The position numbers and the translations under genes were made by a program. The notes beneath the pieces are model-generated. The model had not been told where the DNA came from and did no database searches. It worked only from the letters and a program-made list of their open reading frames with translations. From NCBI RefSeq assembly GCF_001544515.1, contig NZ_FCOL02000001.1, forward strand, positions 310,001 through 374,000: a stretch of 64,000 nt of DNA, in the 5' to 3' direction. Shown piece after piece: positions 1-64,000 of the stretch. The DNA comes from Caballeronia terrestris (GTDB lineage: Bacteria > Pseudomonadota > Gammaproteobacteria > Burkholderiales > Burkholderiaceae). Within the stretch, counting starts at the first letter, position 1, and every line of letters begins with the position of its first letter.

Positions 1-488
1 CGATGGCTGCTTCGCTCGGCGCCGATGTCGCGATCGCGAGCCATTCGAGCGCCTCGCGCGCGACGCAGGTCAGCGACGAGATCAACCGGCGCTTCGACGT
101 CGCCACTTCCGGCGTCGCGACGACCACGCCCGAGCAGTTGCAGAAGGAGCTGGCGCGCGCGGAAGTCGTGTTCGCGACGGCGGTGGCGGGCGTGCAGGTG
201 ATGAGCGCCGCCGACCTCGCGCACGCGAAAAACCTGCTGATCGCCGCCGACGTGAACGCAGTGCCGCCCGAAGGCATCGCGGGCGTGAACGTGATGGACG
301 ACGGCAAGCCGCTCGCGGGCGCCGCGCGCCAGGACGCGGTCGGGATCGGCGCGCTCGCGATCGGCAACGTTAAGTATCAGGTCGAGCATCGCCTCTTCGT
401 CAGGATGCGCACGGGCGGCAAGCCCGTCTATCTCGGCTTTCCCGAGGCGTTCGACGAAGCCCGCGCGATCGCCGCCGGCCTCGGCTGA
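1..488 (+). CDS. mtdB: Methylene-H4MPT dehydrogenase, C-terminal part
   Basis: This is the C-terminal 161 or so residues of an NAD(P)-dependent methylene-tetrahydromethanopterin dehydrogenase; the reading frame is open at the left edge, so the ATG at base 3 is probably internal. The family oxidises methylene-H4MPT to methenyl-H4MPT in the cytoplasm. Visible signs are the Rossmann-type stretch around LGADVAIASHSS, the helix with AEVVFATAVAGVQVM, and the family-like tail GIGALAIGNVKYQVEHRLF. Its stop overlaps the next start (TGATG), and mch and fae follow, which supports the call. The N-terminal substrate-binding half lies outside the window. Confidence 0.88.
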   Translation, partial: MAASLGADVAIASHSSASRATQVSDEINRRFDVATSGVATTTPEQLQKELARAEVVFATAVAGVQVMSAADLAHAKNLLIAADVNAVPPEGIAGVNVMDDGKPLAGAARQDAVGIGALAIGNVKYQVEHRLFVRMRTGGKPVYLGFPEAFDEARAIAAGLG

Positions 489-1669
489 TGCACGCGGGGA
501 CGCCGTTTTCGCGGAAGCCCTGCGTCGCGGTCGTGGGGCTGTCGGCGCGGATGCTGGCGCAATCGGCGGTGCGGGCGGGGCTCGAGCCCGTCGCGCTCGA
601 TATCTTCGGCGATCGCGATACGCGGGAGGAAGCAAGCGCGTGGTTTGATATCGGCGGCAAGGGGCTTTCGATCGACCGCGAGCTTTTGCTCGACGCGCTG
701 CAGCGCGCCGCGCGCCTGCCGCGCATGCTCGGCTTCGTCGCGACGAGCGGAGTCGAACCGCTGCTGGGCGCGTTGTACCAGAGCGAGCGGCTGCCGCGCT
801 TCATCGGCAACGACGCCGCGGCGACCGCCGCCGTGCGCGATCCGAAGCGGTTTTTCGCGCTGCTCGACGAGTGCGGCATCGCGCATCCGGTAGTCAGCTT
901 CACGCGCCCCGCTGATCCGCGCAGATGGCTCGTGAAGCATGCCGATGGCTGCGGCGGCGTGCATATCGAAGCGGCTTCTTCGGAAAGCGAGGGCTGGCCG
1001 CATGCTTACTTTCAGCGCGTCGCCGCCGGGCGTTCGATGTCGGCGCTCTTCGTGGGCGCGCGTCGCGAGGCGTGTGTGATCGGCTTCGCGGAGCAATCGA
1101 GCGTCGCGGCGGGCAAGCTGGCCTTCGTACATTCTGGTTCGCTCGGGCCGGTCGATCTGCCTCCAACGGTGGCAGCGAAGCTCCACGAAGCGATCCGTGC
1201 GATCGTCTGGCGCACGGGGCTGACGGGACTGAACAGCATCGATTTCCTGCTCGACGGCAACGCGTTCAGCGTGCTCGAAATCAACGCGCGCCCTTCTTCC
1301 ACAATGGCACTGTACGAAGCCGTCTGGCCGCAAAGCCTCTTTGCCTGTCACGTCGATGCTTGCCTGCACGGCCGGCTGCCTTCGCCGCCGCCCGCTCCGC
1401 CGCGCCGGGCGGGCCAGCGCGTCGCGTTCGCGCCTTTCTCGATAACGGCGTCGAAGCCGTTCAGCGACGCGCTCCACGGCGACCCCGCCTGCCAGGACGT
1501 CCCGCTCGCCGGCACGCGCATCGAAGCGGGTCAGCCGGTCTGCACGCTCGCCGTGACCGCGCCGACGCTCGACGCAGTGCAGCACGAACTCGAACGCCAC
1601 CACGCGCGTCTATTGCAACGAATCGAAACCTGTCGCGAGCCTTTTCATGACGTCAACACCTTCCGCTGA
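488..1669 (+). CDS. ATP-grasp protein of the H4MPT gene cluster
   Basis: A 393-residue ATP-grasp-type ligase. The N-terminal third is a pre-ATP-grasp domain (PCVAVVGLSARMLAQSA). The centre has a lysine-bearing strand (WLVKHADGCGGVHIE), and the metal and ATP site appears as LTGLNSIDFLLDG and VLEINARPSS near residues 240-265. It starts inside the mtdB stop and overlaps mch by 23 bases, so it belongs to the same transcript. Homologues occur in H4MPT clusters of methylotrophic proteobacteria and are thought to serve cofactor biosynthesis, perhaps adding an amino acid. The substrate cannot be read from the sequence. Confidence 0.8.
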   Translation: MHAGTPFSRKPCVAVVGLSARMLAQSAVRAGLEPVALDIFGDRDTREEASAWFDIGGKGLSIDRELLLDALQRAARLPRMLGFVATSGVEPLLGALYQSERLPRFIGNDAAATAAVRDPKRFFALLDECGIAHPVVSFTRPADPRRWLVKHADGCGGVHIEAASSESEGWPHAYFQRVAAGRSMSALFVGARREACVIGFAEQSSVAAGKLAFVHSGSLGPVDLPPTVAAKLHEAIRAIVWRTGLTGLNSIDFLLDGNAFSVLEINARPSSTMALYEAVWPQSLFACHVDACLHGRLPSPPPAPPRRAGQRVAFAPFSITASKPFSDALHGDPACQDVPLAGTRIEAGQPVCTLAVTAPTLDAVQHELERHHARLLQRIETCREPFHDVNTFR

Positions 1670-2651
1670 TCCCTCGCACCACCTGAGCGTCAACGCATTG
1701 AGCGAACGCCTCGTCGCGCGTCTCGTCGACGATGCCGCGCGCTACGCCGTCGCGATCACGCGCACGGACGCCGGCACGACGCTCGTCGATGCGGGCGTCG
1801 CTGCACCGGGCGGCGTCGAGGCGGGCCTGCTGACCGCGCGCATCTGCATGGGCGGGCTCGGGCGCGTCGCGCGGCGCATGAGCGCCGAGGCCGAGCCGTT
1901 CTGGCCGAGCCTGATCGAAGTCCATACGTCGATGCCGGTCCTCGCCTGCCTCGGCAGCCAGTACGCAGGCTGGAGCCTCGCCGCGACCAAGGAGGAAACA
2001 GGCGGCAAGAAATTCTTCTCGCTCGGCTCCGGCCCGGCGCGCGCGCTCGCCGTGAAGGAGCCGCTCTTCGACGAACTCGGCTACCGCGACCGCCACGCGC
2101 GCGGCGCGCTTGTGATGGAAGTGGACCGCCTGCCGCCGCAAGTCGTCATCGACAAGGTGTTGCGCGATTGCGCGCTCGAACCCGAAGCGCTCACGATCGT
2201 CGTCACGCCGACACACTCGGTCGCGGGGACGGTACAGGTGGTGGCGCGCGTTGTCGAGGTTGCGCTGCACAAGACGCACGTGCTCGGCGTCGATCTGGCG
2301 GAGGTGGTTGAGGGAAGCGGCACGGCGCCGCTGCCGCCGCCCGCGCCCGACGCGATCCAGGCAATGGGCCGCACAAACGACGCCATCCTTTACGGCGGCC
2401 GCGTCCATCTGACCGTGAAGCACGACGCGGTGGCCGAGCGCCTCGTCGCCGAATTGCCGTCGCGCAACGCGCGCGACTACGGGCGGCCGTTCGCGGAAAT
2501 CTTCACCGCGTTCAACTTCGACTTCTATCAGATCGATGCCGCGCTCTTCGCGCCCGCCGAAGTGTGGGTGAGCAGCCTCGAAAGCGGCGCGACGTGGCAC
2601 GGCGGCGCAATCGACGCCGCGTTGCTGCGCGCGCAGTGGGGAAAACCATGA
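1647..2651 (+). CDS. mch: Methenyl-H4MPT cyclohydrolase
   Basis: A 334-residue cytoplasmic cyclohydrolase that hydrolyses methenyl-H4MPT to formyl-H4MPT, the step after MtdB. The length fits the family. Recognisable blocks are the glycine-rich TARICMGGLGRV, the region SLGSGPARALAVKEPLF, and the C-terminal NDAILYGGRVHLTV and FYQIDAALFAPAEVW. The chosen ATG overlaps the upstream ATP-grasp gene by 23 bases. The stop shares an ATGA with the next gene, so translation is likely coupled in the mtdB-ATP-grasp-mch-ATP-grasp run. The identification rests on overall similarity to the archaeal and methylotroph Mch family plus context. Confidence 0.93.
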   Translation: MTSTPSADPSHHLSVNALSERLVARLVDDAARYAVAITRTDAGTTLVDAGVAAPGGVEAGLLTARICMGGLGRVARRMSAEAEPFWPSLIEVHTSMPVLACLGSQYAGWSLAATKEETGGKKFFSLGSGPARALAVKEPLFDELGYRDRHARGALVMEVDRLPPQVVIDKVLRDCALEPEALTIVVTPTHSVAGTVQVVARVVEVALHKTHVLGVDLAEVVEGSGTAPLPPPAPDAIQAMGRTNDAILYGGRVHLTVKHDAVAERLVAELPSRNARDYGRPFAEIFTAFNFDFYQIDAALFAPAEVWVSSLESGATWHGGAIDAALLRAQWGKP

Positions 2652-3619
2652 CCGGAGCACTGCGCATCGCGATCATGACCGACGAGACCGGCTGGCACAC
2701 CTCGCGTCTCAAAAAGGCGTTTCGCGCGCGCGGGGTGGAGGCGCGCTGCGTCGATCTCGCCGATTGCCGCATCGACACGACCTGGGCCCCGCACGGCCTG
2801 GCGATCCCCGGCTTCGGCCACGGGCTGCCGGACGCCGTGTTCGTGCGCGGCATCGCGGGCGGGACGTTCGAGCAGGTGACGCTCCGGCTCGGCATCCTGC
2901 ACGCGCTGCGCGAATGCGGCGTGCCGGTCTACAACGACGCGCGCGCGATCGAGCGTAGCGTCGACAAGTCGATGACGAGCTTTCTCCTCAACCGCCACGG
3001 CGTACCGACGCCCCCCACGTGGGCCGGGGAATCGGCGGCGTTCGCGCAGCGCGTGCTGATGCGGGAGGCCGCGGCGGGTCGCAAGGTCGTGATGAAGCCG
3101 CTGTTCGGCTCGCAGGGCAAGGGCTTGCGGCGGCTGGGCGCGGGTGCGGGCGGGCGACTCGCGCCGCTGCCTTCCTTACGCCCATTCAGCGACGTGGCGT
3201 ATTTGCAGCGCTACGTCGAAAGCGGCCGCCCCGGCTTCGACTGGCGCGTGCTGGTGATCGGCGGAAAAGCCGTCGCGGCGATGCGGCGGGTCGGCGGCCG
3301 GGGCTGGATTCACAACTTCGCGCAGGGTGCGGCGTGCGAACCGGCGCTCGTCACCGACGCCCTCGCCGACACCGCCATCCGCGCGACGCAGGCGCTCGGC
3401 CTCGATTACGCGGGCGTCGACCTGATTCCCGAGAGCGGCGGGCCGGACGCGGCCGCGCGCCCGCTCGTGCTCGAAGTGAACGGCGTCGCGGCATGGCGCG
3501 GGCTGCAATCGGTGACGCGGTTCGACATCGCCGCCGCGCTCGTCGACGATCTGCTCGACCGCAAGCTCGCGCTACCTGGTGCGCCCGTCGCGCTGGCAAG
3601 CGGCGATGCAAGCCGCTGA
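2648..3619 (+). CDS. RimK-like ATP-grasp ligase of the H4MPT cluster
   Basis: A 323-residue ATP-grasp protein of RimK type. The ATG at 2648 forms an ATGA overlap with mch and is preferred over longer starts, whose extra residues are low-complexity arginine-rich. Visible motifs are the hinge VYNDARAIERSVDKSMTSFL, the nucleotide-binding loop VVMKPLFGSQGKGLRRLG, and the metal-binding LVLEVNGVAAWRGLQ near the end. RimK-type enzymes join glutamate or similar groups to acceptors; methylotroph H4MPT clusters carry homologues believed to work in methanopterin or methylofuran side-chain assembly. The exact acceptor is unknown. Confidence 0.82.
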   Translation: MTGALRIAIMTDETGWHTSRLKKAFRARGVEARCVDLADCRIDTTWAPHGLAIPGFGHGLPDAVFVRGIAGGTFEQVTLRLGILHALRECGVPVYNDARAIERSVDKSMTSFLLNRHGVPTPPTWAGESAAFAQRVLMREAAAGRKVVMKPLFGSQGKGLRRLGAGAGGRLAPLPSLRPFSDVAYLQRYVESGRPGFDWRVLVIGGKAVAAMRRVGGRGWIHNFAQGAACEPALVTDALADTAIRATQALGLDYAGVDLIPESGGPDAAARPLVLEVNGVAAWRGLQSVTRFDIAAALVDDLLDRKLALPGAPVALASGDASR

Positions 3620-4457
3620 AGCTCGCGACGCCTTTTTGCGCGCGTGCCGGCTCGACGTCGAGACGCCTAAGCCGGGCAACGTGAGCGTCGATAGCGCGGG
3701 CCACGGGATGTCGGCCGCGCAGTTCATCGCGAGCGCCGACGCGGCGGCTGGGGCGCTTTTTACGCGGGGCGCAAGCGTCGGCGAGCGGATTCTTAGTGCC
3801 GTGGAGCGCACGCTTGACGTCGCCGGCTGCAATACAAATCTTGGCATCGTGCTGCTGTGCGCGCCGCTAGCGACGGCGCTCGAAGCAAATCCCGTCGATG
3901 CCACCGCCTGGCAGGCCGAAACGGAGCGCGTACTCGAACGCCTCGACATCGACGATGCCCGCGCCGCCTATCGCGCGATCGCGCTCGCGAACCCCGGCGG
4001 CCTCGGCGACGCGCCCGAGCAGTCGGTGCAGGAAGAGCCGAGCGTCGACCTGCGCGCCGCGATGACGCTCGCCGCCGCCCGCGACAGCATCGCGCGCCAG
4101 TACGCGAACGGTTTCCGCGACATTTTCGAGACGGGGCTGGCCGCCGCCGCGCCCTTCGAATCGCCGACGACGGCCACGCTCAACGTGTTCCTCACCTTCC
4201 TCGCGACGTGGCCCGATTCGCACATTGTGCGCAAGCAGGGTGTGACGATGGCGCAAAGTGTCACACGCGAGGCGCGCCTGAGACACGGGGAATGGAAAGC
4301 CGCCGCCGCGTCAGGCGCAACGCCGCGCCTCGCCGCATGGGACGCCGCGCTGAAGGCGCAGGGCATCAATCCGGGCACTAGCGCCGATCTCACGGTCGCG
4401 ACGCTGTTCGTCGCTGGATGCGTTGTTCAAAGTCCGCGCGATTGGCACGGATCATGA
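3606..4457 (+). CDS. CitG-like triphosphoribosyl-dephospho-CoA synthase family protein
   Basis: A 283-residue member of the CitG/MdcB family, which makes triphosphoribosyl-dephospho-CoA from ATP and dephospho-CoA. Family signs are ETPKPGNVSVDSAGHGM near the start, the LDVAGCNTNLGIVLLCAPLA block near residues 70-90 and NPGTSADLTVATLFVAG near the end. Here it sits between an ATP-grasp gene and fae, as its homologues do in methylotroph H4MPT clusters. There is no citrate or malonate lyase nearby, so a role in H4MPT or methylofuran biosynthesis is more likely than the classical one. The start is a choice: ATG 3606 (14-base overlap) over GTG 3579. Confidence 0.8.
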   Translation: MQAAEARDAFLRACRLDVETPKPGNVSVDSAGHGMSAAQFIASADAAAGALFTRGASVGERILSAVERTLDVAGCNTNLGIVLLCAPLATALEANPVDATAWQAETERVLERLDIDDARAAYRAIALANPGGLGDAPEQSVQEEPSVDLRAAMTLAAARDSIARQYANGFRDIFETGLAAAAPFESPTTATLNVFLTFLATWPDSHIVRKQGVTMAQSVTREARLRHGEWKAAAASGATPRLAAWDAALKAQGINPGTSADLTVATLFVAGCVVQSPRDWHGS

Positions 4458-4564
4458 TAGGTACTTCGTGGTTTGCCCACCCTTAAGTCTTGCGCGACCG
4501 GAAGCCGGGCGTCGCGAGTAGTCCGCAAGTCGAATATCCGAGACCCAATCACTGGAGGAACAGC

Positions 4565-5074
4565 ATGGCCAAGATCAATCGCGTCCTGGTAGGAGAGTCG
4601 CTCATCGGCGACGGCAACGAGGTCGCTCACATCGACTTGATCATCGGACCGCGGGGTTCCGCAGCCGAAACTGCGTTCTGCAACGCGCTCACGAACAACA
4701 AGGACGGCTTCACGTCGCTTCTGGCCGTCGTCGCGCCGAACCTGCTCACGAAGCCGAACACGATCCTCTTCAACAAGGTGACGATCAAGGGCGCCAAGCA
4801 GGCAGTGCAGATGTTCGGCCCGGCGCAGCACGCAGTGGCGCTCGCGGTGGCGGACTGCGTCGAGGACGGCACGATCCCCGCCGACGAAGCCGACGATCTA
4901 TTCATCTGCGTGGGCGTCTTCATCCACTGGCAAGCCGAGGACGACAAGAAGATCCAGGAGTTCAACTACAAGGCGACACGCGAGGCGCTGCAGCGCGCGG
5001 TGGCGGGCGAGCCGAGCGCGAAGGAAGTCGTTGCGAAGAAGGCGACGGCCGCGCACCCGTTTGCGCCGAACTGA
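4565..5074 (+). CDS. fae: Formaldehyde-activating enzyme
   Basis: A 169-residue Fae, which condenses free formaldehyde with H4MPT to methylene-H4MPT and is the entry point of the pathway. The N-terminus has [17 protein letters not shown] with the conserved His at residue 22. [28 protein letters not shown] and [18 protein letters not shown] are also typical. The start is fixed by a strong ribosome site (GGAGGA at 4553) and by family length. It is the last gene of the rightward run from mtdB but has 107 bases of leader, so it may also have its own promoter. A hairpin terminator follows. Confidence 0.97.
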
Positions 5075-5093
5075 GGGCTTACGCCTTAAGCAT

Positions 5094-5132
5094 CGCGCGG
5101 CCTTCGTGGCCGCGCGTCCGCTTCAATTTTTT
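5094..5132 (+). terminator. Terminator or attenuator after fae
   Basis: A 9-bp GC stem (5094-5102 with 5108-5116) encloses a 5-base loop and is followed ten bases later by a run of six T at 5127-5132. It lies between fae and the secreted protein gene at 5146. The distance of the T-run from the stem makes it a leaky terminator at best, so some read-through into 5146 is possible. Confidence 0.6.
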
Positions 5133-5145
5133 CGAGGCTTTCTGC

Positions 5146-5532
5146 ATGACTTCACGATGTCGCGCGCTGCTGGTTCTCGCCTGCCTCCTGCCGGCTGCCC
5201 CGCTCGCGCTCGCTGCCGGCGCTGCGGCGCAGGTCCACGATTACCCCACGCAGGGACGCGTGGAGTACGTACTCGGCTGCATGGACGACAACGGCCACGA
5301 CTTCGTCAACGTCTACAAGTGCTCGTGCGCGATCGATCGCATCGCGGCGTCGCTTCCCTATGACGATTTCGTCGAGCAATCGACGTTTTCCAAATACGCG
5401 ACACTCGGCGGCGAAGGCGGCGCGGAGTTTCGCGTCGATCGCGCGAAGGCGCAGACGAAGAAGTTCCGCGCGCTGCAGGCCGACGCGTACCGCGCCTGCG
5501 GCATCGGCCGGCCGGGGACCGTGGCTAAATAA
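5146..5532 (+). CDS. Secreted four-cysteine protein of unknown function
   Basis: A 128-residue protein that I do not recognise. Residues 1-28 form a clear Sec signal peptide with cleavage expected near ALAAGAAAQ, so the mature protein is periplasmic, about 100 residues. The mature part has four cysteines: one in YVLGCMDDNGHDF, two in VYKCSCAIDRIA and one near the end in RACGI, spaced as two possible disulfides or a cofactor site. It lies directly behind fae with the same orientation and may be co-transcribed through a leaky terminator. A link to periplasmic alcohol oxidation is possible but is inference from position only. Confidence 0.75.
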   Translation: MTSRCRALLVLACLLPAAPLALAAGAAAQVHDYPTQGRVEYVLGCMDDNGHDFVNVYKCSCAIDRIAASLPYDDFVEQSTFSKYATLGGEGGAEFRVDRAKAQTKKFRALQADAYRACGIGRPGTVAK

Positions 5533-5541
5533 GCGCTCTGG

Positions 5542-6030
5542 TCAGTTGGGGATGAGGCCTTCGCCGAGCGACGCGTACGTCGCCATCCCGCGCGCGCGCC
5601 GCCGCTCGATCAACACGCCGACCGATTCGACGTCATCGAATTTCGCGGGTTTCGCGAGCGATACCCGCACCCAGTGCGCGCCGAAATCCGCGATCAGCAA
5701 CTGCGCGATTTTTTCCGCGAGCGCTTCCAGCAACTGCACGCCGTGCGACGCGAGCAGCGCATGCAGCGCCTCGCGCACGGCGGCGTAATTGATGGTGTCC
5801 TCGATGCGGTCGGTGGTGCACGCGCGAATCGCCGGCACGCCGATCGCGAGACTCATGCGTACAGGCTGCGGCTCGTGCAGCTCGCTCTTGTCGATGCCGA
5901 TCACCGTGCGGCCCGTCAATCCTTCGATATAGACGATGTCCATCGGCGTTATGTCGTGCGCGCCTTGTTGCGCTGCGGCATTGAAAGCGTCGGGAGAGCC
6001 GGAGTGGCGAATCGCATCGAAACGGTCCAT
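5542..6030 (-). CDS. folB: Dihydroneopterin aldolase family protein (FolB-like)
   Basis: A 162-residue FolB-type aldolase, which splits dihydroneopterin to 6-hydroxymethyl-dihydropterin, a precursor shared by folate and methanopterin. Seen: MDIVYIEGLTGRTVIGIDKSE at the start of the fold (about residue 30), RIEDTINYAAVREAL, and the catalytic-type region LLEALAEKIAQLLI. The protein carries about 28 extra N-terminal residues compared with ordinary FolB. It is convergent with the secreted protein gene (9-base gap) and divergent from the sigma-54 regulator. Placement inside the H4MPT cluster suggests a dedicated methanopterin copy rather than the housekeeping folate enzyme. Confidence 0.85.
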   Translation of the reverse strand: MDRFDAIRHSGSPDAFNAAAQQGAHDITPMDIVYIEGLTGRTVIGIDKSELHEPQPVRMSLAIGVPAIRACTTDRIEDTINYAAVREALHALLASHGVQLLEALAEKIAQLLIADFGAHWVRVSLAKPAKFDDVESVGVLIERRRARGMATYASLGEGLIPN

Positions 6031-6080
6031 GTGGGTGACCTGCCTTTGAGAGAGGTTACTTGTTTGCTAAGACGAGGCAT

Positions 6081-6096
6081 CAAGCAAAAACCGGGC
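6081..6096 (+). repeat. 16-base direct repeat, copy 1
   Basis: The sequence CAAGCAAAAACCGGGC occurs here and again at 6206-6221, exactly 125 bases apart, both in the folB/activator intergenic region. Copy 1 lies upstream of the predicted promoter and copy 2 downstream of it, an arrangement compatible with a looping repressor or autoregulator site. No protein is known to bind it. Confidence 0.6.
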
Positions 6097-6145
6097 GCAT
6101 GCGAGTCTCCAGCCAATTGGATCGAAGCTAACGAGTCTATCCATT

Positions 6146-6174
6146 TTGCATAAACTCGCTAACTTCCCTATAAA
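6146..6174 (+). promoter_or_regulatory. Sigma-70-like promoter for the activator operon
   Basis: TTGCAT at 6146-6151 and TATAAA at 6169-6174 are separated by 17 bases, a close match to the housekeeping promoter consensus in an otherwise GC-rich genome. It would start transcription near 6181 and read through about 270 bases of leader into the sigma-54 activator, dmrB-like and pteroate-synthase-like genes. Confidence 0.6.
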
Positions 6175-6205
6175 TCGCGCATTCGATGCGGCACGGCTCC
6201 GCGAC

Positions 6206-6221
6206 CAAGCAAAAACCGGGC
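6206..6221 (+). repeat. 16-base direct repeat, copy 2
   Basis: Second copy of CAAGCAAAAACCGGGC (first at 6081-6096). It lies about 25 bases downstream of the predicted transcription start and would be in the 5-prime untranslated RNA of the activator operon. Confidence 0.6.
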
Positions 6222-6450
6222 AAGAAAACCTTCCCATCTGCGACTACTTATTGAACAAGAACGTCAACGGATGTAGAGTTTTGCAGTAATCAGGCGGGAG
6301 AGCGGCTTTGCTGACGACATAGAAAGCCCGCACCGCAACGCCGCGCATGCGTACGGAGACAACGCAGCGCACAGGGGAATCACAACAGTTGGCGCCGAAC
6401 GCGAAACCGCCCATGCGGAGCGCAAACGGACGCCAGGGAGACAAGCCCCC

Positions 6451-8505
6451 ATGTCGTCGCTCGCTGACATCGATACCCATGTCCGAGAAGTCCTGAAGAT
6501 CGTCAACAACCCGCTCGCGGCGCGCGCCGCGAACGATTCCGTTGCCCAGTCGTGGATTCGCTGCCTGAACGAGTTCAGGCTCGATCCCGCGCGCTTCGTG
6601 ATGCCGCCGGTTCTCACGCAGCAGGAGCTCGCTGATCGCCGCGAGGCCGCGAGTGACCTGATCGCGTGCTCGAAGCTCGAAATGACCACGCTCTACCAGC
6701 AGCTTGCGGACCCGGAACTCGCGGTCGTCCTGGTCGATGCGGACGGCGTGATCGTGCATCAGGTGTCGTCGGTGCCGTTCGGCGAGGCCGTCGCCGCCGA
6801 CGGGCTGCGCGTCGGCGCCCTCTGGAGCGAACGCGAAGCCGGTACCAACGGCATGGGCACGTGCCTCATCGAACGCGACTGCATCGCCGTGTGCCAGCAC
6901 GAGCACTTCTATCCGCGCTACACGTCTCTCACGTGCTCGGCCGCGCCGATCTTCGACGATCGCGGCACGATCGTCGGCGTGCTCGACGTCACTAGCCGCT
7001 CGAAACTCCTGCAGCAGCATTCGCTGGTGCTCGTCGGCATGTCGCGGCAGATGATCGAGAACCGCCTGATCGATGCGCGCTACCGGCACGCGAACATGAT
7101 CCACTTCCACAGCCGGCCGGAGTTCGTCGGCACGCTGCACGCGGGCAAGCTCGCCGTCAGCGACGACGGCGTCGTGCTCGCCGCGAGCCGCAGCGCCCTC
7201 TTCCAGCTCGACTTCCGCTCGCCCGCCGAACTGTGCGGCAAGCGCATCGACGAAGCGTTCAACGCGCAGCTCGAAGACATGATCGCGCGCAGCATCCGCG
7301 GCTCGTTCCATCCGGTGACGGTGTACAGCGCGAAGGCGAACAGCCGCTTCTTCCTGACCGCGCAGACGCCGCGCGAGGCCGGCACTGGCTCGACGCGCAT
7401 CCTGCTCAACGATCCGCTGTCGCCCGCGGCACGCGCGAAGGCACCGCGCAAGGACGCGCCGCGCGAAACGGCCGGCCGCCTCGACAAGCTCTCGCACCTC
7501 GAATTCGGCGATCCGCGCATGGCGTCGCAGATCCAGCTCGCGGCGCGCGTGATCCAGCGCAAGATCCCGATCATCCTGCGGGGCCAGACCGGCACCGGCA
7601 AGGAAGTGTTCGCCAATGCGCTGCACAGCATCAGCCCGAATAGCGGCGGCACGTTCGTCGCGGTGAATTGCGCGTCGCTGCCGGAGAATCTGATCGAAAG
7701 CGAATTGTTCGGCTATCGCGCGGGCGCGTTCACCGGCGCGCAGCGCGAAGGACGGCGCGGCAAGATCGTGCAGTCGAATGGCGGCACGCTGTTTCTAGAC
7801 GAAATCGGCGATATGCCGATGGCCTTGCAAGCGCGCCTCTTGCGCGTGCTGGAGGAGCACGAGGTCACACCGCTCGGCGCGGAGACGACGGTCAAGGTCG
7901 ATTTTCAACTGATCAGCGCGAGCCACCGCAACCTGATCGAACTGGTGCAGACGGGCATCTTCCGCGAGGACCTGTATTACCGGCTGAACGGCATCGAGAT
8001 CAATTTGCCGCCGCTGCGCGAACGCGCCGATGCGCTCGCGCTCATCACGCACATCCTCGAAAGCGAAGCCGACGATCCGCCCACGCTCAGCGCCGAAGCG
8101 CGCCATGCGCTTTTGAGCTACGCGTGGCCGGGCAATATCCGCCAGTTGCGGCACGTGCTGCAAATGGCGATCGCGCTCTGCGACGGTCCCGAGATCCGCT
8201 GCACGCACTTGCCCGCCGAAGTGGTGAACGGCACGAGCACGCAGACGGCCGCGCGCCTCGCGCCGCCGCCGGCCGCACCCGCCGCGCCCGTCGCGCACCT
8301 CACCGACGACGCCGACACTTCCGCCCTCAACGCGATCCAGGTGCGAGAACGCGAGACGGTGCTGTCGCTGCTCGACGAGCATCGCTGGAACGTGAGCAAC
8401 GTCGCGAAGGTGCTCGGCATCAGCCGTAACACCCTGTACCGGAAGATGCACAGACTGCATATCCGTCTGTCGCACGACGGACCCGCCGCCGCATCCGACG
8501 CATGA
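6451..8505 (+). CDS. AcoR-type sigma-54-dependent activator
   Basis: A 684-residue enhancer-binding protein. The N-terminal 300 residues resemble the AcoR/DhaR sensory module: a GAF domain with GTNGMGTCLIERDCIAVCQHEH, then a PAS-like part. The AAA+ domain follows, with Walker A GQTGTGKE near residue 377, the sigma-54 contact loop GAFTGA near residue 425, and LFLDEIGDMP as Walker B. A Fis-type helix-turn-helix ends the protein (VAKVLGISRNTLYRKMHRL). Relatives respond to alcohols, acetoin or glycerol; the effector here is unknown. Its stop overlaps the next start by ATGA, so it is made together with cofactor genes. Two sigma-54 promoters in the window (21427, 40671) are candidate targets. Confidence 0.92.
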   Translation: MSSLADIDTHVREVLKIVNNPLAARAANDSVAQSWIRCLNEFRLDPARFVMPPVLTQQELADRREAASDLIACSKLEMTTLYQQLADPELAVVLVDADGVIVHQVSSVPFGEAVAADGLRVGALWSEREAGTNGMGTCLIERDCIAVCQHEHFYPRYTSLTCSAAPIFDDRGTIVGVLDVTSRSKLLQQHSLVLVGMSRQMIENRLIDARYRHANMIHFHSRPEFVGTLHAGKLAVSDDGVVLAASRSALFQLDFRSPAELCGKRIDEAFNAQLEDMIARSIRGSFHPVTVYSAKANSRFFLTAQTPREAGTGSTRILLNDPLSPAARAKAPRKDAPRETAGRLDKLSHLEFGDPRMASQIQLAARVIQRKIPIILRGQTGTGKEVFANALHSISPNSGGTFVAVNCASLPENLIESELFGYRAGAFTGAQREGRRGKIVQSNGGTLFLDEIGDMPMALQARLLRVLEEHEVTPLGAETTVKVDFQLISASHRNLIELVQTGIFREDLYYRLNGIEINLPPLRERADALALITHILESEADDPPTLSAEARHALLSYAWPGNIRQLRHVLQMAIALCDGPEIRCTHLPAEVVNGTSTQTAARLAPPPAAPAAPVAHLTDDADTSALNAIQVRERETVLSLLDEHRWNVSNVAKVLGISRNTLYRKMHRLHIRLSHDGPAAASDA

Positions 8506-9101
8506 CGGAACACACGCCCGCCCGCCGGCTCGACGAGTTCAAGCCCGACGCGCGTTTCGCGTGGTGTGTGACCGGCTCCGGTCACATGATCGAGGAATCC
8601 ATCGATCTCGCATTGCGGCTGCCGGGCGTCGACTTGTTCCTGTCGTCGGCGGGGGAGGAAGTGCTGCCGCTCTACGGCTGGCCCGTGCCGAAGCTGCGCG
8701 AGCACTTTCGCGTGTTCCGCGACAACAGCGCGAGCAGCGTACCCGTCGGCATGCTGTATCAGGGCGACTATCACACGGTCGTGATCGCGCCCGCGACGAG
8801 CAACACCGTCGCGAAGTGCGCGCTCGGCATCTCCGATACCCTGCCGACCAATCTCTACGCGCAAGCTGGCAAGCAGTGCGTGCCGGGCATCGTTTTCGCA
8901 TGCGATACGGCACCGAGCGTCATCACGCAGAGTCCGCACGAGTGGGTCGAAGTGAGGCCGCGCGCGATCGAATTCGAGAACGTCGAGCGGCTCGCGCGCA
9001 TCGAAAACACGACGGTCGCGCGTTCGCTCGACGATCTGAAGGCCGCGCTCGATCAACGGCTGTCGAACCTCGGGCTCGCATGGAACACATCGTCTTCCTG
9101 A
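8502..9101 (+). CDS. dmrB: Flavoprotein, archaeal-type dihydromethanopterin reductase
   Basis: A 199-residue flavoprotein of the HFCD (flavin decarboxylase-like) fold. Seen: FAWCVTGSGHMIEESIDLAL near residue 20, the FMN-contact segment VVIAPATSNTVAKCALGISD, and VPGIVFACD. Proteins like this are annotated as DmrB, the acceptor-type dihydromethanopterin reductase known from methanogens and from Burkholderia, which reduces H2MPT to active H4MPT in the last biosynthetic step. Coupling to the activator (ATGA) and to a pteroate-synthase-like gene supports this. Methylobacterium uses an unrelated DmrA for the same step, so this is the archaeal-like alternative. Confidence 0.8.
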   Translation: MTEHTPARRLDEFKPDARFAWCVTGSGHMIEESIDLALRLPGVDLFLSSAGEEVLPLYGWPVPKLREHFRVFRDNSASSVPVGMLYQGDYHTVVIAPATSNTVAKCALGISDTLPTNLYAQAGKQCVPGIVFACDTAPSVITQSPHEWVEVRPRAIEFENVERLARIENTTVARSLDDLKAALDQRLSNLGLAWNTSSS

Positions 9102-10468
9102 CTGGCAGGCTCGCTGAGAAGAGCCTGCATCAGGTGCTCGAAGGCATGGCGCCGACGCCCTTTACTTGGGAAGTGCGCGAAATAGGATTGCAGGTCGCGG
9201 GCTTGATGACGGCCGACATGATTCGACGCCGCGTCGCGTTGCCGCTACCGCCTGAAACGAGCCGCGTGATCGTGCCCGGCCGATGCCGCGGCGATCTCGA
9301 TGCGCTCTGCGAGCACTACGGCGTGCGTGTCGAGCGCGGGCCCGAGGAGGTGAAGGACCTGCCGCAGTTCTTCGGACGCGAGGCGCGGCATTTCGACTTA
9401 TCGCGCTACGAGACCGCGATCTTCGCGGAGATCGTCGATGCGCCGCGGCTCGATCTCGATGGCATCGTGGCGCGCGCTCGCGAGTATGCGCGGCAAGGCG
9501 CGGACGTGATCGATATCGGCTGCCTGCCGGAGACACCGTTTCCGCATCTCGAAGACGCGGTGCGGCGATTGAAGCGCGAAGGCTATCGCGTGAGCGTCGA
9601 TTCGATGCTCACCGACGAACTCGTGCGCGGCGGCCACGCGGGCGCGGATTACCTGATGAGCCTGAACGTCGATACGTTGTGGGTCGCAGACGTTGTGGCG
9701 TCGACGCCGGTTCTCGTCGCGCGCGAACCCGGCGATCACGCGTCGCTCGACGCCGCCATCGACGCGATGACTGCGCGCGGCCGTCCCTTCCTCGCCGATC
9801 CGATCCTCGACCCGATTCCGTTCGGGCTCGCGGCATCGATAGCGCGCTACGTGTCGCTGCGCGAGCGTTATCCCGATGCTGCGATCATGATGGGCATCGG
9901 CAACGTGACCGAACTGACCGAAGCAGACACGAGCGGCATCAACGCGGTGCTGCTCGGCATGGCGGCGGAATTGCGCGTCGCGGCCGTGCTGACGACATCG
10001 GTGAGCCTGCACGCGCGGCGCGCTGTGCGCGAGGCGGACGTCGCGCGTCGCGTGATGCATGCGGCGCGCGAGGCGCAGGTGCTGCCGAAGGGCATCTCGG
10101 GCGAACTGTCGGCGCTGCATGCGAAGCGGCCGTTTCCTTATAGCGCGGCGGAAATCGACGAATTCGCACAAGCCGTGCGCGATCCGAACTTTCGCGTGCA
10201 GGTCGCAGCTGATGGCATCCATGTGTATAACCGCGACGGTCATCAGACCGCCGGCGATCCGTTTGCGTTATATCCGGCGCTGAAGCTGGAGAGCGACGGC
10301 GGGCATGCGTTTTATATGGGTGTGCAGCTCGCGCGCGCGGAAATCGCGTGGCAGTTGGGCAAGCGCTTCAATCAGGATCAGCCGCTCGGCTGGGGCTGCG
10401 AAGTGGATCGCGTGGAAGAGGACTTGATGGCGTGGCACGCGCCGGGGGCGACTAAGAAGAAGGGGTGA
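9080..10468 (+). CDS. Dihydropteroate-synthase-like protein of H4MPT biosynthesis
   Basis: A 462-residue protein with an N-terminal domain of about 130 residues (DUF6513 type, starting MEHIVFLTGRLAEKSLHQVL) and a pteroate-synthase TIM barrel: GADVIDIGCLPETPF near residue 150, VSVDSMLTDE, and GINAVLLGMAAELRVAAVLTT. It is thought to replace FolP in methanopterin assembly, joining the pterin to the RFA-phosphate moiety; this is family and context inference. The start overlaps the previous gene by 22 bases. It ends the activator operon, followed by a strong bidirectional terminator. Confidence 0.83.
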   Translation: MEHIVFLTGRLAEKSLHQVLEGMAPTPFTWEVREIGLQVAGLMTADMIRRRVALPLPPETSRVIVPGRCRGDLDALCEHYGVRVERGPEEVKDLPQFFGREARHFDLSRYETAIFAEIVDAPRLDLDGIVARAREYARQGADVIDIGCLPETPFPHLEDAVRRLKREGYRVSVDSMLTDELVRGGHAGADYLMSLNVDTLWVADVVASTPVLVAREPGDHASLDAAIDAMTARGRPFLADPILDPIPFGLAASIARYVSLRERYPDAAIMMGIGNVTELTEADTSGINAVLLGMAAELRVAAVLTTSVSLHARRAVREADVARRVMHAAREAQVLPKGISGELSALHAKRPFPYSAAEIDEFAQAVRDPNFRVQVAADGIHVYNRDGHQTAGDPFALYPALKLESDGGHAFYMGVQLARAEIAWQLGKRFNQDQPLGWGCEVDRVEEDLMAWHAPGATKKKG

Positions 10469-10494
10469 ACGTCCTCACGCCCGATAAGAAAAAA

Positions 10495-10522
10495 CCCCTT
10501 GCGGACTCTCGTCTGCAAGGGG
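10495..10522. terminator. Bidirectional terminator between H4MPT operon and adhesin
   Basis: A perfect 8-bp stem (CCCCTTGC at 10495-10502 with GCAAGGGG at 10515-10522) has an A-rich left flank (AAGAAAAAA) and a T-rich right flank (GATTTTATT). It therefore serves both converging transcripts, the rightward operon ending at 10468 and the leftward adhesin ending at 10557. Confidence 0.88.
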
Positions 10523-10556
10523 CTGCGATTTTATTGCACGCGCATCGTCGGGATGC

Positions 10557-12674
10557 TTACCAATGCACGCCTGCACCAGCCGTCACGCCGTATTCCCCGT
10601 GGCCGTCGGTCGTGCCGGTGATCTTGACCGCGATCTTGCCGCTCTCCGACAACGCCGAAACGCCCATCGCCACCGCGCTCTCTCCGCGATAGTTGCTGCC
10701 CGCGACCGCCACCATCCCGCGGCCCGGAAGCGAAGACGCCGGCAAGCCCGCGATGGCCATCGCCGCCGCTACGCCCGCGAAGCTGTCGCGACGCACCTGG
10801 TTGACGCGCGAATCCGTGTAGGCGTTCGCATTGGCGACACCGCTCGCGACATTGCCCTGCAATTGCGAGAAGTTGACCGCATCGTTGGGCTGCGTGCCGG
10901 CGGCGACGTTCGTGATCTGCCGCTCGTTGCCTTCCGAACCCACCGATACCGAGTTCGCGCGATCGGTCGTCGAGTTCGCACCGAGCGCCACAGCGTTGTC
11001 GTTCGACGCCTTCGCGCCCGCGCCGAGCGCGGTGCCGTTGGCGGCGTCGGCCACCGAGTTCGCGCCGAGTGCCGTGCCGTTGTTGCCGGCGGCGGACGCA
11101 TTCGCGCCCAACGCCGTCGCATGCGTGCCCGATGCCTTGGCGGCTTCGGTCTCGCTATTGCCGTCGGCCGCGACAAACGGAGAATGCGCGGCGCTCGCGA
11201 TGGTATTCGTCACCGAGTTTTGAAGCTCGAACAATTGCGAACCGTTGATCGCTTCCTTGCTGTCCGCAGAGACCGTGCCGCTCGCGACGTTGGCAATCGT
11301 CACCGGTCCATGGGAGCCGTCCGCGCCGCCGAGCGTGACCTTGCTCTGCGATGCGTCGTCGTACTTGACCGCGCTATTGGCGACCGATGCAACGACTGCG
11401 CTGACGTCGTCGATCTTCGCGTCCACGCCTTTCAACTGCGCGACGTTGACGGCGTCGGTATCGGCGGAACCTGCGGCCACGCCCGTGATCTGTCGATTGC
11501 CGACGTTCACCTCACCCGCCGACGATTGTGTTGCTGCAAGTCCATATGCAGCATAGTTGGCCTGGGCTCCAACAGTGGTCCGGGAACCCGCCCCCAGCGC
11601 CACACTGTCTGCAAAGCTGGCTTGCGCACCCCGGCCCAACGCGAGCGCATCGGAAGCCGACGCGATTGCGTTATAGCCGACTGCCGTGGAACCCACTCCC
11701 TGAGCATGTGCGTCTTCCGGCGCAAGGTTATTGTCGTTGGTACGCGCGTATTTCACGCCGCTGCCATTGCTCTCGATGTAGACGTTGCTTGTGTCTCCCG
11801 CCAGCGCGAACAACTGCGCACCGTTGACGGCGTCGGTGCTATCGGCCGACAACTCGCCAGCCTTGACATTCGTGATGAGCGTGCCGCCGATGCCCGCAAG
11901 CGTAACCGAGGCCCTGCTCGAACCCGCGTCATAAGTCAGTGCATCGAGCGCTTCGCCGCTTGCGTCAACAAGACCCGACGCCCGCAACTGACCAACAGTG
12001 GCAGCATCCGTATCCATCACACCTGCCTTCACATTCGTGATGGTCCGCTGTAAGGATGCGCTGCCGACCGACACCGAGTTCGTTGTATCTGCGACCGACC
12101 CCGCGCCCAGTGCGACGGCGTTCGCTGCACTCACGGTCGCCTTCGATCCGAGCGCGACACCGCCCGAAGCGTTGGTTGCGGTCCCGCCAAGGTTGATCGA
12201 GTCGTTCGAGTTCGACGTGCTGGTGCCACCGTTCGGACTGAACGTAAATGAGTTTGCCGAGTTCGTAACTGTCCCCCCGTTCGGCGCAAGCAACACGCTT
12301 TGCGTCGAGTTGGAGTCGAGGACCACAAAATTGCTTCCGATCACAACGGAACTCGCCGCATCGTTGGTGATCTGGGAACCGATGGAGATGGCGTCTGCGT
12401 TGTTGCTCACAACCGAGGATCCGATTGCGACAGAATCATTCACACTGCCCGCACTCGAACCTGATCCAATTGCGATCGCCGTTCCGCCAGAAGCGTTACC
12501 CCCGTCCAGACTGACTGCCGCCGATGCGCTCGTCGCAGCACCAGCGAGCGTCGCTGCAGTCAGCACTACCCTCGCGACTCGGCCGCTGCGCTTACCGCGC
12601 GTCGCCGCGTGTTCCGACACCGCCACATATGCGCCCAAAGCGCCATTCCTCAACGACTTGTACATCTTGTTCAT
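10557..12674 (-). CDS. Trimeric autotransporter adhesin (YadA/Hia type)
   Basis: A 705-residue surface adhesin. It begins with an ESPR-type extended signal peptide (MNKMYKSLRNGALGAYVAVSE) and a Sec core ending near TSASA. The passenger is built of repeated head units of the A-x-A-I/L-G type (AIAIGSGSSAG, VALGAGSRTT, ATALGANASAAG) and stalk neck units such as TDAATVGQLRASG. The last 75 or so residues are the YadA beta-barrel anchor, with RRDSFAGVAAAMAIAGLP and a terminal Trp. ATG 12674 is chosen over GTG 12677 because ESPRs begin MNK. It has no functional link to the C1 genes on both sides and looks like a later arrival at an operon boundary. Confidence 0.93.
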   Translation of the reverse strand: MNKMYKSLRNGALGAYVAVSEHAATRGKRSGRVARVVLTAATLAGAATSASAAVSLDGGNASGGTAIAIGSGSSAGSVNDSVAIGSSVVSNNADAISIGSQITNDAASSVVIGSNFVVLDSNSTQSVLLAPNGGTVTNSANSFTFSPNGGTSTSNSNDSINLGGTATNASGGVALGSKATVSAANAVALGAGSVADTTNSVSVGSASLQRTITNVKAGVMDTDAATVGQLRASGLVDASGEALDALTYDAGSSRASVTLAGIGGTLITNVKAGELSADSTDAVNGAQLFALAGDTSNVYIESNGSGVKYARTNDNNLAPEDAHAQGVGSTAVGYNAIASASDALALGRGAQASFADSVALGAGSRTTVGAQANYAAYGLAATQSSAGEVNVGNRQITGVAAGSADTDAVNVAQLKGVDAKIDDVSAVVASVANSAVKYDDASQSKVTLGGADGSHGPVTIANVASGTVSADSKEAINGSQLFELQNSVTNTIASAAHSPFVAADGNSETEAAKASGTHATALGANASAAGNNGTALGANSVADAANGTALGAGAKASNDNAVALGANSTTDRANSVSVGSEGNERQITNVAAGTQPNDAVNFSQLQGNVASGVANANAYTDSRVNQVRRDSFAGVAAAMAIAGLPASSLPGRGMVAVAGSNYRGESAVAMGVSALSESGKIAVKITGTTDGHGEYGVTAGAGVHW

Positions 12675-13084
12675 CACCGCTACCTGCTCTGAGTTTGCAA
12701 TCGACCTCTGGTGAAATGGCAGCGCAGCGGGTAAGTGACACCGCCGATGAACTGCATTCAGCCAAAACCAGCGCGCACTTTACTCAGATACAACCAAGAC
12801 TCTAATAGGACGAATCTCAGTCAAATCGGTGAAACAACACACGAATCGACAAGGGGATACAGGTCCTCGTGAAGAGAATGGAGCACACCAGTGAGAGGAG
12901 AATCAATCCCGGCCTCGCCTGCCAGCGCTCATAGGAGATGCATGCGTCGAACCAATAAGCCCCCGACTCCGCGCCAAGAATACGTTTCGATCGTCGCTTC
13001 GGGCCAGGCCACGCTTTTTACCCGCGCGTCCGCCGAATGTCCGCGGATTTCATCCGCGGGCTTCACAATAGAACGGTTGATGGA
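12675..13084. other. 410-base intergenic region
   Basis: The space between fba and the adhesin start holds no credible gene. One perfect 8-bp hairpin lies at 13041-13059, 26 bases past the fba stop; it has no T-run, so it is at best a weak end of the cbb transcript. The promoter of the adhesin must lie here but no clear -35/-10 pair was found. Confidence 0.5.
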
Positions 13085-14125
13085 TCAGTGATACTTCCGA
13101 GCCATTGCATCGAGTGGCATCGGCTTGATGCGCTCGGCCTGTCCCGCGCAGCCGAACGCCTCGAAGCGCGCCACGCACAGCTCGCGCGCCGCCGACGTCG
13201 CCGCCTTCAGCGCGTGACGCGGATCGAACTCCGAGCGCGCCGACGCCAGCGCGCGCCGAATCGCGCCCGTCATCGCGAGGCGGATGTCGGTGTCGATGTT
13301 CACTTTGCGCACGCCGTTCGCGATGCCGCGCCGAATCTCTTCGACCGGCACGCCGTACGTCTCCGACAACTCGCCGCCATACTCGCGGATCATCGCGAGC
13401 CACTCCTGCGGCACCGAAGACGACCCATGCATCACGAGATGCGTATTCGGAATGCGCTCGTGAATCGCGACGATGCGGTCGATCGCGAGAATGTCGCCGG
13501 TCGGCTGGCGGCTGAACTTGTACGCGCCGTGCGACGTGCCGATCGCGATCGCAAGGGCATCGACGCCCGTCGCTTCGACGAACGCGTGCGCTTGCTCCGG
13601 GTCGGTCAGCAACTCTTCGCGCGTGAGCTTGCCCTCGGCGCCGACGCCGTCCTCGTCGCCCGCCGTGCCAGTTTCGAGCGAGCCGAGACAGCCGAGTTCT
13701 CCCTCCACCGACACCCCGACCGCATGCGCCGCCTCCACCACGCGCCGGCTCACCTCGACGTTGTAGTCGTAGGCGGCTGGCGTCTTCTGGTCGGGCATGA
13801 GCGAGCCGTCCATCATCACCGACGTGAAGCCCGAACGGATCGCCTGCTGGCACACCGACGGGCTCGCGCCGTGATCCTGATGCAGCACGACCGGCAAGTC
13901 GGGATGCGCCTCCAGCGCGGCAAGCACGAGATGCCGCAGGTACGGCTCGCCCGCGTACTTGCGCGCGCCCGCGGACGCCTGCAGGATCACCGGGCTTTTC
14001 GTGGCCTCGGCCGCCTGCATGATCGCCTGGATCTGCTCCATGTTGTTGACGTTGAACGCGGGCACGCCGTAACTGTGCTCGGCCGCGTGGTCCAGCAATT
14101 GACGCAAGGCGATGAAGGCCATCAC
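13085..14125 (-). CDS. cbbA: Fructose-bisphosphate aldolase, class II, Calvin type
   Basis: A 346-residue zinc-dependent aldolase that joins dihydroxyacetone phosphate with glyceraldehyde-3-phosphate or erythrose-4-phosphate. The family blocks are [20 protein letters not shown], the catalytic and metal-binding region [20 protein letters not shown] (about residues 75-95), [15 protein letters not shown], and [19 protein letters not shown]. The length and ending match the Calvin-cycle subtype. It is the last gene of the leftward cbb operon; its start overlaps the transketolase stop by 4 bases. Confidence 0.95.
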
Positions 14126-16185
14126 ACGCTCCCTGAAGTTGAAACGACGCGGCGGGCTTCATCGACGACCGCGCCGACGGTCACCCCGAAATGCTCGAAC
14201 AGCGCGCCAGCGGGCGCCGATTCGCCGAACGTATCGATACCGACCACGCCGCCTTCGAGGCCGACGTACTGCCGCCAGAATCCGGTCACGCCCGCCTCCA
14301 CCGCGACGCGCGGCACGCCCGGCGGCAGTACCCTTTCACGCCACGCATGTGACTGGCGATCGAATACGGTGGTCGATGGCATCGAGACGACGCGCGCCAG
14401 GATGCCTTCTTCCCGCAGCGCGTCGATAGCACCCAGCGCGAGCGCGACTTCCGATCCCGTCGCGATCAGCACGACGCATTTGTCGTTCGGACCCGACGCA
14501 TCCGGCCAGTCGCGCAGCACGTAGCCTCCGCGTTCGATCGCATCGATCTGTTGTTCGCTGCGCGCGATGAACGGCAGGTTCTGGCGGCTCAGCAACAGAC
14601 ACGAAGGACGATCGCGATCGATAGCGCTCACCCAAGCCTGCGCCGTCTCGACCGTATCGCACGGACGCCATACGTCGAGGCCCGGAATCAGCCGCAATGA
14701 CGCCGCATGTTCGACCGATTGATGCGTCGGACCGTCTTCGCCGAGGCCGATCGAATCGTGTGTGAAAACGAACACCGTGCGCGTTTTCATCAGCGCGGCC
14801 ATGCGCAGCGCGTTGCGCGAATAGTCGGAGAACGTGAGGAACGTGCCTCCGAACGGCAGATAGCCACGATGCAGCGCGATGCCGTTCAACACCGCGCTCA
14901 TCCCGAACTCGCGCACGCCGAAGTGAATATAGTTGCCTTGCAAACTACTTTCGCCTGGCGAGACGGTGATTGCATCCTTCCAGCGCGTGAGGTTCGATCC
15001 CGTCAAATCCGCTGATCCGCCGAGCAATTCGGGCAGCGCGCGTGCAAGCCCTTCGATCGCGATCTGCGATGCCCTGCGCGTGGCGATCGATTGCGCGTCG
15101 CCGTTGGCATCGCGCACCAATGCGAGCGCGGCTTCGCGCCAGCTAGCGGGCAATGCGCCGCGCGCGCGGCGTTCGAACTCGGCGGCTTGCGCTGGATACT
15201 CTTCGCGATAGGCCGCAAACCGCTGCGTCCAGTCGGCTTCAGCGGATGCGCCTTCATCGCGTGCGTCCCAAAGCTGTCTTATTGACGCAGGGATCTCGAA
15301 CGGCGCGTGCGGCCAGTCCAGCGCCTCGCGCGTCGCTTGCGCCTCCTTGCCGCCGAGCGGCGCGCCGTGCACGTCGTGCGTGCCCGCCATCGAGGGCGCG
15401 CCCTTGCCGATCACCGTCTTGCAACAGATGAGCGTCGGACGTTGCGAATCGCGTGCGTTCTGCAACGCGCGATCGACGGCATCGACATCGTGGCCGTCCA
15501 CGTCGCGCAGCACATTCCAGCCGTACGCGGCGAAGCGCGCGGGCGTATCGTCGGCGAACCACTTCGCGACGTGGCCGTCGATCGAAATGCCATTGTCGTC
15601 GTAGAGCACGGTCAGTTTGTTCAGGCGCAGCGTGCCCGCGAGCGATGCCGCCTCGTGCGAGATGCCCTCCATCAAACATCCGTCGCCGACGAACACATAC
15701 GTCCGATGATCGACCACATCGTGCCCCGGCCGATTGAACTCGCTCGCGAAGAGCGCTTCCGCAAGCGCCATCCCGACCGCGTTCGCGAAGCCTTGCCCGA
15801 GCGGCCCGGTCGTCGTTTCGACGCCAGGCGTCACGCCCACTTCGGGATGTCCCGGCGTTTTGCTATGCAACTGCCGGAAGCGCTCCAGTTCATCGACTGG
15901 CAAGTCATAGCCGGTCAAGTGCAGCAGGCCATACAGCAGCATCGATCCATGTCCGTTCGACAACACGAAGCGGTCGCGGTCAGCCCAATCAGGATTGCAC
16001 GGGTTGTGCTTCAGATGCCGGCGCCACAGCGCGACGGCGATCTCGGCCATGCCCATCGGCATGCCGGGATGGCCGGAGTTCGCCTGCTGTACCGCATCGA
16101 CGGCGAGCATGCGCAGCGCGTTCGCCATCGAGCGCGTGTCAGCGCGCGTCTCCGGCCTCTCCAGAGTTTCAGCAACGGCATTCAT
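14122..16185 (-). CDS. cbbT: Transketolase
   Basis: A 687-residue thiamine-diphosphate enzyme that moves two-carbon units between sugar phosphates, used here to regenerate ribulose-5-phosphate. Seen: [19 protein letters not shown] at the N-terminus, the ThDP motif start [18 protein letters not shown] near residue 160, and the pyrimidine domain with [18 protein letters not shown]. It is 33 bases downstream of cbbP and overlaps cbbA, so it is part of the Calvin operon rather than the housekeeping copy. Full length, with no missing blocks noted. Confidence 0.96.
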
Positions 16186-16218
16186 CGGATGCCTCCTTTC
16201 TACGATTGAGAAATTGGT

Positions 16219-17091
16219 TCAGGCCCGCGCGCAACGGTCGCGCAGTTGCAGGATCATCGGCGTGAAGATGAGCTGCATCGCGAGTCCCATCTTTCCGCCT
16301 GGCACGACGATCACGTTCGGCCGCGACATGAACGAGTCGTGCAGCATGGTGAGGAGATACGGGAAGTCGATGCCCTTCGGCCGCGTAAAGCGGATCACGA
16401 CGAAGCTCTCGTCCGGCTGCGGAATTTCGCGCGCGGTGAACGGGTTCGACGTATCCACGGTCGGCACGCGCTGGAAGTTCACATGCGTGCGCGAGAACTG
16501 CGGACAGATGTAGTTCACGTAGTCCGGCATGCGACGCAGGATCGTATCGACGACTGCTTCGTGCGAATAACCGCGCATCGTCTGGTCCCGGTGCAGCTTC
16601 TGAATCCACTCGAGATTGATGATCGGCACGACGCCGACGAGCAGGTCCGCATGACGCGCGATGTCCACGTCGCCCGTGACGGCGGCGCCGTGCAGGCCTT
16701 CGTAGAACATCAGGTCGGTGCCTTCTGCGATGTCTTCCCATGGCGTGAACGTGCCCGCGTCCTGCTTGTAGTGCGCGGCTTCGACGTCGTCGTGGATGTA
16801 GCGGCGCAGCTTGCCGGTGCCGGTTTCGCCGTAGCTCGCGAAAAGCCGTTCGAGTTCCGCAAGCAGGTTGGCTTCCGGGCCGAAGTGGCTGAAGTTGACG
16901 AGGCCGTCGCGCTCGCTTTGTTTCATCGCCTCGCGCATGCCGAGGCGGTCGTAGCGATGAAATGCATCTCCTTCGACGACCTGCGCGTTGATGCGTTCGC
17001 GCCTGAAGATGTGCGTGAAGCTCTTCATGACGGTGGTGGTGCCGGCGCCGCTGGAGCCGGTCACGGCGATGATCGGATGTTTGACTGACAT
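16219..17091 (-). CDS. cbbP: Phosphoribulokinase
   Basis: A 290-residue proteobacterial-type phosphoribulokinase that phosphorylates ribulose-5-phosphate to the RuBisCO substrate. The start at 17091 gives MSVKHPIIAV and puts the P-loop GSSGAGTTT at residues 12-20; the longer open frame runs back into the leader. Other signs are EGDAFHRYDR and FYEGLHGAAVTGDVDIARHADL. It is preceded by a separate 98-base spacer from cbbF that carries the repeated leader palindrome (17114-17135), so its translation or transcript stability may be set apart from the upstream genes. Confidence 0.96.
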   Translation of the reverse strand: MSVKHPIIAVTGSSGAGTTTVMKSFTHIFRRERINAQVVEGDAFHRYDRLGMREAMKQSERDGLVNFSHFGPEANLLAELERLFASYGETGTGKLRRYIHDDVEAAHYKQDAGTFTPWEDIAEGTDLMFYEGLHGAAVTGDVDIARHADLLVGVVPIINLEWIQKLHRDQTMRGYSHEAVVDTILRRMPDYVNYICPQFSRTHVNFQRVPTVDTSNPFTAREIPQPDESFVVIRFTRPKGIDFPYLLTMLHDSFMSRPNVIVVPGGKMGLAMQLIFTPMILQLRDRCARA

Positions 17092-17113
17092 GCGCTCTCC
17101 CTTGTCGACCGGT

Positions 17114-17135
17114 GTTAGCGCTTCAGCGCTTACTC
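17114..17135 (-). promoter_or_regulatory. Leader palindrome before cbbP
   Basis: Reading on the cbbP strand, the core AGCGCTGAAGCGCT lies 22 bases before the start codon, with the ribosome site between. Near-identical copies precede the TonB receptor (36367-36388) and an SDR gene (47036-47057) in the same orientation and position. The palindrome can be read in the cbbP frame as SAEALT. A short upstream ORF (ATG at 17144, four codons) ends within it. Confidence 0.6.
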
Positions 17136-17189
17136 CGGTCGCATGCAACCAAGTTGCTAGTTCAAATTTGTTCTGCGCTATTTGCAGCG

Positions 17190-18269
17190 TCACACCGGAT
17201 CAGGCAAAAAAAGCGACCGCTCATTAAAAAGCGGCGACGTATAAGGCTTGTCCTCGCCGCGATCGTATTCCCCGTGATAACGCCCGATGCGCGCCACTTC
17301 GTTCTTCGAGCCGAGGATCACCGGCACGCGCTCATGCAGCGCGTGCGGCTTTACATCGAGGATGCGTTCGCGTCCGGTGATCGACATGCCGCCCGCCTGC
17401 TCGACGAGAAAGCTCATCGGGCTCGCTTCGTAGAGCAGGCGCAGACGTCCCTGCATCGCGGGCGTCTTGAAGTCGCGCGGATACATGAATACGCCGCCGC
17501 GCATCAGGATGCGATGCACTTCCGCGACCATCGACGCAATCCAGCGCATGTTGAAATCGCGCTGGCGGCAGCCGCTTTTGCCGTCCTTGCATTCCTGCAC
17601 GTAGCGGCGCACCGGCGGCTCCCAGAAGCGTTCGTTCGATGCGTTGATCGCGAACTCGCACGAATCCTCGGGGATGCGGATATCGGAATGCGTCAGCACG
17701 AAGTTGCCGACGTCGCGTTCCAGCGTGAAGCCGTGCGTGCCGTTGCCGACGGAGAGCACGAGCATCGTCGAGGGGCCGTATATCGCATAGCCCGCGGCCA
17801 CTTGCTCGCGGCCGGGGCGCAGGAAAGCCGCATCGCCCGACGTGCCATTCACGCGCAGCACGGAGAAGATCGACCCGACCACGCCGTTGATGTCGATATT
17901 CGACGATCCATCGAGCGGATCGAATGCAAGCAGATATTCACCGCGCGGATACGCGTCGGGAATCGCGTAGACGCCCTCCATTTCCTCCGACACCATGCCC
18001 GCGAGCAGGCCGTCCCACTCGCAATGCTGCAGGAATATCTCGTTGGTCGCGAGGTCGAGCTTCTTCTGCTCCTCGCCGTGCGTGTTGTGCGTCTCGGCGG
18101 ACCCGTAGTTGCCGCCGAGCGCGCCCTTCGTGAGCGCGGCGGAGATGGTCTTGATCGACGCGGCCACGTCGATGAGAAGCGCCGACAAGCCGCTCGCGGA
18201 TTCTGGCCCGGGCTTGCGGTCGAGCGTGTCGATGAGGAATTTCGAAAGGGTCGTTCGTCCGTCCTGCAT
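17190..18269 (-). CDS. cbbF: Fructose-1,6-bisphosphatase, class I
   Basis: A 359-residue class I fructose-bisphosphatase that releases phosphate from fructose-1,6-bisphosphate. Metal-binding and active-site segments are [20 protein letters not shown] and [22 protein letters not shown] (about residues 110-140), followed by [20 protein letters not shown] and [17 protein letters not shown]. It lies between cbbX and cbbP in the leftward operon; 18 bases separate it from cbbX. Class I enzymes of this length are usual in Calvin operons of Burkholderiales. Confidence 0.96.
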
Positions 18270-18287
18270 GGCACTCTCCTGAGAGGT

Positions 18288-19244
18288 CTATCGAATCGGA
18301 TCGGGTGGCGGCGTGCCGGATGAATCAGCGAAGATGCGGCTCGCAAGGATGTCGCTCGCGGCGATGAGCGAGAGCGCCGCGCTGTCAGTCGGCGCGCCGC
18401 CTTGCAAAGCATCGGCGAAGAGGCGGTTCGCCTGACGCAGCCGCGCGCGGTCGAGCGCATTGCGCACCGAGCGCGCGTTCGCGAAGTTCGGCTGCGCGAT
18501 GCGGCGCGCGAGATAGTCTTCGAACGCATCGCGCGATGCGTGATCGAGCCGATAATGCATCGAATCGAGCATGCGTTCGGCGATCAGCAGCAGCTCGGCC
18601 GCATCGTAATCGGGGAACGTGATGTGATGCGCGATGCGTGAACGAAAGCCCGGATTGCTCTTGAAGAACGTGTCCATGCGCGACTCGTAGCCTGCAAGGA
18701 TCACGACGAGATCGCCGCGCTGGTTCTCCATCGTCTGCAGCAGAATCTCGATCGCTTCCTGCCCGTAGTCGCGCTCGTTCTCCGGGCGATACAGGTAATA
18801 CGCTTCATCGATGAAGAGCACGCCGCCCATCGCGCGCTTGAGCACGTCGCGCGTCTTGGGCGCCGTGTGGCCGATGTACTGGCCGACGAGATCGTCGCGC
18901 GTCACCGACACCAGATGATTGCGCCGGATATAGCCAAGCCGGTGCAGCACTTCGGCCATGCGCAGCGCAACGGTCGTCTTGCCGGTGCCGGGGTTGCCGG
19001 AGAAGCACATGTGCAGCGTCGGCGCACCGCTTGCAATGCCGATCGTTTCGCGTGCCCGCTCCACGAGCAGATGCGCGGCGATTTCGCGGATGCGCGTCTT
19101 CACGGGCACGAGGCCGACGAGGTCGCGGTCGAGTTCGGCAAGCACTTCACCGATGCCCGACTCGCGGAACAGCGCGACGAGATCGACGCTCGGCGTATCG
19201 GTTGACTCGATGACGGGCATGTCGAGGATGGCTTCGGCGGACAT
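18288..19244 (-). CDS. cbbX: Red-type RuBisCO activase
   Basis: A 318-residue AAA+ protein that frees form IC/ID RuBisCO from inhibitory sugar phosphates by pulling on the C-terminus of the large subunit. Walker A is GNPGTGKTT at residues 83-91 and Walker B is [13 protein letters not shown]. The pore-loop region ([19 protein letters not shown]) and the sensor arginine stretch [17 protein letters not shown] are also present. It is 3 bases downstream of cbbS, the usual order cbbLSX, and its presence by itself indicates red-type RuBisCO. Confidence 0.97.
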
Positions 19245-19247
19245 CGT

Positions 19248-19673
19248 TCATCGCTCCGTGTAGCGTTCGCCAGCAGGCCGGTCACTCGCATAGCTCTTGA
19301 TCGCGTAGCGCTGCACGCGGCCTGGGCCGTCCTGGCGTTCGAGGCGGAAGCCGGGTTCCGCATCGGGACGATTGACGATGAACGAGAGGCGCATCGTTTC
19401 GAAGGTGCGCACGGAATCGAATGCGTTGACCTTGATGTAATGCTGGGGATACGTGGTGCGGCACGCGTTGACTTCCTGCAACACGCCGGCGGCATCGTGG
19501 AGATCGAACATGGGGAGGCCCCACATTTCCCAATACGTGTTCCGCGGATGCGGATCGTCGGTGAACTCTACGGAACAGGCCCAGCCTTGTGCAAGGGCAT
19601 AGTCGATCTGCTTCGTGATTTCTTCGTCAGTCAGTTCCGGGAGGAAGGAGAAAGTGCCTTGGGTTATGCGCAT
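19248..19673 (-). CDS. cbbS: RuBisCO small subunit, red type
   Basis: A 141-residue small subunit. The start gives [19 protein letters not shown], the standard beginning of form IC subunits; the open frame extends further upstream but only into the cbbL tail. [19 protein letters not shown] is the conserved core, and the C-terminal extension ([13 protein letters not shown] and beyond) is the beta-hairpin that marks red-type enzymes. It is 29 bases after cbbL. Confidence 0.97.
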
Positions 19674-19702
19674 GATCTTGGTCCTTTGGAAGGGGTTTAG
19701 CT

Positions 19703-21523
<1,821 letters not shown>

Positions 21524-21598
21524 ATGCAATGGACCACCCCTAGCTTCACCGATATGCGTTTTGGTTTTGAAATCACGATGTATATCGCCACCCGTTAA
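21524..21598 (+). CDS. pqqA: PQQ precursor peptide
   Basis: A 24-residue peptide beginning MQWTTPSFTDMRFGFEITMY. The glutamate at residue 16 and tyrosine at residue 20 are in the E-x3-Y spacing that PqqE crosslinks to build pyrroloquinoline quinone; the ends match known PqqA peptides. A very strong ribosome site (GAGGAGGA at 21511) fixes the start. It is too short for most gene callers. It sits 9.9 kb away from pqqBCDE, next to the methylofuran genes, and is followed at once by a hairpin that would limit read-through. Confidence 0.95.
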   Translation: MQWTTPSFTDMRFGFEITMYIATR

Positions 21599-21635
21599 TC
21601 CCGCACGAGCCGCGATGAGCGGCTGCCGTGCGGGA
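21599..21635 (+). terminator. Hairpin after pqqA
   Basis: The arms TCCCGCACG (21599-21607) and CGTGCGGGA (21627-21635) enclose a second short stem (AGCCGC with GCGGCT). It begins one base after the pqqA stop. The T-rich tract behind it is short (GTTGTTCTGG), so it may act both as a partial terminator and as a 3-prime stabiliser allowing much more pqqA than downstream product. Confidence 0.7.
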
Positions 21636-21698
21636 CCGTTGTTCTGGTAGTACAACCTGCCGGCTCAGAGCCAGTCGCCAAGACCAGCGTTCCCCGCC

Positions 21699-22271
21699 AT
21701 GATTTTCGAAACGATCGTCACGACCGCGGCGCGCGATGGCCGGCCCCACATCGCACCGATGGGCGTCCGCTTCGAGGACGACATCGCCATCCTCGCGCCC
21801 TTTCGTCCTTCGACGACGCTCGACAACATCCTCGCCACCCGCGCCGCCGTGGTCAACTTCACGACCGACGTCCGCGTCTTCGCGGGCTGCGTGACCGGCG
21901 CGTCGCGCGAATGGCCGACGCTGCCCGCAAGCCGCGTCGAAAGCGTGCGGCTCGAAGGATCGCTTGCGCACGTTGAGCTGCGCCTCGACGAATTGCTCGA
22001 TGACGAGGCGCGTCCCGTGCTTCATATGAAATGCGTGCATCGCGAGACGCATGCGCCGTTTGCAGGCTTCAATCGCGCGCAATCTGCCGTCGTGGAAGGC
22101 GCGATTCTCGTGAGCCGGCTTTTCATGCTGCCGCCCGAAAAAGTGGACAGCGAGATGGCGTACCTTCAGATCGCCATCGACAAGACCGCCGGCGACGTCG
22201 AGCGCATCGCCTGGACCTGGCTCAACGAAGCCATCGCAAAGTTTCGCAGCGACCCTTCCCACCCGCAGTAA
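21699..22271 (+). CDS. DUF447 flavin-binding-like protein
   Basis: A 190-residue protein of the DUF447 family, which has an FMN-binding split-barrel fold. Seen: MIFETIVTTAARDGRPHIAPMGV at the N-terminus (like flavin reductases and pyridoxamine oxidases), VVNFTTDVRVFAGCVTG, and FNRAQSAVVEGAILVSRLFML. Homologues occur in methanogens and in H4MPT/methylofuran clusters of methylotrophs, so a role in C1 cofactor biosynthesis is likely, but the reaction is unknown. It is followed 19 bases later by mfnB in the same orientation. Confidence 0.82.
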   Translation: MIFETIVTTAARDGRPHIAPMGVRFEDDIAILAPFRPSTTLDNILATRAAVVNFTTDVRVFAGCVTGASREWPTLPASRVESVRLEGSLAHVELRLDELLDDEARPVLHMKCVHRETHAPFAGFNRAQSAVVEGAILVSRLFMLPPEKVDSEMAYLQIAIDKTAGDVERIAWTWLNEAIAKFRSDPSHPQ

Positions 22272-22290
22272 CCGCCGTAACGGAGACACC

Positions 22291-22989
22291 ATGACCGCCC
22301 TGCTCGCGAGCGTCCGCTCGTCCGCTGAAGCGCTCGACGCCGCGCATGCCGGCGCCGAGCTGATCGACCTGAAGGAGCCGGGCGCGGGCGCGCTGGGCGG
22401 CGTGGCACTCGATGAAATCGGCCGCATCGTACGCGCGTTGCGGGCGCAGTATCCGGTGAAGCCGATCAGCGCGACGATCGGCGACCTGCCGACCAATGCC
22501 TTCGACGAAATCGCCGCGCGCGTGATCGACGTGAGCCAGGCGGGCGTGGATTACGTTAAGGTCGGCGTGAATCCCGGGCCGGACGCGGCGCGCTGTCTCG
22601 CGTTGCTCGCGAGCCTGCCGGCGTCGGTGGTGCCGGTACTGCTGTCGGATGACGGCGCGGACGCGGAACTCGCCGCGCTCGCGGGAAGGCTGGGCTTCGC
22701 GGGCATCGTCTTCGATACGGCAAACAAGGACGGCCGCACGCTCTTCGATTGCGTCGATGCGCCGACGCTCGCGCGCTGCCTCGGCGCGGCGGGTGCGCGC
22801 GGATCAATGACGTGCGTGGCGGGTTCGCTGGGCTGGGCGCAGCTCGCGCAGATTCGCGCGCTGGCGCCGGATATCGCGGGCTTTCGCACGGCGCTCTGCG
22901 ATGAAGCCGAAGGGCGCGCGGGACGGCTCGATCCGAAGCGCGTGGCGCTTTGGGCCGACGCGCTACATCACGCAACCCACGCAGCTTGA
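22291..22989 (+). CDS. mfnB: (5-formylfuran-3-yl)methyl phosphate synthase
   Basis: A 232-residue TIM-barrel enzyme that makes the furan ring of methanofuran and methylofuran from two molecules of glyceraldehyde-3-phosphate. Family signs: LLASVRSSAEALDAAHAGAE, LIDLKEPGAGALGG with the active-site lysine, ISATIGDLP, and VDYVKVGV with the second lysine. A clear ribosome site (CGGAGA) precedes the ATG. It converges with the kinase gene with a single base between the two stops. Confidence 0.92.
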   Translation: MTALLASVRSSAEALDAAHAGAELIDLKEPGAGALGGVALDEIGRIVRALRAQYPVKPISATIGDLPTNAFDEIAARVIDVSQAGVDYVKVGVNPGPDAARCLALLASLPASVVPVLLSDDGADAELAALAGRLGFAGIVFDTANKDGRTLFDCVDAPTLARCLGAAGARGSMTCVAGSLGWAQLAQIRALAPDIAGFRTALCDEAEGRAGRLDPKRVALWADALHHATHAA

Positions 22990-22990
22990 A

Positions 22991-23581
22991 TCAAACCACC
23001 GGCACGTTCAGCAAGCGGTCGCGCATCAGCCCAATATCGTCCTTGCTGAACAACTCGACGACGTAGTTCGCGTCCTTCACATGACTCACGAACCGTGCGT
23101 CGATCACGCCGCTCGCCGCAAGCGTTTCGAGCGGCGCGCCGGCATCGACGGGACATGACTTCACGACCATCAGGCGCTCGGCGTTGAGCGTCGTGGAGAG
23201 CATTGCGGCGAGGCTGTCGGAGGTGGTGTCCCAGTTGGTGGTGGAATCGGGCGTGACGCGCATGAGGCCGGTCGGCACCCACACGGCGACCTGACCGTCG
23301 CGCAACGCGCCGCGGATCCGTTCTTCGCTCGATGCGAGCACGAGCTCAGGCAGCACGCCCTGCATGAGGATCGCGTATTGCGCCATCGCGAGCAGACACA
23401 TGTTGTGGGCGGCGAGGTCGTCGAAACGCCATTCGATCTGATACTGCCGCACCGCGTCCGCGAAATCGCCGCCGCCCGGCACGATCACCACCCGTCCGCC
23501 GCCCACTTCCCAAAGCTGCGTCAGCCACTCGCGCAGCGCCGGGTCGTGACTCAGGCTGCCCCCGATCTTCACCACCCACAT
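22991..23581 (-). CDS. Amino acid kinase family protein (MfnE-like)
   Basis: A 196-residue kinase of the aspartokinase/uridylate kinase fold, with MWVVKIGGSLSHDPALREWL at the start and VVIVPGGGDFADAVRQ as the phosphate-binding loop. TTNWDTTSDSLAAML is the typical substrate segment. In methanogens MfnE phosphorylates the aminomethylfuran phosphate to its diphosphate; here the neighbours are MfnF- and MfnD-like genes, so the same step in methylofuran assembly is likely. It is the last gene of a leftward three-gene operon. Confidence 0.83.
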   Translation of the reverse strand: MWVVKIGGSLSHDPALREWLTQLWEVGGGRVVIVPGGGDFADAVRQYQIEWRFDDLAAHNMCLLAMAQYAILMQGVLPELVLASSEERIRGALRDGQVAVWVPTGLMRVTPDSTTNWDTTSDSLAAMLSTTLNAERLMVVKSCPVDAGAPLETLAASGVIDARFVSHVKDANYVVELFSKDDIGLMRDRLLNVPVV

Positions 23582-23629
23582 GACGTGTCCTCGTTCGTTT
23601 GACTGCCGTGTCCGCTTTTGCCCGCTTGC

Positions 23630-24742
23630 TCATGCGGCCATCGTTTCCCCTGCGCCGGGCCGTTCCGCCGATGTCGCCGATGCCGCGAGCAATCCCACAG
23701 CGACACTCGGCGCGCACGTCGCGACCCATTCGCCCAACTCCGCGTCGGTGTCCGCGCCCACCAGCATCGCGAAATCGACATAGCTGCGGGCGTCCTGCCG
23801 CGCGAGCGCCGCCGCGAGAAACCGGCCGCATCCCGCGCCGACGATCGGCGCCGTCGCGAGCGCCGGATGCGCCGCGCACACGAGCGCCACGCTCGCGCCG
23901 ATCGTGCGCAACTGCTCGCGGCGCCACTCGTCCGCGAAGGAGCGCCATTCGACATCGGTCGCATCGGCGGCATCGCGGCCGATCATCCGGGCGATGCGCG
24001 CGCGGCTCGCGGGCTTGGTCTTCGGGCCGTTGTCGGCGCTCGGATGCTGGTCGTGCGGCGGCCACAGCTCATCCGTCAGACGATACACGTCCGCGCTCGT
24101 CGCGAACCATTCGTTCATCACGCCCGTCGTCTCGCCGCGAAAAGCGATGCGATGCGCGATCCCGCAGAGCGGCGTGCGCACCACGCCCTGATACACGAGT
24201 TCGCCGGTCGCGAGCCGCTCGGCGTCGTTCGATCCGCGCGCCGCGACGCCGCCGCCGACGATCGGCACGATGTCCGTCGTGGTGCTGCCGATGTCGATGA
24301 AGAGCGCATCTCGCACGCGCGTTGCGACCCAGCGGGCGCTCGCGTGCCAGTTCGCCGAGGCGACCTTGCGCCAGCCGTCCGCGCATGCCGAGCGCGCGAG
24401 CCAGCCCGACGCGCCCGCGTAGAACAGCGTGCGCGGACCGAGCCGCTGCGCGAGCGTGCTTGCGAGGACGCGCACGCCCTCGGCGCGATCGGCGAAGAGA
24501 TCGACCATTTCGCCCGTCATCGTGACCGCGTGGCGCGCGGCGGGCTCGCTCGCGCGCGGCCAGCGCTCGAACACGGCGTCGAGCGCGCGCTCCAGATGCG
24601 AGAGTCCCTGCCACAGCGGACACGCCCATTGCGCGACATCGGCGAGCACGCCCGCGCGATTCGCCATCGACACCTTCACGTGCGCCCCGCCGACGTCCCA
24701 GCCGAAGACCGGTGCATCGGCCGCCAGCCGCGCTTCGCTCAT
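23630..24742 (-). CDS. Hydantoinase/acetate-kinase-fold protein (MfnF-like)
   Basis: A 370-residue protein of the ASKHA fold. The phosphate motifs are VFGWDVGGAHVKVSMA at the N-terminus and ALFIDIGSTTTDIVPI in the middle; the C-terminus has the adenosine motif VGAGCGRFLAAALA. Methanogen MfnF couples the furan diphosphate to the tyramine-glutamate part of methanofuran. The chosen start (24742, MSEARLAAD) forms an ATGA overlap with the upstream ATP-grasp gene; longer starts add arginine-rich residues. The equivalent function in methylofuran synthesis is inferred from the neighbours. Confidence 0.82.
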   Translation of the reverse strand: MSEARLAADAPVFGWDVGGAHVKVSMANRAGVLADVAQWACPLWQGLSHLERALDAVFERWPRASEPAARHAVTMTGEMVDLFADRAEGVRVLASTLAQRLGPRTLFYAGASGWLARSACADGWRKVASANWHASARWVATRVRDALFIDIGSTTTDIVPIVGGGVAARGSNDAERLATGELVYQGVVRTPLCGIAHRIAFRGETTGVMNEWFATSADVYRLTDELWPPHDQHPSADNGPKTKPASRARIARMIGRDAADATDVEWRSFADEWRREQLRTIGASVALVCAAHPALATAPIVGAGCGRFLAAALARQDARSYVDFAMLVGADTDAELGEWVATCAPSVAVGLLAASATSAERPGAGETMAA

Positions 24743-25779
24743 GACAAGCCTCCGAACGCCCGAAAACGCGGCTGCGCCTCGCTCTCGAAACCCGCGACGC
24801 CGTGCGCGGCCAGCAAATCGCGCGCGAGGTTGCGCTTCAGCCGCGCCGACTGCCCGGCGTAAGCCACGGTCAGCCGCGGATTGACCTCGATCACGACCGG
24901 TCCGCGCTCGGGATGCCAAACGAGATCGATGCCGACGAAGCCGCGCAGCCCCGGCAGCGCCGCGACGACGCGTTGCGCGAGTGCGTCGAGCGTGCGGCCC
25001 TGCACGCTGCGCCGGTCGATTCGGTCGATATCCACGCCGCTGAATTCGACGACGCGCTCATGATGCCCGTCGGCCGCTTCGTCGGGCAGGCCGATCCGCT
25101 GGCGGTTGATGCTCAGGAGCTCGGGTCCACGCGGGCCGCAGATCAGCGAAAGGCTGAGCGGCTCGCCCTCGATCCAGCGCTGAAGCACCGGATTGCGCCC
25201 CGCCGCCGCGCGCGCATCGTATTCGGCGGACGCGTGGGCGAGGTCGTCGTAGACGTAGGTGTCGAGGCCGCCCGCACCGTCGTCGGGCTTGACGACCCAG
25301 CGCGCGCCCGGCGGCGCATCGTCGCCGTGCGGCTCCAATGCGGGCGTCGCCGCGATGCCGCGCGCCGCGAGGCACGCGGCCGTCGCGCCCTTGCTCGACG
25401 TGACGCGGATCGACTCCTTCGCGCAGCCGAGCCAGCGCGCTGCGCCGACGGCATCGTAAAGACGCAGCAGCAGGCCGTCGCATTCCGGCGCGACGATCCA
25501 CGCGTAGTCGTGCTCGCGGGCGACGCGCGCGACGAAGCGCGTCATCGGCTCGTTCGGTTCGGCGACGTAGTGCGCGTGGTTCGCGTCGACTTTTTCGAAA
25601 CGCGAGCTCGCGAACGAGACCTCCACGGCGTCGATGTCATGCAGGTCCGCGACGAGCGCATCGCGCATCACGCGGCCCTCGACGATCAGCGCGCTCAGGT
25701 CCGCGAGGCTGCCCGCGCCCGCTAATTCGGGGTCGATGCCGCCACCGGTCAAATACTCGAATACGAAGATTTTGGTCAA
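24739..25779 (-). CDS. ATP-grasp ligase (MfnD-like)
   Basis: A 346-residue ATP-grasp enzyme starting MTKIFVFEYLTGGGI. Seen: VTSSKGATAACLAARGI, the nucleotide-binding strand WVVKPDDGAGGLDTYVYDD, GEPLSLSLICG, and the metal site GFVGIDLVWHPERGPVVIEVNPRLTV (near residues 280-305). MfnD adds glutamate to tyramine in methanofuran. Methylofuran of Methylobacterium is reported to contain tyrosine and a long glutamate chain, so this enzyme may add the first or several glutamates. It leads the leftward methylofuran operon and is divergent from fhcB. Confidence 0.85.
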   Translation of the reverse strand: MTKIFVFEYLTGGGIDPELAGAGSLADLSALIVEGRVMRDALVADLHDIDAVEVSFASSRFEKVDANHAHYVAEPNEPMTRFVARVAREHDYAWIVAPECDGLLLRLYDAVGAARWLGCAKESIRVTSSKGATAACLAARGIAATPALEPHGDDAPPGARWVVKPDDGAGGLDTYVYDDLAHASAEYDARAAAGRNPVLQRWIEGEPLSLSLICGPRGPELLSINRQRIGLPDEAADGHHERVVEFSGVDIDRIDRRSVQGRTLDALAQRVVAALPGLRGFVGIDLVWHPERGPVVIEVNPRLTVAYAGQSARLKRNLARDLLAAHGVAGFESEAQPRFRAFGGLS

Positions 25780-26027
25780 GAGAAGTTCGCCATCGGAGAT
25801 GCTGCAGGTTTATCGGTCACTGGCGGCTCACACAATATCCGTGCCAAGTGGTGCGGCGCGTCATGGCTGTCATGCGACTGCAAGGCGGTGTTGCAGCGCG
25901 TGTCCGTCGAGTGACACTGTGTTCCAGAACAACGCACAACCTGTGCGGCTTTTCGTATGAATGGTCGTTCGTGTCGCGCAATGACAGCCTTTTCCATATC
26001 GGCACGGACCTTGCTCGAAGGGGCGCC

Positions 26028-27362
26028 ATGCATGATCCGTCATCCCTCTCGTCGAGTGTCGCCCACTCGGGCGCCGCTGTTGCGCCCGCGTCGCCTGTTT
26101 CATCCGCCTCGACGCGCGGTTCAACCACCGGAGACTGGACCTGCCCGTTCTGTCCGCTACTATGCGACGACATCTCGATAGACTTGCACGACGACGACAG
26201 CCTCGCCGCACCGGGCACCGACTGCCCGCGTCTCGCGCGCTCGATTGCGCGCTTCGGCGCCGGGGATGCAACCTGCCCGCCGATGATCGACGGCGCGACC
26301 ACCGATCAAGAGTCGGCGCTCGCGCGTGCCGCGGAGATCCTGTCGCGCGCGCGGCGGCCCTTGTTCGGCGGCCTCGCGACCGACGTAGCCGGCGCCCGCG
26401 CACTGTATGAGCTGGCCGCGCGTTGCGGGGCGATTGTCGATCACCTGCACGGCGACGCGCTCGCGGCATCGACGCTCGCGCTCCAGGATCGCGGCTCGTT
26501 CTTCACGACGCTCTCCGAAGTGCGCTCGCGCGCCGATCTGCTGGTCGTGTTCGGCTGCGAGCCGTCGCGGCAATATCCGCGTTTTTATGAGCGCTCGCTC
26601 GGCGGGATCGAGCGTTCCGTTTCGCTGAGCTTTCTCGCGTGCGAAGTCGATCCGGCTGCGCGCTCGCTGCCAACGGCGAGTGTCGCGTCAGTGCTCGAAG
26701 ACGCCGATCCGTTCGATCTCCTCGGTCAGTGGTCCGCGCTTTTGGACGGACGCGCCGTCGGCAACGACGCGCTCGCGGCGCTTGCGGATCGCGTGGCCGC
26801 CGCGCGCTACACGGTGTTCGTCTACGAACCTTCGGCGCTGCCGGGGCCGCATGCCGCTTTGTTGATCGAAGCGCTGAACCGCATCGTCAAGGCCGTGAAC
26901 CGCACGACGCGCGCGGGCAGTCTCGCGCTCACCGGCGACGACGGCGCGCTTACCGTCAACCACGCGGTAACGTGGCTCTCGGGCTTTCCGCTGCGGACGC
27001 ATGTGTCGATGACGGCGCCGCTCGATCACGATCCATACCGCTATCGCACGGCCACGCTCCTCGCGGATGGCGAAGCCGACGCGCTGCTATGGATCGCGAG
27101 CTTCGGACCGGAGCCGCTGCCTTCGTCGCTTCCCGACGACGTGCCCGCGATCGTGCTCGGCCATCCTGCGCTTGCCCAATCGATGGCCAAGCGCACTGCG
27201 CCCACCGTGTTCATCCCCGTGGCGACGCCCGGCATCGACAGCGGCGGGCATCTGTTTCGCATCGACGCGACGGTGGTCGCGCCCTTGCGCGCCGCGCGCA
27301 ACGTTGCGTTGCCGACGGTCGCATCGATAGCCGAAGCGCTCGGCAAAAGGAGTCAGCGATGA
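26028..27362 (+). CDS. fhcB: Formyltransferase/hydrolase complex subunit B
   Basis: A 444-residue homologue of the tungsten/molybdenum subunit of archaeal formylmethanofuran dehydrogenase. In methylotrophs it is a structural part of the FhcABCD complex, which does not oxidise formate. An N-terminal Cys cluster WTCPFCPLLCDDI (Cys-x2-Cys-x3-Cys) is kept, but the segment where archaeal enzymes carry the metal-ligating cysteine reads HLHGDALAASTLALQDRG, without it. ATG 26028 gives MHDPSSLSS and is preferred over 25848 because of length and a purine-rich site before it. It overlaps fhcA by ATGA. Confidence 0.9.
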   Translation: MHDPSSLSSSVAHSGAAVAPASPVSSASTRGSTTGDWTCPFCPLLCDDISIDLHDDDSLAAPGTDCPRLARSIARFGAGDATCPPMIDGATTDQESALARAAEILSRARRPLFGGLATDVAGARALYELAARCGAIVDHLHGDALAASTLALQDRGSFFTTLSEVRSRADLLVVFGCEPSRQYPRFYERSLGGIERSVSLSFLACEVDPAARSLPTASVASVLEDADPFDLLGQWSALLDGRAVGNDALAALADRVAAARYTVFVYEPSALPGPHAALLIEALNRIVKAVNRTTRAGSLALTGDDGALTVNHAVTWLSGFPLRTHVSMTAPLDHDPYRYRTATLLADGEADALLWIASFGPEPLPSSLPDDVPAIVLGHPALAQSMAKRTAPTVFIPVATPGIDSGGHLFRIDATVVAPLRAARNVALPTVASIAEALGKRSQR

Positions 27363-29041
27363 GCCTTGCGCGGCTCAGGGGCGGCATCGTCTACGATCCC
27401 GCGAACGGCGTGAACGGCGAGCGCCGCGACGTGTATTTCCGCGACGGCCGCATCGTCGACAACGCGCAGAACGCACCCGTCGACGACGATTACGACGCCA
27501 CCGGCATGATCGTGATGGCGGGCGGCATCGACCTGCATTCGCACATCGGCGGCGGAAAGACCAATCTCTCGCGCTTGCTACTGCCTGAAGATCATCGCAA
27601 CGATCCCGCGCGCGAACGCGAGTCCGAAGGCAGCTATCTGCGGCTGCCGTCGTGCGGCGTCTGCACGCCGGGCACGCTCGCCACCGGCTACCGCTACGCC
27701 GAAATGGGCTACACGGCCGCCTTCGAGCCCGCGATGATGCCGTCCAACGCACGCCACACGCACCTCGAAATGGGCGACACGCCGATCATCGATCACGGCG
27801 CGTACGTCATGCTCGGCAACGACGAACTGCTGCTGCAGATGCTCGCCGCGCGCGACGGCTTCGAGCGGCTGCGCGACTACGTCGGCTGGACGATCAACGC
27901 GAGCAAGGCGCTCGGCGTGAAGGTGGTGAACCCCGGCGGCATCTCGGCGTTCAAGTTCAACCAGCGCTCGCTCGACGTGGACGAAGCGCATGTGCACTAC
28001 GGCATCACGCCGCGTGACGTGCTGCGCACGTTGTCGCGTGCGCTGACCGAGTTGCGCGTGCCGCATCCGTTGCACGTTCACGCGAGCAACCTCGGCGTGC
28101 CCGGCAACATCGACTCGACGGTCGCGACGATGGACGCCGCCGACGGCCTGCCGATCCACCTCACGCATATCCAGTTCCACAGCTACGGCGTGGAAGGCCC
28201 GCGCAAGTTTTCATCCGGCGCGCGCACGATCGCCGAGGCGGTGAACGCGCGGCCGAACGTCTCGATCGATGTCGGGCAGATCATCTTCGGGCAGACCGTG
28301 ACCGCGTCCGGCGACACGATGATGCAGTTCAAGAACGCACCGCTCGGCACGCCGCGCAAGTGGATCGTCGGCGATATCGAATGCGATGCGGGCTGCGGCG
28401 TCGTGCCGTTCCGCTATCGGGAGCAGAGTTACGTGAACGCGCTGCAATGGATCATCGGGCTCGAAATCTTCCTGCTCGTCGACGATCCGTGGCGCGTCTC
28501 GATGACGACCGATCATCCGAACGGCGGCCCGTTCACGAGTTATCCGCATCTGATTCGGCTGCTGATGGACAAGACGTTTCGCGACGAACAGCTCGACCGC
28601 CTGCATCCTGAGGCGAAGGTCGCGAGCGCGCTGCCTGAATTGAAGCGCGAACTGTCACTCTACGAGATCGCGATCATCACGCGCGCCGGTCCCGCGCGCC
28701 TGCTCGGCCTCAAGGATCGCGGGCAGTTGGGCGCGGGCGCGGCGGCAGATATCGCGGTGTATCGCGACGAGCCGGATCGCGAGCGCATGTTCACATCGCC
28801 CGCTTACGTGTTCAAGGACGGGCAACTCGTCGCGCGCGACGGGACGCTCGTCGCCACGCCCACAGGCGGCATCCACTTCGTATCGCCCGACTTCGATCGC
28901 GGCATCGAGAAGACGCTGCGCGCCTACAGCGACGCGAATCTCACCGGCAACTTCGCGCACGCCGCAATCAGCGACGACGAAATCTGCGCGTGCTGCCGGG
29001 GCGGCCGTCTGCTGCCGGTCGAATGCCTGACGACGACATGA
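27359..29041 (+). CDS. fhcA: Formyltransferase/hydrolase complex subunit A
   Basis: A 560-residue amidohydrolase-type subunit that hydrolyses formyl-methylofuran to formate. Metal-binding signs are GGIDLHSHIGGGK (His-x-His, about residue 60), LHVHASNLGVPGN and LPIHLTHIQFHSYG, and SMTTDHPNGGPFTSYPHL with the catalytic aspartate region. The C-terminus has a small cysteine pair, CACCRGG. It is the largest gene of the fhcBADC operon, joined by ATGA overlaps on both sides. Product formate would go to formate dehydrogenase encoded elsewhere. Confidence 0.95.
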   Translation: MSLARLRGGIVYDPANGVNGERRDVYFRDGRIVDNAQNAPVDDDYDATGMIVMAGGIDLHSHIGGGKTNLSRLLLPEDHRNDPARERESEGSYLRLPSCGVCTPGTLATGYRYAEMGYTAAFEPAMMPSNARHTHLEMGDTPIIDHGAYVMLGNDELLLQMLAARDGFERLRDYVGWTINASKALGVKVVNPGGISAFKFNQRSLDVDEAHVHYGITPRDVLRTLSRALTELRVPHPLHVHASNLGVPGNIDSTVATMDAADGLPIHLTHIQFHSYGVEGPRKFSSGARTIAEAVNARPNVSIDVGQIIFGQTVTASGDTMMQFKNAPLGTPRKWIVGDIECDAGCGVVPFRYREQSYVNALQWIIGLEIFLLVDDPWRVSMTTDHPNGGPFTSYPHLIRLLMDKTFRDEQLDRLHPEAKVASALPELKRELSLYEIAIITRAGPARLLGLKDRGQLGAGAAADIAVYRDEPDRERMFTSPAYVFKDGQLVARDGTLVATPTGGIHFVSPDFDRGIEKTLRAYSDANLTGNFAHAAISDDEICACCRGGRLLPVECLTTT

Positions 29042-29988
29042 GCGCCATGCAGATCAACGGCACGCTCATCGACGACACCTTCGCGGAAGCCTTTGCGATG
29101 AAGGCGACGCGCCTCGTCATCACCGCGCACACGCCGAAGTGGGCGCGCAACGCGGCGCTCTCGCTGACGGGCTTCGCGACCTCCGTGATCGATTGCGGCT
29201 GCGAGGCGGGCATCGAACGCGATCTTTCCGCCGATGAAACGCCCGACGGACGGCCCGGCATTGCGGTTCTGATGTTCGCGGTATCGTCGAAGGAATTGGC
29301 AAAGCAGGTCATCCGGCGCGTCGGCCAGTGCGTGCTCACATGCCCGACGACGGCGGTCTTCAGCGGCATCGACCCGGCGACGAGCCGCGCGCCACTTTCC
29401 GACAACGCGCCGCTCGGTGGCGGCCTGCGCTTCTTCGGCGACGGCTGGCAGATCTCGAAGATGATCGGCGACACGCGCTACTGGCGCGTCCCGGTGATGG
29501 ACGGCGAGTTCCTCTGCGAGGAAAGCACGGTCACGGTGAAGGCGGTCGGCGGCGGCAACCTGCTCTTTCTCGCGACAGGCATCGACGCCGCGCTCGCCGC
29601 CGCCGAAGCCGCCGTCACCGCGATGCACGCGCTGCCGAACGTGATCACGCCGTTTCCGGGCGGCGTCGTGCGCTCGGGGTCGAAGATCGGCTCCAAGTAC
29701 AAAGGCGCGACGGCTTCGACCAACGACGCGTTCTGCCCGACGCTCATCGGCTTGTCGCGCAAGAGTGAGTTGACGGCGGACGTCGCGTGCGTGCTGGAAA
29801 TCGTGATCGACGGCCTCACCGACGCCGACGTCGGCGCCGCGATGACAGCGGGCATCTCGGCCGCGTGCGAACTTGGGCGCGCGGCGGGCGTGCTGCGCAT
29901 TTCGGCAGGCAACTACGGCGGCAAGCTCGGGCCGTATCACTTTCATCTGCGCGAGTTGGCGGCCGGTGTCAGCGGGGGACGAGGATGA
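29038..29988 (+). CDS. fhcD: Formylmethylofuran:H4MPT formyltransferase
   Basis: A 316-residue formyltransferase subunit that moves the formyl group from formyl-H4MPT to methylofuran. Family blocks: INGTLIDDTFAEAFAMKATR at the start, GTASV-like segment replaced here by KYKGATASTNDAFCPTL, VITPFPGGVVRSGSKIG, and ISAGNYGGKLGPYHFHL at the end. The start is set by the ATGA overlap with fhcA and by family length. It is coupled to fhcC by a second ATGA. Confidence 0.96.
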   Translation: MSAMQINGTLIDDTFAEAFAMKATRLVITAHTPKWARNAALSLTGFATSVIDCGCEAGIERDLSADETPDGRPGIAVLMFAVSSKELAKQVIRRVGQCVLTCPTTAVFSGIDPATSRAPLSDNAPLGGGLRFFGDGWQISKMIGDTRYWRVPVMDGEFLCEESTVTVKAVGGGNLLFLATGIDAALAAAEAAVTAMHALPNVITPFPGGVVRSGSKIGSKYKGATASTNDAFCPTLIGLSRKSELTADVACVLEIVIDGLTDADVGAAMTAGISAACELGRAAGVLRISAGNYGGKLGPYHFHLRELAAGVSGGRG

Positions 29989-30806
29989 GCACGACCACGC
30001 TGCGGGTAAAAAATGCGCCCGGCTTTCGCGTCGATGCGTCGAAATTGCTGCCTGCGGCACTTGCTGCGCTATCGACTGACGATATCGCGCGACTGCGTCT
30101 TTCCGCAGGCAACGAAACGTGCGAAGCCGGTGATCTCTTCGACATCACGCGCTCGGATGGCGATGCCCTGGTGCTCATCATCGGAGGCGAAACTCGCTGG
30201 CTCGACCGCATCGGCGCGCAGATGGCCGAAGGTCGGCTTACCGTGCAGGGCATGGGCGGCGACTACGCGGGCCTTGGCATGTCGGGCGGCGAGTTGCACA
30301 TCGATGGCGACGCGGGACGCTTCACCGGCTGCGAAATGCGCGGCGGACGGCTGACCATCGCCGGCAACTCGGGCGATTTCGCTGCCGGCGCCCTGCCCGG
30401 CGACATGGAAGGCATGACGGGCGGCACGCTTACGATCCACGGCCACGCTGGCGCGCGTCTTGCGGACAGAATGCGGCGGGGCCTCGTAATCGTGGGCGGC
30501 GATGCGGGCGATTTCGCGGCATCGCGGATCGTCGCGGGGACGGTCTGCGTGGCGGGGTGCGTCGGCGCACACTATGCGTACGGGATGCGGCGCGGCACGC
30601 TGCTGCTCGCGCGCGAACCAGACCACTTGCCGCCGACGTTCGTAGCAGGCGGCCACGGCTTTCAGGTCTTCTGGTCGCTGCTGGTTCGCTCGCTTGCACG
30701 CGAAATCGCACCCTTCTCGACGCTCGACACTCACGCGCTCCCTCGCCGCCACGCGGGCGATCTGGCGGTGGACGGACGAGGGGAATTGCTGATCGCGCAA
30801 AGCTAG
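29985..30806 (+). CDS. fhcC: Formyltransferase/hydrolase complex subunit C
   Basis: A 273-residue subunit with the glutamate-synthase C-terminal beta-helix. The helix is visible as repeats of the type GGxLxIxGxAG: GGELHIDGDAGRFTG, GGRLTIAGNSGDFAA, GGTLTIHGHAGARLAD and RRGLVIVGGDAGDFA. In the complex this subunit brings the FhcA and FhcD active sites together. It closes the operon; the start overlaps the fhcD stop. A 59-base spacer separates it from cytochrome b561. Confidence 0.95.
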   Translation: MSTTTLRVKNAPGFRVDASKLLPAALAALSTDDIARLRLSAGNETCEAGDLFDITRSDGDALVLIIGGETRWLDRIGAQMAEGRLTVQGMGGDYAGLGMSGGELHIDGDAGRFTGCEMRGGRLTIAGNSGDFAAGALPGDMEGMTGGTLTIHGHAGARLADRMRRGLVIVGGDAGDFAASRIVAGTVCVAGCVGAHYAYGMRRGTLLLAREPDHLPPTFVAGGHGFQVFWSLLVRSLAREIAPFSTLDTHALPRRHAGDLAVDGRGELLIAQS

Positions 30807-30865
30807 CGGCGGGAGAAGAATGGAACAGGCGTCAGATTTAAGGACCCCCTTCAAAGGAGCCTGAC

Positions 30866-31441
30866 ATGAATGCTGCGCAGTCGCCCGACGCGATCCGCAA
30901 TGCGCGGGAACGCCCCGCGCCGGGAACGCGCTTCGCGCTGCCGCTGATCGTGCTGCACTGGCTGATCGCGCTTTGCATCATCGCCATGCTCGGCATCGGC
31001 TTGTACATGGTCGGGCTGCCGAAGGGACTGCCCTTCAAGGCGACGGTAATCAACTTCCACAAGTCGCTGGGACTGACGGTTTTCCTGCTGGTGCTGATCC
31101 GCATCATGGTACGCATGGCTTACGGTGGACCGCCTCTGCCGCCGATGCAAACGTGGCAACGCGCCGCCGCGAGCACTACGCAGGCTCTTTTATATGTGTG
31201 TATGGTCGGTATGCCGTTGACCGGGTATCTCGGATCGTCATTCAACAAGTACGGGACGCGCTTTTGGGGAATCGATTTGCCTAAATGGGGCTGGGAAGAT
31301 GCACAGTTGCGGCACCTGTTCTTTACCGCGCACGAGGTGATCGCCTGGACGATGATCGTGCTGATCGCGTTGCATTTCGCTGGCGCGATGAAGCATCAGT
31401 TCATCGATCGCGATGGGCTTTTGCGAAGGATGCTGCCATGA
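30866..31441 (+). CDS. Cytochrome b561 family protein
   Basis: A 191-residue inner-membrane dihaem cytochrome b of bacterial b561 type. There are four hydrophobic segments: PLIVLHWLIALCIIAMLGIG (with a haem His), LGLTVFLLVLIRIMVRMAY, ALLYVCMVGMPLTGYLG, and LFFTAHEVIAWTMIVLIALHFAG (with further His residues). Such proteins pass electrons between the quinone pool and periplasmic partners. A ribosome site (AAAGGAG) lies before the ATG. It is joined to pqqB through a tiny coupling frame, so its function is probably tied to PQQ-dependent oxidation; that is inference. Confidence 0.88.
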   Translation: MNAAQSPDAIRNARERPAPGTRFALPLIVLHWLIALCIIAMLGIGLYMVGLPKGLPFKATVINFHKSLGLTVFLLVLIRIMVRMAYGGPPLPPMQTWQRAAASTTQALLYVCMVGMPLTGYLGSSFNKYGTRFWGIDLPKWGWEDAQLRHLFFTAHEVIAWTMIVLIALHFAGAMKHQFIDRDGLLRRMLP

Positions 31442-31485
31442 ACGTTTCGCTCGAGCACGACAACCGGGACACATCCAACACATGA
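31438..31485 (+). CDS. 15-residue coupling ORF between cytochrome b561 and pqqB
   Basis: A possible mini-gene encoding [15 protein letters not shown]. Its ATG overlaps the cytochrome b561 stop (ATGA) and its stop overlaps the pqqB start (ATGA), so ribosomes could pass through all three. A ribosome-like site (GAAGGA at 31425) lies eight bases before it. It has no E-x3-Y pair and therefore is not a second PqqA. It may have no function beyond coupling, or be a degraded pqqA; translation is not proven. Confidence 0.4.
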   Translation: MNVSLEHDNRDTSNT

Positions 31486-32402
31486 AAATCAAAGTCCTGG
31501 GATCTTCAGCCGGCGGCGGTTTCCCGCAGTGGAACTGCAACTGCCGCAATTGCGACGGCGTGCGCAAAGGCACGCTGAAGGCGACGCCGCGCACGCAATC
31601 GTCGATTGCTGTCAGCGATAACGGCACGGATTGGCTTTTGGTGAACGCCTCCCCCGATATCCTCACGCAGATCGCCGCGAACCGCGAACTCCAGCCCGCT
31701 CGCCGCCCGCGCGATTCAGGCATCGCCGCCGTGCTCACGATCGACGCGCAGATCGACCACGTCACCGGTCTCCTGATGCTGCGCGAGCGCGACACGCCCT
31801 TGCCGCTCTACGTCACCGATCCGGTTTGGCAGGACCTCTCGACAGGTTTTCCCATCACGTCGATCCTCGCGCACTATTGCAAAGTAGAGCGCCACCGCAT
31901 CGCACTGGACGACGGACCGCTCGCGATCCCCGCGTTGCAAAAGACGCGCATCGAAGCGCTGCCGCTCACGAGCAAGGCGCCACCGTATTCACCGCATCGC
32001 GAGGCCCCAGAGCGCGGCGACAACATCGGCCTCGTCTTCACCGATACGGCGACGAACAAGCGCGTCTTCTACGCGCCTGGTTTAGGCGCAATGGAACCGC
32101 ACGTGTACGAAGCGATGGCAAACGCCGACCTGATCCTCGTCGACGGCACCCTCTGGACCGACGATGAAATGATCCGCCTCGGCCTCTCGAAGAAGACTGG
32201 CGCCGACATGGGACACCTCGCGCAATCGGGCGCGGGCGGCATGATCGAAGTGCTCGATTCGATCGACCGGCCCGGCGCTCGCAAGGTCTTGATCCACATC
32301 AACAACACGAACCCGATCCTCGTCGAGGATGGCCCCGAGCGGCGCTTGCTGGCCGGGCACGGCATCGAGGTCGCCAGCGACGGCATGGCGTTCGAACTAT
32401 GA
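31482..32402 (+). CDS. pqqB: PQQ biosynthesis protein PqqB
   Basis: A 306-residue metallo-beta-lactamase-fold protein that acts on the crosslinked PqqA-derived intermediate, probably as a hydroxylase. The start [20 protein letters not shown] with NCRNCDG is characteristic, and [16 protein letters not shown] is the family version of the metal motif. [12 protein letters not shown] is the C-terminal signature. It overlaps pqqC by ATGA; the chosen start overlaps the small frame upstream. Confidence 0.97.
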
Positions 32403-33124
32403 GCATGCACGGAGATTCATCGATGAAGGAAGATGCGAAACCCGCCTGGACCCGCGAAGAATTCGAGGCGCAACTGCGCGCGAAGGGCACCGCGTACCAC
32501 ATTCATCATCCGTTCAACGTGAAGATGAATAGCGGCGGTTGCTCGCGCGAACAGATCCGCGGCTGGGTCGCGAACCGCTTCTACTATCAGATCAACATTC
32601 CGCTAAAGGACGGCGCGGTCATCTCGAACTGTCCCGATCGCGAGACACGCCGCCGCTGGGTGCTGCGCATCCTCGATCACGACGGCTACGGCGACCAGGA
32701 GGGCGGCATCGAAGCATGGGCGAGACTCGGCGATGCAGTCGGTCTCACGCGCGATGAACTGTGGTCCTTGAAGCACGTCGCGCCGGGCGTGCGCTTCGCC
32801 GTCGATGCGTACGTGAACTTCGCGCGCCGCGCGCCGTGGCAGGAAGCGGTGTGCTCGTCGCTGACCGAAATGTTCGCGCCGCAAATCCACAAGGACCGGC
32901 TATCGACGTGGCCCGAGCACTATCCGTGGATCGAACCGGTCGGTCTCGCGTATTTCCGCTCGCGCATCACGCTTGCGCAACGCGACGTCGAACACGGCCT
33001 CGAAGTGACGCTCGATCATTTCAAGCGACGCGAGCAGCAGGAGCGCGCGCTGGAAATCCTGCAATTCAAGCTCGATATCCTCTGGACCATGCTCGACTCC
33101 ATCGAAAAGGCGTTCCCGGAATGA
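32399..33124 (+). CDS. pqqC: PQQ synthase PqqC
   Basis: A 241-residue cofactor-free oxidase that performs the last ring closure and eight-electron oxidation to PQQ. Family blocks: [40 protein letters not shown], and [19 protein letters not shown]. The start at 32399 keeps the ATGA coupling to pqqB; ATG 32423 (MKEDAKPAW) is a shorter alternative and gives a more usual family length. Confidence 0.97.
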
Positions 33125-33387
33125 CCGACGACAACGCGCTTCGCCCGAAGTTAAAAAGCCTTTTCCGCTTGCAGTGGGAACCGGTGCAGGACGCGCACGT
33201 CCTGCTGTATCCCGAAGGCATGGTGAAGCTGAACCAGAGCGCCGCGCAGATTCTCCTGCGCTGCGACGGCACGCGTGACGTGCCCGCGCTCGTCGCCGAT
33301 CTCGAACAGGCGTTCAACACGAGCGGCCTCGATGCCGACGTGCGCGCGTTCATCGCCGGCGCGCAATCGCGCGGCTGGCTGGAGTGA
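33121..33387 (+). CDS. pqqD: PqqA-binding chaperone PqqD
   Basis: An 88-residue PqqD that holds the PqqA peptide and presents it to the radical enzyme PqqE. Seen: [20 protein letters not shown] and [20 protein letters not shown], then [13 protein letters not shown]. It is a separate gene, as in most Proteobacteria, with ATGA overlap to pqqC and a 4-base gap to pqqE. Confidence 0.96.
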
Positions 33388-33391
33388 GAGC

Positions 33392-34576
33392 ATGACCGAC
33401 TTATCGCAACCGCTGGCCCAAGCGAAGCCTGCTGCCATCGCGCCGCCGTTGTGGCTGCTCGCGGAACTGACGTACCGCTGTCCGCTGCACTGCGTGTTCT
33501 GCTACAACCCGGTGAACTACACGGATCACAAGAGCGAGCTCAGCACCGCGCAATGGGTGGATGTGTTGCGGCAAGCGCGCGCGCTCGGCGCCGCGCAACT
33601 CGGCTTCTCGGGCGGCGAACCGCTGTTGCGCGACGATCTGGAAGAACTCGTCGGTGAGGCGCGCAAGCTCGGGTTCTATACGAACCTCATCACGTCGGGC
33701 GTCGGACTGACCGACAAGCGGCTCGATGCGCTGAAGGATGCCGGCCTCGATCACATCCAGCTATCGTTTCAGGACTCGACGCAGGAGCTCAACGATTTTC
33801 TGAGCAGCACGCGCACGTTCGAACTGAAGAACCGCGTCGCACAGGCGATCAAGGCGCACGGCTTTCCGATGGTGCTCAACTGCGTGCTGCATCGCTATAA
33901 CCTGCCACATGTGGACCGGATCATCGACATGGCGCTCGCGATGGGCGCCGAATATCTCGAGCTTGCGAACACGCAGTACTACGGCTGGGCGCATACGAAT
34001 CGCGCGCAGTTGATGCCGACCGCCGAGCAGCTGCAGGAAGCGGAAGCGGTGGTCGAGCGCTATCGGCGCGAAATCGGCGACAAGTGCAAGATCTTCTTCG
34101 TCGTGCCCGATTATTTCGAGCGGCGTCCGAAGCGCTGCATGAACGGCTGGGGTTCGGTGTTCCTCGGCATCGCGCCCGATGGCGCCGCATTGCCGTGCCA
34201 CACGGCGCGCTCGCTGCCGGGCCTCACGTTCCCGAACGTCACCGATACGCCGCTCAAGGACATCTGGTACGAGAGCGATGCGTTCAACCGCTTTCGCGGC
34301 TTCGACTGGATGAAGGAGCCGTGCCGCAGTTGCGACGAGAAGACGATCGACCTCGGCGGCTGCCGCTGCCAGGCGTATCTGCTCACGCAAGACCCCGCGA
34401 ACGCCGATCCGGTTTGCGACAAGTCACCGCATCACGAGAGCGTCATCAAGGTCGTGCGCGCAGCGGCCGCGCGCGCGCCCGACGAGCACCCCGTCCTCTT
34501 TCGCAACGATGCCAATTCGCGGCGCCTCGCGGCATCGGGCGACGATGATCCTCCCACGCAAGGAGCCCCGACATGA
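33392..34576 (+). CDS. pqqE: Radical SAM PqqA peptide cyclase PqqE
   Basis: A 394-residue radical SAM enzyme that forms the carbon-carbon bond between glutamate and tyrosine of PqqA. The SAM cluster is C30-x3-C34-x2-C37 in YRCPLHCVFCYNP; GFSGGEPLLRDD is the SAM-binding GGE motif. The C-terminal SPASM domain holds further cysteines (KRCMNGWG, ALPCHTARS, CRSCDEKTIDLGGCRCQ). The start is four bases after pqqD. Its stop overlaps the response regulator gene, linking the regulator to PQQ synthesis. Confidence 0.97.
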   Translation: MTDLSQPLAQAKPAAIAPPLWLLAELTYRCPLHCVFCYNPVNYTDHKSELSTAQWVDVLRQARALGAAQLGFSGGEPLLRDDLEELVGEARKLGFYTNLITSGVGLTDKRLDALKDAGLDHIQLSFQDSTQELNDFLSSTRTFELKNRVAQAIKAHGFPMVLNCVLHRYNLPHVDRIIDMALAMGAEYLELANTQYYGWAHTNRAQLMPTAEQLQEAEAVVERYRREIGDKCKIFFVVPDYFERRPKRCMNGWGSVFLGIAPDGAALPCHTARSLPGLTFPNVTDTPLKDIWYESDAFNRFRGFDWMKEPCRSCDEKTIDLGGCRCQAYLLTQDPANADPVCDKSPHHESVIKVVRAAAARAPDEHPVLFRNDANSRRLAASGDDDPPTQGAPT

Positions 34577-35253
34577 CGACCGCCGATATCTCCGTCCTGC
34601 TGGTCGACGATCACGCCGTCGTGCGCGAGGGCTATCGGCGGCTGCTCGAATTGAGCCCCGATGTGCGCGTCGCGGGCGAAGCCGCGAACGCCGGCGAGGC
34701 GTATCAGCGCTTCTGCGCGCTGCAGCCAGACGTCGTCGTGATGGATCTCGCGTTGCCGGGCGCGAGCGGCATCGAAGCGATGCGGCGCATGCTCGCGCGC
34801 GAATCCGATGCGCACGTGCTGATCTTCAGCGTTCACGAGGAAGCGATCTTCGTGCGCCGCGCACTCGATGCCGGCGCGCGCGGCTATGTGACGAAGGCGA
34901 GCGCGCCCGACGTGCTCGTCGAAGCGGTGCGCTCAGTCGCGCGGCGCGTGTGCTATCTCAGCGCCGACATCTCGCAGGCGCTCGCATTGCGCGCGACGTT
35001 CCAGGAAGGCCCGCCCGGACGACAACTTTCCGCGCGTGAGTTCGAAGTGCTGCGTCTGCTCGTGCAGGGCTACACGCTCCCGAGCATCGCGGAGAGGCTG
35101 GGCTTGAGCCAGAAGACGGTGGCGAACCACCAGTCAGTGATCCGGCAGAAATTCGGCGCCGATAACGGCGTTCAGCTCGCTCAGATGGCAACCCGCCTCG
35201 GCCTTCAGTTCTCCGACTTCGCCGGCTCGCTCGGTTCGGGATCGCCGGCCTGA
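34573..35253 (+). CDS. NarL/LuxR-type response regulator
   Basis: A 226-residue response regulator. The receiver domain has acidic residues in VLLVDDHAVV, the phospho-acceptor D58 in VVVMDLALPG, and the switch lysine in GYVTKAS. The C-terminal helix-turn-helix is LSAREFEVLRLLVQGYTLPS to VANHQSVIRQKFG. It is joined to pqqE by an ATGA overlap and overlaps the 3-prime end of the sensor kinase gene on the other strand by 49 bases. By context it may control PQQ or quinoprotein dehydrogenase genes, as related regulators do in Pseudomonas alcohol oxidation. Confidence 0.92.
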   Translation: MTTADISVLLVDDHAVVREGYRRLLELSPDVRVAGEAANAGEAYQRFCALQPDVVVMDLALPGASGIEAMRRMLARESDAHVLIFSVHEEAIFVRRALDAGARGYVTKASAPDVLVEAVRSVARRVCYLSADISQALALRATFQEGPPGRQLSAREFEVLRLLVQGYTLPSIAERLGLSQKTVANHQSVIRQKFGADNGVQLAQMATRLGLQFSDFAGSLGSGSPA

Positions 35254-36224
35254 GCGGGCACGCGCGCGCAGAAGAGAAAGCCATTGCCCGGCGTGCTCGC
35301 GATGTGAAACTCACCGCCGAGCGCCTCGACGCGTTCGCGCATGCCGATCAATCCCAGGCCTCGACGCGGTTTCGCGAGGTCCATGCCGGGACCATCGTCG
35401 GCCATCGTCACGACAATCTCGCCCGCGCGATTCCCTTCTTCCGGCGCGCGCACCAGATAAATCTCCACGCGTGAAGCGCGCGCGAACTTCGATACGTTGG
35501 TCAAGCCCTCCTGCACCAGCCGATAGAGCGTGATGTTCAGCGCATCGGTCAGTTCGGAGAAATCGCCGTCGACGGTCAGCGTGAAGCTCGCCTGAGGCAA
35601 GCGCTCGCGCCAGCTTTCGACGCAATGTTCGAGCGCGGTCGGCAAGCCAAACTCATCGAGCCCGATCGGCCGGAGGCGCCGAATCATCCCGCCGATCTCG
35701 CGATACACGTGATTCGCGCTTTGCATCAGCGCGAGCGCGAGCCGATGCACCTCGGGTTCGCGTTGCGCGGACAGATCGCGAATACGCCCCGCATCGAGCG
35801 AGATCGCGTTCAGGTACTGGCCAAGTTCATCGTGCAACTCGCGCGCAAGGTGGCGACGCTCTGCCTCCTGTGCGTCGAGAGCCTGCATCGCGAGACGCCG
35901 GTTGTCGGCGAGCAGCCGCTCGGCTTCCTCTTCCAGCGTGCGCCGCCGCGCGAGTTCCTGCTGCGACTCGCGATAGCGCCGCCACGCGAACCACGCGAAA
36001 CCGGTCGCGAGCACGAAGAGCGTGCCGGGCAATTCGTCGAGCTGGAAGCGCTCGGCGCTGCGCGTCCAGTGATACGCGAACTCGCTGAAGTCGAAGCGCG
36101 CGAATAGCACGCCCGCAAGCGCGGTGATCGCGAGCACGCACAGCAGATCGCGCCGCACGGTGGCGTGCCGCGTTGGGTGCTTCGCGCGCAATGGGAGGGA
36201 GTCGGGTGGCATCACGGAATGCAT
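35205..36224 (-). CDS. NarX-type sensor histidine kinase
   Basis: A kinase of about 339 residues. Two membrane segments (LLCVLAITALAGVLFARFDF and PGTLFVLATGFAWFAW) flank a periplasmic loop of only about 25 residues, then a coiled region rich in E and R. The HisKA_3 phospho-acceptor is in RRHLARELHDELGQYLNAI, and the ATPase domain has VTMADDGPGMDL and RGLGLIGMRERVEALGG. It converges on the response regulator gene and very likely phosphorylates it. The start is uncertain: 36224 (MHSVMPPDS) or 36212; the longer frame to 36356 is probably not translated. Confidence 0.88.
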   Translation of the reverse strand: MHSVMPPDSLPLRAKHPTRHATVRRDLLCVLAITALAGVLFARFDFSEFAYHWTRSAERFQLDELPGTLFVLATGFAWFAWRRYRESQQELARRRTLEEEAERLLADNRRLAMQALDAQEAERRHLARELHDELGQYLNAISLDAGRIRDLSAQREPEVHRLALALMQSANHVYREIGGMIRRLRPIGLDEFGLPTALEHCVESWRERLPQASFTLTVDGDFSELTDALNITLYRLVQEGLTNVSKFARASRVEIYLVRAPEEGNRAGEIVVTMADDGPGMDLAKPRRGLGLIGMRERVEALGGEFHIASTPGNGFLFCARVPAQAGDPEPSEPAKSEN

Positions 36225-36366
36225 TTTACGCAGGTGCCTCGTGTGCGTAGGGCTCATCGAACCGCATTTGGGAAGGCTTCCCCGCGCGATCGGGAGAACT
36301 TCCCGGGGCGCGGGGCGTTTGCTTGTGCGACGCTTACAGCAAAGGCCCAAGGCCATAAAAGAACGA

Positions 36367-36388
36367 GAGTAAGCGCTAAAGCGCTAAC
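36367..36388 (+). promoter_or_regulatory. Leader palindrome before the TonB receptor
   Basis: The core AGCGCTAAAGCGCT ends 21 bases before the receptor start, with a GACAGGAG ribosome site between. It is the second of three copies in the window. One frame across it reads SAKALTLIDRRRR and stops at 36413, overlapping the receptor start codon as ATGA, so a leader peptide coupled to the receptor is possible. Confidence 0.6.
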
Positions 36389-36409
36389 TCTCATCGACAG
36401 GAGACGACG

Positions 36410-38719
36410 ATGAAGAGCATGACGCGCAAAACGCGGTCCGCGCATCCGTTCAAACCCCGATCGGCGTTGCGGCTTTGCTTCGGCAGCGCCCTCGCGGGCC
36501 TGACGGCGAGCGCGTGGGCGCAGGCGGAGCCCGCATCCGAAGCGGTGGTCACGAAGGAACTGCCATCGATCATCGTCGTCGGTACGACGCCGCTGCTGGG
36601 CGTCGGCACGCCGCTCGAAAAAGTGCCCGCGAACGTGCAGACGATCCGCGGACGCGACATCGAGCAACAGCATTCCCCCACGATCAGCGACTTCCTGTCG
36701 AACAACACGGTCAGCGTCACGACCAACGACGCGCAGGGCAATTCCTCGCAGACCGACATCAACTATCGCGGCTTCACAGCGTCGCCGTTGCTCGGCACCC
36801 CGCAGGGGCTGTCGGTGTTTCTCGACGGCGTGCGCGTCAACGAGCCGTTCGGCGACGTCGTGAACTGGGACCTGATCCCGCAGGCCGCGATCAATACGAT
36901 CCAGCTAATCCCCGGCTCGAATCCGACGTTCGGCCTGAATACGCTAGGCGGCGCGGTTGTCGTATCGACGAAGAACGGCCGCAGCAATCCGGGCGGCAAT
37001 GCCGAAGTGAGCTTCGGCTCGTTCGGGCGCAAGACGGCGCAGATCGAACAGGGCGGCGTGATCGGTAGCAACCTCGACTACTACTTCACTGCCAACGTCT
37101 CGAACGACAACGGCTGGGCCGACCACAACGCGAGCAAGTTGCGCCAGGCGTTCGGCAAGCTGCGCTACACCGACGCCGACACCACGATTTCCCTGTCGAT
37201 GGGCGCCGCCGACAACACGCTCGACGGCTCGCAGACGATCCCGCGATCGTTCCTCGACAACCGCCATCAGGCGTACACGTTCCCCGATACGAACGAGAAC
37301 CAGGTCGGCTACCTGACGCTTTCCGGCGACCACTACTTCTCGCCGAACGTGCAACTGAGCGGCAACCTGTACTACCGTCACTATCGCAACAAGAACACGA
37401 GCAGCAACGTCAACGACGACTTCGGCGAAGTCGGGGACGATGGCGTCATTGACGACATCCAGGCGTTCAACGATCAGTCGGTGATCGTGACCGACAGCTA
37501 CGGCGGCAGCCTGCAACTCACGCTGCTCAACAAGCTCCTCGGGCACGACAACCAGCTTGTGATCGGCGCGGCCGGCGACTTCGCGAACTCGCACTACACG
37601 CAGGCCGCGCAGGAAGCGGCCTTTACCGATACGCGCGCGACGGTCGGCATCGGCGGCTTCGAGCCGCAGACCGATGCGAAGACGCGCAACGAGAACTGGG
37701 GCATCTACTTCGAGAACACGTTCTCGTTCAACGAACAATGGTCGATGACGCTCGCGGGGCGCTACAACTGGTCGAAGGCCGCGATCGGCGACGAGAGCGG
37801 CGTGCAACCGCTGCTCGACGGCAACCATACGTTCTCGCGTTTCAATCCGGCGATCGGCTTCAACTGGAATCCGACGCCCGCCTTCACCGCCTACGCAACT
37901 TATAACGAAGGCATGCGCTCGCCGACGGCGATCGAACTCGCGTGCGCCGATCCGGCCGCGCCGTGTTCGCTGCCGAACGACTTTATCGCGGACCCGGATC
38001 TCCAGCCCGTGATCTCGAAGACGTTCGAAGTGGGCGCGCGCGGACGTATCGGCAACGCGACGACGTGGAGCGCGGCGGTCTACAGCACGAATCTGAGTAA
38101 CGACATTCAGTTCGTCAGCAGCCAGGGCGCGGCCAGCACGCTGGGGTATTTTCAGAACGTCGGGAAGACGCGGCGGCAAGGGCTCGAACTCGCAGGGCGC
38201 ACGCAGTATGGGCCGCTGGGGATCGCGGCGAGCTATAGCTACGTGAACGCGACGTATCGATCGACGTGGACGGAAAGCAGCGCAAGCAATTCGAGCGCCG
38301 ATGCGGACGGCAATATCACCGTGCACTCGGGCGATCGAATTCCTGGCATTCCGTCGAACACGATCAAATTGCGGCTGGATTATGCTGCTACGCCCAAGTG
38401 GAATGTCGGTACGAATCTGACCTATCGGAACAGTATCTTCGCTCGCGGTGATGAGGACAATCAGGATTCGAACGGCAAGATCGCGGGGTATTTCCTGATC
38501 GATCTCGATACGACTTATAACGTGACCAAGCAGTTGCAGGTGTTCGGGACTGTGAAGAATCTGCTCAACAAGAAGTATTCGACTTTCGGCATTCTTGGGG
38601 AGAATTTCTTCAACGGGCCGAATCACACGTTCGATAGCGGGGCTACTACGAATGAGCAGTTTTTGGGCTTGGGCGCGCCCAGAGGGGTTTGGGTGGGGAT
38701 GAGGTATTCATGGCTGTGA
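36410..38719 (+). CDS. TonB-dependent outer-membrane receptor, possible PQQ receptor
   Basis: A 769-residue receptor with a long signal peptide (about 40 residues, ending ASAWAQA), a TonB box in ELPSIIVVGTTPL, a plug domain (NVQTIRGRDIEQQHSPTIS, VFLDGVRVNEPFGD, LNTLGGAVVVSTKNG) and a 22-strand-type barrel ending in the aromatic tail RGVWVGMRYSWL. The substrate cannot be read directly. The convergent neighbour is a YncE-like propeller, the same pairing as the E. coli PQQ receptor gene yncD (pqqU) with yncE, and pqqBCDE lies 2 kb upstream, so PQQ or a lanthanide complex is the best guess. Confidence 0.88.
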   Translation: MKSMTRKTRSAHPFKPRSALRLCFGSALAGLTASAWAQAEPASEAVVTKELPSIIVVGTTPLLGVGTPLEKVPANVQTIRGRDIEQQHSPTISDFLSNNTVSVTTNDAQGNSSQTDINYRGFTASPLLGTPQGLSVFLDGVRVNEPFGDVVNWDLIPQAAINTIQLIPGSNPTFGLNTLGGAVVVSTKNGRSNPGGNAEVSFGSFGRKTAQIEQGGVIGSNLDYYFTANVSNDNGWADHNASKLRQAFGKLRYTDADTTISLSMGAADNTLDGSQTIPRSFLDNRHQAYTFPDTNENQVGYLTLSGDHYFSPNVQLSGNLYYRHYRNKNTSSNVNDDFGEVGDDGVIDDIQAFNDQSVIVTDSYGGSLQLTLLNKLLGHDNQLVIGAAGDFANSHYTQAAQEAAFTDTRATVGIGGFEPQTDAKTRNENWGIYFENTFSFNEQWSMTLAGRYNWSKAAIGDESGVQPLLDGNHTFSRFNPAIGFNWNPTPAFTAYATYNEGMRSPTAIELACADPAAPCSLPNDFIADPDLQPVISKTFEVGARGRIGNATTWSAAVYSTNLSNDIQFVSSQGAASTLGYFQNVGKTRRQGLELAGRTQYGPLGIAASYSYVNATYRSTWTESSASNSSADADGNITVHSGDRIPGIPSNTIKLRLDYAATPKWNVGTNLTYRNSIFARGDEDNQDSNGKIAGYFLIDLDTTYNVTKQLQVFGTVKNLLNKKYSTFGILGENFFNGPNHTFDSGATTNEQFLGLGAPRGVWVGMRYSWL

Positions 38720-38726
38720 GTTTGAT

Positions 38727-38762
38727 GCGCCAAGGCTTCAGGTTTCAGCGAAGCCCTGGCGC
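38727..38762. terminator. Hairpin between convergent receptor and propeller genes
   Basis: The arms 38727-38739 and 38750-38762 form a 12-bp stem with one mismatch and a 10-base loop, midway between two convergent stops. There is no T-run on either side, so if it ends transcription it does so weakly or protects 3-prime ends. Confidence 0.45.
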
Positions 38763-38768
38763 CACCGA

Positions 38769-39818
38769 TCACTTACTCCCAATCGACCCCGCACTAGCCG
38801 GATAAGTCACGATCCCCCATGCCAGCGGCAAATCCCCGATCTGCTTGATCGTTTGATAATTCGCGGCATCGAGCACATAGACCGCATTCGACCGCCCGCA
38901 GGCGAGCAGCAACTTCGCCCCATCGGGCGTGAAGCTGAAATGCCAGCACCGCTGCCCAACGGGCACGTCGCTCACATGCTCGTAAGTCTTGGCATCGAAC
39001 ACCTGCAGCGTCTTGTCTCGCGACGCCGCAACGAAGAGCCGCTTGCCCTGCGGATCGAACGCGACGCCATACGGCCCCGTCTTCGTATCCACTGTCTTGA
39101 CGGTCTTCAAATCGCGCCCGTTCAACACGACGAACTTGTTCGCGTTCTCGAGCGTCACCACATACTGCTTGCCATCGGGCGATGCCTTAATCCCGCGCGG
39201 CCGCGAACCCTTCGCGAGCTTCACCGTGCGCAACGGCTTGCCGGTCCCCACGCGATACACCGACACCGTGTCGTCGCCTTCATTGGTCACGAGCAGTTCC
39301 TTGCCATCCGGAGAAAACTCGACGCCCTCGGTTTCATGCCCGCTCTTCACCGAATGCACGACCTTCAGGCTCTTCAAATCGACGATAGCGATTTCCGCCG
39401 GCGGCGAATTCTCGTCCTCGTGCTCCTCCTTCGGCGGCTCGCCCGGCGCGCCCGGAGGCCCGCCGCTTTCACCCGGTTCGTACGTCACGTACGCGTAGCC
39501 CTTGAACACGCGGACGAACTCGGGGTTCTGCCCGATCTTCGCGCGGCGCACGATCTTCCCCGTCGATGTATCGATCTCCGAGAGGTCGCCCGTCGCCTTG
39601 TTCGCCACATAGAGCTTCGTGCCGTCGGCGTTCAGGCTCAGCCCGCGCGGGCCGTCCTTGCCGAGCGAAATGGTCTGCTTGAGCGTCATCTGGTCGAGGT
39701 CGATCACGCCGACACCCGCCGTTTCGCTCGTCACGTAAGCCGTCGGCGTCGCCGCCTGCGTGAGGCTTGCAATGACCGTCATCGAAGCGACGCAGGCCGC
39801 CTTGTATCTGAAACGCAT
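38769..39818 (-). CDS. YncE-like periplasmic beta-propeller, PQQ-associated
   Basis: A 349-residue secreted seven-bladed propeller with a signal peptide (MRFRYKAACVASMTVIASLTQA). Blades are visible as repeats such as GPRGLSLNADGTKLYVANKA, EGVEFSPDGKELLVTNEGDD, RGIKASPDGKQYVVTLENA and YGVAFDPQGKRLFVAASRD. An insertion rich in Pro, Gly and Glu (about residues 118-140) interrupts an early blade. The family is often linked with PQQ-dependent catabolism. ATG 39818 is chosen for its signal peptide. Its role with the neighbouring receptor is inferred. Confidence 0.87.
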   Translation of the reverse strand: MRFRYKAACVASMTVIASLTQAATPTAYVTSETAGVGVIDLDQMTLKQTISLGKDGPRGLSLNADGTKLYVANKATGDLSEIDTSTGKIVRRAKIGQNPEFVRVFKGYAYVTYEPGESGGPPGAPGEPPKEEHEDENSPPAEIAIVDLKSLKVVHSVKSGHETEGVEFSPDGKELLVTNEGDDTVSVYRVGTGKPLRTVKLAKGSRPRGIKASPDGKQYVVTLENANKFVVLNGRDLKTVKTVDTKTGPYGVAFDPQGKRLFVAASRDKTLQVFDAKTYEHVSDVPVGQRCWHFSFTPDGAKLLLACGRSNAVYVLDAANYQTIKQIGDLPLAWGIVTYPASAGSIGSK

Positions 39819-39963
39819 GTTCGTCTCCCGCGTATTGTTTTTACCGTTTTTCTGGCGACGCACGCGCCGTGTCCCGCGATGCGCGCCCCGACAGCCAAGT
39901 TAGCCCATCGGGCGTTCGCTTGACAATGGCGCACGGCGGGAGATTCTCCCGAATTCGGTCTGA

Positions 39964-40488
39964 TCAGCGCGTGGCGTCGGCATCGGCGGCGAGCAGATCG
40001 ACGAGCGATTTCACGCCGCGCTGCCACGAGAGATCCGTGTTGCCGCGAATATCGACGGAGCGCTGAAACACTGGCTTGCCGGTCGCGACATCCTCGACGC
40101 GCAGGTTGATGTTGAGAATCAGGTTGCTGATCTTCTGCACCCAGCACACCGCGACGCGCTCGACGCCGAGCTTGCGTCCCACCTGAAGCTCGCAGCCGTT
40201 GCACGCGTTCATGTCCTGCGACGCCTGCAGCCCCGCGATCAGGTCGCCCGCGGGCGCATTGTCGGCGACGCGAAAGAGGTCGCGCGCACTCAACTGATCG
40301 CGCAATTCGTCGCTGATCATGCCGAGACGCGCGTTCTGGATGCGCGTGACATCGGCGTCGTTGTAGGCGGCGTTATCGTCGATCAGCGCGCAGTTCACGA
40401 CCGCAATCGACTTCTCCGCCGCCTGTACGTGCGATGCGACCAGGCACGCACAAACCGCTATCGCACCAACGACGTTCTGCCGGTTCAT
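39964..40488 (-). CDS. Secreted DUF2380/DUF3280-like protein
   Basis: A 174-residue exported protein of no known function; the DUF assignment is by impression. Residues 1-23 are a signal peptide (IAVCACLVASHVQA). The mature part starts KSIAVVNCALIDDN, and has a pair of cysteines in MNACNGCELQVGRK plus C in VAVCWVQKISNLILNINL; a fold like a nucleotide-free TolB N-domain is possible. It lies upstream of the beta-propeller gene in the same direction (145-base gap), so it may be part of the same periplasmic PQQ-linked set. Confidence 0.7.
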   Translation of the reverse strand: MNRQNVVGAIAVCACLVASHVQAAEKSIAVVNCALIDDNAAYNDADVTRIQNARLGMISDELRDQLSARDLFRVADNAPAGDLIAGLQASQDMNACNGCELQVGRKLGVERVAVCWVQKISNLILNINLRVEDVATGKPVFQRSVDIRGNTDLSWQRGVKSLVDLLAADADATR

Positions 40489-40670
40489 GAATCGCTCCTC
40501 GTAGAGAGATCGACGTTAGACCAACGCCGCGCGGAGCACAACGCTATTGCGTCGTCTCGGGGCCAACTCAATCGCGCGGCCTGTTCGATCGAATCCAACA
40601 CCGGAGCGAAACCGCGCACGCGCGCGTGGCGCCGAGCCTTGTCGCACGGACCTCTGGTCAAATCACACGA

Positions 40671-40688
40671 TTGGCACAAGGCTTGCAG
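40671..40688 (+). promoter_or_regulatory. Sigma-54 promoter for the 65-residue protein
   Basis: TTGGCACAAGGCTTGCAG is a near-perfect sigma-54 promoter: GG at 40673-40674, GC at 40685-40686, ten bases between, and TTGGCAC and TTGCA blocks intact. Transcription would start near 40698, leaving about 42 bases of leader before the ATG at 40740. It is the strongest promoter-like sequence in the window. Confidence 0.85.
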
Positions 40689-40739
40689 AAACCTCGGTGA
40701 GCACACGTGGTGCTCGCAACCGATCTCAGGAGAATCGTC

Positions 40740-40937
40740 ATGGAACGCGCCCTCATCATCAAGGACCTCCCCGTCACCGCCGAAGAAGCCACGCTCGCAC
40801 CCGAGAAGATGAAACTGCTGCGAGGCGGCCGCGCCGTGCAAGTGACGGTCGATGGGCAGCGCCCCGGCACCGTCGACGACTGGCAGATGAACATCGCCAT
40901 TTTCGAAGGCCGGATCAACGGGCCGTATATCGTTTGA
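40740..40937 (+). CDS. Small protein of unknown function under sigma-54 control
   Basis: A 65-residue protein that I do not recognise, starting MERALIIKDLPVTAEEATLA. It has no signal peptide, no membrane segment and no cysteine. The C-terminal half (QVTVDGQRPGTVDDWQMNIA and IFEGRINGPYIV) looks like a small beta structure. A good ribosome site (CAGGAGA at 40727) and a near-perfect sigma-54 promoter support expression. It stands alone, with the receptor, propeller and PQQ genes on its left. It could be a carrier, adaptor or peptide precursor; none is shown. Confidence 0.7.
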   Translation: MERALIIKDLPVTAEEATLAPEKMKLLRGGRAVQVTVDGQRPGTVDDWQMNIAIFEGRINGPYIV

Positions 40938-41253
40938 CGCTTCACGCATCATTTCGAGCCCTTCGGCCGAGCAGGCGAAGGGCCACAACATCGCCCCGCA
41001 GCAAATCCCCGTGGTAAACCCTCCGCGACGAATTCATTAAGCCGCACGTCGAATCCGGAAATTTTCCGATCCTGCGAGCTTCTACCATTTGCTCCATCGA
41101 ATCCGCCAATCGACCAGGAGCCAGATGAAATGAGCCGTAACGACGCACCCTAGACCCCGAACGACCCGCAAGTCACCCAGCCAGGCCGACGAAGTGGCCC
41201 GAGAGCCGCCGCGCACCTACAGCAATCGCACGATTCATGTTTGGAGAGCACGA
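40938..41253. other. 316-base intergenic region
   Basis: No gene is seen. An 8-bp hairpin (40958-40965 with 40976-40983, ten-base loop) lies 20 bases after the small protein stop; it has no T-run and is only a weak terminator candidate. The rest is presumed leader and promoter of the MFS gene, with no clear promoter boxes. Confidence 0.5.
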
Positions 41254-42621
41254 ATGAGTTCAACGAAAGCGGTTTCCGGCCACGCCTCGGGCGCTGGCAT
41301 TCAGGCGGGCGGCATCGCGCCGCCGCATCATGCAGCCCAGTCCGCCACCGACCCGCGCATCTTGAAGCGCGCCGCGATGGCGAGTTTCATCGGCAACTTC
41401 GTCGAGTGGTTCGACTACGCGTCGTACGGCTATCTCGCGACGATCATCGCCGTCGTCTTCTTTCCCCAGTCCGATGCCGCCACCGGCCTCCTCGCCGCTT
41501 ACGCCGTGTTCGCGATCTCGTTCATCGTGCGGCCCCTCGGCGGCATTGTCTGGGGACATTTCGGCGACAAGATCGGACGGCGCACCGCGCTCTCGCTGTC
41601 GATTTTGATCATGTCGTGCTCGACGTTCCTCATCGCGTTCCTGCCGACCTACGCGCAAGTCGGCATCGTCGCGCCGATCCTGCTGCTCGTCGTGCGGCTC
41701 GTGCAGGGCTTCTCGGCCTCGGGCGAATATGCGGGCGCCTCGGCCTTCCTCGCGGAGTACGCGCCGGAGGGCAAGCGCGGCATCTATACGAGCATCGTGC
41801 CGGCGAGCACGGCAGCGGGCCTGCTGTTCGGCTCGATCTTCGTCGCCGTGATGCACGCGGTGCTCACGTCCGACCAGTTGCACTCGTTCGGCTGGCGTCT
41901 GCCCTTTTTGCTCGCCGCGCCGTTCGGTTTGATCGGCCGCTATATCCGCGTGCGTCTCGAAGAGTCGCCGACCTTCAAGGCGCTCGAATCGTCGCATCAG
42001 GTGGCACGCGCGCCGGTCCGTGAACTGCTCTCGATGCATCGCGGCAAGATGCTGATCGCGTTCGGCGTGACGTGTCTCAACGCCGTCGCGTTCTATCTCG
42101 TCCTGAGCTACATGCCGACGTATCTGTCGACCGAAATGGGCGTGAGCGAAACGATGTCGTTCATTGCGGCGACTATCTCGCTCACCGCGTACATCGGCTT
42201 CGTGTTCATCATGGGCGCGCTGTCGGACCGCGTCGGGCGCAAGACGATGCTGATCGGCGCCTCGATCCTCTTCGCCGCGCTGACGGTGCCGCTCTTCAAG
42301 GGGCTGGTGGGCGCGAGCTTCATGACGATCGTGCTGATCCAGATCGCGTTCGGCGCGCTTCTCACGATGAACGACGGCACGCTGCCGTGCTTTCTCTCGG
42401 AGATCTTTCCGACGCGCGTTCGCTACAGCGGCTTCGCGTTCTGCTTCAACGCGGCGAACGCGATCTTCGGCGGCACGGCGCCGTTCATCGCGACGTGGCT
42501 GATCGGGGCGACCGGCAACAAGCTGGCGCCGGCATGGTATCTCGTCGGGGCATCGGCGGTTGCGCTGGTGGCGATGCTCGCTAGCCGGGAGACGGCGCGC
42601 AAGCCGCTCGACAATAGCTAA
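41254..42621 (+). CDS. MFS transporter, metabolite:H+ symporter family
   Basis: A 455-residue inner-membrane transporter with twelve hydrophobic segments. The MHS-family signs are ASFIGNFVEWFDYASYGYLA in helix 1, the loop 2-3 motif GHFGDKIGRRTALSLSI, and LVQGFSASGEYAGASAFLAE; a second loop motif is GALSDRVGRKTMLIG. Relatives carry dicarboxylates, proline-betaine or aromatic acids with protons; the substrate here is unknown. A 35-residue Gly/Ala/His-rich N-terminal tail precedes helix 1. ATG 41254 is preferred to 41194. A strong terminator follows. Confidence 0.9.
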   Translation: MSSTKAVSGHASGAGIQAGGIAPPHHAAQSATDPRILKRAAMASFIGNFVEWFDYASYGYLATIIAVVFFPQSDAATGLLAAYAVFAISFIVRPLGGIVWGHFGDKIGRRTALSLSILIMSCSTFLIAFLPTYAQVGIVAPILLLVVRLVQGFSASGEYAGASAFLAEYAPEGKRGIYTSIVPASTAAGLLFGSIFVAVMHAVLTSDQLHSFGWRLPFLLAAPFGLIGRYIRVRLEESPTFKALESSHQVARAPVRELLSMHRGKMLIAFGVTCLNAVAFYLVLSYMPTYLSTEMGVSETMSFIAATISLTAYIGFVFIMGALSDRVGRKTMLIGASILFAALTVPLFKGLVGASFMTIVLIQIAFGALLTMNDGTLPCFLSEIFPTRVRYSGFAFCFNAANAIFGGTAPFIATWLIGATGNKLAPAWYLVGASAVALVAMLASRETARKPLDNS

Positions 42622-42628
42622 ACCTGAC

Positions 42629-42660
42629 GAAGCCGGTCTCGCGACCGGCTTCTTCTTTTA
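42629..42660. terminator. Terminator between convergent MFS genes
   Basis: A perfect 10-bp stem (GAAGCCGGTC with GACCGGCTTC) and a TCGC loop, followed by TTCTTTT on the plus strand. It clearly serves the rightward MFS gene. The leftward MFS gene ends at 42658 just inside it, and a short A-rich flank on the left is weaker for that direction. Confidence 0.88.
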
Positions 42661-44019
42661 CTCAGCAGCGGTCACAGTCGTCGCAGACTGCGCGAGCGCG
42701 CCATGCCGGCTCAAAGCTCCTAAAGCGAATGCAGCAACCAACGCGGGCACCGCAAGAAACGTGAACACCGCGCTGAACTGCAAGCCCATGCTCATCATCA
42801 AACCGCCCGTCATCGCACCGGCCACCGCGCCCATCCGTCCGATGCCGAGCATCCACGCGACGCCGGTCGCACGGCTGCGCGTCGGATAGAACGCTGCGGC
42901 GAGCGCGGACATCGACGTCACCGCGCTCGTGACCGCCGTCCCCGTGAGGAAGATCAGGACGCTGAGCCACACCTGATCGCCGATGCCGCGTCCGATCGTC
43001 AGCACGAGTGCCGCTGCGAGCACGAAAGCGCACGCATTGACGCGCCGCGCGTTGAATCGGTCCATGATCCAGCCCAGACACAGGTTGCCGAGAATGCCGC
43101 CGAGCGGAAAGAGCGACGTCGTGAGCGCCGCGCGTTCGGCGCTGAAGCCGGCGTCCTTGAAGAGCGTCGGCAGCCAGTTCGTCAGCAGGTAGAAGATCAT
43201 CAGGCCCATGAAATACGCGAGCCACAGCATCGCCGTGCCGAACCGGTAAGGCCGCGACACAACGAGCGACAGCGCGGATTTATCGGCGACGCTGTCGCGC
43301 GGATCGGCTGCGGTGAATGCGCAGTTCGCAAGACGCGGATCGGCGGCGATGCGGCGCAGAACCCGCGCGATGCGATCCCCGGCGCGCTTTCGCACCACCA
43401 TGAATTGCGCCGATTCCGGCAGCAGCAAGACGAGCAGCACGCTCAAGACGAGCGGCCCGACGCCGCCCGCGACCAGCACGCTCGGCCAGCCGAAGTGCGG
43501 GATCATCCACGCCGCGCACAATCCGCCGATCGAGAGGCCGACGGAGAACCCGCAAAACATCGTGTTCACCACGACCGAGCGGATGCGCGACGGCGCATAT
43601 TCCGACATCAGCGTGACGGCGTTGGGCATCGCGGCGCCGAGACCGAGTCCGGTGAGAAAGCGCAGCGCGGTCAGCGATTCGATCGATCCCGCATACGCCG
43701 ACGCGAGGCTCCACGCGCCGAAGAAAAACACTGAAAGCACGAGCACCGTCTTGCGCCCGAGCCGGTCCGCGACAGGACCCGCCGCAAGCGCGCCGATGCC
43801 GAGCCCGACGAGCGCGGCGCTCATCACCGGCCCGAGCGCCGCGCGGCTCACGCCCCAGTCGCCGATCAGCGACGGCGCGATGAAACCGACGGCGGCGGTA
43901 TCGAAGCCATCGGCCGCGACGACCAGAAAGCACAGCACCAAAATCGTCCATTGATACGGCGAGAAACGCTGTTCGTCGATGAAAGTCTGCACGTCGAGCG
44001 TGGGGGCAAGCGGGTTCAT
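42658..44019 (-). CDS. MFS transporter, aromatic acid:H+ symporter family
   Basis: A 453-residue, twelve-helix transporter of AAHS type. Seen: WTILVLCFLVVAADGFDTAA in helix 1 (the DGFD motif of the family), GPVADRLGRKTVLVLS between helices 2 and 3, and GLGLGAAMPNAVTLMSEYAP. It is the last of four leftward genes with an SDR, an FAD dehydrogenase and a NIPSNAP protein, so it likely imports the substrate that these convert. Family members take up benzoate, hydroxybenzoates and related acids. Confidence 0.9.
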   Translation of the reverse strand: MNPLAPTLDVQTFIDEQRFSPYQWTILVLCFLVVAADGFDTAAVGFIAPSLIGDWGVSRAALGPVMSAALVGLGIGALAAGPVADRLGRKTVLVLSVFFFGAWSLASAYAGSIESLTALRFLTGLGLGAAMPNAVTLMSEYAPSRIRSVVVNTMFCGFSVGLSIGGLCAAWMIPHFGWPSVLVAGGVGPLVLSVLLVLLLPESAQFMVVRKRAGDRIARVLRRIAADPRLANCAFTAADPRDSVADKSALSLVVSRPYRFGTAMLWLAYFMGLMIFYLLTNWLPTLFKDAGFSAERAALTTSLFPLGGILGNLCLGWIMDRFNARRVNACAFVLAAALVLTIGRGIGDQVWLSVLIFLTGTAVTSAVTSMSALAAAFYPTRSRATGVAWMLGIGRMGAVAGAMTGGLMMSMGLQFSAVFTFLAVPALVAAFALGALSRHGALAQSATTVTAAE

Positions 44020-44067
44020 GTCGGTTGTCTCCGTGTGTTTGATGTATGCGTGCGATAGCTTCTGCGT

Positions 44068-44406
44068 CTATCGCACGGCAGCCGAAAGGCTCTTGAACGT
44101 CACGCGCCGGATGATCCGGCTCTCCTGCGCGGTAATCAGATGCGCCGATGCCTGCAAATAAGCGGGCCATTCGGGATCGGCATCGCGGGCGGTGCGGCGC
44201 TCGTCGTAATCGGCGATGCTCTCGTAGCCCCACAGATGCACCACCTGATTGAGCGCGCCGATATCGCTCATGTAGAAGCCGACCGGCGCACCGAGATACT
44301 TCAACTGAATCGGCATCGCGAGGCGATCGAACACGTCGATGAACTCGGCCATGCCGCGCGGACGGATCGTGTAGATGCGGTGATCGACGAAGGGTTTCGT
44401 GCTCAT
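44068..44406 (-). CDS. NIPSNAP family protein
   Basis: A 112-residue NIPSNAP-type protein with a dimeric ferredoxin-like fold. Signs are FVDHRIYTIRPRGMAEFID, NQVVHLWGYESIADYDERR and a terminal SRIIRRVTFKSL. These proteins are found in bacterial catabolic operons, sometimes as isomerase- or monooxygenase-like partners. The start overlaps the stop of the FAD dehydrogenase gene by 4 bases (ATGA). The function in this operon is unknown. Confidence 0.85.
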   Translation of the reverse strand: MSTKPFVDHRIYTIRPRGMAEFIDVFDRLAMPIQLKYLGAPVGFYMSDIGALNQVVHLWGYESIADYDERRTARDADPEWPAYLQASAHLITAQESRIIRRVTFKSLSAAVR

Positions 44407-46145
44407 GCTGCGCTCCTCAATTCGTCTTGCTGCTGCGTTTGCGCTTTCCCGGCGATATGCAGCGCGGTGAGATAACCGAAGGTCATGATCGGCCCGAGCG
44501 TGATGCCCGCGCCCGGATAGTTGCCGCCCATGATGCTGGCGCGGTCGTTGCCGACGGCGTAGAGGCCGGGCACCGGATCGTCGCCCTTGAGCACTTGACC
44601 GGCGGTGTTGGTCGCGATGCCGTCGAAAGTGCCGAGATCGCCCATCACCACTTTCAGCGCGTAGTACGGGCCATTGCCGATCGGCGCGACGCACGGATTG
44701 GGTGTGTGCGACGCATCGCCGAGATAGCGGTTGAACGATGTCGTGCCGCGTCCGAACTGCGCGTCCTCGTTGCGTTGCGCTCCGGCGTTGTACTCGCGCA
44801 CGGTGGCTTCGAGCGCGGCGTCATCGATACCTGCGTGGCGCGCGAGTTCCGCGAGCGTGCGGCCCTTCACGAGATACCCGCTGCGCAGATGTGCGCCAAG
44901 CGGCAACGGAGCGGGCTTCGCGAAGCCGAGGCCGTACTTGCGGATCGTCGCGTGATCGCAGACTAGCCACATCGCCGTCTCGCGTTCGTTCTTGCACGCG
45001 TCGATCATCGCGGCGCCCACGTCGTGATACGAGTTCGCTTCGTTGGTGAAGCGGCGGCCGTTGCGCGTTACGCCGATGATGCCCGGCTTGTAGCGGTCGA
45101 GCAGATGCGGGAACACGCCGAACCTGCCGTCCTTGAGTGGCACGCGCGATACCGGCATCCACGCGGCAGGCTGCGGATAGCGGATCGGCACGCGGCCGCC
45201 GACGCCCTCGGCCATCTTCGCGCCGTCGCCGGTGTTGCCGGGCGGCACGGGCGAAACGTGCTCGCCGCCCCGTTGCAGATGCGGATACGCCGCCGCAATG
45301 CGCGCAATATCGTGCGAGAAGCCACCGCATGCGAGCACCACCGCACGGCGCGCCGTAATGCGCATCTCGCCTTGCGCGCCGCTTACGATTGCACCGCATA
45401 CGCGCCCTTTCTCGACGATCAGTTCCTTCGCGCCCGTGTTCGTGTGGATCGGGATGCCGAGATCGAGCGCCGATTTCGCGAGGCGCGCGGCGAGTGCGTT
45501 TCCGCTCGTCACCTGCACGCCGCGACGATAAAGCGCGAGTTCCTTGAGATGGCTCGCGAGGCGCTTGGCGACGTACCACGCGGAAGCGACCGACTTCGTC
45601 GCGTTGAAGAAGTGCTTGAGATCCGCGCTCGACGAGTTGAACATCATGCCGATGAACGTGATCGTCTTGAGCGGCGGACGCAATCGCGCGAGATCGGCGC
45701 CGAGCGCGGTCGCATCGAACGGCGCCGCGACGATCGAGCGGCCCACATCGACGCCGCCCGGCGCATCCGGGTGATAGTCGGGATAGAGCGTAGGCAGGAA
45801 TTTGACGTCGGTCTCGCGCTCGAAGAAATCGACCATGCGCGGGCCCGCATCGAGGAACGCTTCGACCGCGTTCGCGTCGTATTGCGCGCCGGTCTCGTGG
45901 CGCATGTAGGTGCGCGCGGCTTCGAGGTCGTCGGCGATGCCCGCGTCCTTCGCATGCCGGTTGCCCGGAATCCACAGCACGCCGCCCGAAAACGCGGTCG
46001 TGCCGCCAAAAAACGCTTCCTTCTCGACGACGATCACGTCGAGCCCCTGTGTCTTCGCTGTGATGGCAGTCGATAAACCGCCTGCCCCCGAGCCGATCAC
46101 GAGCAGATCGCAAGCGACATCGGACGACCGCGTTACGCTAGTCAT
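44403..46145 (-). CDS. FAD-dependent dehydrogenase, ketosteroid-dehydrogenase-like
   Basis: A 580-residue flavoprotein of the fumarate reductase / 3-ketosteroid-delta-1-dehydrogenase group. The N-terminal FAD motif is LLVIGSGAGGLSTAITAK, followed by EKEAFFGGTTAFSGGVLWIP; the second flavin region is RRAVVLACGGFSHD, and GLYAVGNDRASIMGGNYPG lies at the C-terminus. Such enzymes introduce a double bond next to a keto group of a ring. With an SDR, a NIPSNAP protein and an aromatic-acid-type importer, a pathway for a cyclic ketone or aromatic-like compound is likely, but not defined. Confidence 0.87.
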   Translation of the reverse strand: MTSVTRSSDVACDLLVIGSGAGGLSTAITAKTQGLDVIVVEKEAFFGGTTAFSGGVLWIPGNRHAKDAGIADDLEAARTYMRHETGAQYDANAVEAFLDAGPRMVDFFERETDVKFLPTLYPDYHPDAPGGVDVGRSIVAAPFDATALGADLARLRPPLKTITFIGMMFNSSSADLKHFFNATKSVASAWYVAKRLASHLKELALYRRGVQVTSGNALAARLAKSALDLGIPIHTNTGAKELIVEKGRVCGAIVSGAQGEMRITARRAVVLACGGFSHDIARIAAAYPHLQRGGEHVSPVPPGNTGDGAKMAEGVGGRVPIRYPQPAAWMPVSRVPLKDGRFGVFPHLLDRYKPGIIGVTRNGRRFTNEANSYHDVGAAMIDACKNERETAMWLVCDHATIRKYGLGFAKPAPLPLGAHLRSGYLVKGRTLAELARHAGIDDAALEATVREYNAGAQRNEDAQFGRGTTSFNRYLGDASHTPNPCVAPIGNGPYYALKVVMGDLGTFDGIATNTAGQVLKGDDPVPGLYAVGNDRASIMGGNYPGAGITLGPIMTFGYLTALHIAGKAQTQQQDELRSAA

Positions 46146-46185
46146 GGTGAAACTCCTTTGAGCTTTGAAAGGGCCGAAAATGGCC

Positions 46186-47010
46186 TCAGGCGGCCTTGGC
46201 GGGCGCTTCGAAACCGGGTCGCGGCACGAGGTCCATCAGCATGCTTTCGAGCCCGCCATCGACCACGATTTCAGCGCCGTTCACATACGCGGCACGCTCG
46301 CTTGCGAGGAACGCGGCGACGTTTGCGATATCGTCCGGGCGTCCGATGCGGCGGCTCGCCGTCATCGCGCTGCGGCGCGCTTCGACATCGCCTTGCGCGT
46401 AGAACGCCTGCGAGAGCGGCGTGCGGATCATGCCGGGGCACACCGTGTTGCTGCGCACGCCGCGCGGGCCCCATTCGGCGGCGATCTGGCGCGAGAGCAT
46501 CGCGATGGCGGCCTTGCTCGGGCTGTACGCGCCGCTATAGGTTTGCGGATGGTGCGCGGCCACCGATGCCACGTGCACGATGCTGCCCGAGCCGCGCGCG
46601 AGCATGCCGCGCGCGAACGCCTGCGAGCAGAGCATGTAGCCGGTGAGATTGACGGCGAGCATCGCGTTCCAGGCATCGAGTCCGATGTCTTCGATGCCGC
46701 CCGCGCGCAGGAGGCCCGCGTTGTTGACGAGCACGTCGGCGGGGCCGAACTTGCGTTCCACTTGCGCGGCCGCTTGGTTGACGCTCGATGGATCGCTGAT
46801 GTCGCAGACGATGGCGATCGCTTCAATGCCGCATATACGCAGCGCTTGAGCGGCGTCGTGGCAGCCGGCTTCATCGCGATCGAGCAGCGCGAGCCGCGCA
46901 CCGGCTGCCGCAAACGTCTCGCCGATCGCCCGGCCGATACCGCCCGCCGCGCCCGTCACCACGCAAACGCGCGAATCGAGGCTGAGCCAATGAGTGTTGT
47001 CTTTAGTCAT
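46186..47010 (-). CDS. SDR family oxidoreductase
   Basis: A 274-residue classical short-chain dehydrogenase. The nucleotide motif is VVTGAAGGIGRAIGE near residue 18, NNAGLL follows, and the catalytic set is Ser in VHVASVAAHH, Tyr and Lys in YSGAYSPSKAA. The start at 47010 is preceded by AAAGGAGAC; the longer open frame runs through the repeated leader palindrome. It is the first gene of a four-gene leftward catabolic operon, 40 bases ahead of the FAD dehydrogenase gene. Confidence 0.92.
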   Translation of the reverse strand: MTKDNTHWLSLDSRVCVVTGAAGGIGRAIGETFAAAGARLALLDRDEAGCHDAAQALRICGIEAIAIVCDISDPSSVNQAAAQVERKFGPADVLVNNAGLLRAGGIEDIGLDAWNAMLAVNLTGYMLCSQAFARGMLARGSGSIVHVASVAAHHPQTYSGAYSPSKAAIAMLSRQIAAEWGPRGVRSNTVCPGMIRTPLSQAFYAQGDVEARRSAMTASRRIGRPDDIANVAAFLASERAAYVNGAEIVVDGGLESMLMDLVPRPGFEAPAKAA

Positions 47011-47035
47011 ATGTCGTCTCCTTTGTCGATCCAGA

Positions 47036-47057
47036 GTTAGCGCTTTAGCGCTTGCTC
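47036..47057 (-). promoter_or_regulatory. Leader palindrome before the SDR operon
   Basis: Third copy of the leader element, core AGCGCTAAAGCGCT on the gene strand, 25 bases before the SDR start codon. Just upstream, GCAACTGCGTTGCATG resembles the sequence in the same place before cbbP. A short frame (ATG at 47066, reading MGIEQALKR) ends inside it, and the SDR frame reads SAKALT across it. Confidence 0.6.
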
Positions 47058-47182
47058 TATTCCCATGCAACGCAGTTGCAACGTCCCTTTGATGTGAAGC
47101 CAGTCTATCGACGGAGCCACATGAAAAATTGGACAAAGACCGCAGACGACAGGACAATTCGTACGCGAGGAGGCGCGACGAC

Positions 47183-48079
47183 ATGAGGAAAATCCCTAAC
47201 TACAGCCTGTATGGCGAGTCGGCGCGGCCGCCCTGGTACGACGCGTTCAACTTCGAGTGGATTCCCGAGCGCAGCCGTCCGAACGACTGGCACATCGACG
47301 CGCACCGCCACGACGCCCTCCTGCAATTTCTGTACATTCGCGGCGGCAGCGGGCAGGTGGTGATCGAGAACGCGAAGATCGCGATCGAGCCGCCCTGTAT
47401 CGTGCTTTTGCCCGCGCAGACGGTGCATGGCTTCGTCTTTTCGCCCGACGTCGACGGCCTCGTGATCACGGCGGCGCAGCGTTCGCTCGAATCGATATCG
47501 AGCGTCGTTTCGCCCGGGCTGATTCCGGTATTGCAGCGCGCGGCGGTCATTCCTCTCACGGCGCAAGCTGTCGACGAGAGCGCGCTCATGTCGCTCTTCG
47601 GTTTGCTGGAGCGCGAATTCCGCACAAGCGATCGTGGTCACATGGCAGCCGGCATGTCTTTGCTGATTGCACTTTTCGTGCATGTCGCGCGCTTCAGCGA
47701 GCGCGCGGCCACGGCGCCCGCAGTCGCCACGACTGAGCGGCGCGGCGCGCAGATCAAGCGCTTTCGCGAACTCGTGGCCGCGCATTTCCGCGAGCATCGG
47801 CCGGTCGAGTTCTACGCGGAAAAACTCGGAACGACGGCCGCGCAACTCGGGCGCATCTGTCGCGAGGAACTGGCGAGTTCGCCGCTTGCGATCATCAACG
47901 AGCATCTCGTGCGCGAGGCGCAGCGCGACCTCGTGTATTCGGGCATGTCGATCAAGCAGATCGCGCACGGACTCGGCTTCTCCGACATCGCCTATTTCAG
48001 CCGCTACTTCCGCAAGCAGACCGGCGTCACGCCGACCGACTTCCAGACCGAGGCGCACAAGACGCTCGCACTCGAATAG
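47183..48079 (+). CDS. AraC family regulator (PobR-like)
   Basis: A 298-residue AraC-type regulator. The N-terminal half is a cupin-like sensor (HIDAHRHDALLQFLYIRGGS, IVLLPAQTVHGFVF), as in PobR activators of hydroxybenzoate use. The C-terminal double helix-turn-helix is EFYAEKLGTTAAQLGRICRE and MSIKQIAHGLGFSDIAYFSR. It is divergent from the SDR operon (172-base gap), so it most probably controls that operon in response to its substrate. ATG 47183 has a GGAGG-like site before it (CGAGGAGG at 47167). Confidence 0.9.
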   Translation: MRKIPNYSLYGESARPPWYDAFNFEWIPERSRPNDWHIDAHRHDALLQFLYIRGGSGQVVIENAKIAIEPPCIVLLPAQTVHGFVFSPDVDGLVITAAQRSLESISSVVSPGLIPVLQRAAVIPLTAQAVDESALMSLFGLLEREFRTSDRGHMAAGMSLLIALFVHVARFSERAATAPAVATTERRGAQIKRFRELVAAHFREHRPVEFYAEKLGTTAAQLGRICREELASSPLAIINEHLVREAQRDLVYSGMSIKQIAHGLGFSDIAYFSRYFRKQTGVTPTDFQTEAHKTLALE

Positions 48080-48247
48080 GTGTTTTTGTGCGGCGCGGCA
48101 GCGCAGGACTCGTGCCCGAAGCGATGGTTGCGAAGGGCATCGCGCTCGTGCGAAGCTTGGCGCCGATGCCGCACAGAGCGCCCGATCGAGGCGTCGACGT
48201 GAGCGAGCCCAGTCCGGTTCATCAACCCCTTGCGAGGAAGAGAAGAC

Positions 48248-49870
48248 ATGGTCGTGTCGACGAAACATCGCGTGAATCTCCGTGCCGTTGCCCGCGCGCT
48301 CGGCGCACTGCTGCTCATAGGCGCCGCCACGAGCGCCGCCTACGCCGACATTCAGGTCGGCCAGACGTTGCCGCCGCCGCCGAGCGTGCTCTACAAGGAT
48401 CTCTTCGTCGCCGTGCAGACGGGGCAGATCTACCCCGACCAGAAGACGTTCGTCGATGCGACCCCCGACGCCGAGCCCGCCGCCATCCTCCAGCTCTACG
48501 AGCAGCAGAAGAACAACCCGGGTTTCTCGCTCAAGAACTTCGTCGCGCGGTGGTTCACGCCCCCGGTCGATCAAGTCATCACGCCGCCGCCGAACCAGTC
48601 GCTGCGCGAGCACATCGACTGGCTCTGGCCGAAACTCACGCGCATGAGCATGAGCGTGCCGCCCAACAGCTCGCTGATCCCGATGCCGAAGCCCTACGTC
48701 GTGCCGGGCGGACGCTTTCGCGAGGGCTACTACTGGGACACGTATTTCACGATGCTGGGTCTGCAGGAAGCCGGCCGCGAAGATCTCGTCGACGACATGC
48801 TCGACAACTTCGCCTATCTGATCGATACCATCGGCCACATTCCGAACGGCAACCGCACGTACTACGTGAGCCGCTCGCAGCCGCCGTTCTTTTCCTACAT
48901 GGTCGAACTCGCGGCGCAAAAGGAAGGCGGGCGCGTCTATCAGAAGTACCTGCCGCAGATGCGCCGCGAACACGCGTACTGGATGCAGGGCGCAGGCGCG
49001 CTCAAGCCCGGCGACGCCGTTCGCAATTCAGTGATGCTGCCGGACCGCACGGTGCTCAACCGCTACTGGGACGCATCGGACACGCCGCGCGACGAGTCGT
49101 ATCTGGAAGACGTCAACACGGCGAAGCTCGTGCCGAATCGCGCGCCGAACGAGGTCTATCGCGACCTGCGCGCGGCGGCGGAAAGCGGCTGGGACTTCAG
49201 TTCGCGCTGGTTCGGCGACAACCAGACGCTCGCATCGATCCGCACGACGTCGATCATCCCCGTCGATCTGAACAGCCTCCTGTTCCACCTCGAAACGACG
49301 ATCGCGCGCGGTTGCGGCGAGGCACGCGACTTCGGCTGCGTCGCCGAGTACATCGGACACGCGGCGAAGCGCGCCTATGGCATCAACAAGTATCTCTGGA
49401 ACAAGAACGGCTACTACGGCGACTACGACTGGCAGCTCGGCAAGCCACGCGACAACTTATCGGCGGCGGCGCTCTATCCGCTCTTCGCGAATGCGGCGTG
49501 GCCGGAACGCGCGCATCGGACGGCGCGCACGATCGAGGCGCAGTTGCTCAAGCCTGGCGGCCTCGCGACTACCACGTTCAACACGACGCAGCAGTGGGAC
49601 GCGCCGAACGGCTGGGCGCCGCTGCACTGGATCGCGGTCGAGGGGCTCAAGCGCTATGGCCGCGCCGAACTCGCGCAGCCGATCGGCACGCGCTTTCTCG
49701 CCGACGTGAAAAACGTCTACGCGAAACAGCAGAAGCTCGTCGAGAAGTACATCGTGGAAGGCACGGGGACGGGCGGCGGAGGCGGCGGCGAATATCCGCT
49801 GCAGGACGGCTTCGGCTGGACCAACGGCGTGACGCTCAAATTCCTCGACCTTTACGGCGGCGGCGAGTGA
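48248..49870 (+). CDS. treA: Periplasmic trehalase
   Basis: A 540-residue GH37 alpha,alpha-trehalase that splits trehalose to two glucose. It has a signal peptide ([20 protein letters not shown]), so acts in the periplasm. Both family signatures are present: [20 protein letters not shown] near residue 155 and [13 protein letters not shown] near residue 450, and the C-terminal glycine run [24 protein letters not shown] 48248 follows GAGGAAGAGAAG. Its stop overlaps a GTG start of a small membrane protein gene. Confidence 0.95.
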
Positions 49871-50166
49871 GCAGCGACGATCGTCTCGACCGCGCATCGA
49901 GGCGCGCCGTGCGGCGCCTCGCGTGGCACTTCGCGCAGCGTCACTGGGGGCTGCATTTGCCGGCTGTCGTGTGGATCATGCTTGTGTTCGTTCATACGCG
50001 CTATGGCGTGCTGCCCGACCGGCGCGAATATCTCGCCGTCACGGTCGTGCTGTTCGTGATCGCGGTCGTCAATATCCGGCTGCATATCCGGCGACAGCTT
50101 CCCGCGGCGCGCGCTGTGTTCGATCGGCTCGGTATCGACGGCGTGCGGCGCATGACCGGCCGCTAG
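49867..50166 (+). CDS. Small two-helix inner-membrane protein
   Basis: A 99-residue protein of unknown function, predicted to start at the GTG that overlaps the treA stop (GTGA). Two hydrophobic segments ([17 protein letters not shown] and [18 protein letters not shown]) are flanked by arginine-rich ends, like the bacterial 2TM domain. Coupling to treA is a positional inference and the start may be further in. No functional motif is seen. Confidence 0.65.
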
Positions 50167-50235
50167 GGCTGTCGCGGAACTGCATTTTTCGCGTGTTACG
50201 ATGACCCGCGATGTCAACACGGGTCCCACGCAACG

Positions 50236-50832
50236 ATGGCAACGCTATACGAAACGCTGGGCGTGCACGAGCACGCCACCGACGAAGAAATCAAACGCGC
50301 CTACCGCAAGGCCGCGATGCGGTCTCATCCGGACCGCAACGTCGGCCGCGAAGACAGCGCGCGCGCCGCGTTCCTGGAGATCAAGGAGGCGTACGCGATC
50401 CTCTCCGACCCGGCGCAGCGCCACGTCTACGATTCGATCTTCGCCGAAGAGATGCGTCGCTTCGAAGAGCGCAGGCAGCAGGAAGCTGCCGAGGAAGCGG
50501 AGCGTGAAGCGGCGGTTCGCGCGGCGGCGGAGGCGGAATATGCGCAACGTGTCGCGCTCGCGATGCGTTTTGCGACGCAAGAATACAACCGCGATGTAGT
50601 TTTCGGGGTGCTGCTCGGGCAGCAATGCGATGCGCTGACCGCCGGCCAGATCGCCGACAGCGCGATCGCACTGCACACGTCACGGCAAGCGGAACTCGCG
50701 AGGGATGCGGAAGTGGAGGAAAAGAAGGAGGAGCCTCTTGCGTCGAAAGAAGCGGCTGAAACTTCCGCTTCTCCGCACGGGCATCATCTGGGCGCGTTGT
50801 GGTTTCAGTTCCTCAACGGCCTGAAATTCTAA
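50236..50832 (+). CDS. J-domain (DnaJ-like) protein
   Basis: A 198-residue protein with an N-terminal J domain (about residues 1-68) carrying the HPD motif in MRSHPDRNVG; this would stimulate a Hsp70 partner. The middle (residues 70-105) is a charged helix rich in Glu, Ala and Arg, and the C-terminus has no zinc-finger or substrate domain of DnaJ. It ends HHLGALWFQFLNGLKF. It is a specialised co-chaperone rather than DnaJ; its client is unknown. Confidence 0.9.
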   Translation: MATLYETLGVHEHATDEEIKRAYRKAAMRSHPDRNVGREDSARAAFLEIKEAYAILSDPAQRHVYDSIFAEEMRRFEERRQQEAAEEAEREAAVRAAAEAEYAQRVALAMRFATQEYNRDVVFGVLLGQQCDALTAGQIADSAIALHTSRQAELARDAEVEEKKEEPLASKEAAETSASPHGHHLGALWFQFLNGLKF

Positions 50833-50833
50833 A

Positions 50834-51085
50834 TCAGGCAGCCAGCCTTTCGACGCGTATCTTCGCGCGGTCCGTCGCAGGCGGGAACACACACCAATAG
50901 CCGTCGTCGTGACGAAAGAAGAAAAGCGCTCGACGACCATCCGGTTGCGACGTCTCGACGCGCACATAACGCCTGTGCCCCGAGCGCGTACGGCTGAATT
51001 CGGTGACGTGGACCCGTGCGGCCGATCCAGGTGACAGCCATTTCTCAACCTGGTATCGAAGGGACCGCTCGCTCGTGCTTTTCAT
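50834..51085 (-). CDS. Small conserved-looking protein of unknown function
   Basis: An 83-residue protein convergent with the J-domain gene (one base between the stops). It is rich in Arg and aromatic residues; RRALFFFRHDDGYWCVFPP in the second half looks like a folded beta segment rather than random translation. No signal peptide or membrane segment. I do not recognise the family. Confidence 0.55.
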   Translation of the reverse strand: MKSTSERSLRYQVEKWLSPGSAARVHVTEFSRTRSGHRRYVRVETSQPDGRRALFFFRHDDGYWCVFPPATDRAKIRVERLAA

Positions 51086-51362
51086 TTCGACTCTCCATCT
51101 CGCCGGTTCTGCGGTATGGCGGAGAACAGCGCTCCGCCGATCGGAACCGCCTACCGCGACGCATCACACTCTTCAGAAAGCACTTTAACTTTACGCCCTG
51201 ATCGAACTTGCTGTGTGCGCTTTGGCGAAATAGCAACAGTTGGTTCAGGCGTGCTTCAAGGATGGATGCGGTCGCGTTTCGGGTCTGTGCGGCATCGGTC
51301 ATATGAATCGCGATCAATGCCTTGCTACCCGTACAGGAGAATAAGCGAAACTCGCGCCGGAG

Positions 51363-51743
51363 TTATGCGTCGTCAGAAATTGGATGCGCGAAGCTGAGTT
51401 CGTGTCCGTCGGGATCGGTGACGTGGAAGTAGCGCTCGCGCCACGGCGCATCGCGCGGGGCGAACTCGGGCGTGATGCCGGCCGCCAGCATGTTGCGATA
51501 CAGCGCGTCCACGTCTGACACGTAGATGATCACGCGCCCCCACCACGCAATGGGACCGCGCGTCTCCGCGATGATGTTGAGAAATGACCCGCCAACCGCG
51601 AACGACGTGAACGCCTCATGCGCACCGCCGTGCAGCAGCCTGAAGCCGAGCGTCTGGTAGAAGCGCACCGCGCGCTGCATGTCGCGGGTGGCGAGCGTGA
51701 TCGCGCTCAGGCTTTCGAAGCTCGGTTCGGTCAGCGGGTTCAT
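51363..51743 (-). CDS. VOC family protein (glyoxalase/bleomycin-resistance fold)
   Basis: A 126-residue single VOC module pair: SLSAITLATRDMQRAVRFYQ starts the first beta-alpha-beta-beta-beta unit and VIIYVSDVDALYRNMLAAGI the second, ending HVTDPDGHELSFAHP with a metal-type Glu. The superfamily includes lyases, dioxygenases and drug-binding proteins, so the activity is open. It follows the 109-residue gene upstream by ten bases. Confidence 0.87.
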   Translation of the reverse strand: MNPLTEPSFESLSAITLATRDMQRAVRFYQTLGFRLLHGGAHEAFTSFAVGGSFLNIIAETRGPIAWWGRVIIYVSDVDALYRNMLAAGITPEFAPRDAPWRERYFHVTDPDGHELSFAHPISDDA

Positions 51744-51753
51744 CGCTTGGGTG

Positions 51754-52083
51754 TCAGCCGTGGTGGTGGTGCGCCGACACGAGCGGCAGCACGGAAAGAT
51801 CCGGATGCGTCCCGTCGATGATGCTTCGCCCGACGTGCCGCGCGTCGTCGATGGCATCAGCGGCGGTCTTGAACTCGTCGTCGCCGTCGGCGTGGAAGTG
51901 GACGGCTTCGCCGGGGGCGTGCGCGTTCGCGCCGTGCCGGCAGACATGCCCGATGTACACGAAGCGCTCGCTCGTGCGCGGCGGCGCGTGCTCGGGCGCC
52001 GTCTTGATCTGCGGCAGCACGTGGATTTCGAAGCCTTCGTATTCAAACACGTGCCATTGAGACTCTGCGGGTTCGCCGGGCAT
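51754..52083 (-). CDS. Small protein with His-rich tail, unknown function
   Basis: A 109-residue cytoplasmic protein starting MPGEPAESQWHVFEYEGFEI. The fold is not recognised; HVFEYEGFEIHVLPQ and RFVYIGHVCRHG suggest beta strands. The tail ends LVSAHHHHG, and other His are frequent (HFHADGDDEF), so metal binding is possible. A ribosome-like site (AAAAAGGAGG on the gene strand) precedes the ATG. It is probably co-transcribed with the VOC gene. Confidence 0.65.
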   Translation of the reverse strand: MPGEPAESQWHVFEYEGFEIHVLPQIKTAPEHAPPRTSERFVYIGHVCRHGANAHAPGEAVHFHADGDDEFKTAADAIDDARHVGRSIIDGTHPDLSVLPLVSAHHHHG

Positions 52084-52159
52084 GGCCGCCTCCTTTTTCG
52101 TGATGTGAGGATCGAACGCGTGTGAGTCAACGTTACTCCACTTGCTGCCGCGAAGCCAT

Positions 52160-52639
52160 CTACCGCTGCTCGATCGAAACGAGCCGCGCGTTCAGGCGTC
52201 GCGCGAGCGCGAGACCGCCTTCGTGCATGATCGCATCGTGATTCCAGCGAAAGAGCGGACGCGCGAGCGGCGCGAGGAGGTTCATCCACCAACGTCGCGT
52301 GCGAACGTGCCAGTCGTAGCGGACCTGCGTGCCGTTTTCGAGCGGCGTGAAGTGCCAGCAGCCGATGCCTTCGACCATGCCGCTCGCCTCGCCTTCGAGC
52401 GTGGTCATCGGCTCAACGCGGGTGACGCGCATGTCGAGCACGACGCGGTACGGCAGCACGCCCTTCCACACGTAGCGATGCACGGCGCCGATGCCATCGC
52501 GATCGCCTTTGCTCAGTTCCACGGTGCGCTCGACGTTCTTCCACCATTCGGGCCACGTTCTTGCATCGTGGATGGCGTCCCAGACGCGGTCCAATGGCGC
52601 GTCGACGCACCAGATGGTGGAGAAGCGGTATTCGGTCAT
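52160..52639 (-). CDS. SRPBCC/START-like family protein
   Basis: A 159-residue protein of the polyketide-cyclase / Bet v1-like fold. The beginning YRFSTIWCVDAPLDRVWDAI and HDARTWPEWWKNV is typical, and GCWHFTPLENGTQVRYDWHV forms the middle strands, followed by a long C-terminal helix. The ligand is unknown. ATG 52639 gives the usual family start; the longer frame is arginine-rich. Confidence 0.83.
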   Translation of the reverse strand: MTEYRFSTIWCVDAPLDRVWDAIHDARTWPEWWKNVERTVELSKGDRDGIGAVHRYVWKGVLPYRVVLDMRVTRVEPMTTLEGEASGMVEGIGCWHFTPLENGTQVRYDWHVRTRRWWMNLLAPLARPLFRWNHDAIMHEGGLALARRLNARLVSIEQR

Positions 52640-52900
52640 GGTCGGCACGATTCGCTCCCTGGGTTCGCGAGCGCATCGTGCGCGCAAATCACGATGCGCC
52701 CCGCCGATGCGCTTCCTATACTTTAAGTCGCCATGTCATCGAGGGCGCCCGTTTGGCGTCTCATCGCGTAGCCCCCGAGTTTCATTCGTACGACGCAAGC
52801 CAGGACTTGCGCGAGCGCGTCGACGTGGCGAATGCAGTGCAGTCCGGCCCGTGCATCACGCGATGTTGCACGGATCAAGGTTTGTCAGGAGGAGGGCAGC

Positions 52901-53194
52901 ATGGCTACGTATATCGAGCTGGTCAACTGGACCGATCAGGGTGCGCGCACCGCGAAGGACACGATCAAGCGCGCGAAGGCGTTCGCGGAAACCGCGCAGT
53001 CGATGGGTATTACCGTTTCGAGCTTGAAGTGGACGCTCGGCGCGTATGACCTCGTGATCACCGTCGATGCACCCGATGATGAGACCGTCACGCGCATGGG
53101 GCTCATGCTCGCGCAGCAGGGCAATGTGCGCACGGTGACGATGCGGGCGTTCGGGGAGGAGGAGATGGCGCGGATTTTAGGGGGATTGGGGTGA
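52901..53194 (+). CDS. GYD domain protein
   Basis: A 97-residue GYD-family protein with a ferredoxin-like fold: YIELVNWTDQGARTAKDTIK, and the name-giving segment seen here as TLGAYDLVITVDAPDDETV. The start MATYIEL is preceded by AGGAGGGCAG. Function unknown; no partner gene is obvious nearby. Confidence 0.85.
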   Translation: MATYIELVNWTDQGARTAKDTIKRAKAFAETAQSMGITVSSLKWTLGAYDLVITVDAPDDETVTRMGLMLAQQGNVRTVTMRAFGEEEMARILGGLG

Positions 53195-53334
53195 GGTGAA
53201 GGACTTCGCCGGGTGGGGGTTTTAGGGGCTTTAACCGTACGATGCGCTAAAGCTTCTGGGAACTTGTTTTCCCGGCGGTTTAGTTTAGTAGCGTTGCCCC
53301 GGTTCGGCGCGGTCGCGGTTTTCTCGCTGTCGCT

Positions 53335-54585
53335 TTAGGAGGCTTCCGTACCGCTGTTCGATGCGCCCAGGCTTAAACCTTTCTGCACCCCCGCCAGCCC
53401 CGCCCCCACCGCGAGCAAAATCGACGAATACAGAAGCCCCCGCGCGAGTCCGGCGCCATCGGAGATATACCCGATGACCATCGGCCCGACGATCTGCCCG
53501 AACGCGAACACGATCGTAAAAGCGCTGATCCCTTGAGCCCACCGCGCGGGAGGAAAGTTGTGCCGCACAAAAGCCGTCGTCGATGCCACCGCCGACAAAA
53601 ACGTCGCCCCGAACAGCGCTCCGGATAAAAACGCAACCGTTGTCGACGCAAACACCACCGGCATCACCGTCGCGAACGCGAGCAGTCCGTTGAGCACAGC
53701 AAGCGCCTGTCCGCCGCGCATGCGGTTCAGCAGCCCCGACCAGAGCCGCGCCGAGACCACCGTCGCGAGTCCGAGCAGAACATAGAACGCCGTCACGACC
53801 GAAGCGCTCATCCCTCCGTTGCGCAAGAGCGCGATGATGAACGTCATGTAGCCGATATACCCGACGCCAAAGAAGAAGTACCCGCCGAGCGCAAAGGCGA
53901 AGCGCGGCCACGTCGGAGCATCCACCGCACCGGCTCGCGCGGGTTCTGCACTCGCCTGCATCTGCGCGCCACCACGTTCGATCCGCCGCGCAGCGACAAT
54001 CGCTGCCACCGAAAGCACCGCACACGCCGCAGCCAGCGCAAGCCACGCCCACTGCCACCCGTGCACGCCGCCACCAATGCTGAACGGCACGAGCAATGCC
54101 GACACGACGATGCCCCACCCCGCGCCGCCGTAGTACAAGCCGAGCACGAGCCCGGCATCGCGCGGATGCGAGGAAGCCAGCCGCGCCGCCAGCACGCCTC
54201 CGCCGATGAAGATGAACGCGCTGCTGACCCCGGTCGCGACGCGCTGTGCAAGCAGCGCAGCGGTATCGGAGATCATGCCGCTCACCGCCATCACGAGCGC
54301 AGTCACCACGCACCCCGCGACGAAACACGTTCCCGCCGGCCAGCGTCGCGCGCACAGAGGAAACACGAGCGCGCCGAGCAGATACCCGAACGCGTTCGCC
54401 GTATTCATCGCGCCCGCCTGGGCGAAGGTCCAGCCGAGATCGGCCTTCATCGAGGGAAGCAGCAACGCGTACGCGAAGCGCGTAAGCCCGAGCGCGATCG
54501 CGCTGCCTAGAGATAGACTCGCCGCGAGCGTGAGCGTCTGCGCGCGGGTAAGCGATGGTGTCCCCGTTCCTGTGTCGTCCGTCAT
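53335..54585 (-). CDS. MFS transporter, YbfB/YjiJ type
   Basis: A 416-residue twelve-helix transporter. Family signs are the first helix LGSAIALGLTRFAYALLLPS followed by MKADLGWTFAQAGAMNTANA, and GVGYIGYMTFIIALLRNGGM in the second half. Such carriers are poorly characterised and may export small molecules. ATG 54585 (MTDDTGTG) is preferred to the longer frame that runs back to 54699. It is directly downstream of glyA-independent DNA and is read in the same direction as glyA. Confidence 0.87.
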   Translation of the reverse strand: MTDDTGTGTPSLTRAQTLTLAASLSLGSAIALGLTRFAYALLLPSMKADLGWTFAQAGAMNTANAFGYLLGALVFPLCARRWPAGTCFVAGCVVTALVMAVSGMISDTAALLAQRVATGVSSAFIFIGGGVLAARLASSHPRDAGLVLGLYYGGAGWGIVVSALLVPFSIGGGVHGWQWAWLALAAACAVLSVAAIVAARRIERGGAQMQASAEPARAGAVDAPTWPRFAFALGGYFFFGVGYIGYMTFIIALLRNGGMSASVVTAFYVLLGLATVVSARLWSGLLNRMRGGQALAVLNGLLAFATVMPVVFASTTVAFLSGALFGATFLSAVASTTAFVRHNFPPARWAQGISAFTIVFAFGQIVGPMVIGYISDGAGLARGLLYSSILLAVGAGLAGVQKGLSLGASNSGTEAS

Positions 54586-54665
54586 CGTTTTTATTGAGCG
54601 CCGGTGGCGCTCCGCCGCGTCGCGCAGCGGAGCATCGGCGTATGGTATCGCGAGCCTTCGCGACC

Positions 54666-55925
54666 TTAAACCCCCGCGTACACCGGATACCGCGCACACA
54701 GCCTCGACACCTCCTCCCGCACGCGCGCCTGCACATGCTCGTTGCCGATATCGTCGAGCACGTCGCAGATGAGCTTTGCCGTGAGCGATGCGTCGGCCTC
54801 TGTGAAGCCGCGCGTCGTGATCGCCGGCGTGCCGATGCGAATGCCGCTCGTCACGAACGGCGACTGCGGATCGTTCGGCACCGTGTTCTTGTTGACCGTG
54901 ATGTGTGACCGGCCGAGCGCGGCATCCGCGTCCTTGCCCGTGATGCCACGCGCGACGAGACTCACGAGGAACAGATGATCGTCCGTGCCGCCCGATACCA
55001 CGTCGTATTCGCGCTCGATGAACACCTTTACCATCGCGCGCGCGTTCGCGAGGGTCGCCTTCTGGTAATCGACGAACTCTGCGCCAAGCGCCTCCTTGAA
55101 CGCGACGGCCTTCGCCGCGATCACGTGCATCAACGGTCCGCCTTGCGTGCCGGGGAAGACCATCGCGTTGAGCTTCTTCTCGATGTCTTCCTTCGACCGG
55201 GCGAGAATCAACCCGCCGCGCGGTCCGCGCAAAGTCTTGTGCGTGGTCGTCGTGACGACGTCGGCGAACGGCACCGGGTTCGGATACAGCCCTGCCGCGA
55301 CGAGACCCGCGACATGCGCCATATCGACGAACAAATACGCGCCGACGCTATCCGCAATCGCCCGAAAGCGCGCGAAGTCGAGCACGCGCGAATACGCCGA
55401 GAAGCCCGCGACGATCATCTTCGGCTTGTGTTCGAGCGCGAGCCGCGCGAGATCGTCGTAGTCGATCAGCCCGCTCGCCGTATCGACGCCATATTGCACC
55501 GCGCGATACAGCTTGCCGGAAAACGACACCTTTGCGCCGTGCGTCAAGTGCCCGCCGTGCGCGAGGCTCATGCCGAGGATCGTGTCGCCGGGCGCGAGCA
55601 GCGCCATGTAGACCGCCGCGTTCGCCTGCGATCCGCTGTGCGGCTGGACGTTCGCGTAATCGGCGGCGAAGAGGCGCTTCGCTCGCGCGATCGCGAGCGA
55701 TTCGACCACGTCCACATGCTCGCAGCCGCCGTAATAGCGCTTGCCCGGATAGCCTTCCGCGTACTTGTTGGTCAGCACCGAGCCCTGCGCTTCGAGCACG
55801 CGCGGACTCGCGTAATTCTCGGACGCGATCAGCTCGATGTGGTCCTCCTGTCGATGCCGCTCCTGACGCATCGCATCGGCCAGTTCGGGATCGAAGCCCG
55901 CGATGGTTTGTGCCGCTGAAAACAT
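54666..55925 (-). CDS. glyA: Serine hydroxymethyltransferase
   Basis: A 419-residue PLP enzyme that interconverts serine and glycine with methylene-tetrahydrofolate. Seen: [40 protein letters not shown], and the PLP-lysine segment [19 protein letters not shown] near residue 230. Start [12 protein letters not shown]. Position next to creatinase suggests use of glycine made from creatine-derived sarcosine, as a second copy beside a housekeeping glyA; this is inference. Confidence 0.96.
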
Positions 55926-55991
55926 GGATTCTCCTGCGTGTGTTTCGTCTTGCGACCTACGCGGCCGCAAGACTGGTTCGTTCGAGAAGCG

Positions 55992-57203
55992 TCAGGCCGC
56001 GATGATGTTTTTCTCAGGACCGTAAGGGAAGCCCGTGATGTTGGTCGCGTCCTTCTTGCCGATCACGAGAATATCGTGTTCGCGATAGCCGCCCGCACCG
56101 GGCAGCCCTTGCGGCAGCATGATCATCGGTTCCATCGAAACGACCATGTTCTCTTCCAGCACCGTATCGATGTCCTCGCGCAGTTCGAGCCCCGCCTCGC
56201 GGCCGTAGTAGTGCGAGAGCACGCCAAACGAATGGCCGTAGCCGAACGTGCGGTATTTCAGCAGGCCGTACTCGGCGTAGATCTTGTTCAGCTCGTGCGC
56301 GATATCGCTGCAGCGCGCGCCCGGCTTGATCAGCTTAAGCCCCGCCTCGTGCACCTCGACGTTGATCTTCCACAGGCGCAGATGCTCATCGGAACAATGA
56401 TCGAAGAACATCGTGCGTTCGAGCGCCGTGTAGTAGCCCGCGATCATCGAGAAGCAGTTCAGGCTCAGGATGTCGCCCTCTTGCACCTTGCGCGTGGTGA
56501 CGGGGTTGTGCGCGCCGTCGGTGTTGATGCCGGACTGGAACCACGTCCATGTGTCCATCAGTTCCGAATGCGGATAGCGGCGAGCGATCTCGCGCACCAT
56601 CGCCTGCGTGGAGGCCAGCGCGACTTCGTGTTCGGGCACGCCTGCATGCACCGCAGCCGCAAGCGCTGCGCCGCCCACGTCGCACACCGCCGCGCCATTT
56701 TTGATGACCTCGATCTCTTCCGCTGACTTGATCATGCGCATGCGCATCGTCTGGGCGCTGATATCGACGAACTCGGCATCGGGTAACGCGGCTTTCAACT
56801 TCGCGAGCACGTCGACCGGCATCTGGTCGAACTCGACGCCCACGCGTCCTTTGTTCTCGATCTCGCCCTGCACAGCGCGAAAGAAGTTGTCGCGCTGCCA
56901 GTCGGTGTAGACGACGTTGTAGTCGCCGACCGTGCGCCGCCACGGCTGCCCGCCATCGATATTCGCGCTGATCGACACCACCTTCTTCTGCGTCACGACG
57001 ACTCCGTACTTGCGCCCGAACGAGCAGTACAGGAAGTCCGTGTAGTAGTTGATGTTGTGATAGGACGTGAACAGCACGGCGTCGACGTTCTCACGCGCCA
57101 TCAGATCACGCAGCTTCGCCTGACGGTTAGCGTATTCGGCATCCGAGAACGTGTGCTGCACTTTTTCGCCGTTCTCGATGCGGATCAGGTTTTCCAGTTT
57201 CAT
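55992..57203 (-). CDS. Creatinase (creatine amidinohydrolase)
   Basis: A 403-residue enzyme of the pita-bread (M24) fold that hydrolyses creatine to sarcosine and urea. Length and nearly every block match Pseudomonas creatinase: LFTSYHNINYYTDFLYCSFG, ISANIDGGQPWRRTVG, DTWTWFQSGINTDGAHNPV, and RTFGYGHSFGVLSHYYGREA. The metal ligands of aminopeptidases are not needed in this branch. It lies between its probable regulator gene (upstream) and glyA (downstream), all leftward. No sarcosine oxidase is in the window. Confidence 0.94.
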   Translation of the reverse strand: MKLENLIRIENGEKVQHTFSDAEYANRQAKLRDLMARENVDAVLFTSYHNINYYTDFLYCSFGRKYGVVVTQKKVVSISANIDGGQPWRRTVGDYNVVYTDWQRDNFFRAVQGEIENKGRVGVEFDQMPVDVLAKLKAALPDAEFVDISAQTMRMRMIKSAEEIEVIKNGAAVCDVGGAALAAAVHAGVPEHEVALASTQAMVREIARRYPHSELMDTWTWFQSGINTDGAHNPVTTRKVQEGDILSLNCFSMIAGYYTALERTMFFDHCSDEHLRLWKINVEVHEAGLKLIKPGARCSDIAHELNKIYAEYGLLKYRTFGYGHSFGVLSHYYGREAGLELREDIDTVLEENMVVSMEPMIMLPQGLPGAGGYREHDILVIGKKDATNITGFPYGPEKNIIAA

Positions 57204-57256
57204 TCGCTCGCTCCTTGTTGGAAAGTGATTTCACTGGAGCCATGGTAGGAGTTCGG

Positions 57257-57280
57257 CGAATCCGAACATTTCCGGATTCG
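57257..57280 (-). promoter_or_regulatory. Inverted repeat upstream of creatinase
   Basis: CGAATCCG (57257-57264) and CGGATTCG (57273-57280) form a perfect 8-bp inverted repeat, 54 bases upstream of the creatinase start and 49 bases beyond the regulator stop. A second smaller palindrome (AGTGATTTCACT, 57224-57235) lies closer to the gene. They are candidate operator sites for the GlxA-type regulator; the first could also be a weak terminator. Confidence 0.4.
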
Positions 57281-57328
57281 ACGCCGTCCTTTGCGAATTC
57301 GTCGGCGAGGGTTTTTACCGAGGAGCGC

Positions 57329-58375
57329 CTAAAGCGCGTTTTGATAGCGCCGGCGGTCGGCGCTCGGGGAAATCTGGAACTGCGCCTTATAGCGCGTGGC
57401 GAAGTGCGTCGTCGATGCAAAGCCGGTGCGCGCGCACACCTCTTCGAGCGGCTTCGACGTCCGATACAGCAACTGCCGCGCGCGCAGCAATCGAATTTCG
57501 ATGTATGCCTGCGCGGGCGTCTTGCCGAGCCGCTCCTGGAACCAGCGTTCGAGCTGCCGTTGCGATACCTCAAGATACGCGGCGATCTCGGCCACCGACA
57601 GCGCCTCTTCGACATTGCTCTCCATGTACTGCAGCGCTTCCTCGAGCTTCGCGTGCTCGGCGCCCATGTACTGGCGCAGCGACGTGCGCTGCCGCTGCTC
57701 GTGGCTGCGCCTTTCCGCGACGAGCAATTCGAGCACACGCGCCGCCAGCGACCGGCTGCCGGGCGGGGCGCCGAGCAGGTGCACCATCAGGTCGAGCGGC
57801 GCGATGCCGCCGCTGCACGTATAGCGGTCGCGATCGACTTCGTATAAACGGTTCGAGACCGTCAGGCGCGGAAACTGCTCGACGAGGGCGTCCTGATCTT
57901 CCCAGTGGATCGTGCACCGATAGCCGTTCAAGAGCCCCGCGCGCGCGAGAAAGTAGCTGCCCGTATCGAGTCCGCCGAGCGCCACGCCGTGTCGCGCCTG
58001 CAAGCGCAGCCAGTCGAGCACCGCGCCGATGCCCTTCTTCGGAATCGGATTCGGACCCACGACGAAGACCGCATCGTATGCGCCGCCATCGGCCATCGCG
58101 GTATCGGGCACGACGCGGATGCCGTCGCTCGAACGCGTGACTTCGTGATCGACGCCGATCAGCTCGTACTCGTACACCTTGCGTCCGACGATCATGTTCG
58201 CGATGCGCAACGGATCGACCGCCGCTGCGAGCGCGATCAGCGAGAAGTCGTTGACCAGCAGGAAGCCGTAGCGCGTCACGCGCAGGTCGTGCATGCCATC
58301 GGTCGTCGGCGGGGTGTCGGGCGCTCGCGGCATGGCGGGACGTGTCGTGTCGTTCAGGCAAAAAGGTTCAGGCAT
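57329..58375 (-). CDS. GlxA-family AraC-type regulator
   Basis: A 348-residue regulator with an N-terminal DJ-1/PfpI-like domain (YGFLLVNDFSLIALAAAVDP, AVFVVGPNPIP, GGLDTGSYFLARAGLL) and a C-terminal AraC DNA-binding domain (LSVAEIAAYLEVSQRQLERW, EVCARTGFASTTHFATRY). Relatives (GbdR, SouR type) control glycine betaine, sarcosine or creatine catabolism, which fits the creatinase gene directly downstream. A shorter start (58294, MHDLRVTRYG) is possible. Confidence 0.9.
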   Translation of the reverse strand: MPEPFCLNDTTRPAMPRAPDTPPTTDGMHDLRVTRYGFLLVNDFSLIALAAAVDPLRIANMIVGRKVYEYELIGVDHEVTRSSDGIRVVPDTAMADGGAYDAVFVVGPNPIPKKGIGAVLDWLRLQARHGVALGGLDTGSYFLARAGLLNGYRCTIHWEDQDALVEQFPRLTVSNRLYEVDRDRYTCSGGIAPLDLMVHLLGAPPGSRSLAARVLELLVAERRSHEQRQRTSLRQYMGAEHAKLEEALQYMESNVEEALSVAEIAAYLEVSQRQLERWFQERLGKTPAQAYIEIRLLRARQLLYRTSKPLEEVCARTGFASTTHFATRYKAQFQISPSADRRRYQNAL

Positions 58376-58425
58376 TCTAGTACGGCTCGCTTTAGACTGG
58401 CCGTCTTCCCGGAAAGACCAGACGC

Positions 58426-59847
58426 GTGAAAACCCAAGGAAACTTTCGCCTCACCGCCGCCGTCGTCGCGAGCGCGCTCTTCATGCAGAACATGGACGGC
58501 ACGATCGTCGCGACGGCCATCCCGTCGATGGCACGCGATCTCGGCGTCGATCCCGTACATCTGAGCAGCGCGATCACCGCGTACCTCGTCGCGCTGACGG
58601 TGTTCATCCCGGCGAGCGGCTGGGTCGCCGACCGCTTCGGCGCGCGACGCGTCTTCATGTGGGCGATCGCCACGTTTACGGTCGCATCGATCGCGTGCGC
58701 GGCATCGACGAGCCTCGCGACGCTGATCGCCGCGCGCATCGTGCAGGGCCTCGGCGGCGCGATGATGGTGCCCGTCGGACGGCTGATCCTCTTTCGCGGC
58801 GTGCGGCGCGAGGAGCTGGTCCAAGCGACGACCTGGCTCACGATGCCCGCGCTGATCGGCCCATTGCTAGGCCCGCCGCTCGGCGGCTTCCTGACCGACG
58901 CGCTCTCGTGGCGCGCGATCTTCTGGGTGAACGTGCCGGTCGGCATCGTCGGGATGCTGCTGACGTGGCGCCTGCTGCCGCCCTCGGAGCCCGAGCCCGC
59001 GACGCCGCCCGACGTGCACGGCATGCTGCTCGTCGGCGTGTCGCTGAGTCTCTTCATGATCGGCATCGAAAGCGGCGGACGCGGCGTGCTGCCCGATGGC
59101 CTGCCGTGGATGAGCGTCGCGTGCGGCGCACTGCTCTTCTGGCTCGCGGTGCGGCATTGCCAGCGCGTGGAGAACCCGGCCGTCGACTTTTCGCTGCTCG
59201 CGATTCCTACCTTCCATGCCGCGACGATCGCGGGCAGCCTGTTTCGCGCGGGCGCCGGGGCGCTGCCGTTTCTCGTGCCGCTGACCTTGCAGGCGGGCTT
59301 CGGCTACAGCGCGACGTCGAGCGGCCTCATCACGTTCGCGAGCGCGCTCGGCTCGTTCTGCATGCGGCCGATGACATCGCTCGCGCTGCGCCACTTCTCC
59401 GTGCGCGCGGTGTTGTGCGCGGGGAGCGTGTCGTTCGCGGTGGTGCTCGCGGTCTGCTCGACGATGTCGCAGGCGTGGCCCGCCGCCGCGATCTTCCTGC
59501 TGCTACTTCTGGGCGGCCTCAGCCGCTCGCTCTCCTTCGCAACGATGGGCGCGCTCGCCTTCGCCGACGTACCGCGCCCGAGACTCGCCGCCGCGACGTC
59601 GTTTCAGGGCACGGCGCAGCAGTTGATGAAGGCGGTCGGCGTGACGGTCGCGGCGGGAACGATCCAAGTCACGATGCTGCTATCCGGCAACGCGCACGCG
59701 GAACGCTGGCAACTGGCCTGCGGGTTCCTCGTGACCGCCGCCGTCGTGCTCGGCTCGTGGCCGATGTTCGCCCGCCTCTCGCCGGAAGCGGGAGCGGGCA
59801 TCTCGGCCTCGGGACGCAAGGCCGCGAGTCAGACCGAAGCGCGCTAG
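58426..59847 (+). CDS. MFS transporter, DHA2 (EmrB/QacA-like) family
   Basis: A 473-residue exporter with fourteen hydrophobic segments. Helix 1 has LFMQNMDGTIVATAIPSMAR, a DHA2 signature, and GWVADRFGARRVFMWAI is the loop motif; RLILFRGVRREELVQ and GPPLGGFLTDALSWRAIFWV are typical. Substrate is likely a drug or a toxic small molecule, driven by protons. It is divergent from the GlxA-type regulator, with 50 bases between the starts. Confidence 0.9.
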   Translation: MKTQGNFRLTAAVVASALFMQNMDGTIVATAIPSMARDLGVDPVHLSSAITAYLVALTVFIPASGWVADRFGARRVFMWAIATFTVASIACAASTSLATLIAARIVQGLGGAMMVPVGRLILFRGVRREELVQATTWLTMPALIGPLLGPPLGGFLTDALSWRAIFWVNVPVGIVGMLLTWRLLPPSEPEPATPPDVHGMLLVGVSLSLFMIGIESGGRGVLPDGLPWMSVACGALLFWLAVRHCQRVENPAVDFSLLAIPTFHAATIAGSLFRAGAGALPFLVPLTLQAGFGYSATSSGLITFASALGSFCMRPMTSLALRHFSVRAVLCAGSVSFAVVLAVCSTMSQAWPAAAIFLLLLLGGLSRSLSFATMGALAFADVPRPRLAAATSFQGTAQQLMKAVGVTVAAGTIQVTMLLSGNAHAERWQLACGFLVTAAVVLGSWPMFARLSPEAGAGISASGRKAASQTEAR

Positions 59848-59860
59848 TTACATCGCTGCT

Positions 59861-60121
59861 TTATTTCGATGCCGCAGGCGCGCTCGCGCCGCCTTGCGCT
59901 TTCTTCTCGGCTGCCTGGACGTCGTTCGGATATTGCGGATCGGACGCCTTGGGCTTATAGCCGTTCTGTTCGAGGTTCTTCAAGTCGGCTTTGGTTTCGG
60001 CGCGCGTCGTGGTGCTGCCGTTCGACGGCGTGCCGGCCGTTTGCGCCTGAGCGCTGACAGCGCTCGCGGCGAGCAAGGCAGCCATCGACAAACGGACTGT
60101 AGCGAGGCGGATCTTCGACAT
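59861..60121 (-). CDS. DUF4148 secreted protein
   Basis: An 86-residue exported protein: signal peptide through SAVSAQAQT, then a polar mature part with TRAETKADLKNLEQNGYKP and a proline/alanine-rich tail ending APAASK. DUF4148 proteins are abundant in Burkholderia and of unknown function. It converges with the DHA2 gene, 13 bases between stops. Confidence 0.85.
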   Translation of the reverse strand: MSKIRLATVRLSMAALLAASAVSAQAQTAGTPSNGSTTTRAETKADLKNLEQNGYKPKASDPQYPNDVQAAEKKAQGGASAPAASK

Positions 60122-60279
60122 GGTTATTCTCCATGGATGTGTGGTGAATCACATCGAGCATCGCGCATACCCGTTGTCCGCTTACTTCAACTTATCGCGA
60201 CGATTCGCGGCAAACTCATGATTTGCAAGGAATTTTTATTGTCTGTACAATGCGGTTTCTGCCAAAACCGCTCACCGAC

Positions 60280-60798
60280 ATGCGCCGAATCCTCCTTCTG
60301 CCGCTTCTTTCGCTCGCCCTGACGCAGGGCGCGGGCGCGCAGGAGGCCGCGCAAGCCGCTCCGGCGGACGAGCAAACCGGCCATCAGATCTCGCGCGTCA
60401 TCTCGCAGAAGTTCGGCGTCGCGCGCGAAAAGGCCGAGCAGATTTCCGCGGCGGTGATGTCGTCGGCATCGAAATATTCTTTGCCTCCCGCGCTGCTCCT
60501 CGCGATCATTTCCATCGAATCGCGCTTCAAGGAAAGGGCCAAGGGCGCGAACGGCGCGACTGGCCTGATGCAGGTCGTGCCGGCCGCGCACAAGCAGCTC
60601 GTACGCAACGTCGATTTGACGGACCCGGAGGCGAACATCGAAACGGGTTCGGCGATCCTGCACGGCTATCTCAAGTCTGCGCAGGGCGATGTCGACGTCG
60701 CGCTGAAGAACTACGGCGGATCGTCGGCTTATGCGGAGAAAGTCAGCCTGCGCGCGAAGGGCTTCGAACCGATTGCGCCTTCCAGCGACGGTAAGTAG
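60280..60798 (+). CDS. Lytic transglycosylase, SLT domain
   Basis: A 172-residue exported murein transglycosylase. The signal peptide is MRRILLLPLLSLALTQGAGA. The SLT domain has the catalytic Glu in LAIISIESRFKERA, GATGLMQVVPAAHK and NIETGSAILHGYL. It is short, with only the catalytic domain, like pilus- or secretion-associated IagB-type enzymes, but no such system is nearby. The ATG at 60250 is an alternative start with ten more residues. Confidence 0.9.
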   Translation: MRRILLLPLLSLALTQGAGAQEAAQAAPADEQTGHQISRVISQKFGVAREKAEQISAAVMSSASKYSLPPALLLAIISIESRFKERAKGANGATGLMQVVPAAHKQLVRNVDLTDPEANIETGSAILHGYLKSAQGDVDVALKNYGGSSAYAEKVSLRAKGFEPIAPSSDGK

Positions 60799-60811
60799 GC
60801 GCCGCAGGCCC

Positions 60812-60848
60812 AAAAAAAGCGCGCCCGGATCGAACGATCCGGGCGCGC
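60812..60848. terminator. Terminator between convergent genes
   Basis: A 13-bp perfect GC-rich stem (60819-60831 with 60836-60848) with a four-base loop. Seven A lie on its left, so on the minus strand it is followed by seven T and is a strong terminator for the glycine-rich protein gene; on the plus strand (transglycosylase gene) the tail is weaker. Confidence 0.88.
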
Positions 60849-60877
60849 CCGTTTCAAGCCTCGAAAACTTCAAGCGT

Positions 60878-61252
60878 CTAATAAGCCTTCTTCATGCCGC
60901 TGCCGGAGCTTGTGCCCGAGTCATTCGGCGCTTTCCGCTGCATCGTCCCTTGCGACGAATCGTTGTTCATGTCATTGGACATGCCGCTCTTGCCCGAACC
61001 CATCCCGGCCGATCCATCGGGTGCGCCGCCCATGCCCTGGTTCTTACCGGTGCCTTGGTTCAAGCCGCCGCCCGAGTTCATGCCGCCGCCCTGACCCATG
61101 CCCGCGGCCGGCGCTGCCGTGCTGCCCGAATTTCCGCCGCCGGCCCCACCCATGCCCGCTCCACCGCCCCCGCCGCCCGCCTGCGCATACGCGCCGCCGG
61201 ACAGGCCCAACACCATCGCTGTAATCAGAATGTTCTTCGTGGTCGCTTTCAT
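60878..61252 (-). CDS. Glycine/methionine-rich secreted protein
   Basis: A 124-residue exported protein with signal peptide MKATTKNILITAMVLGLSGG and cleavage near AYAQA. The mature part is almost wholly low-complexity (GGGGGGAGMGGAGGG, MGQGGGMNSGGGLNQGTG, MSNDMNNDSSQGTMQRK), probably unstructured. Such proteins are common in Burkholderia; the function is unknown. METAM at 61261 is an alternative start. Confidence 0.72.
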   Translation of the reverse strand: MKATTKNILITAMVLGLSGGAYAQAGGGGGGAGMGGAGGGNSGSTAAPAAGMGQGGGMNSGGGLNQGTGKNQGMGGAPDGSAGMGSGKSGMSNDMNNDSSQGTMQRKAPNDSGTSSGSGMKKAY

Positions 61253-61365
61253 TGCAGTCTCCATCAGAGTGTGCCGATCGCGCGTGGCAACCAAGCCGTC
61301 GCAACGCCCGTATCGACAAGATCGCAATCAGCGTGCCGCGTCGCCACTCTCAGAGGTAGACGCGA

Positions 61366-61713
61366 TCACCAGCCCGGCGCGTAGCCCGGTTGCGGCGCAG
61401 GACCACAAGCTACGTACGCGCGACGATAGTTATCGAAGCAATATCCCGGCGGCGGCGGCGCGGGTTGCGCATACACCGGCTGCGCATACGCGGGCGCGGC
61501 ATAGACGGGCTGCGCATAGACAGGCGCCGGTTCGGCATACACAGGCGCCGAGTTCGCCACCGATCCGACGAGCGCTCCCAGCACCGCGCCGCCGATGAGC
61601 GCGCCCACGATCGCGCCGCCGTCGCTTCCCCCGCCGCCGTGGCCGTGCGCGGACGCTTGTCCTGCCATCGCCAGACTGCCGGCTATCACCACCACAAGTG
61701 CTGCGCGTTTCAT
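61366..61713 (-). CDS. Glycine-zipper secreted or membrane protein
   Basis: A 115-residue exported protein: signal peptide LVVVIAGSLAMAGQASA, a His/Gly linker, then a glycine zipper (GGAIVGALIGGAVLGALVGS) that could insert in a membrane, followed by repeats of Ala-Pro-Val-Tyr-Ala/Gln (PVYAQPVYAAPAYAQPVYAQ). A C-terminal Cys pair (GYCFDNYRRAYVACGP) may form a disulfide. Function unknown. Confidence 0.75.
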   Translation of the reverse strand: MKRAALVVVIAGSLAMAGQASAHGHGGGGSDGGAIVGALIGGAVLGALVGSVANSAPVYAEPAPVYAQPVYAAPAYAQPVYAQPAPPPPGYCFDNYRRAYVACGPAPQPGYAPGW

Positions 61714-62109
61714 GAGTTTCTCCAGATCCCGATCGAATCGTCGGGACATGGAGCGGATGTTAAGCGGCTCGCGAAGAAATATCTGCTGCAGTTGGTAACG
61801 GCACATTTCAGCGGAAACATTTGGACGTTCGGCACGAATGCCGCTTAGTCGCCGGCGCGCTTTAAAGCATTAAGCCGCGCCGATAAATCTTTGCCATCCA
61901 AACTATTCCTAAAGTACTCATCGCATTGCAGCAAACACGGTACTTATGACGCGCTAAAACACGGTAAGCCCTTTCACTCCCAAGAGGGTTTCATTTGGTC
62001 GCGACTGGTTACTGTTTGTCACCAGATAAGAGTCAACGCTTGTCATCCACGCAGCGTTGTTACGGGCAGCACTGACCAATGCAGTGCACTTTCAAAGGAG
62101 TCTATAACC
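61714..62109. other. 396-base divergent intergenic region
   Basis: Nothing coding is seen between the glycine-zipper gene and the alanine/lysine-rich gene. It is less GC-rich than its surroundings (for example around 61900-62000), as expected of a promoter region, but no clear promoter boxes were found. Confidence 0.5.
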
Positions 62110-62592
62110 ATGAAGAAAATCGTCGCCGCTCTCGCATCCGCAATGCTCGTTACCACGGTATTCGCTCAAACAGCCGCGCCTGCGACGGAAGCCACCAAGG
62201 CTCAGTTGAAGGCGAACAGCGAAAGTCAGGAAGCACAAGCCACGGCCAACAAGAAGAAGGCCGAGGCACACAGCGACGCCGTCAAGGCACAGGCGTCGGC
62301 GAATGAAGACAAGGCATCGGCACAGTCCGACGCAGACAAGAAAGCTGCAAAGGTAGCGAAGGCGACCACGCCTGCGGAAGCATCCGACGCTCGCGGCGAT
62401 GCTGCCAAAGCGCAAACCAAGGCGAACAAGAAGAAGCACGATGCTCAGGTCAAGGCCGACAAGAAGAAGCACGATGCCGCCGAAGATGCCAACGTAGCGC
62501 AAGCGAAGGCCGACAAGCAAAAAGTCGAGGCTCAGAACGATGCTAACAAGACGGCCGCCGATGCGAAGATCGACGCTGCAAAGAAGCAATAA
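62110..62592 (+). CDS. Alanine/lysine-rich secreted coiled-coil protein
   Basis: A 160-residue exported protein with signal peptide MKKIVAALASAMLVTTVFAQ. The mature part is a repetitive Ala/Lys/Asp helix (KAQLKANSESQEAQATANKK, KANKKKHDAQVKADKKKHDA), with KADKKKHDA-like units repeated; it should form a long charged helix or be disordered. Base composition is lower in GC than the neighbouring genes because of many AAG and GAC codons. Function unknown; histone-like or desiccation-type roles are only guesses. A ribosome site (AAAGGAGT) precedes it. Confidence 0.78.
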   Translation: MKKIVAALASAMLVTTVFAQTAAPATEATKAQLKANSESQEAQATANKKKAEAHSDAVKAQASANEDKASAQSDADKKAAKVAKATTPAEASDARGDAAKAQTKANKKKHDAQVKADKKKHDAAEDANVAQAKADKQKVEAQNDANKTAADAKIDAAKKQ

Positions 62593-62611
62593 AGCAAGCG
62601 TCACGCGCATC

Positions 62612-62668
62612 GCGCACATCGATTTCTGATGTGCGCTTGTAGGGCGAGCCTTCGGACTCGCCCTTTTT
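62612..62668 (+). terminator. Tandem hairpin terminators
   Basis: A first 9-bp hairpin (62612-62620 with 62628-62636) is followed at once by a second 8-bp hairpin (62641-62648 with 62657-62664) that ends in a run of five T. They lie 20 bases after the stop of the alanine/lysine-rich protein and in front of the convergent kinase gene. Confidence 0.85.
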
Positions 62669-62703
62669 GCTTTAGCGTCTGCCTAAAGCGGCTTTAAGCG
62701 TCT

Positions 62704-64000
62704 TTAGTCTTTGGCAAATACCGCTTTCTCTAAAGAATCGAGATCGAATGGCTTGGGCAACAACGCGACGTTAGCCATATCGGCATCGATTTCAGATGCG
62801 ATGTTCAACCCGTAGCCCGACGCGAAAACCACACGCAACTCAGGCCGCAAGCGCTTGGCCTCGCGCGCCAGTTCGATGCCGGACATGCCGGGCATCCGCA
62901 CGTCGGTGAGGAGGACGTCGAACGCGTGGGTGTCGAAGAGCGCGAGCGCGGCCTTCCCGTGATCCGCCGCCGACACCTCCGCGCCGAGCAGTTGCAGCAG
63001 CTCGCGCGTGGCATCGCGCGTGTTCACGTCGTCTTCCACGATCAGCACGCGCAGCGCCTTTGCCTCTTGCATCTCGGCGCGCGGCGCTTTCTTGTCGCGG
63101 AACATCGCGCGGATCTTGCGCGCGAGCGCATCCCGCCGATACGGCTTGCTGATCAGCACGAGCCCTGGATCGAGCCGTCCCTTGTGCACGATCACGTCCT
63201 CGGTATAGCCCGACGTGAAGAGCACTTCGATCGACGGAATCATCTCCTTCGCGCGCCGCGCCAGTTCGACGCTGCGCACCGGCCCCGGCATCACGACGTC
63301 GGTAAAGAGCATGTCGATGTGCGCACCGCTGTCCAGCACGATCAACGCGCTTTGTGCATCGGAGGTCTGTAACACGCGATAGCCAAGCTGCGCCAGCATC
63401 TCGACGACGGTCGCGCGCACGTCCGGATCGTCCTCGACGACGAGAATCGTCTCGTCGCCGCCGGTCACGGGCTCGCTCGCCGTATCGATGCATGGCGCCT
63501 CTTCGTCCAGCGTGCGCGGCAGGTGCAGCGTGACCGTCGTGCCGCGTTCGATCTCGCTTTGCAGGCTGATCGCGCCTCCCGTCTGCCGCAGGAAACCGTA
63601 CGCCATGCTCAGGCCGAGACCGGTGCCGCGCCCGTCGGACTTGGTCGTGAAGAAAGGTTCGAACGCGCGATCGAGTACGGCGGGGGTCATGCCGTAGCCA
63701 GTGTCCGACACGGTGATTCGCACGTATTCGCCGCCCGCGACGAGTTCGTCGTCGCGCGAGTAATCGGTGGTGAGCAGCGTGTTCGCGGCTTCGATGGTCA
63801 GCCGTCCGGCGCTGTCCATCGCTTCACGCGCGTTGACCACGAGATTGACAAGCACGCTCTGCAGGTGATGCCGGTCGACGAGCGTGTTCCAAAGCCCTTC
63901 GGCGATCACGAGGTCGAGTTCGATCGTCCCGCCTAGCGTGCGCTTCAACGCATCGGCGCTCGCATTGAGGAGCTTGCCGACATCGATGGCGACGGGTTCC
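62704..64000 (-). CDS. Hybrid sensor kinase with two receiver domains, partial
   Basis: The C-terminal 432 or so residues of a sensor kinase; the frame is open at the right edge, so the sensor and phospho-acceptor parts are outside. The ATPase domain has LVNLVVNAREAMDSAGRL, DTGYGMTPAVLDRAFEPFF and RGTGLGLSMAYGFLRQTGG. Two receiver domains follow: TILVVEDDPDVRATVVEML with LFTDVVMPGP, and VLIVEDDVNTRDATRELL with LLTDVRMPGMSG, both with an acceptor Asp. Signal and output are unknown. Confidence 0.9.
   Translation of the reverse strand, partial: EPVAIDVGKLLNASADALKRTLGGTIELDLVIAEGLWNTLVDRHHLQSVLVNLVVNAREAMDSAGRLTIEAANTLLTTDYSRDDELVAGGEYVRITVSDTGYGMTPAVLDRAFEPFFTTKSDGRGTGLGLSMAYGFLRQTGGAISLQSEIERGTTVTLHLPRTLDEEAPCIDTASEPVTGGDETILVVEDDPDVRATVVEMLAQLGYRVLQTSDAQSALIVLDSGAHIDMLFTDVVMPGPVRSVELARRAKEMIPSIEVLFTSGYTEDVIVHKGRLDPGLVLISKPYRRDALARKIRAMFRDKKAPRAEMQEAKALRVLIVEDDVNTRDATRELLQLLGAEVSAADHGKAALALFDTHAFDVLLTDVRMPGMSGIELAREAKRLRPELRVVFASGYGLNIASEIDADMANVALLPKPFDLDSLEKAVFAKD

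Follow-up and report, generated by a model that had tools for sequence, protein, structure and literature searches.

ERIC/IRU, RUP and Correia elements are MITE-like, small, non-coding mobile repeats whose copies come to lie in mRNA leaders and spacers; they are longer than the repeat described here, carry terminal inverted repeats and usually duplicate their target. The REP2/CREN repeat of Neisseria meningitidis lies directly before the start codons of several genes and has been linked to contact-dependent control of promoters. The CREN upstream of nhba is 150 bp long (PMC9031163). REP elements are described as short, palindromic, extragenic and transcribed, present singly or grouped in tens to hundreds of copies in a genome which also encodes an IS200-like Y1 protein; they lie near the 3′ ends of upstream genes at varying distance to downstream genes, and the text of that article nowhere mentions Burkholderia (PMC3733652). 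In marine Beggiatoaceae, TAACTGA repeats are abundant just upstream of the start codons of genes without a common function and have been proposed as post-transcriptional sites (PMC4679880). For Paraburkholderia terrae, GCGTAAGCGCTAAAGCGCTAACGCC is listed as a putative CRISPR repeat, with two strains given for that spelling and a Cas column entry of NI (PMC5968390).

We analysed a stretch of 64,000 nucleotides from Caballeronia terrestris (the window), for which a sequence-only reading had claimed a single portable palindromic element before three functionally unrelated genes, encoding a phosphoribulokinase, a TonB-dependent receptor and a short-chain dehydrogenase (SDR). This claim was upheld: the same element lies between the upstream sequence and the Shine-Dalgarno sequence (SD) of each gene, with the palindrome at the positions and on the gene strand which had been given (Table 1). 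The gap between the flanked core (counted through TAAC) and the start codon, put at 21–25 bases, is 22 bases for cbbP, 21 for the TonB receptor and 25 for the SDR, and GGGAG or GGAG is found in this interval at all three copies. Exact AGCGCTNAAGCGCT had only three matches in the window and none in 100 dinucleotide-preserving shuffles; at three mismatches the pattern was not enriched in the window (67 matches vs 55 expected). The second upstream block which had been noticed in two copies is also real, reading GCAAC-N3-GTTGC on the gene strand before cbbP and the SDR gene; the TonB copy is without it. The shared element is longer than had been recognised, as the palindrome extends outward to GACC(A/G)GAGT...ACTC(T/C)GGTC. 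The layout of the repeat is GCAAC-N3-GTTGC-ATGGGACCAGAGTAAGCGC-TNAA-GCGCTAACTCTGGTCGACA, a small stem followed by a large 14-bp hairpin with a TNAA loop, in a unit of approximately 55–67 bp.

Table 1 Repeat copies, their parts and the genes which follow them in the window.
Feature	Position	Strand	Evidence or remark
cbbP repeat copy	17092..17158	-	covariance model R1 69.9 bits, E 2e-17, filters off; between fructose-bisphosphatase gene and cbbP
Small 5′ stem of cbbP copy, GCAAC-CAA-GTTGC (+ strand spelling; near-palindromic)	17145..17157	-	sequence
Large hairpin of cbbP copy, GACCGGAGTAAGCGCTGAAGCGCTAACACCGGTC	17107..17140	-	sequence and fold
Core of cbbP copy, AGCGCTGAAGCGCT	17117..17130	-	
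Native SD of cbbP, GGGAG, directly 3′ of element	17097..17101	-	element-free orthologue L332 reads ACCACTAGACAAGGGAGACAAGCGCATG
cbbP (phosphoribulokinase gene)	16219..17091	-	Pfam PRK E 1.2e-66
Start codon of cbbP	17089..17091	-	
TonB receptor repeat copy, 5′-shortened	36344..36410	+	R1 54.9 bits, E 2.9e-13
Hairpin of TonB copy, CGAGAGTAAGCGCTAAAGCGCTAACTCTCATCG	36364..36396	+	
Core of TonB copy, AGCGCTAAAGCGCT	36372..36385	+	
SD of TonB receptor gene, GGAG	36400..36403	+	
Start codon of TonB receptor gene	36410	+	
TonB-dependent receptor gene	36410..38719	+	Pfam TonB_dep_Rec_b-barrel and Plug
SDR repeat copy	47013..47080	-	R1 70.8 bits, E 1.1e-17
Small stem of SDR copy	47067..47079	-	
Large hairpin of SDR copy	~47031..47063	-	
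Core of SDR copy, AGCGCTAAAGCGCT	47039..47052	-	
SD of SDR gene	47018..47021	-	
Start codon of SDR gene	47008..47010	-	
SDR gene	46186..47010	-	Pfam adh_short_C2 E 1.1e-64

The element had also been read as coding (SAKALT) and as a candidate leader peptide coupled to the gene. The translation is right, and the frames are open, at the three window sites, but this is not general: of 58 distinct SD-flush elements, 44 interrupt the gene frame with a stop and 14 leave it open, and the distances from core to start codon are spread over all three frames (29, 14 and 15). We therefore give a conserved, coupled leader peptide next to no probability.

We found 30 AGCGCTNNAGCGCT sites in the C. terrestris genome, vs 7 for the reversed pattern; 28 of these have the longer flanks and the remaining 2 look coding. 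Our own-genome set consisted of 53 sites, with tandem copies merged and two core matches which were judged coding (L028 and L031) left out. Covariance model R1 had matches in 51 of 58 congeneric genomes; match counts take in both strands of the palindrome, and copy numbers are lower bounds, as R1 scored 150 of 2761 first-look candidates in one search and 89 per genome in the genus search. The strict pattern was present in 150 of 398 genomes of the family, from 7 of 25 genera, with 0 for the reversed-pattern control among the rows listed. When all GTDB species were scanned, 116 of the 118 fetched stretches among the matches listed came from Burkholderia, Paraburkholderia, Caballeronia or Trinickia; the other 2 came from Lactobacillales and were without the element flanks. 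A 67-base copy matched 22 plasmid records, all of them large replicons of Burkholderia, Paraburkholderia or Caballeronia, while a second query copy (L083) had no plasmid match. The 67-base copy was also unmatched in 50,697 phage records and carriage by phages was dropped as an explanation. We consider it probable that the window leaders belong to a miniature, mobile palindromic repeat dispersed through Burkholderia sensu lato, with tens of copies per genome. One repeat would thus account for unrelated genes of these bacteria having the same structured leader. We found no paper naming such a family in the open-access literature searched; TAGCGCTTTAGCGCT and GCATGGGACCAGAGTAA had no match there and the core spelling AGCGCTAAAGCGCT occurred in one paper.

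Clustering before start codons, which the sequence-only reading had put forward as its main test, was pronounced. At 40 of 53 own-genome sites an SD and gene start followed in the orientation of the element, compared with 3 of 52 for the opposite strand (Fisher p = 4e−14; the sequences are kin by descent, and p-values here and below are indicative only). Among named loci the figures were 82 of 110 clusters vs 8 of 104; the 110 are 112 minus the Lactobacillales clusters L200 and L226, both of which may remain in the other-strand 104. The same placement was seen in 7 of 10 complete replicons examined from the 22 matching records, for most of which the PLSDB gene tables are empty. Genes were called from ORF length, third-position GC and an SD-like word; these calls cover 76% of the window and miss some starts, and 7 of the 53 own-genome sites were without a gene start by this simple ORF caller. 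Copies are also found without a start codon, 5′ of 23S rRNA (L033) and inside another repeat, and others are internal to operons, with ATP synthase subunits and trpA among the genes they precede. Where the neighbouring genes run in the same direction, as they do for many copies, co-transcription with them is probable.

Orthologous sites in sister species differ in whether they carry a copy of the repeat. The SDR copy was absent from 15 of 15 other orthologues (16 fetched loci inspected) and the TonB copy from 14 of 14 (15 fetched loci inspected). The cbbP copy is shared with C. humi; it was strong in 2 of 30 fetched orthologues, weak in 1 and missing from 27. At 19 sites which could be aligned between C. 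terrestris and C. humi, 7 were empty, 10 shared and 2 unclear, and 10 of 43 further own-genome sites were alignable end to end with C. humi stretches. The 10 shared sites imply that part of the repeat family is old. Every insert at the 7 empty sites sits just 5′ of the native SD GGAG, almost always in the same orientation and with no target duplication (SDR ambiguous). The edges of an insert can be placed only to within a few bases, because the element end and the SD have letters in common. In the cleanest pair (L083), C. humi reads ATCAACAAC directly followed by GGAGAC, and C. terrestris reads TTCAACAAC, the insert GCAACTACGTTGC...GTCGACA and then GGAGAC. Such sister species offer natural before/after pairs, the same gene with and without a hairpin 5′ of its SD, for the effect of that hairpin on expression.

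The twofold symmetry and conserved centre could also suggest a LacI-type operator palindrome with AGCGCT half sites, overlapping the promoters of a regulon, and TTGCAT and TAAAGC separated by 17 bases looked promoter-like before analysis. However, the outer arms of the hairpin change together (GC to CG, AT to GC) and so do not keep a motif, copies lie inside operons, sites are empty in sister species, and copies may be tandem or nested. The operator is in the main refuted and we regard it as very improbable; the promoter box was dropped on account of the copies within operons, the paired arm changes and the sister species without copies.

We aligned the hairpin from 123 elements at 100 named loci and found 96.2% of cells to be paired. 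The inner stem and loop are near-invariant and the outer stem covaries, with changes on both sides in 8 of 14 pairs (135 such cells, vs at most 8 in slid controls). The repeat hairpin has a covarying stem in common with cis-regulatory RNAs. It may be that selection keeps the hairpin 5′ of the SD because it tunes translation or protects the mRNA, perhaps via a shared RNA-binding protein or sRNA, making the unrelated genes a regulon; the stability of the hairpin, its constant placement and orientation in front of the SD and its presence in tens of transcripts are consistent with this. Set against this are the variable presence of a copy at the same gene among close relatives and the copies without a start codon. 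In addition, on the mRNA strand and outside one column pair, G.U cells were no more frequent than A.C cells (11 vs 20, p = 0.15), so the covariation may be at the level of DNA. Predicted folding of 58 elements gave an SD unpaired probability of 0.519 with the element vs 0.492 with the flanks joined (raised in 31 of 58, p = 0.50); for shuffled elements it was 0.482 (real element higher in 35 of 58, p = 0.15). Given no significant gain in predicted accessibility, we discarded the idea of the hairpin as an opener of the SD. No Rfam match was found in the window at the gathering cut-off. In six element loci searched with E up to 1, the matches were to rRNA and tRNA apart from two below threshold, and nothing at the element exceeded the gathering score; one of the two, MIR395 (32.1 of 56 bits), was the hairpin array itself. 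Taken as a whole, we think a selected cis-regulatory leader unlikely.

The portable leader is thus a REP/MITE-like mobile palindrome whose SD-flush placement in one orientation is unusual. Tagged REP/REPIN elements (GTAG/CGTC, with RAYT) resemble it as short palindromes in tens of copies in a genome with a Y1 protein (PMC3733652). They differ in placement, as the present repeat is at the 5′ end of genes, flush to the SD, in one orientation and at a fixed short distance to the start codon. GTAG is absent from the consensus of 23 aligned copies, with CGTC only inside the stem of some, and no element adjoins the Y1/RAYT genes examined. REP2/CREN shares the position directly before start codons and is also betaproteobacterial, but at approximately 150 bp it is longer than the 55–67 bp seen here. 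The TAACTGA repeats are likewise placed right before the starts of functionally unrelated genes, although they are simple 7-base direct repeats which mostly replace the SD, form no hairpin and are not reported to be mobile (PMC4679880). In contrast to MITEs, the repeat is without terminal inverted repeats (its ends, GCAAC and GACA, are not inverted copies).

Single-strand insertion of the IS200/IS605 type would leave a hairpin close to each end and a fixed, short target motif at one of them, and would not duplicate the target. The repeat has two stems and GGAG at one end, and no duplication was seen at any of the 7 empty sites, that of the SDR being ambiguous, but its 5′ ends vary at three sites. 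New copies might enter by a single-strand, hairpin-recognising insertion without target duplication, aimed at the SD region or at its complement TCTCC on the other strand. The hairpin would then join an mRNA leader or the spacer between two operon genes, and any effect on translation or mRNA stability would possibly be only a by-product. The target may be GGAGA(C) as a DNA word, or targeting may involve the mRNA or transcription. The bare word GGAG seems insufficient as the target, unless selection removes the rest, because spacer GGAGs are common away from SDs (a rough gene call places 24 of the window's 108 at an SD), yet where a GGAG-like word lies within 14 bases of an own-genome copy it is the SD of a called gene in 23 of 27 cases. 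No enzyme could be tied to the repeat: the sole Y1 (IS200-like) transposase gene found in the genome is without an adjoining element (best E 0.51), and 51 Y1/RAYT loci with approximately 1.5 kb flanks (1 + 20 + 30 loci, some from the same genome) gave no convincing R1 match. Of 58 congeners, 57 carry the Y1 transposase gene, as do many element-free genomes of the family. Being nearly everywhere in the family and not beside elements, RAYT was dropped as a candidate partner.

Template switching could instead produce the same arrangement with no dedicated enzyme: through the shared SD letters CAGGAGAC, a nascent strand would pair with a second SD-hairpin site, copy its hairpin and return at microhomology. 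The 3′ junction is constant and lies inside the shared SD letters, and the cbbP target read GACAAGGGAG already before insertion (L332). The 5′ end is variable: the TonB copy is shortened, GGAAC is found at L018, and GCAAC is preceded by approximately 10 additional bases in the SDR insert. A transposase would explain this variation no better than a template switch driven by homology or microhomology. Tandem and nested rearrangement also indicates that template slippage happens at these hairpins. On the other hand, GCAAC is repeatedly the 5′ end at the cleanest junctions (L083, L017:6274, cbbP and about L059). We treat template switching as possible, with reservations. Insertion of a mobile hairpin aimed at SDs in one orientation, giving a self-spreading leader able to wire a post-transcriptional regulon, is put forward tentatively. 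If the SD itself were the target it would be an unusual aim for mobile DNA, as each copy goes into mRNA and no gene is broken; dozens of unrelated genes would then have acquired a common structured 5′ region, and a new post-transcriptional regulon would be possible in the lineage.

Once inserted, the number of copies at a site could be altered by slippage between hairpins. At four loci (L024, L045, L054 and L095) copies are tandem in either C. terrestris or C. humi and nested or single in the other. It should be noted that such leaders ought not to be taken for an operon-specific regulatory element or for CRISPR. The exact arrays (50-bp × 4.4 and 48-bp × 4) consist of units which are near-identical over their whole length, in contrast to the conserved repeats and unique spacers of CRISPR. 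The putative CRISPR repeat of P. terrae, GCGTAAGCGCTAAAGCGCTAACGCC, contains the same core and is almost surely a copy array of this hairpin family.

The 14-base core palindromes before the cbbP (phosphoribulokinase), TonB receptor and SDR (short-chain dehydrogenase) genes, which the sequence-only reading had described as one portable leader palindrome before three unrelated genes, were found to be exact and all on the gene strand (by sequence; genes by Pfam). The core matched three times in the window vs 0 times in 100 shuffles. Alignment with other copies from the same C. terrestris genome revealed a longer shared unit, consisting of GCAAC-N3-GTTGC, then ATGGGAC(C/G)(A/G/C)GAGTAAGCGC, a TNAA loop, GCGCTAACTC(N)(N)GTCGACA and then the Shine-Dalgarno (SD) word. 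Read directly from the sequences, the small stem also varies in pairs: GCAAC/GTTGC, GCAGC/GCTGC (locus L027) and GCCGC/GCGGC (locus L084).

Coordinates of the element copies and of the Y1 gene; L-numbers are fetched stretches
Feature	Location	Strand	Basis
Core palindrome before cbbP	window 17117-17130	-	sequence
Core palindrome before TonB receptor	window 36372-36385	+	sequence
Core palindrome before SDR	window 47039-47052	-	sequence
Copy in 16S-23S rRNA spacer, directly 5' of 23S rRNA	L033 3013-3079 (contig C158)	-	rRNA and tRNAs by Rfam
Weak degenerate element at cbbP start, more distant congener	L358 2373-2439	-	17.4 bits, E 0.034
Sole Y1/IS200-like gene of the C. terrestris genome, 255 aa	L260 1399-2166 (genome C22:65161)	+	Pfam Y1_Tnp

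The C. terrestris genome contains 30 AGCGCTNNAGCGCT sites vs 7 for the reversed control; 28 of the 30 have the long flanks and the other two are apparently coding. A covariance model (R1), built from 23 copies, picks up further degenerate copies, and placement was counted over 53 merged sites in this genome. R1 matched in 51/58 genomes of the genus (E ≤ 1e−4) and the strict pattern in 150/398 genomes and 7/25 genera of the family, where the reversed pattern had 0 occurrences among the matches listed. From the matches listed for the all-species collection, 118 stretches were retrieved, and 116 of these belong to Burkholderia, Paraburkholderia, Caballeronia and Trinickia. L200 and L226 were counted as chance because they are from Lactobacillales and have unrelated flanks. 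One array spelling of the family, a 25-base repeat including the core, is filed as a CRISPR repeat of P. terrae in table 4 of PMC5968390.

The element usually sits flush against the SD. A same-strand gene start lies within 110 bases of the stem at 46/53 sites, accompanied by an SD-like word at 40/53, mostly 13–21 bases past the stem end; on the opposite strand a start was called at 21/52, with an SD at only 3/52. The named loci, which total 110 after leaving out the two Lactobacillales loci, had a start at 96/110 and a start with SD at 82/110 on the element's strand, and 28/104 and 8/104 respectively on the opposite strand. A same-strand ORF ends within 400 bases upstream at 31/53 sites (median gap 75), and among the genes that follow the element are those for ATP synthase epsilon (in two species), ATP synthase gamma and a transhydrogenase subunit, and trpA, all of them usually operon-internal. 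The rRNA spacer copy indicates that insertion is not confined to protein genes. GACAGAG follows four C. terrestris copies without a called SD (L033, L045, L054 and L073), and a named copy in L156 (~5178–5330) ends beside what is presumably a 23S rRNA 3' end, on the opposite strand.

Comparison with relatives shows that the element is mobile. The SDR copy is absent from 15 other orthologues, the nearest of which (C. humi, 96% identity) has the uninserted site ...TTTACATC|AGGAGACGACACATG vs ...CTTCACATC(insert)AGGAGACGACATATG in C. terrestris. The TonB copy is absent from 14 other orthologues; the cbbP copy is strong in C. terrestris and C. humi, weak in L358 and undetected in 27/30, the L358 element being either an ancient copy that has degenerated or a hairpin of separate origin. 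Among 19 sites alignable between C. terrestris and C. humi, 7 were empty in C. humi (L017:6274, L018, L019, L059, L083, TonB and SDR), 10 were shared (cbbP, L058, L024, L045, L054, L075, L082, L092 and two in L095) and 2 were unclear (L016, with a small-stem-like remnant in C. humi, and L017:3688, with a diverged flank). The native word at the insertion point was GGAGA in all 7 empty sites, with the insert 5' of it and its edges placed to within a few bases.

The inserts have a constant GACA|GGAG 3' end, a common GCAAC 5' end and hairpins near both ends, with no target duplication visible at the insertion sites, features which resemble those of IS200/IS605- or REP-type single-strand insertion. 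The target would then be TCTCC on the opposite strand. Because the 5' ends vary at three sites, a strong rival is that the element moves by template switching that starts in the SD letters common to these sites. As for an enzyme serving single-strand insertion, the Y1 protein of C. terrestris was considered and rejected: Y1 matches occur in 57/58 genomes of the genus, they are also common among family genomes that lack the element (163/180 genomes, 18/25 genera), and no element copies flank the Y1 genes at the loci examined, including L260. No enzyme can therefore be named.

Across 123 elements from the named loci, 96.2% of stem cells were paired, and two-sided changes were found in 8 of 14 stem pairs (135 cells), vs at most 8 such cells in slid controls. 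A selected mRNA hairpin should tolerate G.U more than A.C on the mRNA strand. We counted 11 G.U vs 20 A.C cells with one odd column pair left out (P = 0.15) and 11 vs 54 with it included, where GCGCC variants aligned out of register may account for the 34 additional A.C cells. As G.U does not exceed A.C, the paired changes alone do not argue for RNA; DNA quasi-palindrome correction would give the same. The predicted fold test showed no significant effect of the element on SD exposure. The hairpin may act in mRNA decay or ribosome stand-by.

The closest known counterparts are REP/REPIN repeats, which according to section 15 of PMC3733652 lie close to gene 3' ends, and REP2/CREN and TAACTGA repeats, which are reported to precede gene starts. 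Our element differs from REP in tag, location and RAYT (Y1 transposase) flanking, and no paper naming the family was found in the open literature library searched. We therefore call it a mobile palindromic repeat of a known general kind, distinguished by its SD-flush, one-way placement.

Copies also change in place. Exact tandem arrays comprise 50-base units in 4.4 copies and 48-base units in 4 copies. L045 has three tandem units in C. humi vs one nested double-arm hairpin in C. terrestris, L024 and L054 are single-arm vs double-arm, and L095 has a long vs a short array; these changes look like replication slippage between hairpins. Another dispersed palindrome (GGTTACTTTCTTTG...CAAAGAAAGTGAC) carries the element in its loop at L134, L178, L199 and L463; L199 additionally has this palindrome without the element, and L178 has the element in both orientations. 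L102 and L103 (G052:C11) contain the same element pair twice, with identical scores, in opposite orientation and ~57 kb apart, which suggests a large duplicated or inverted stretch.
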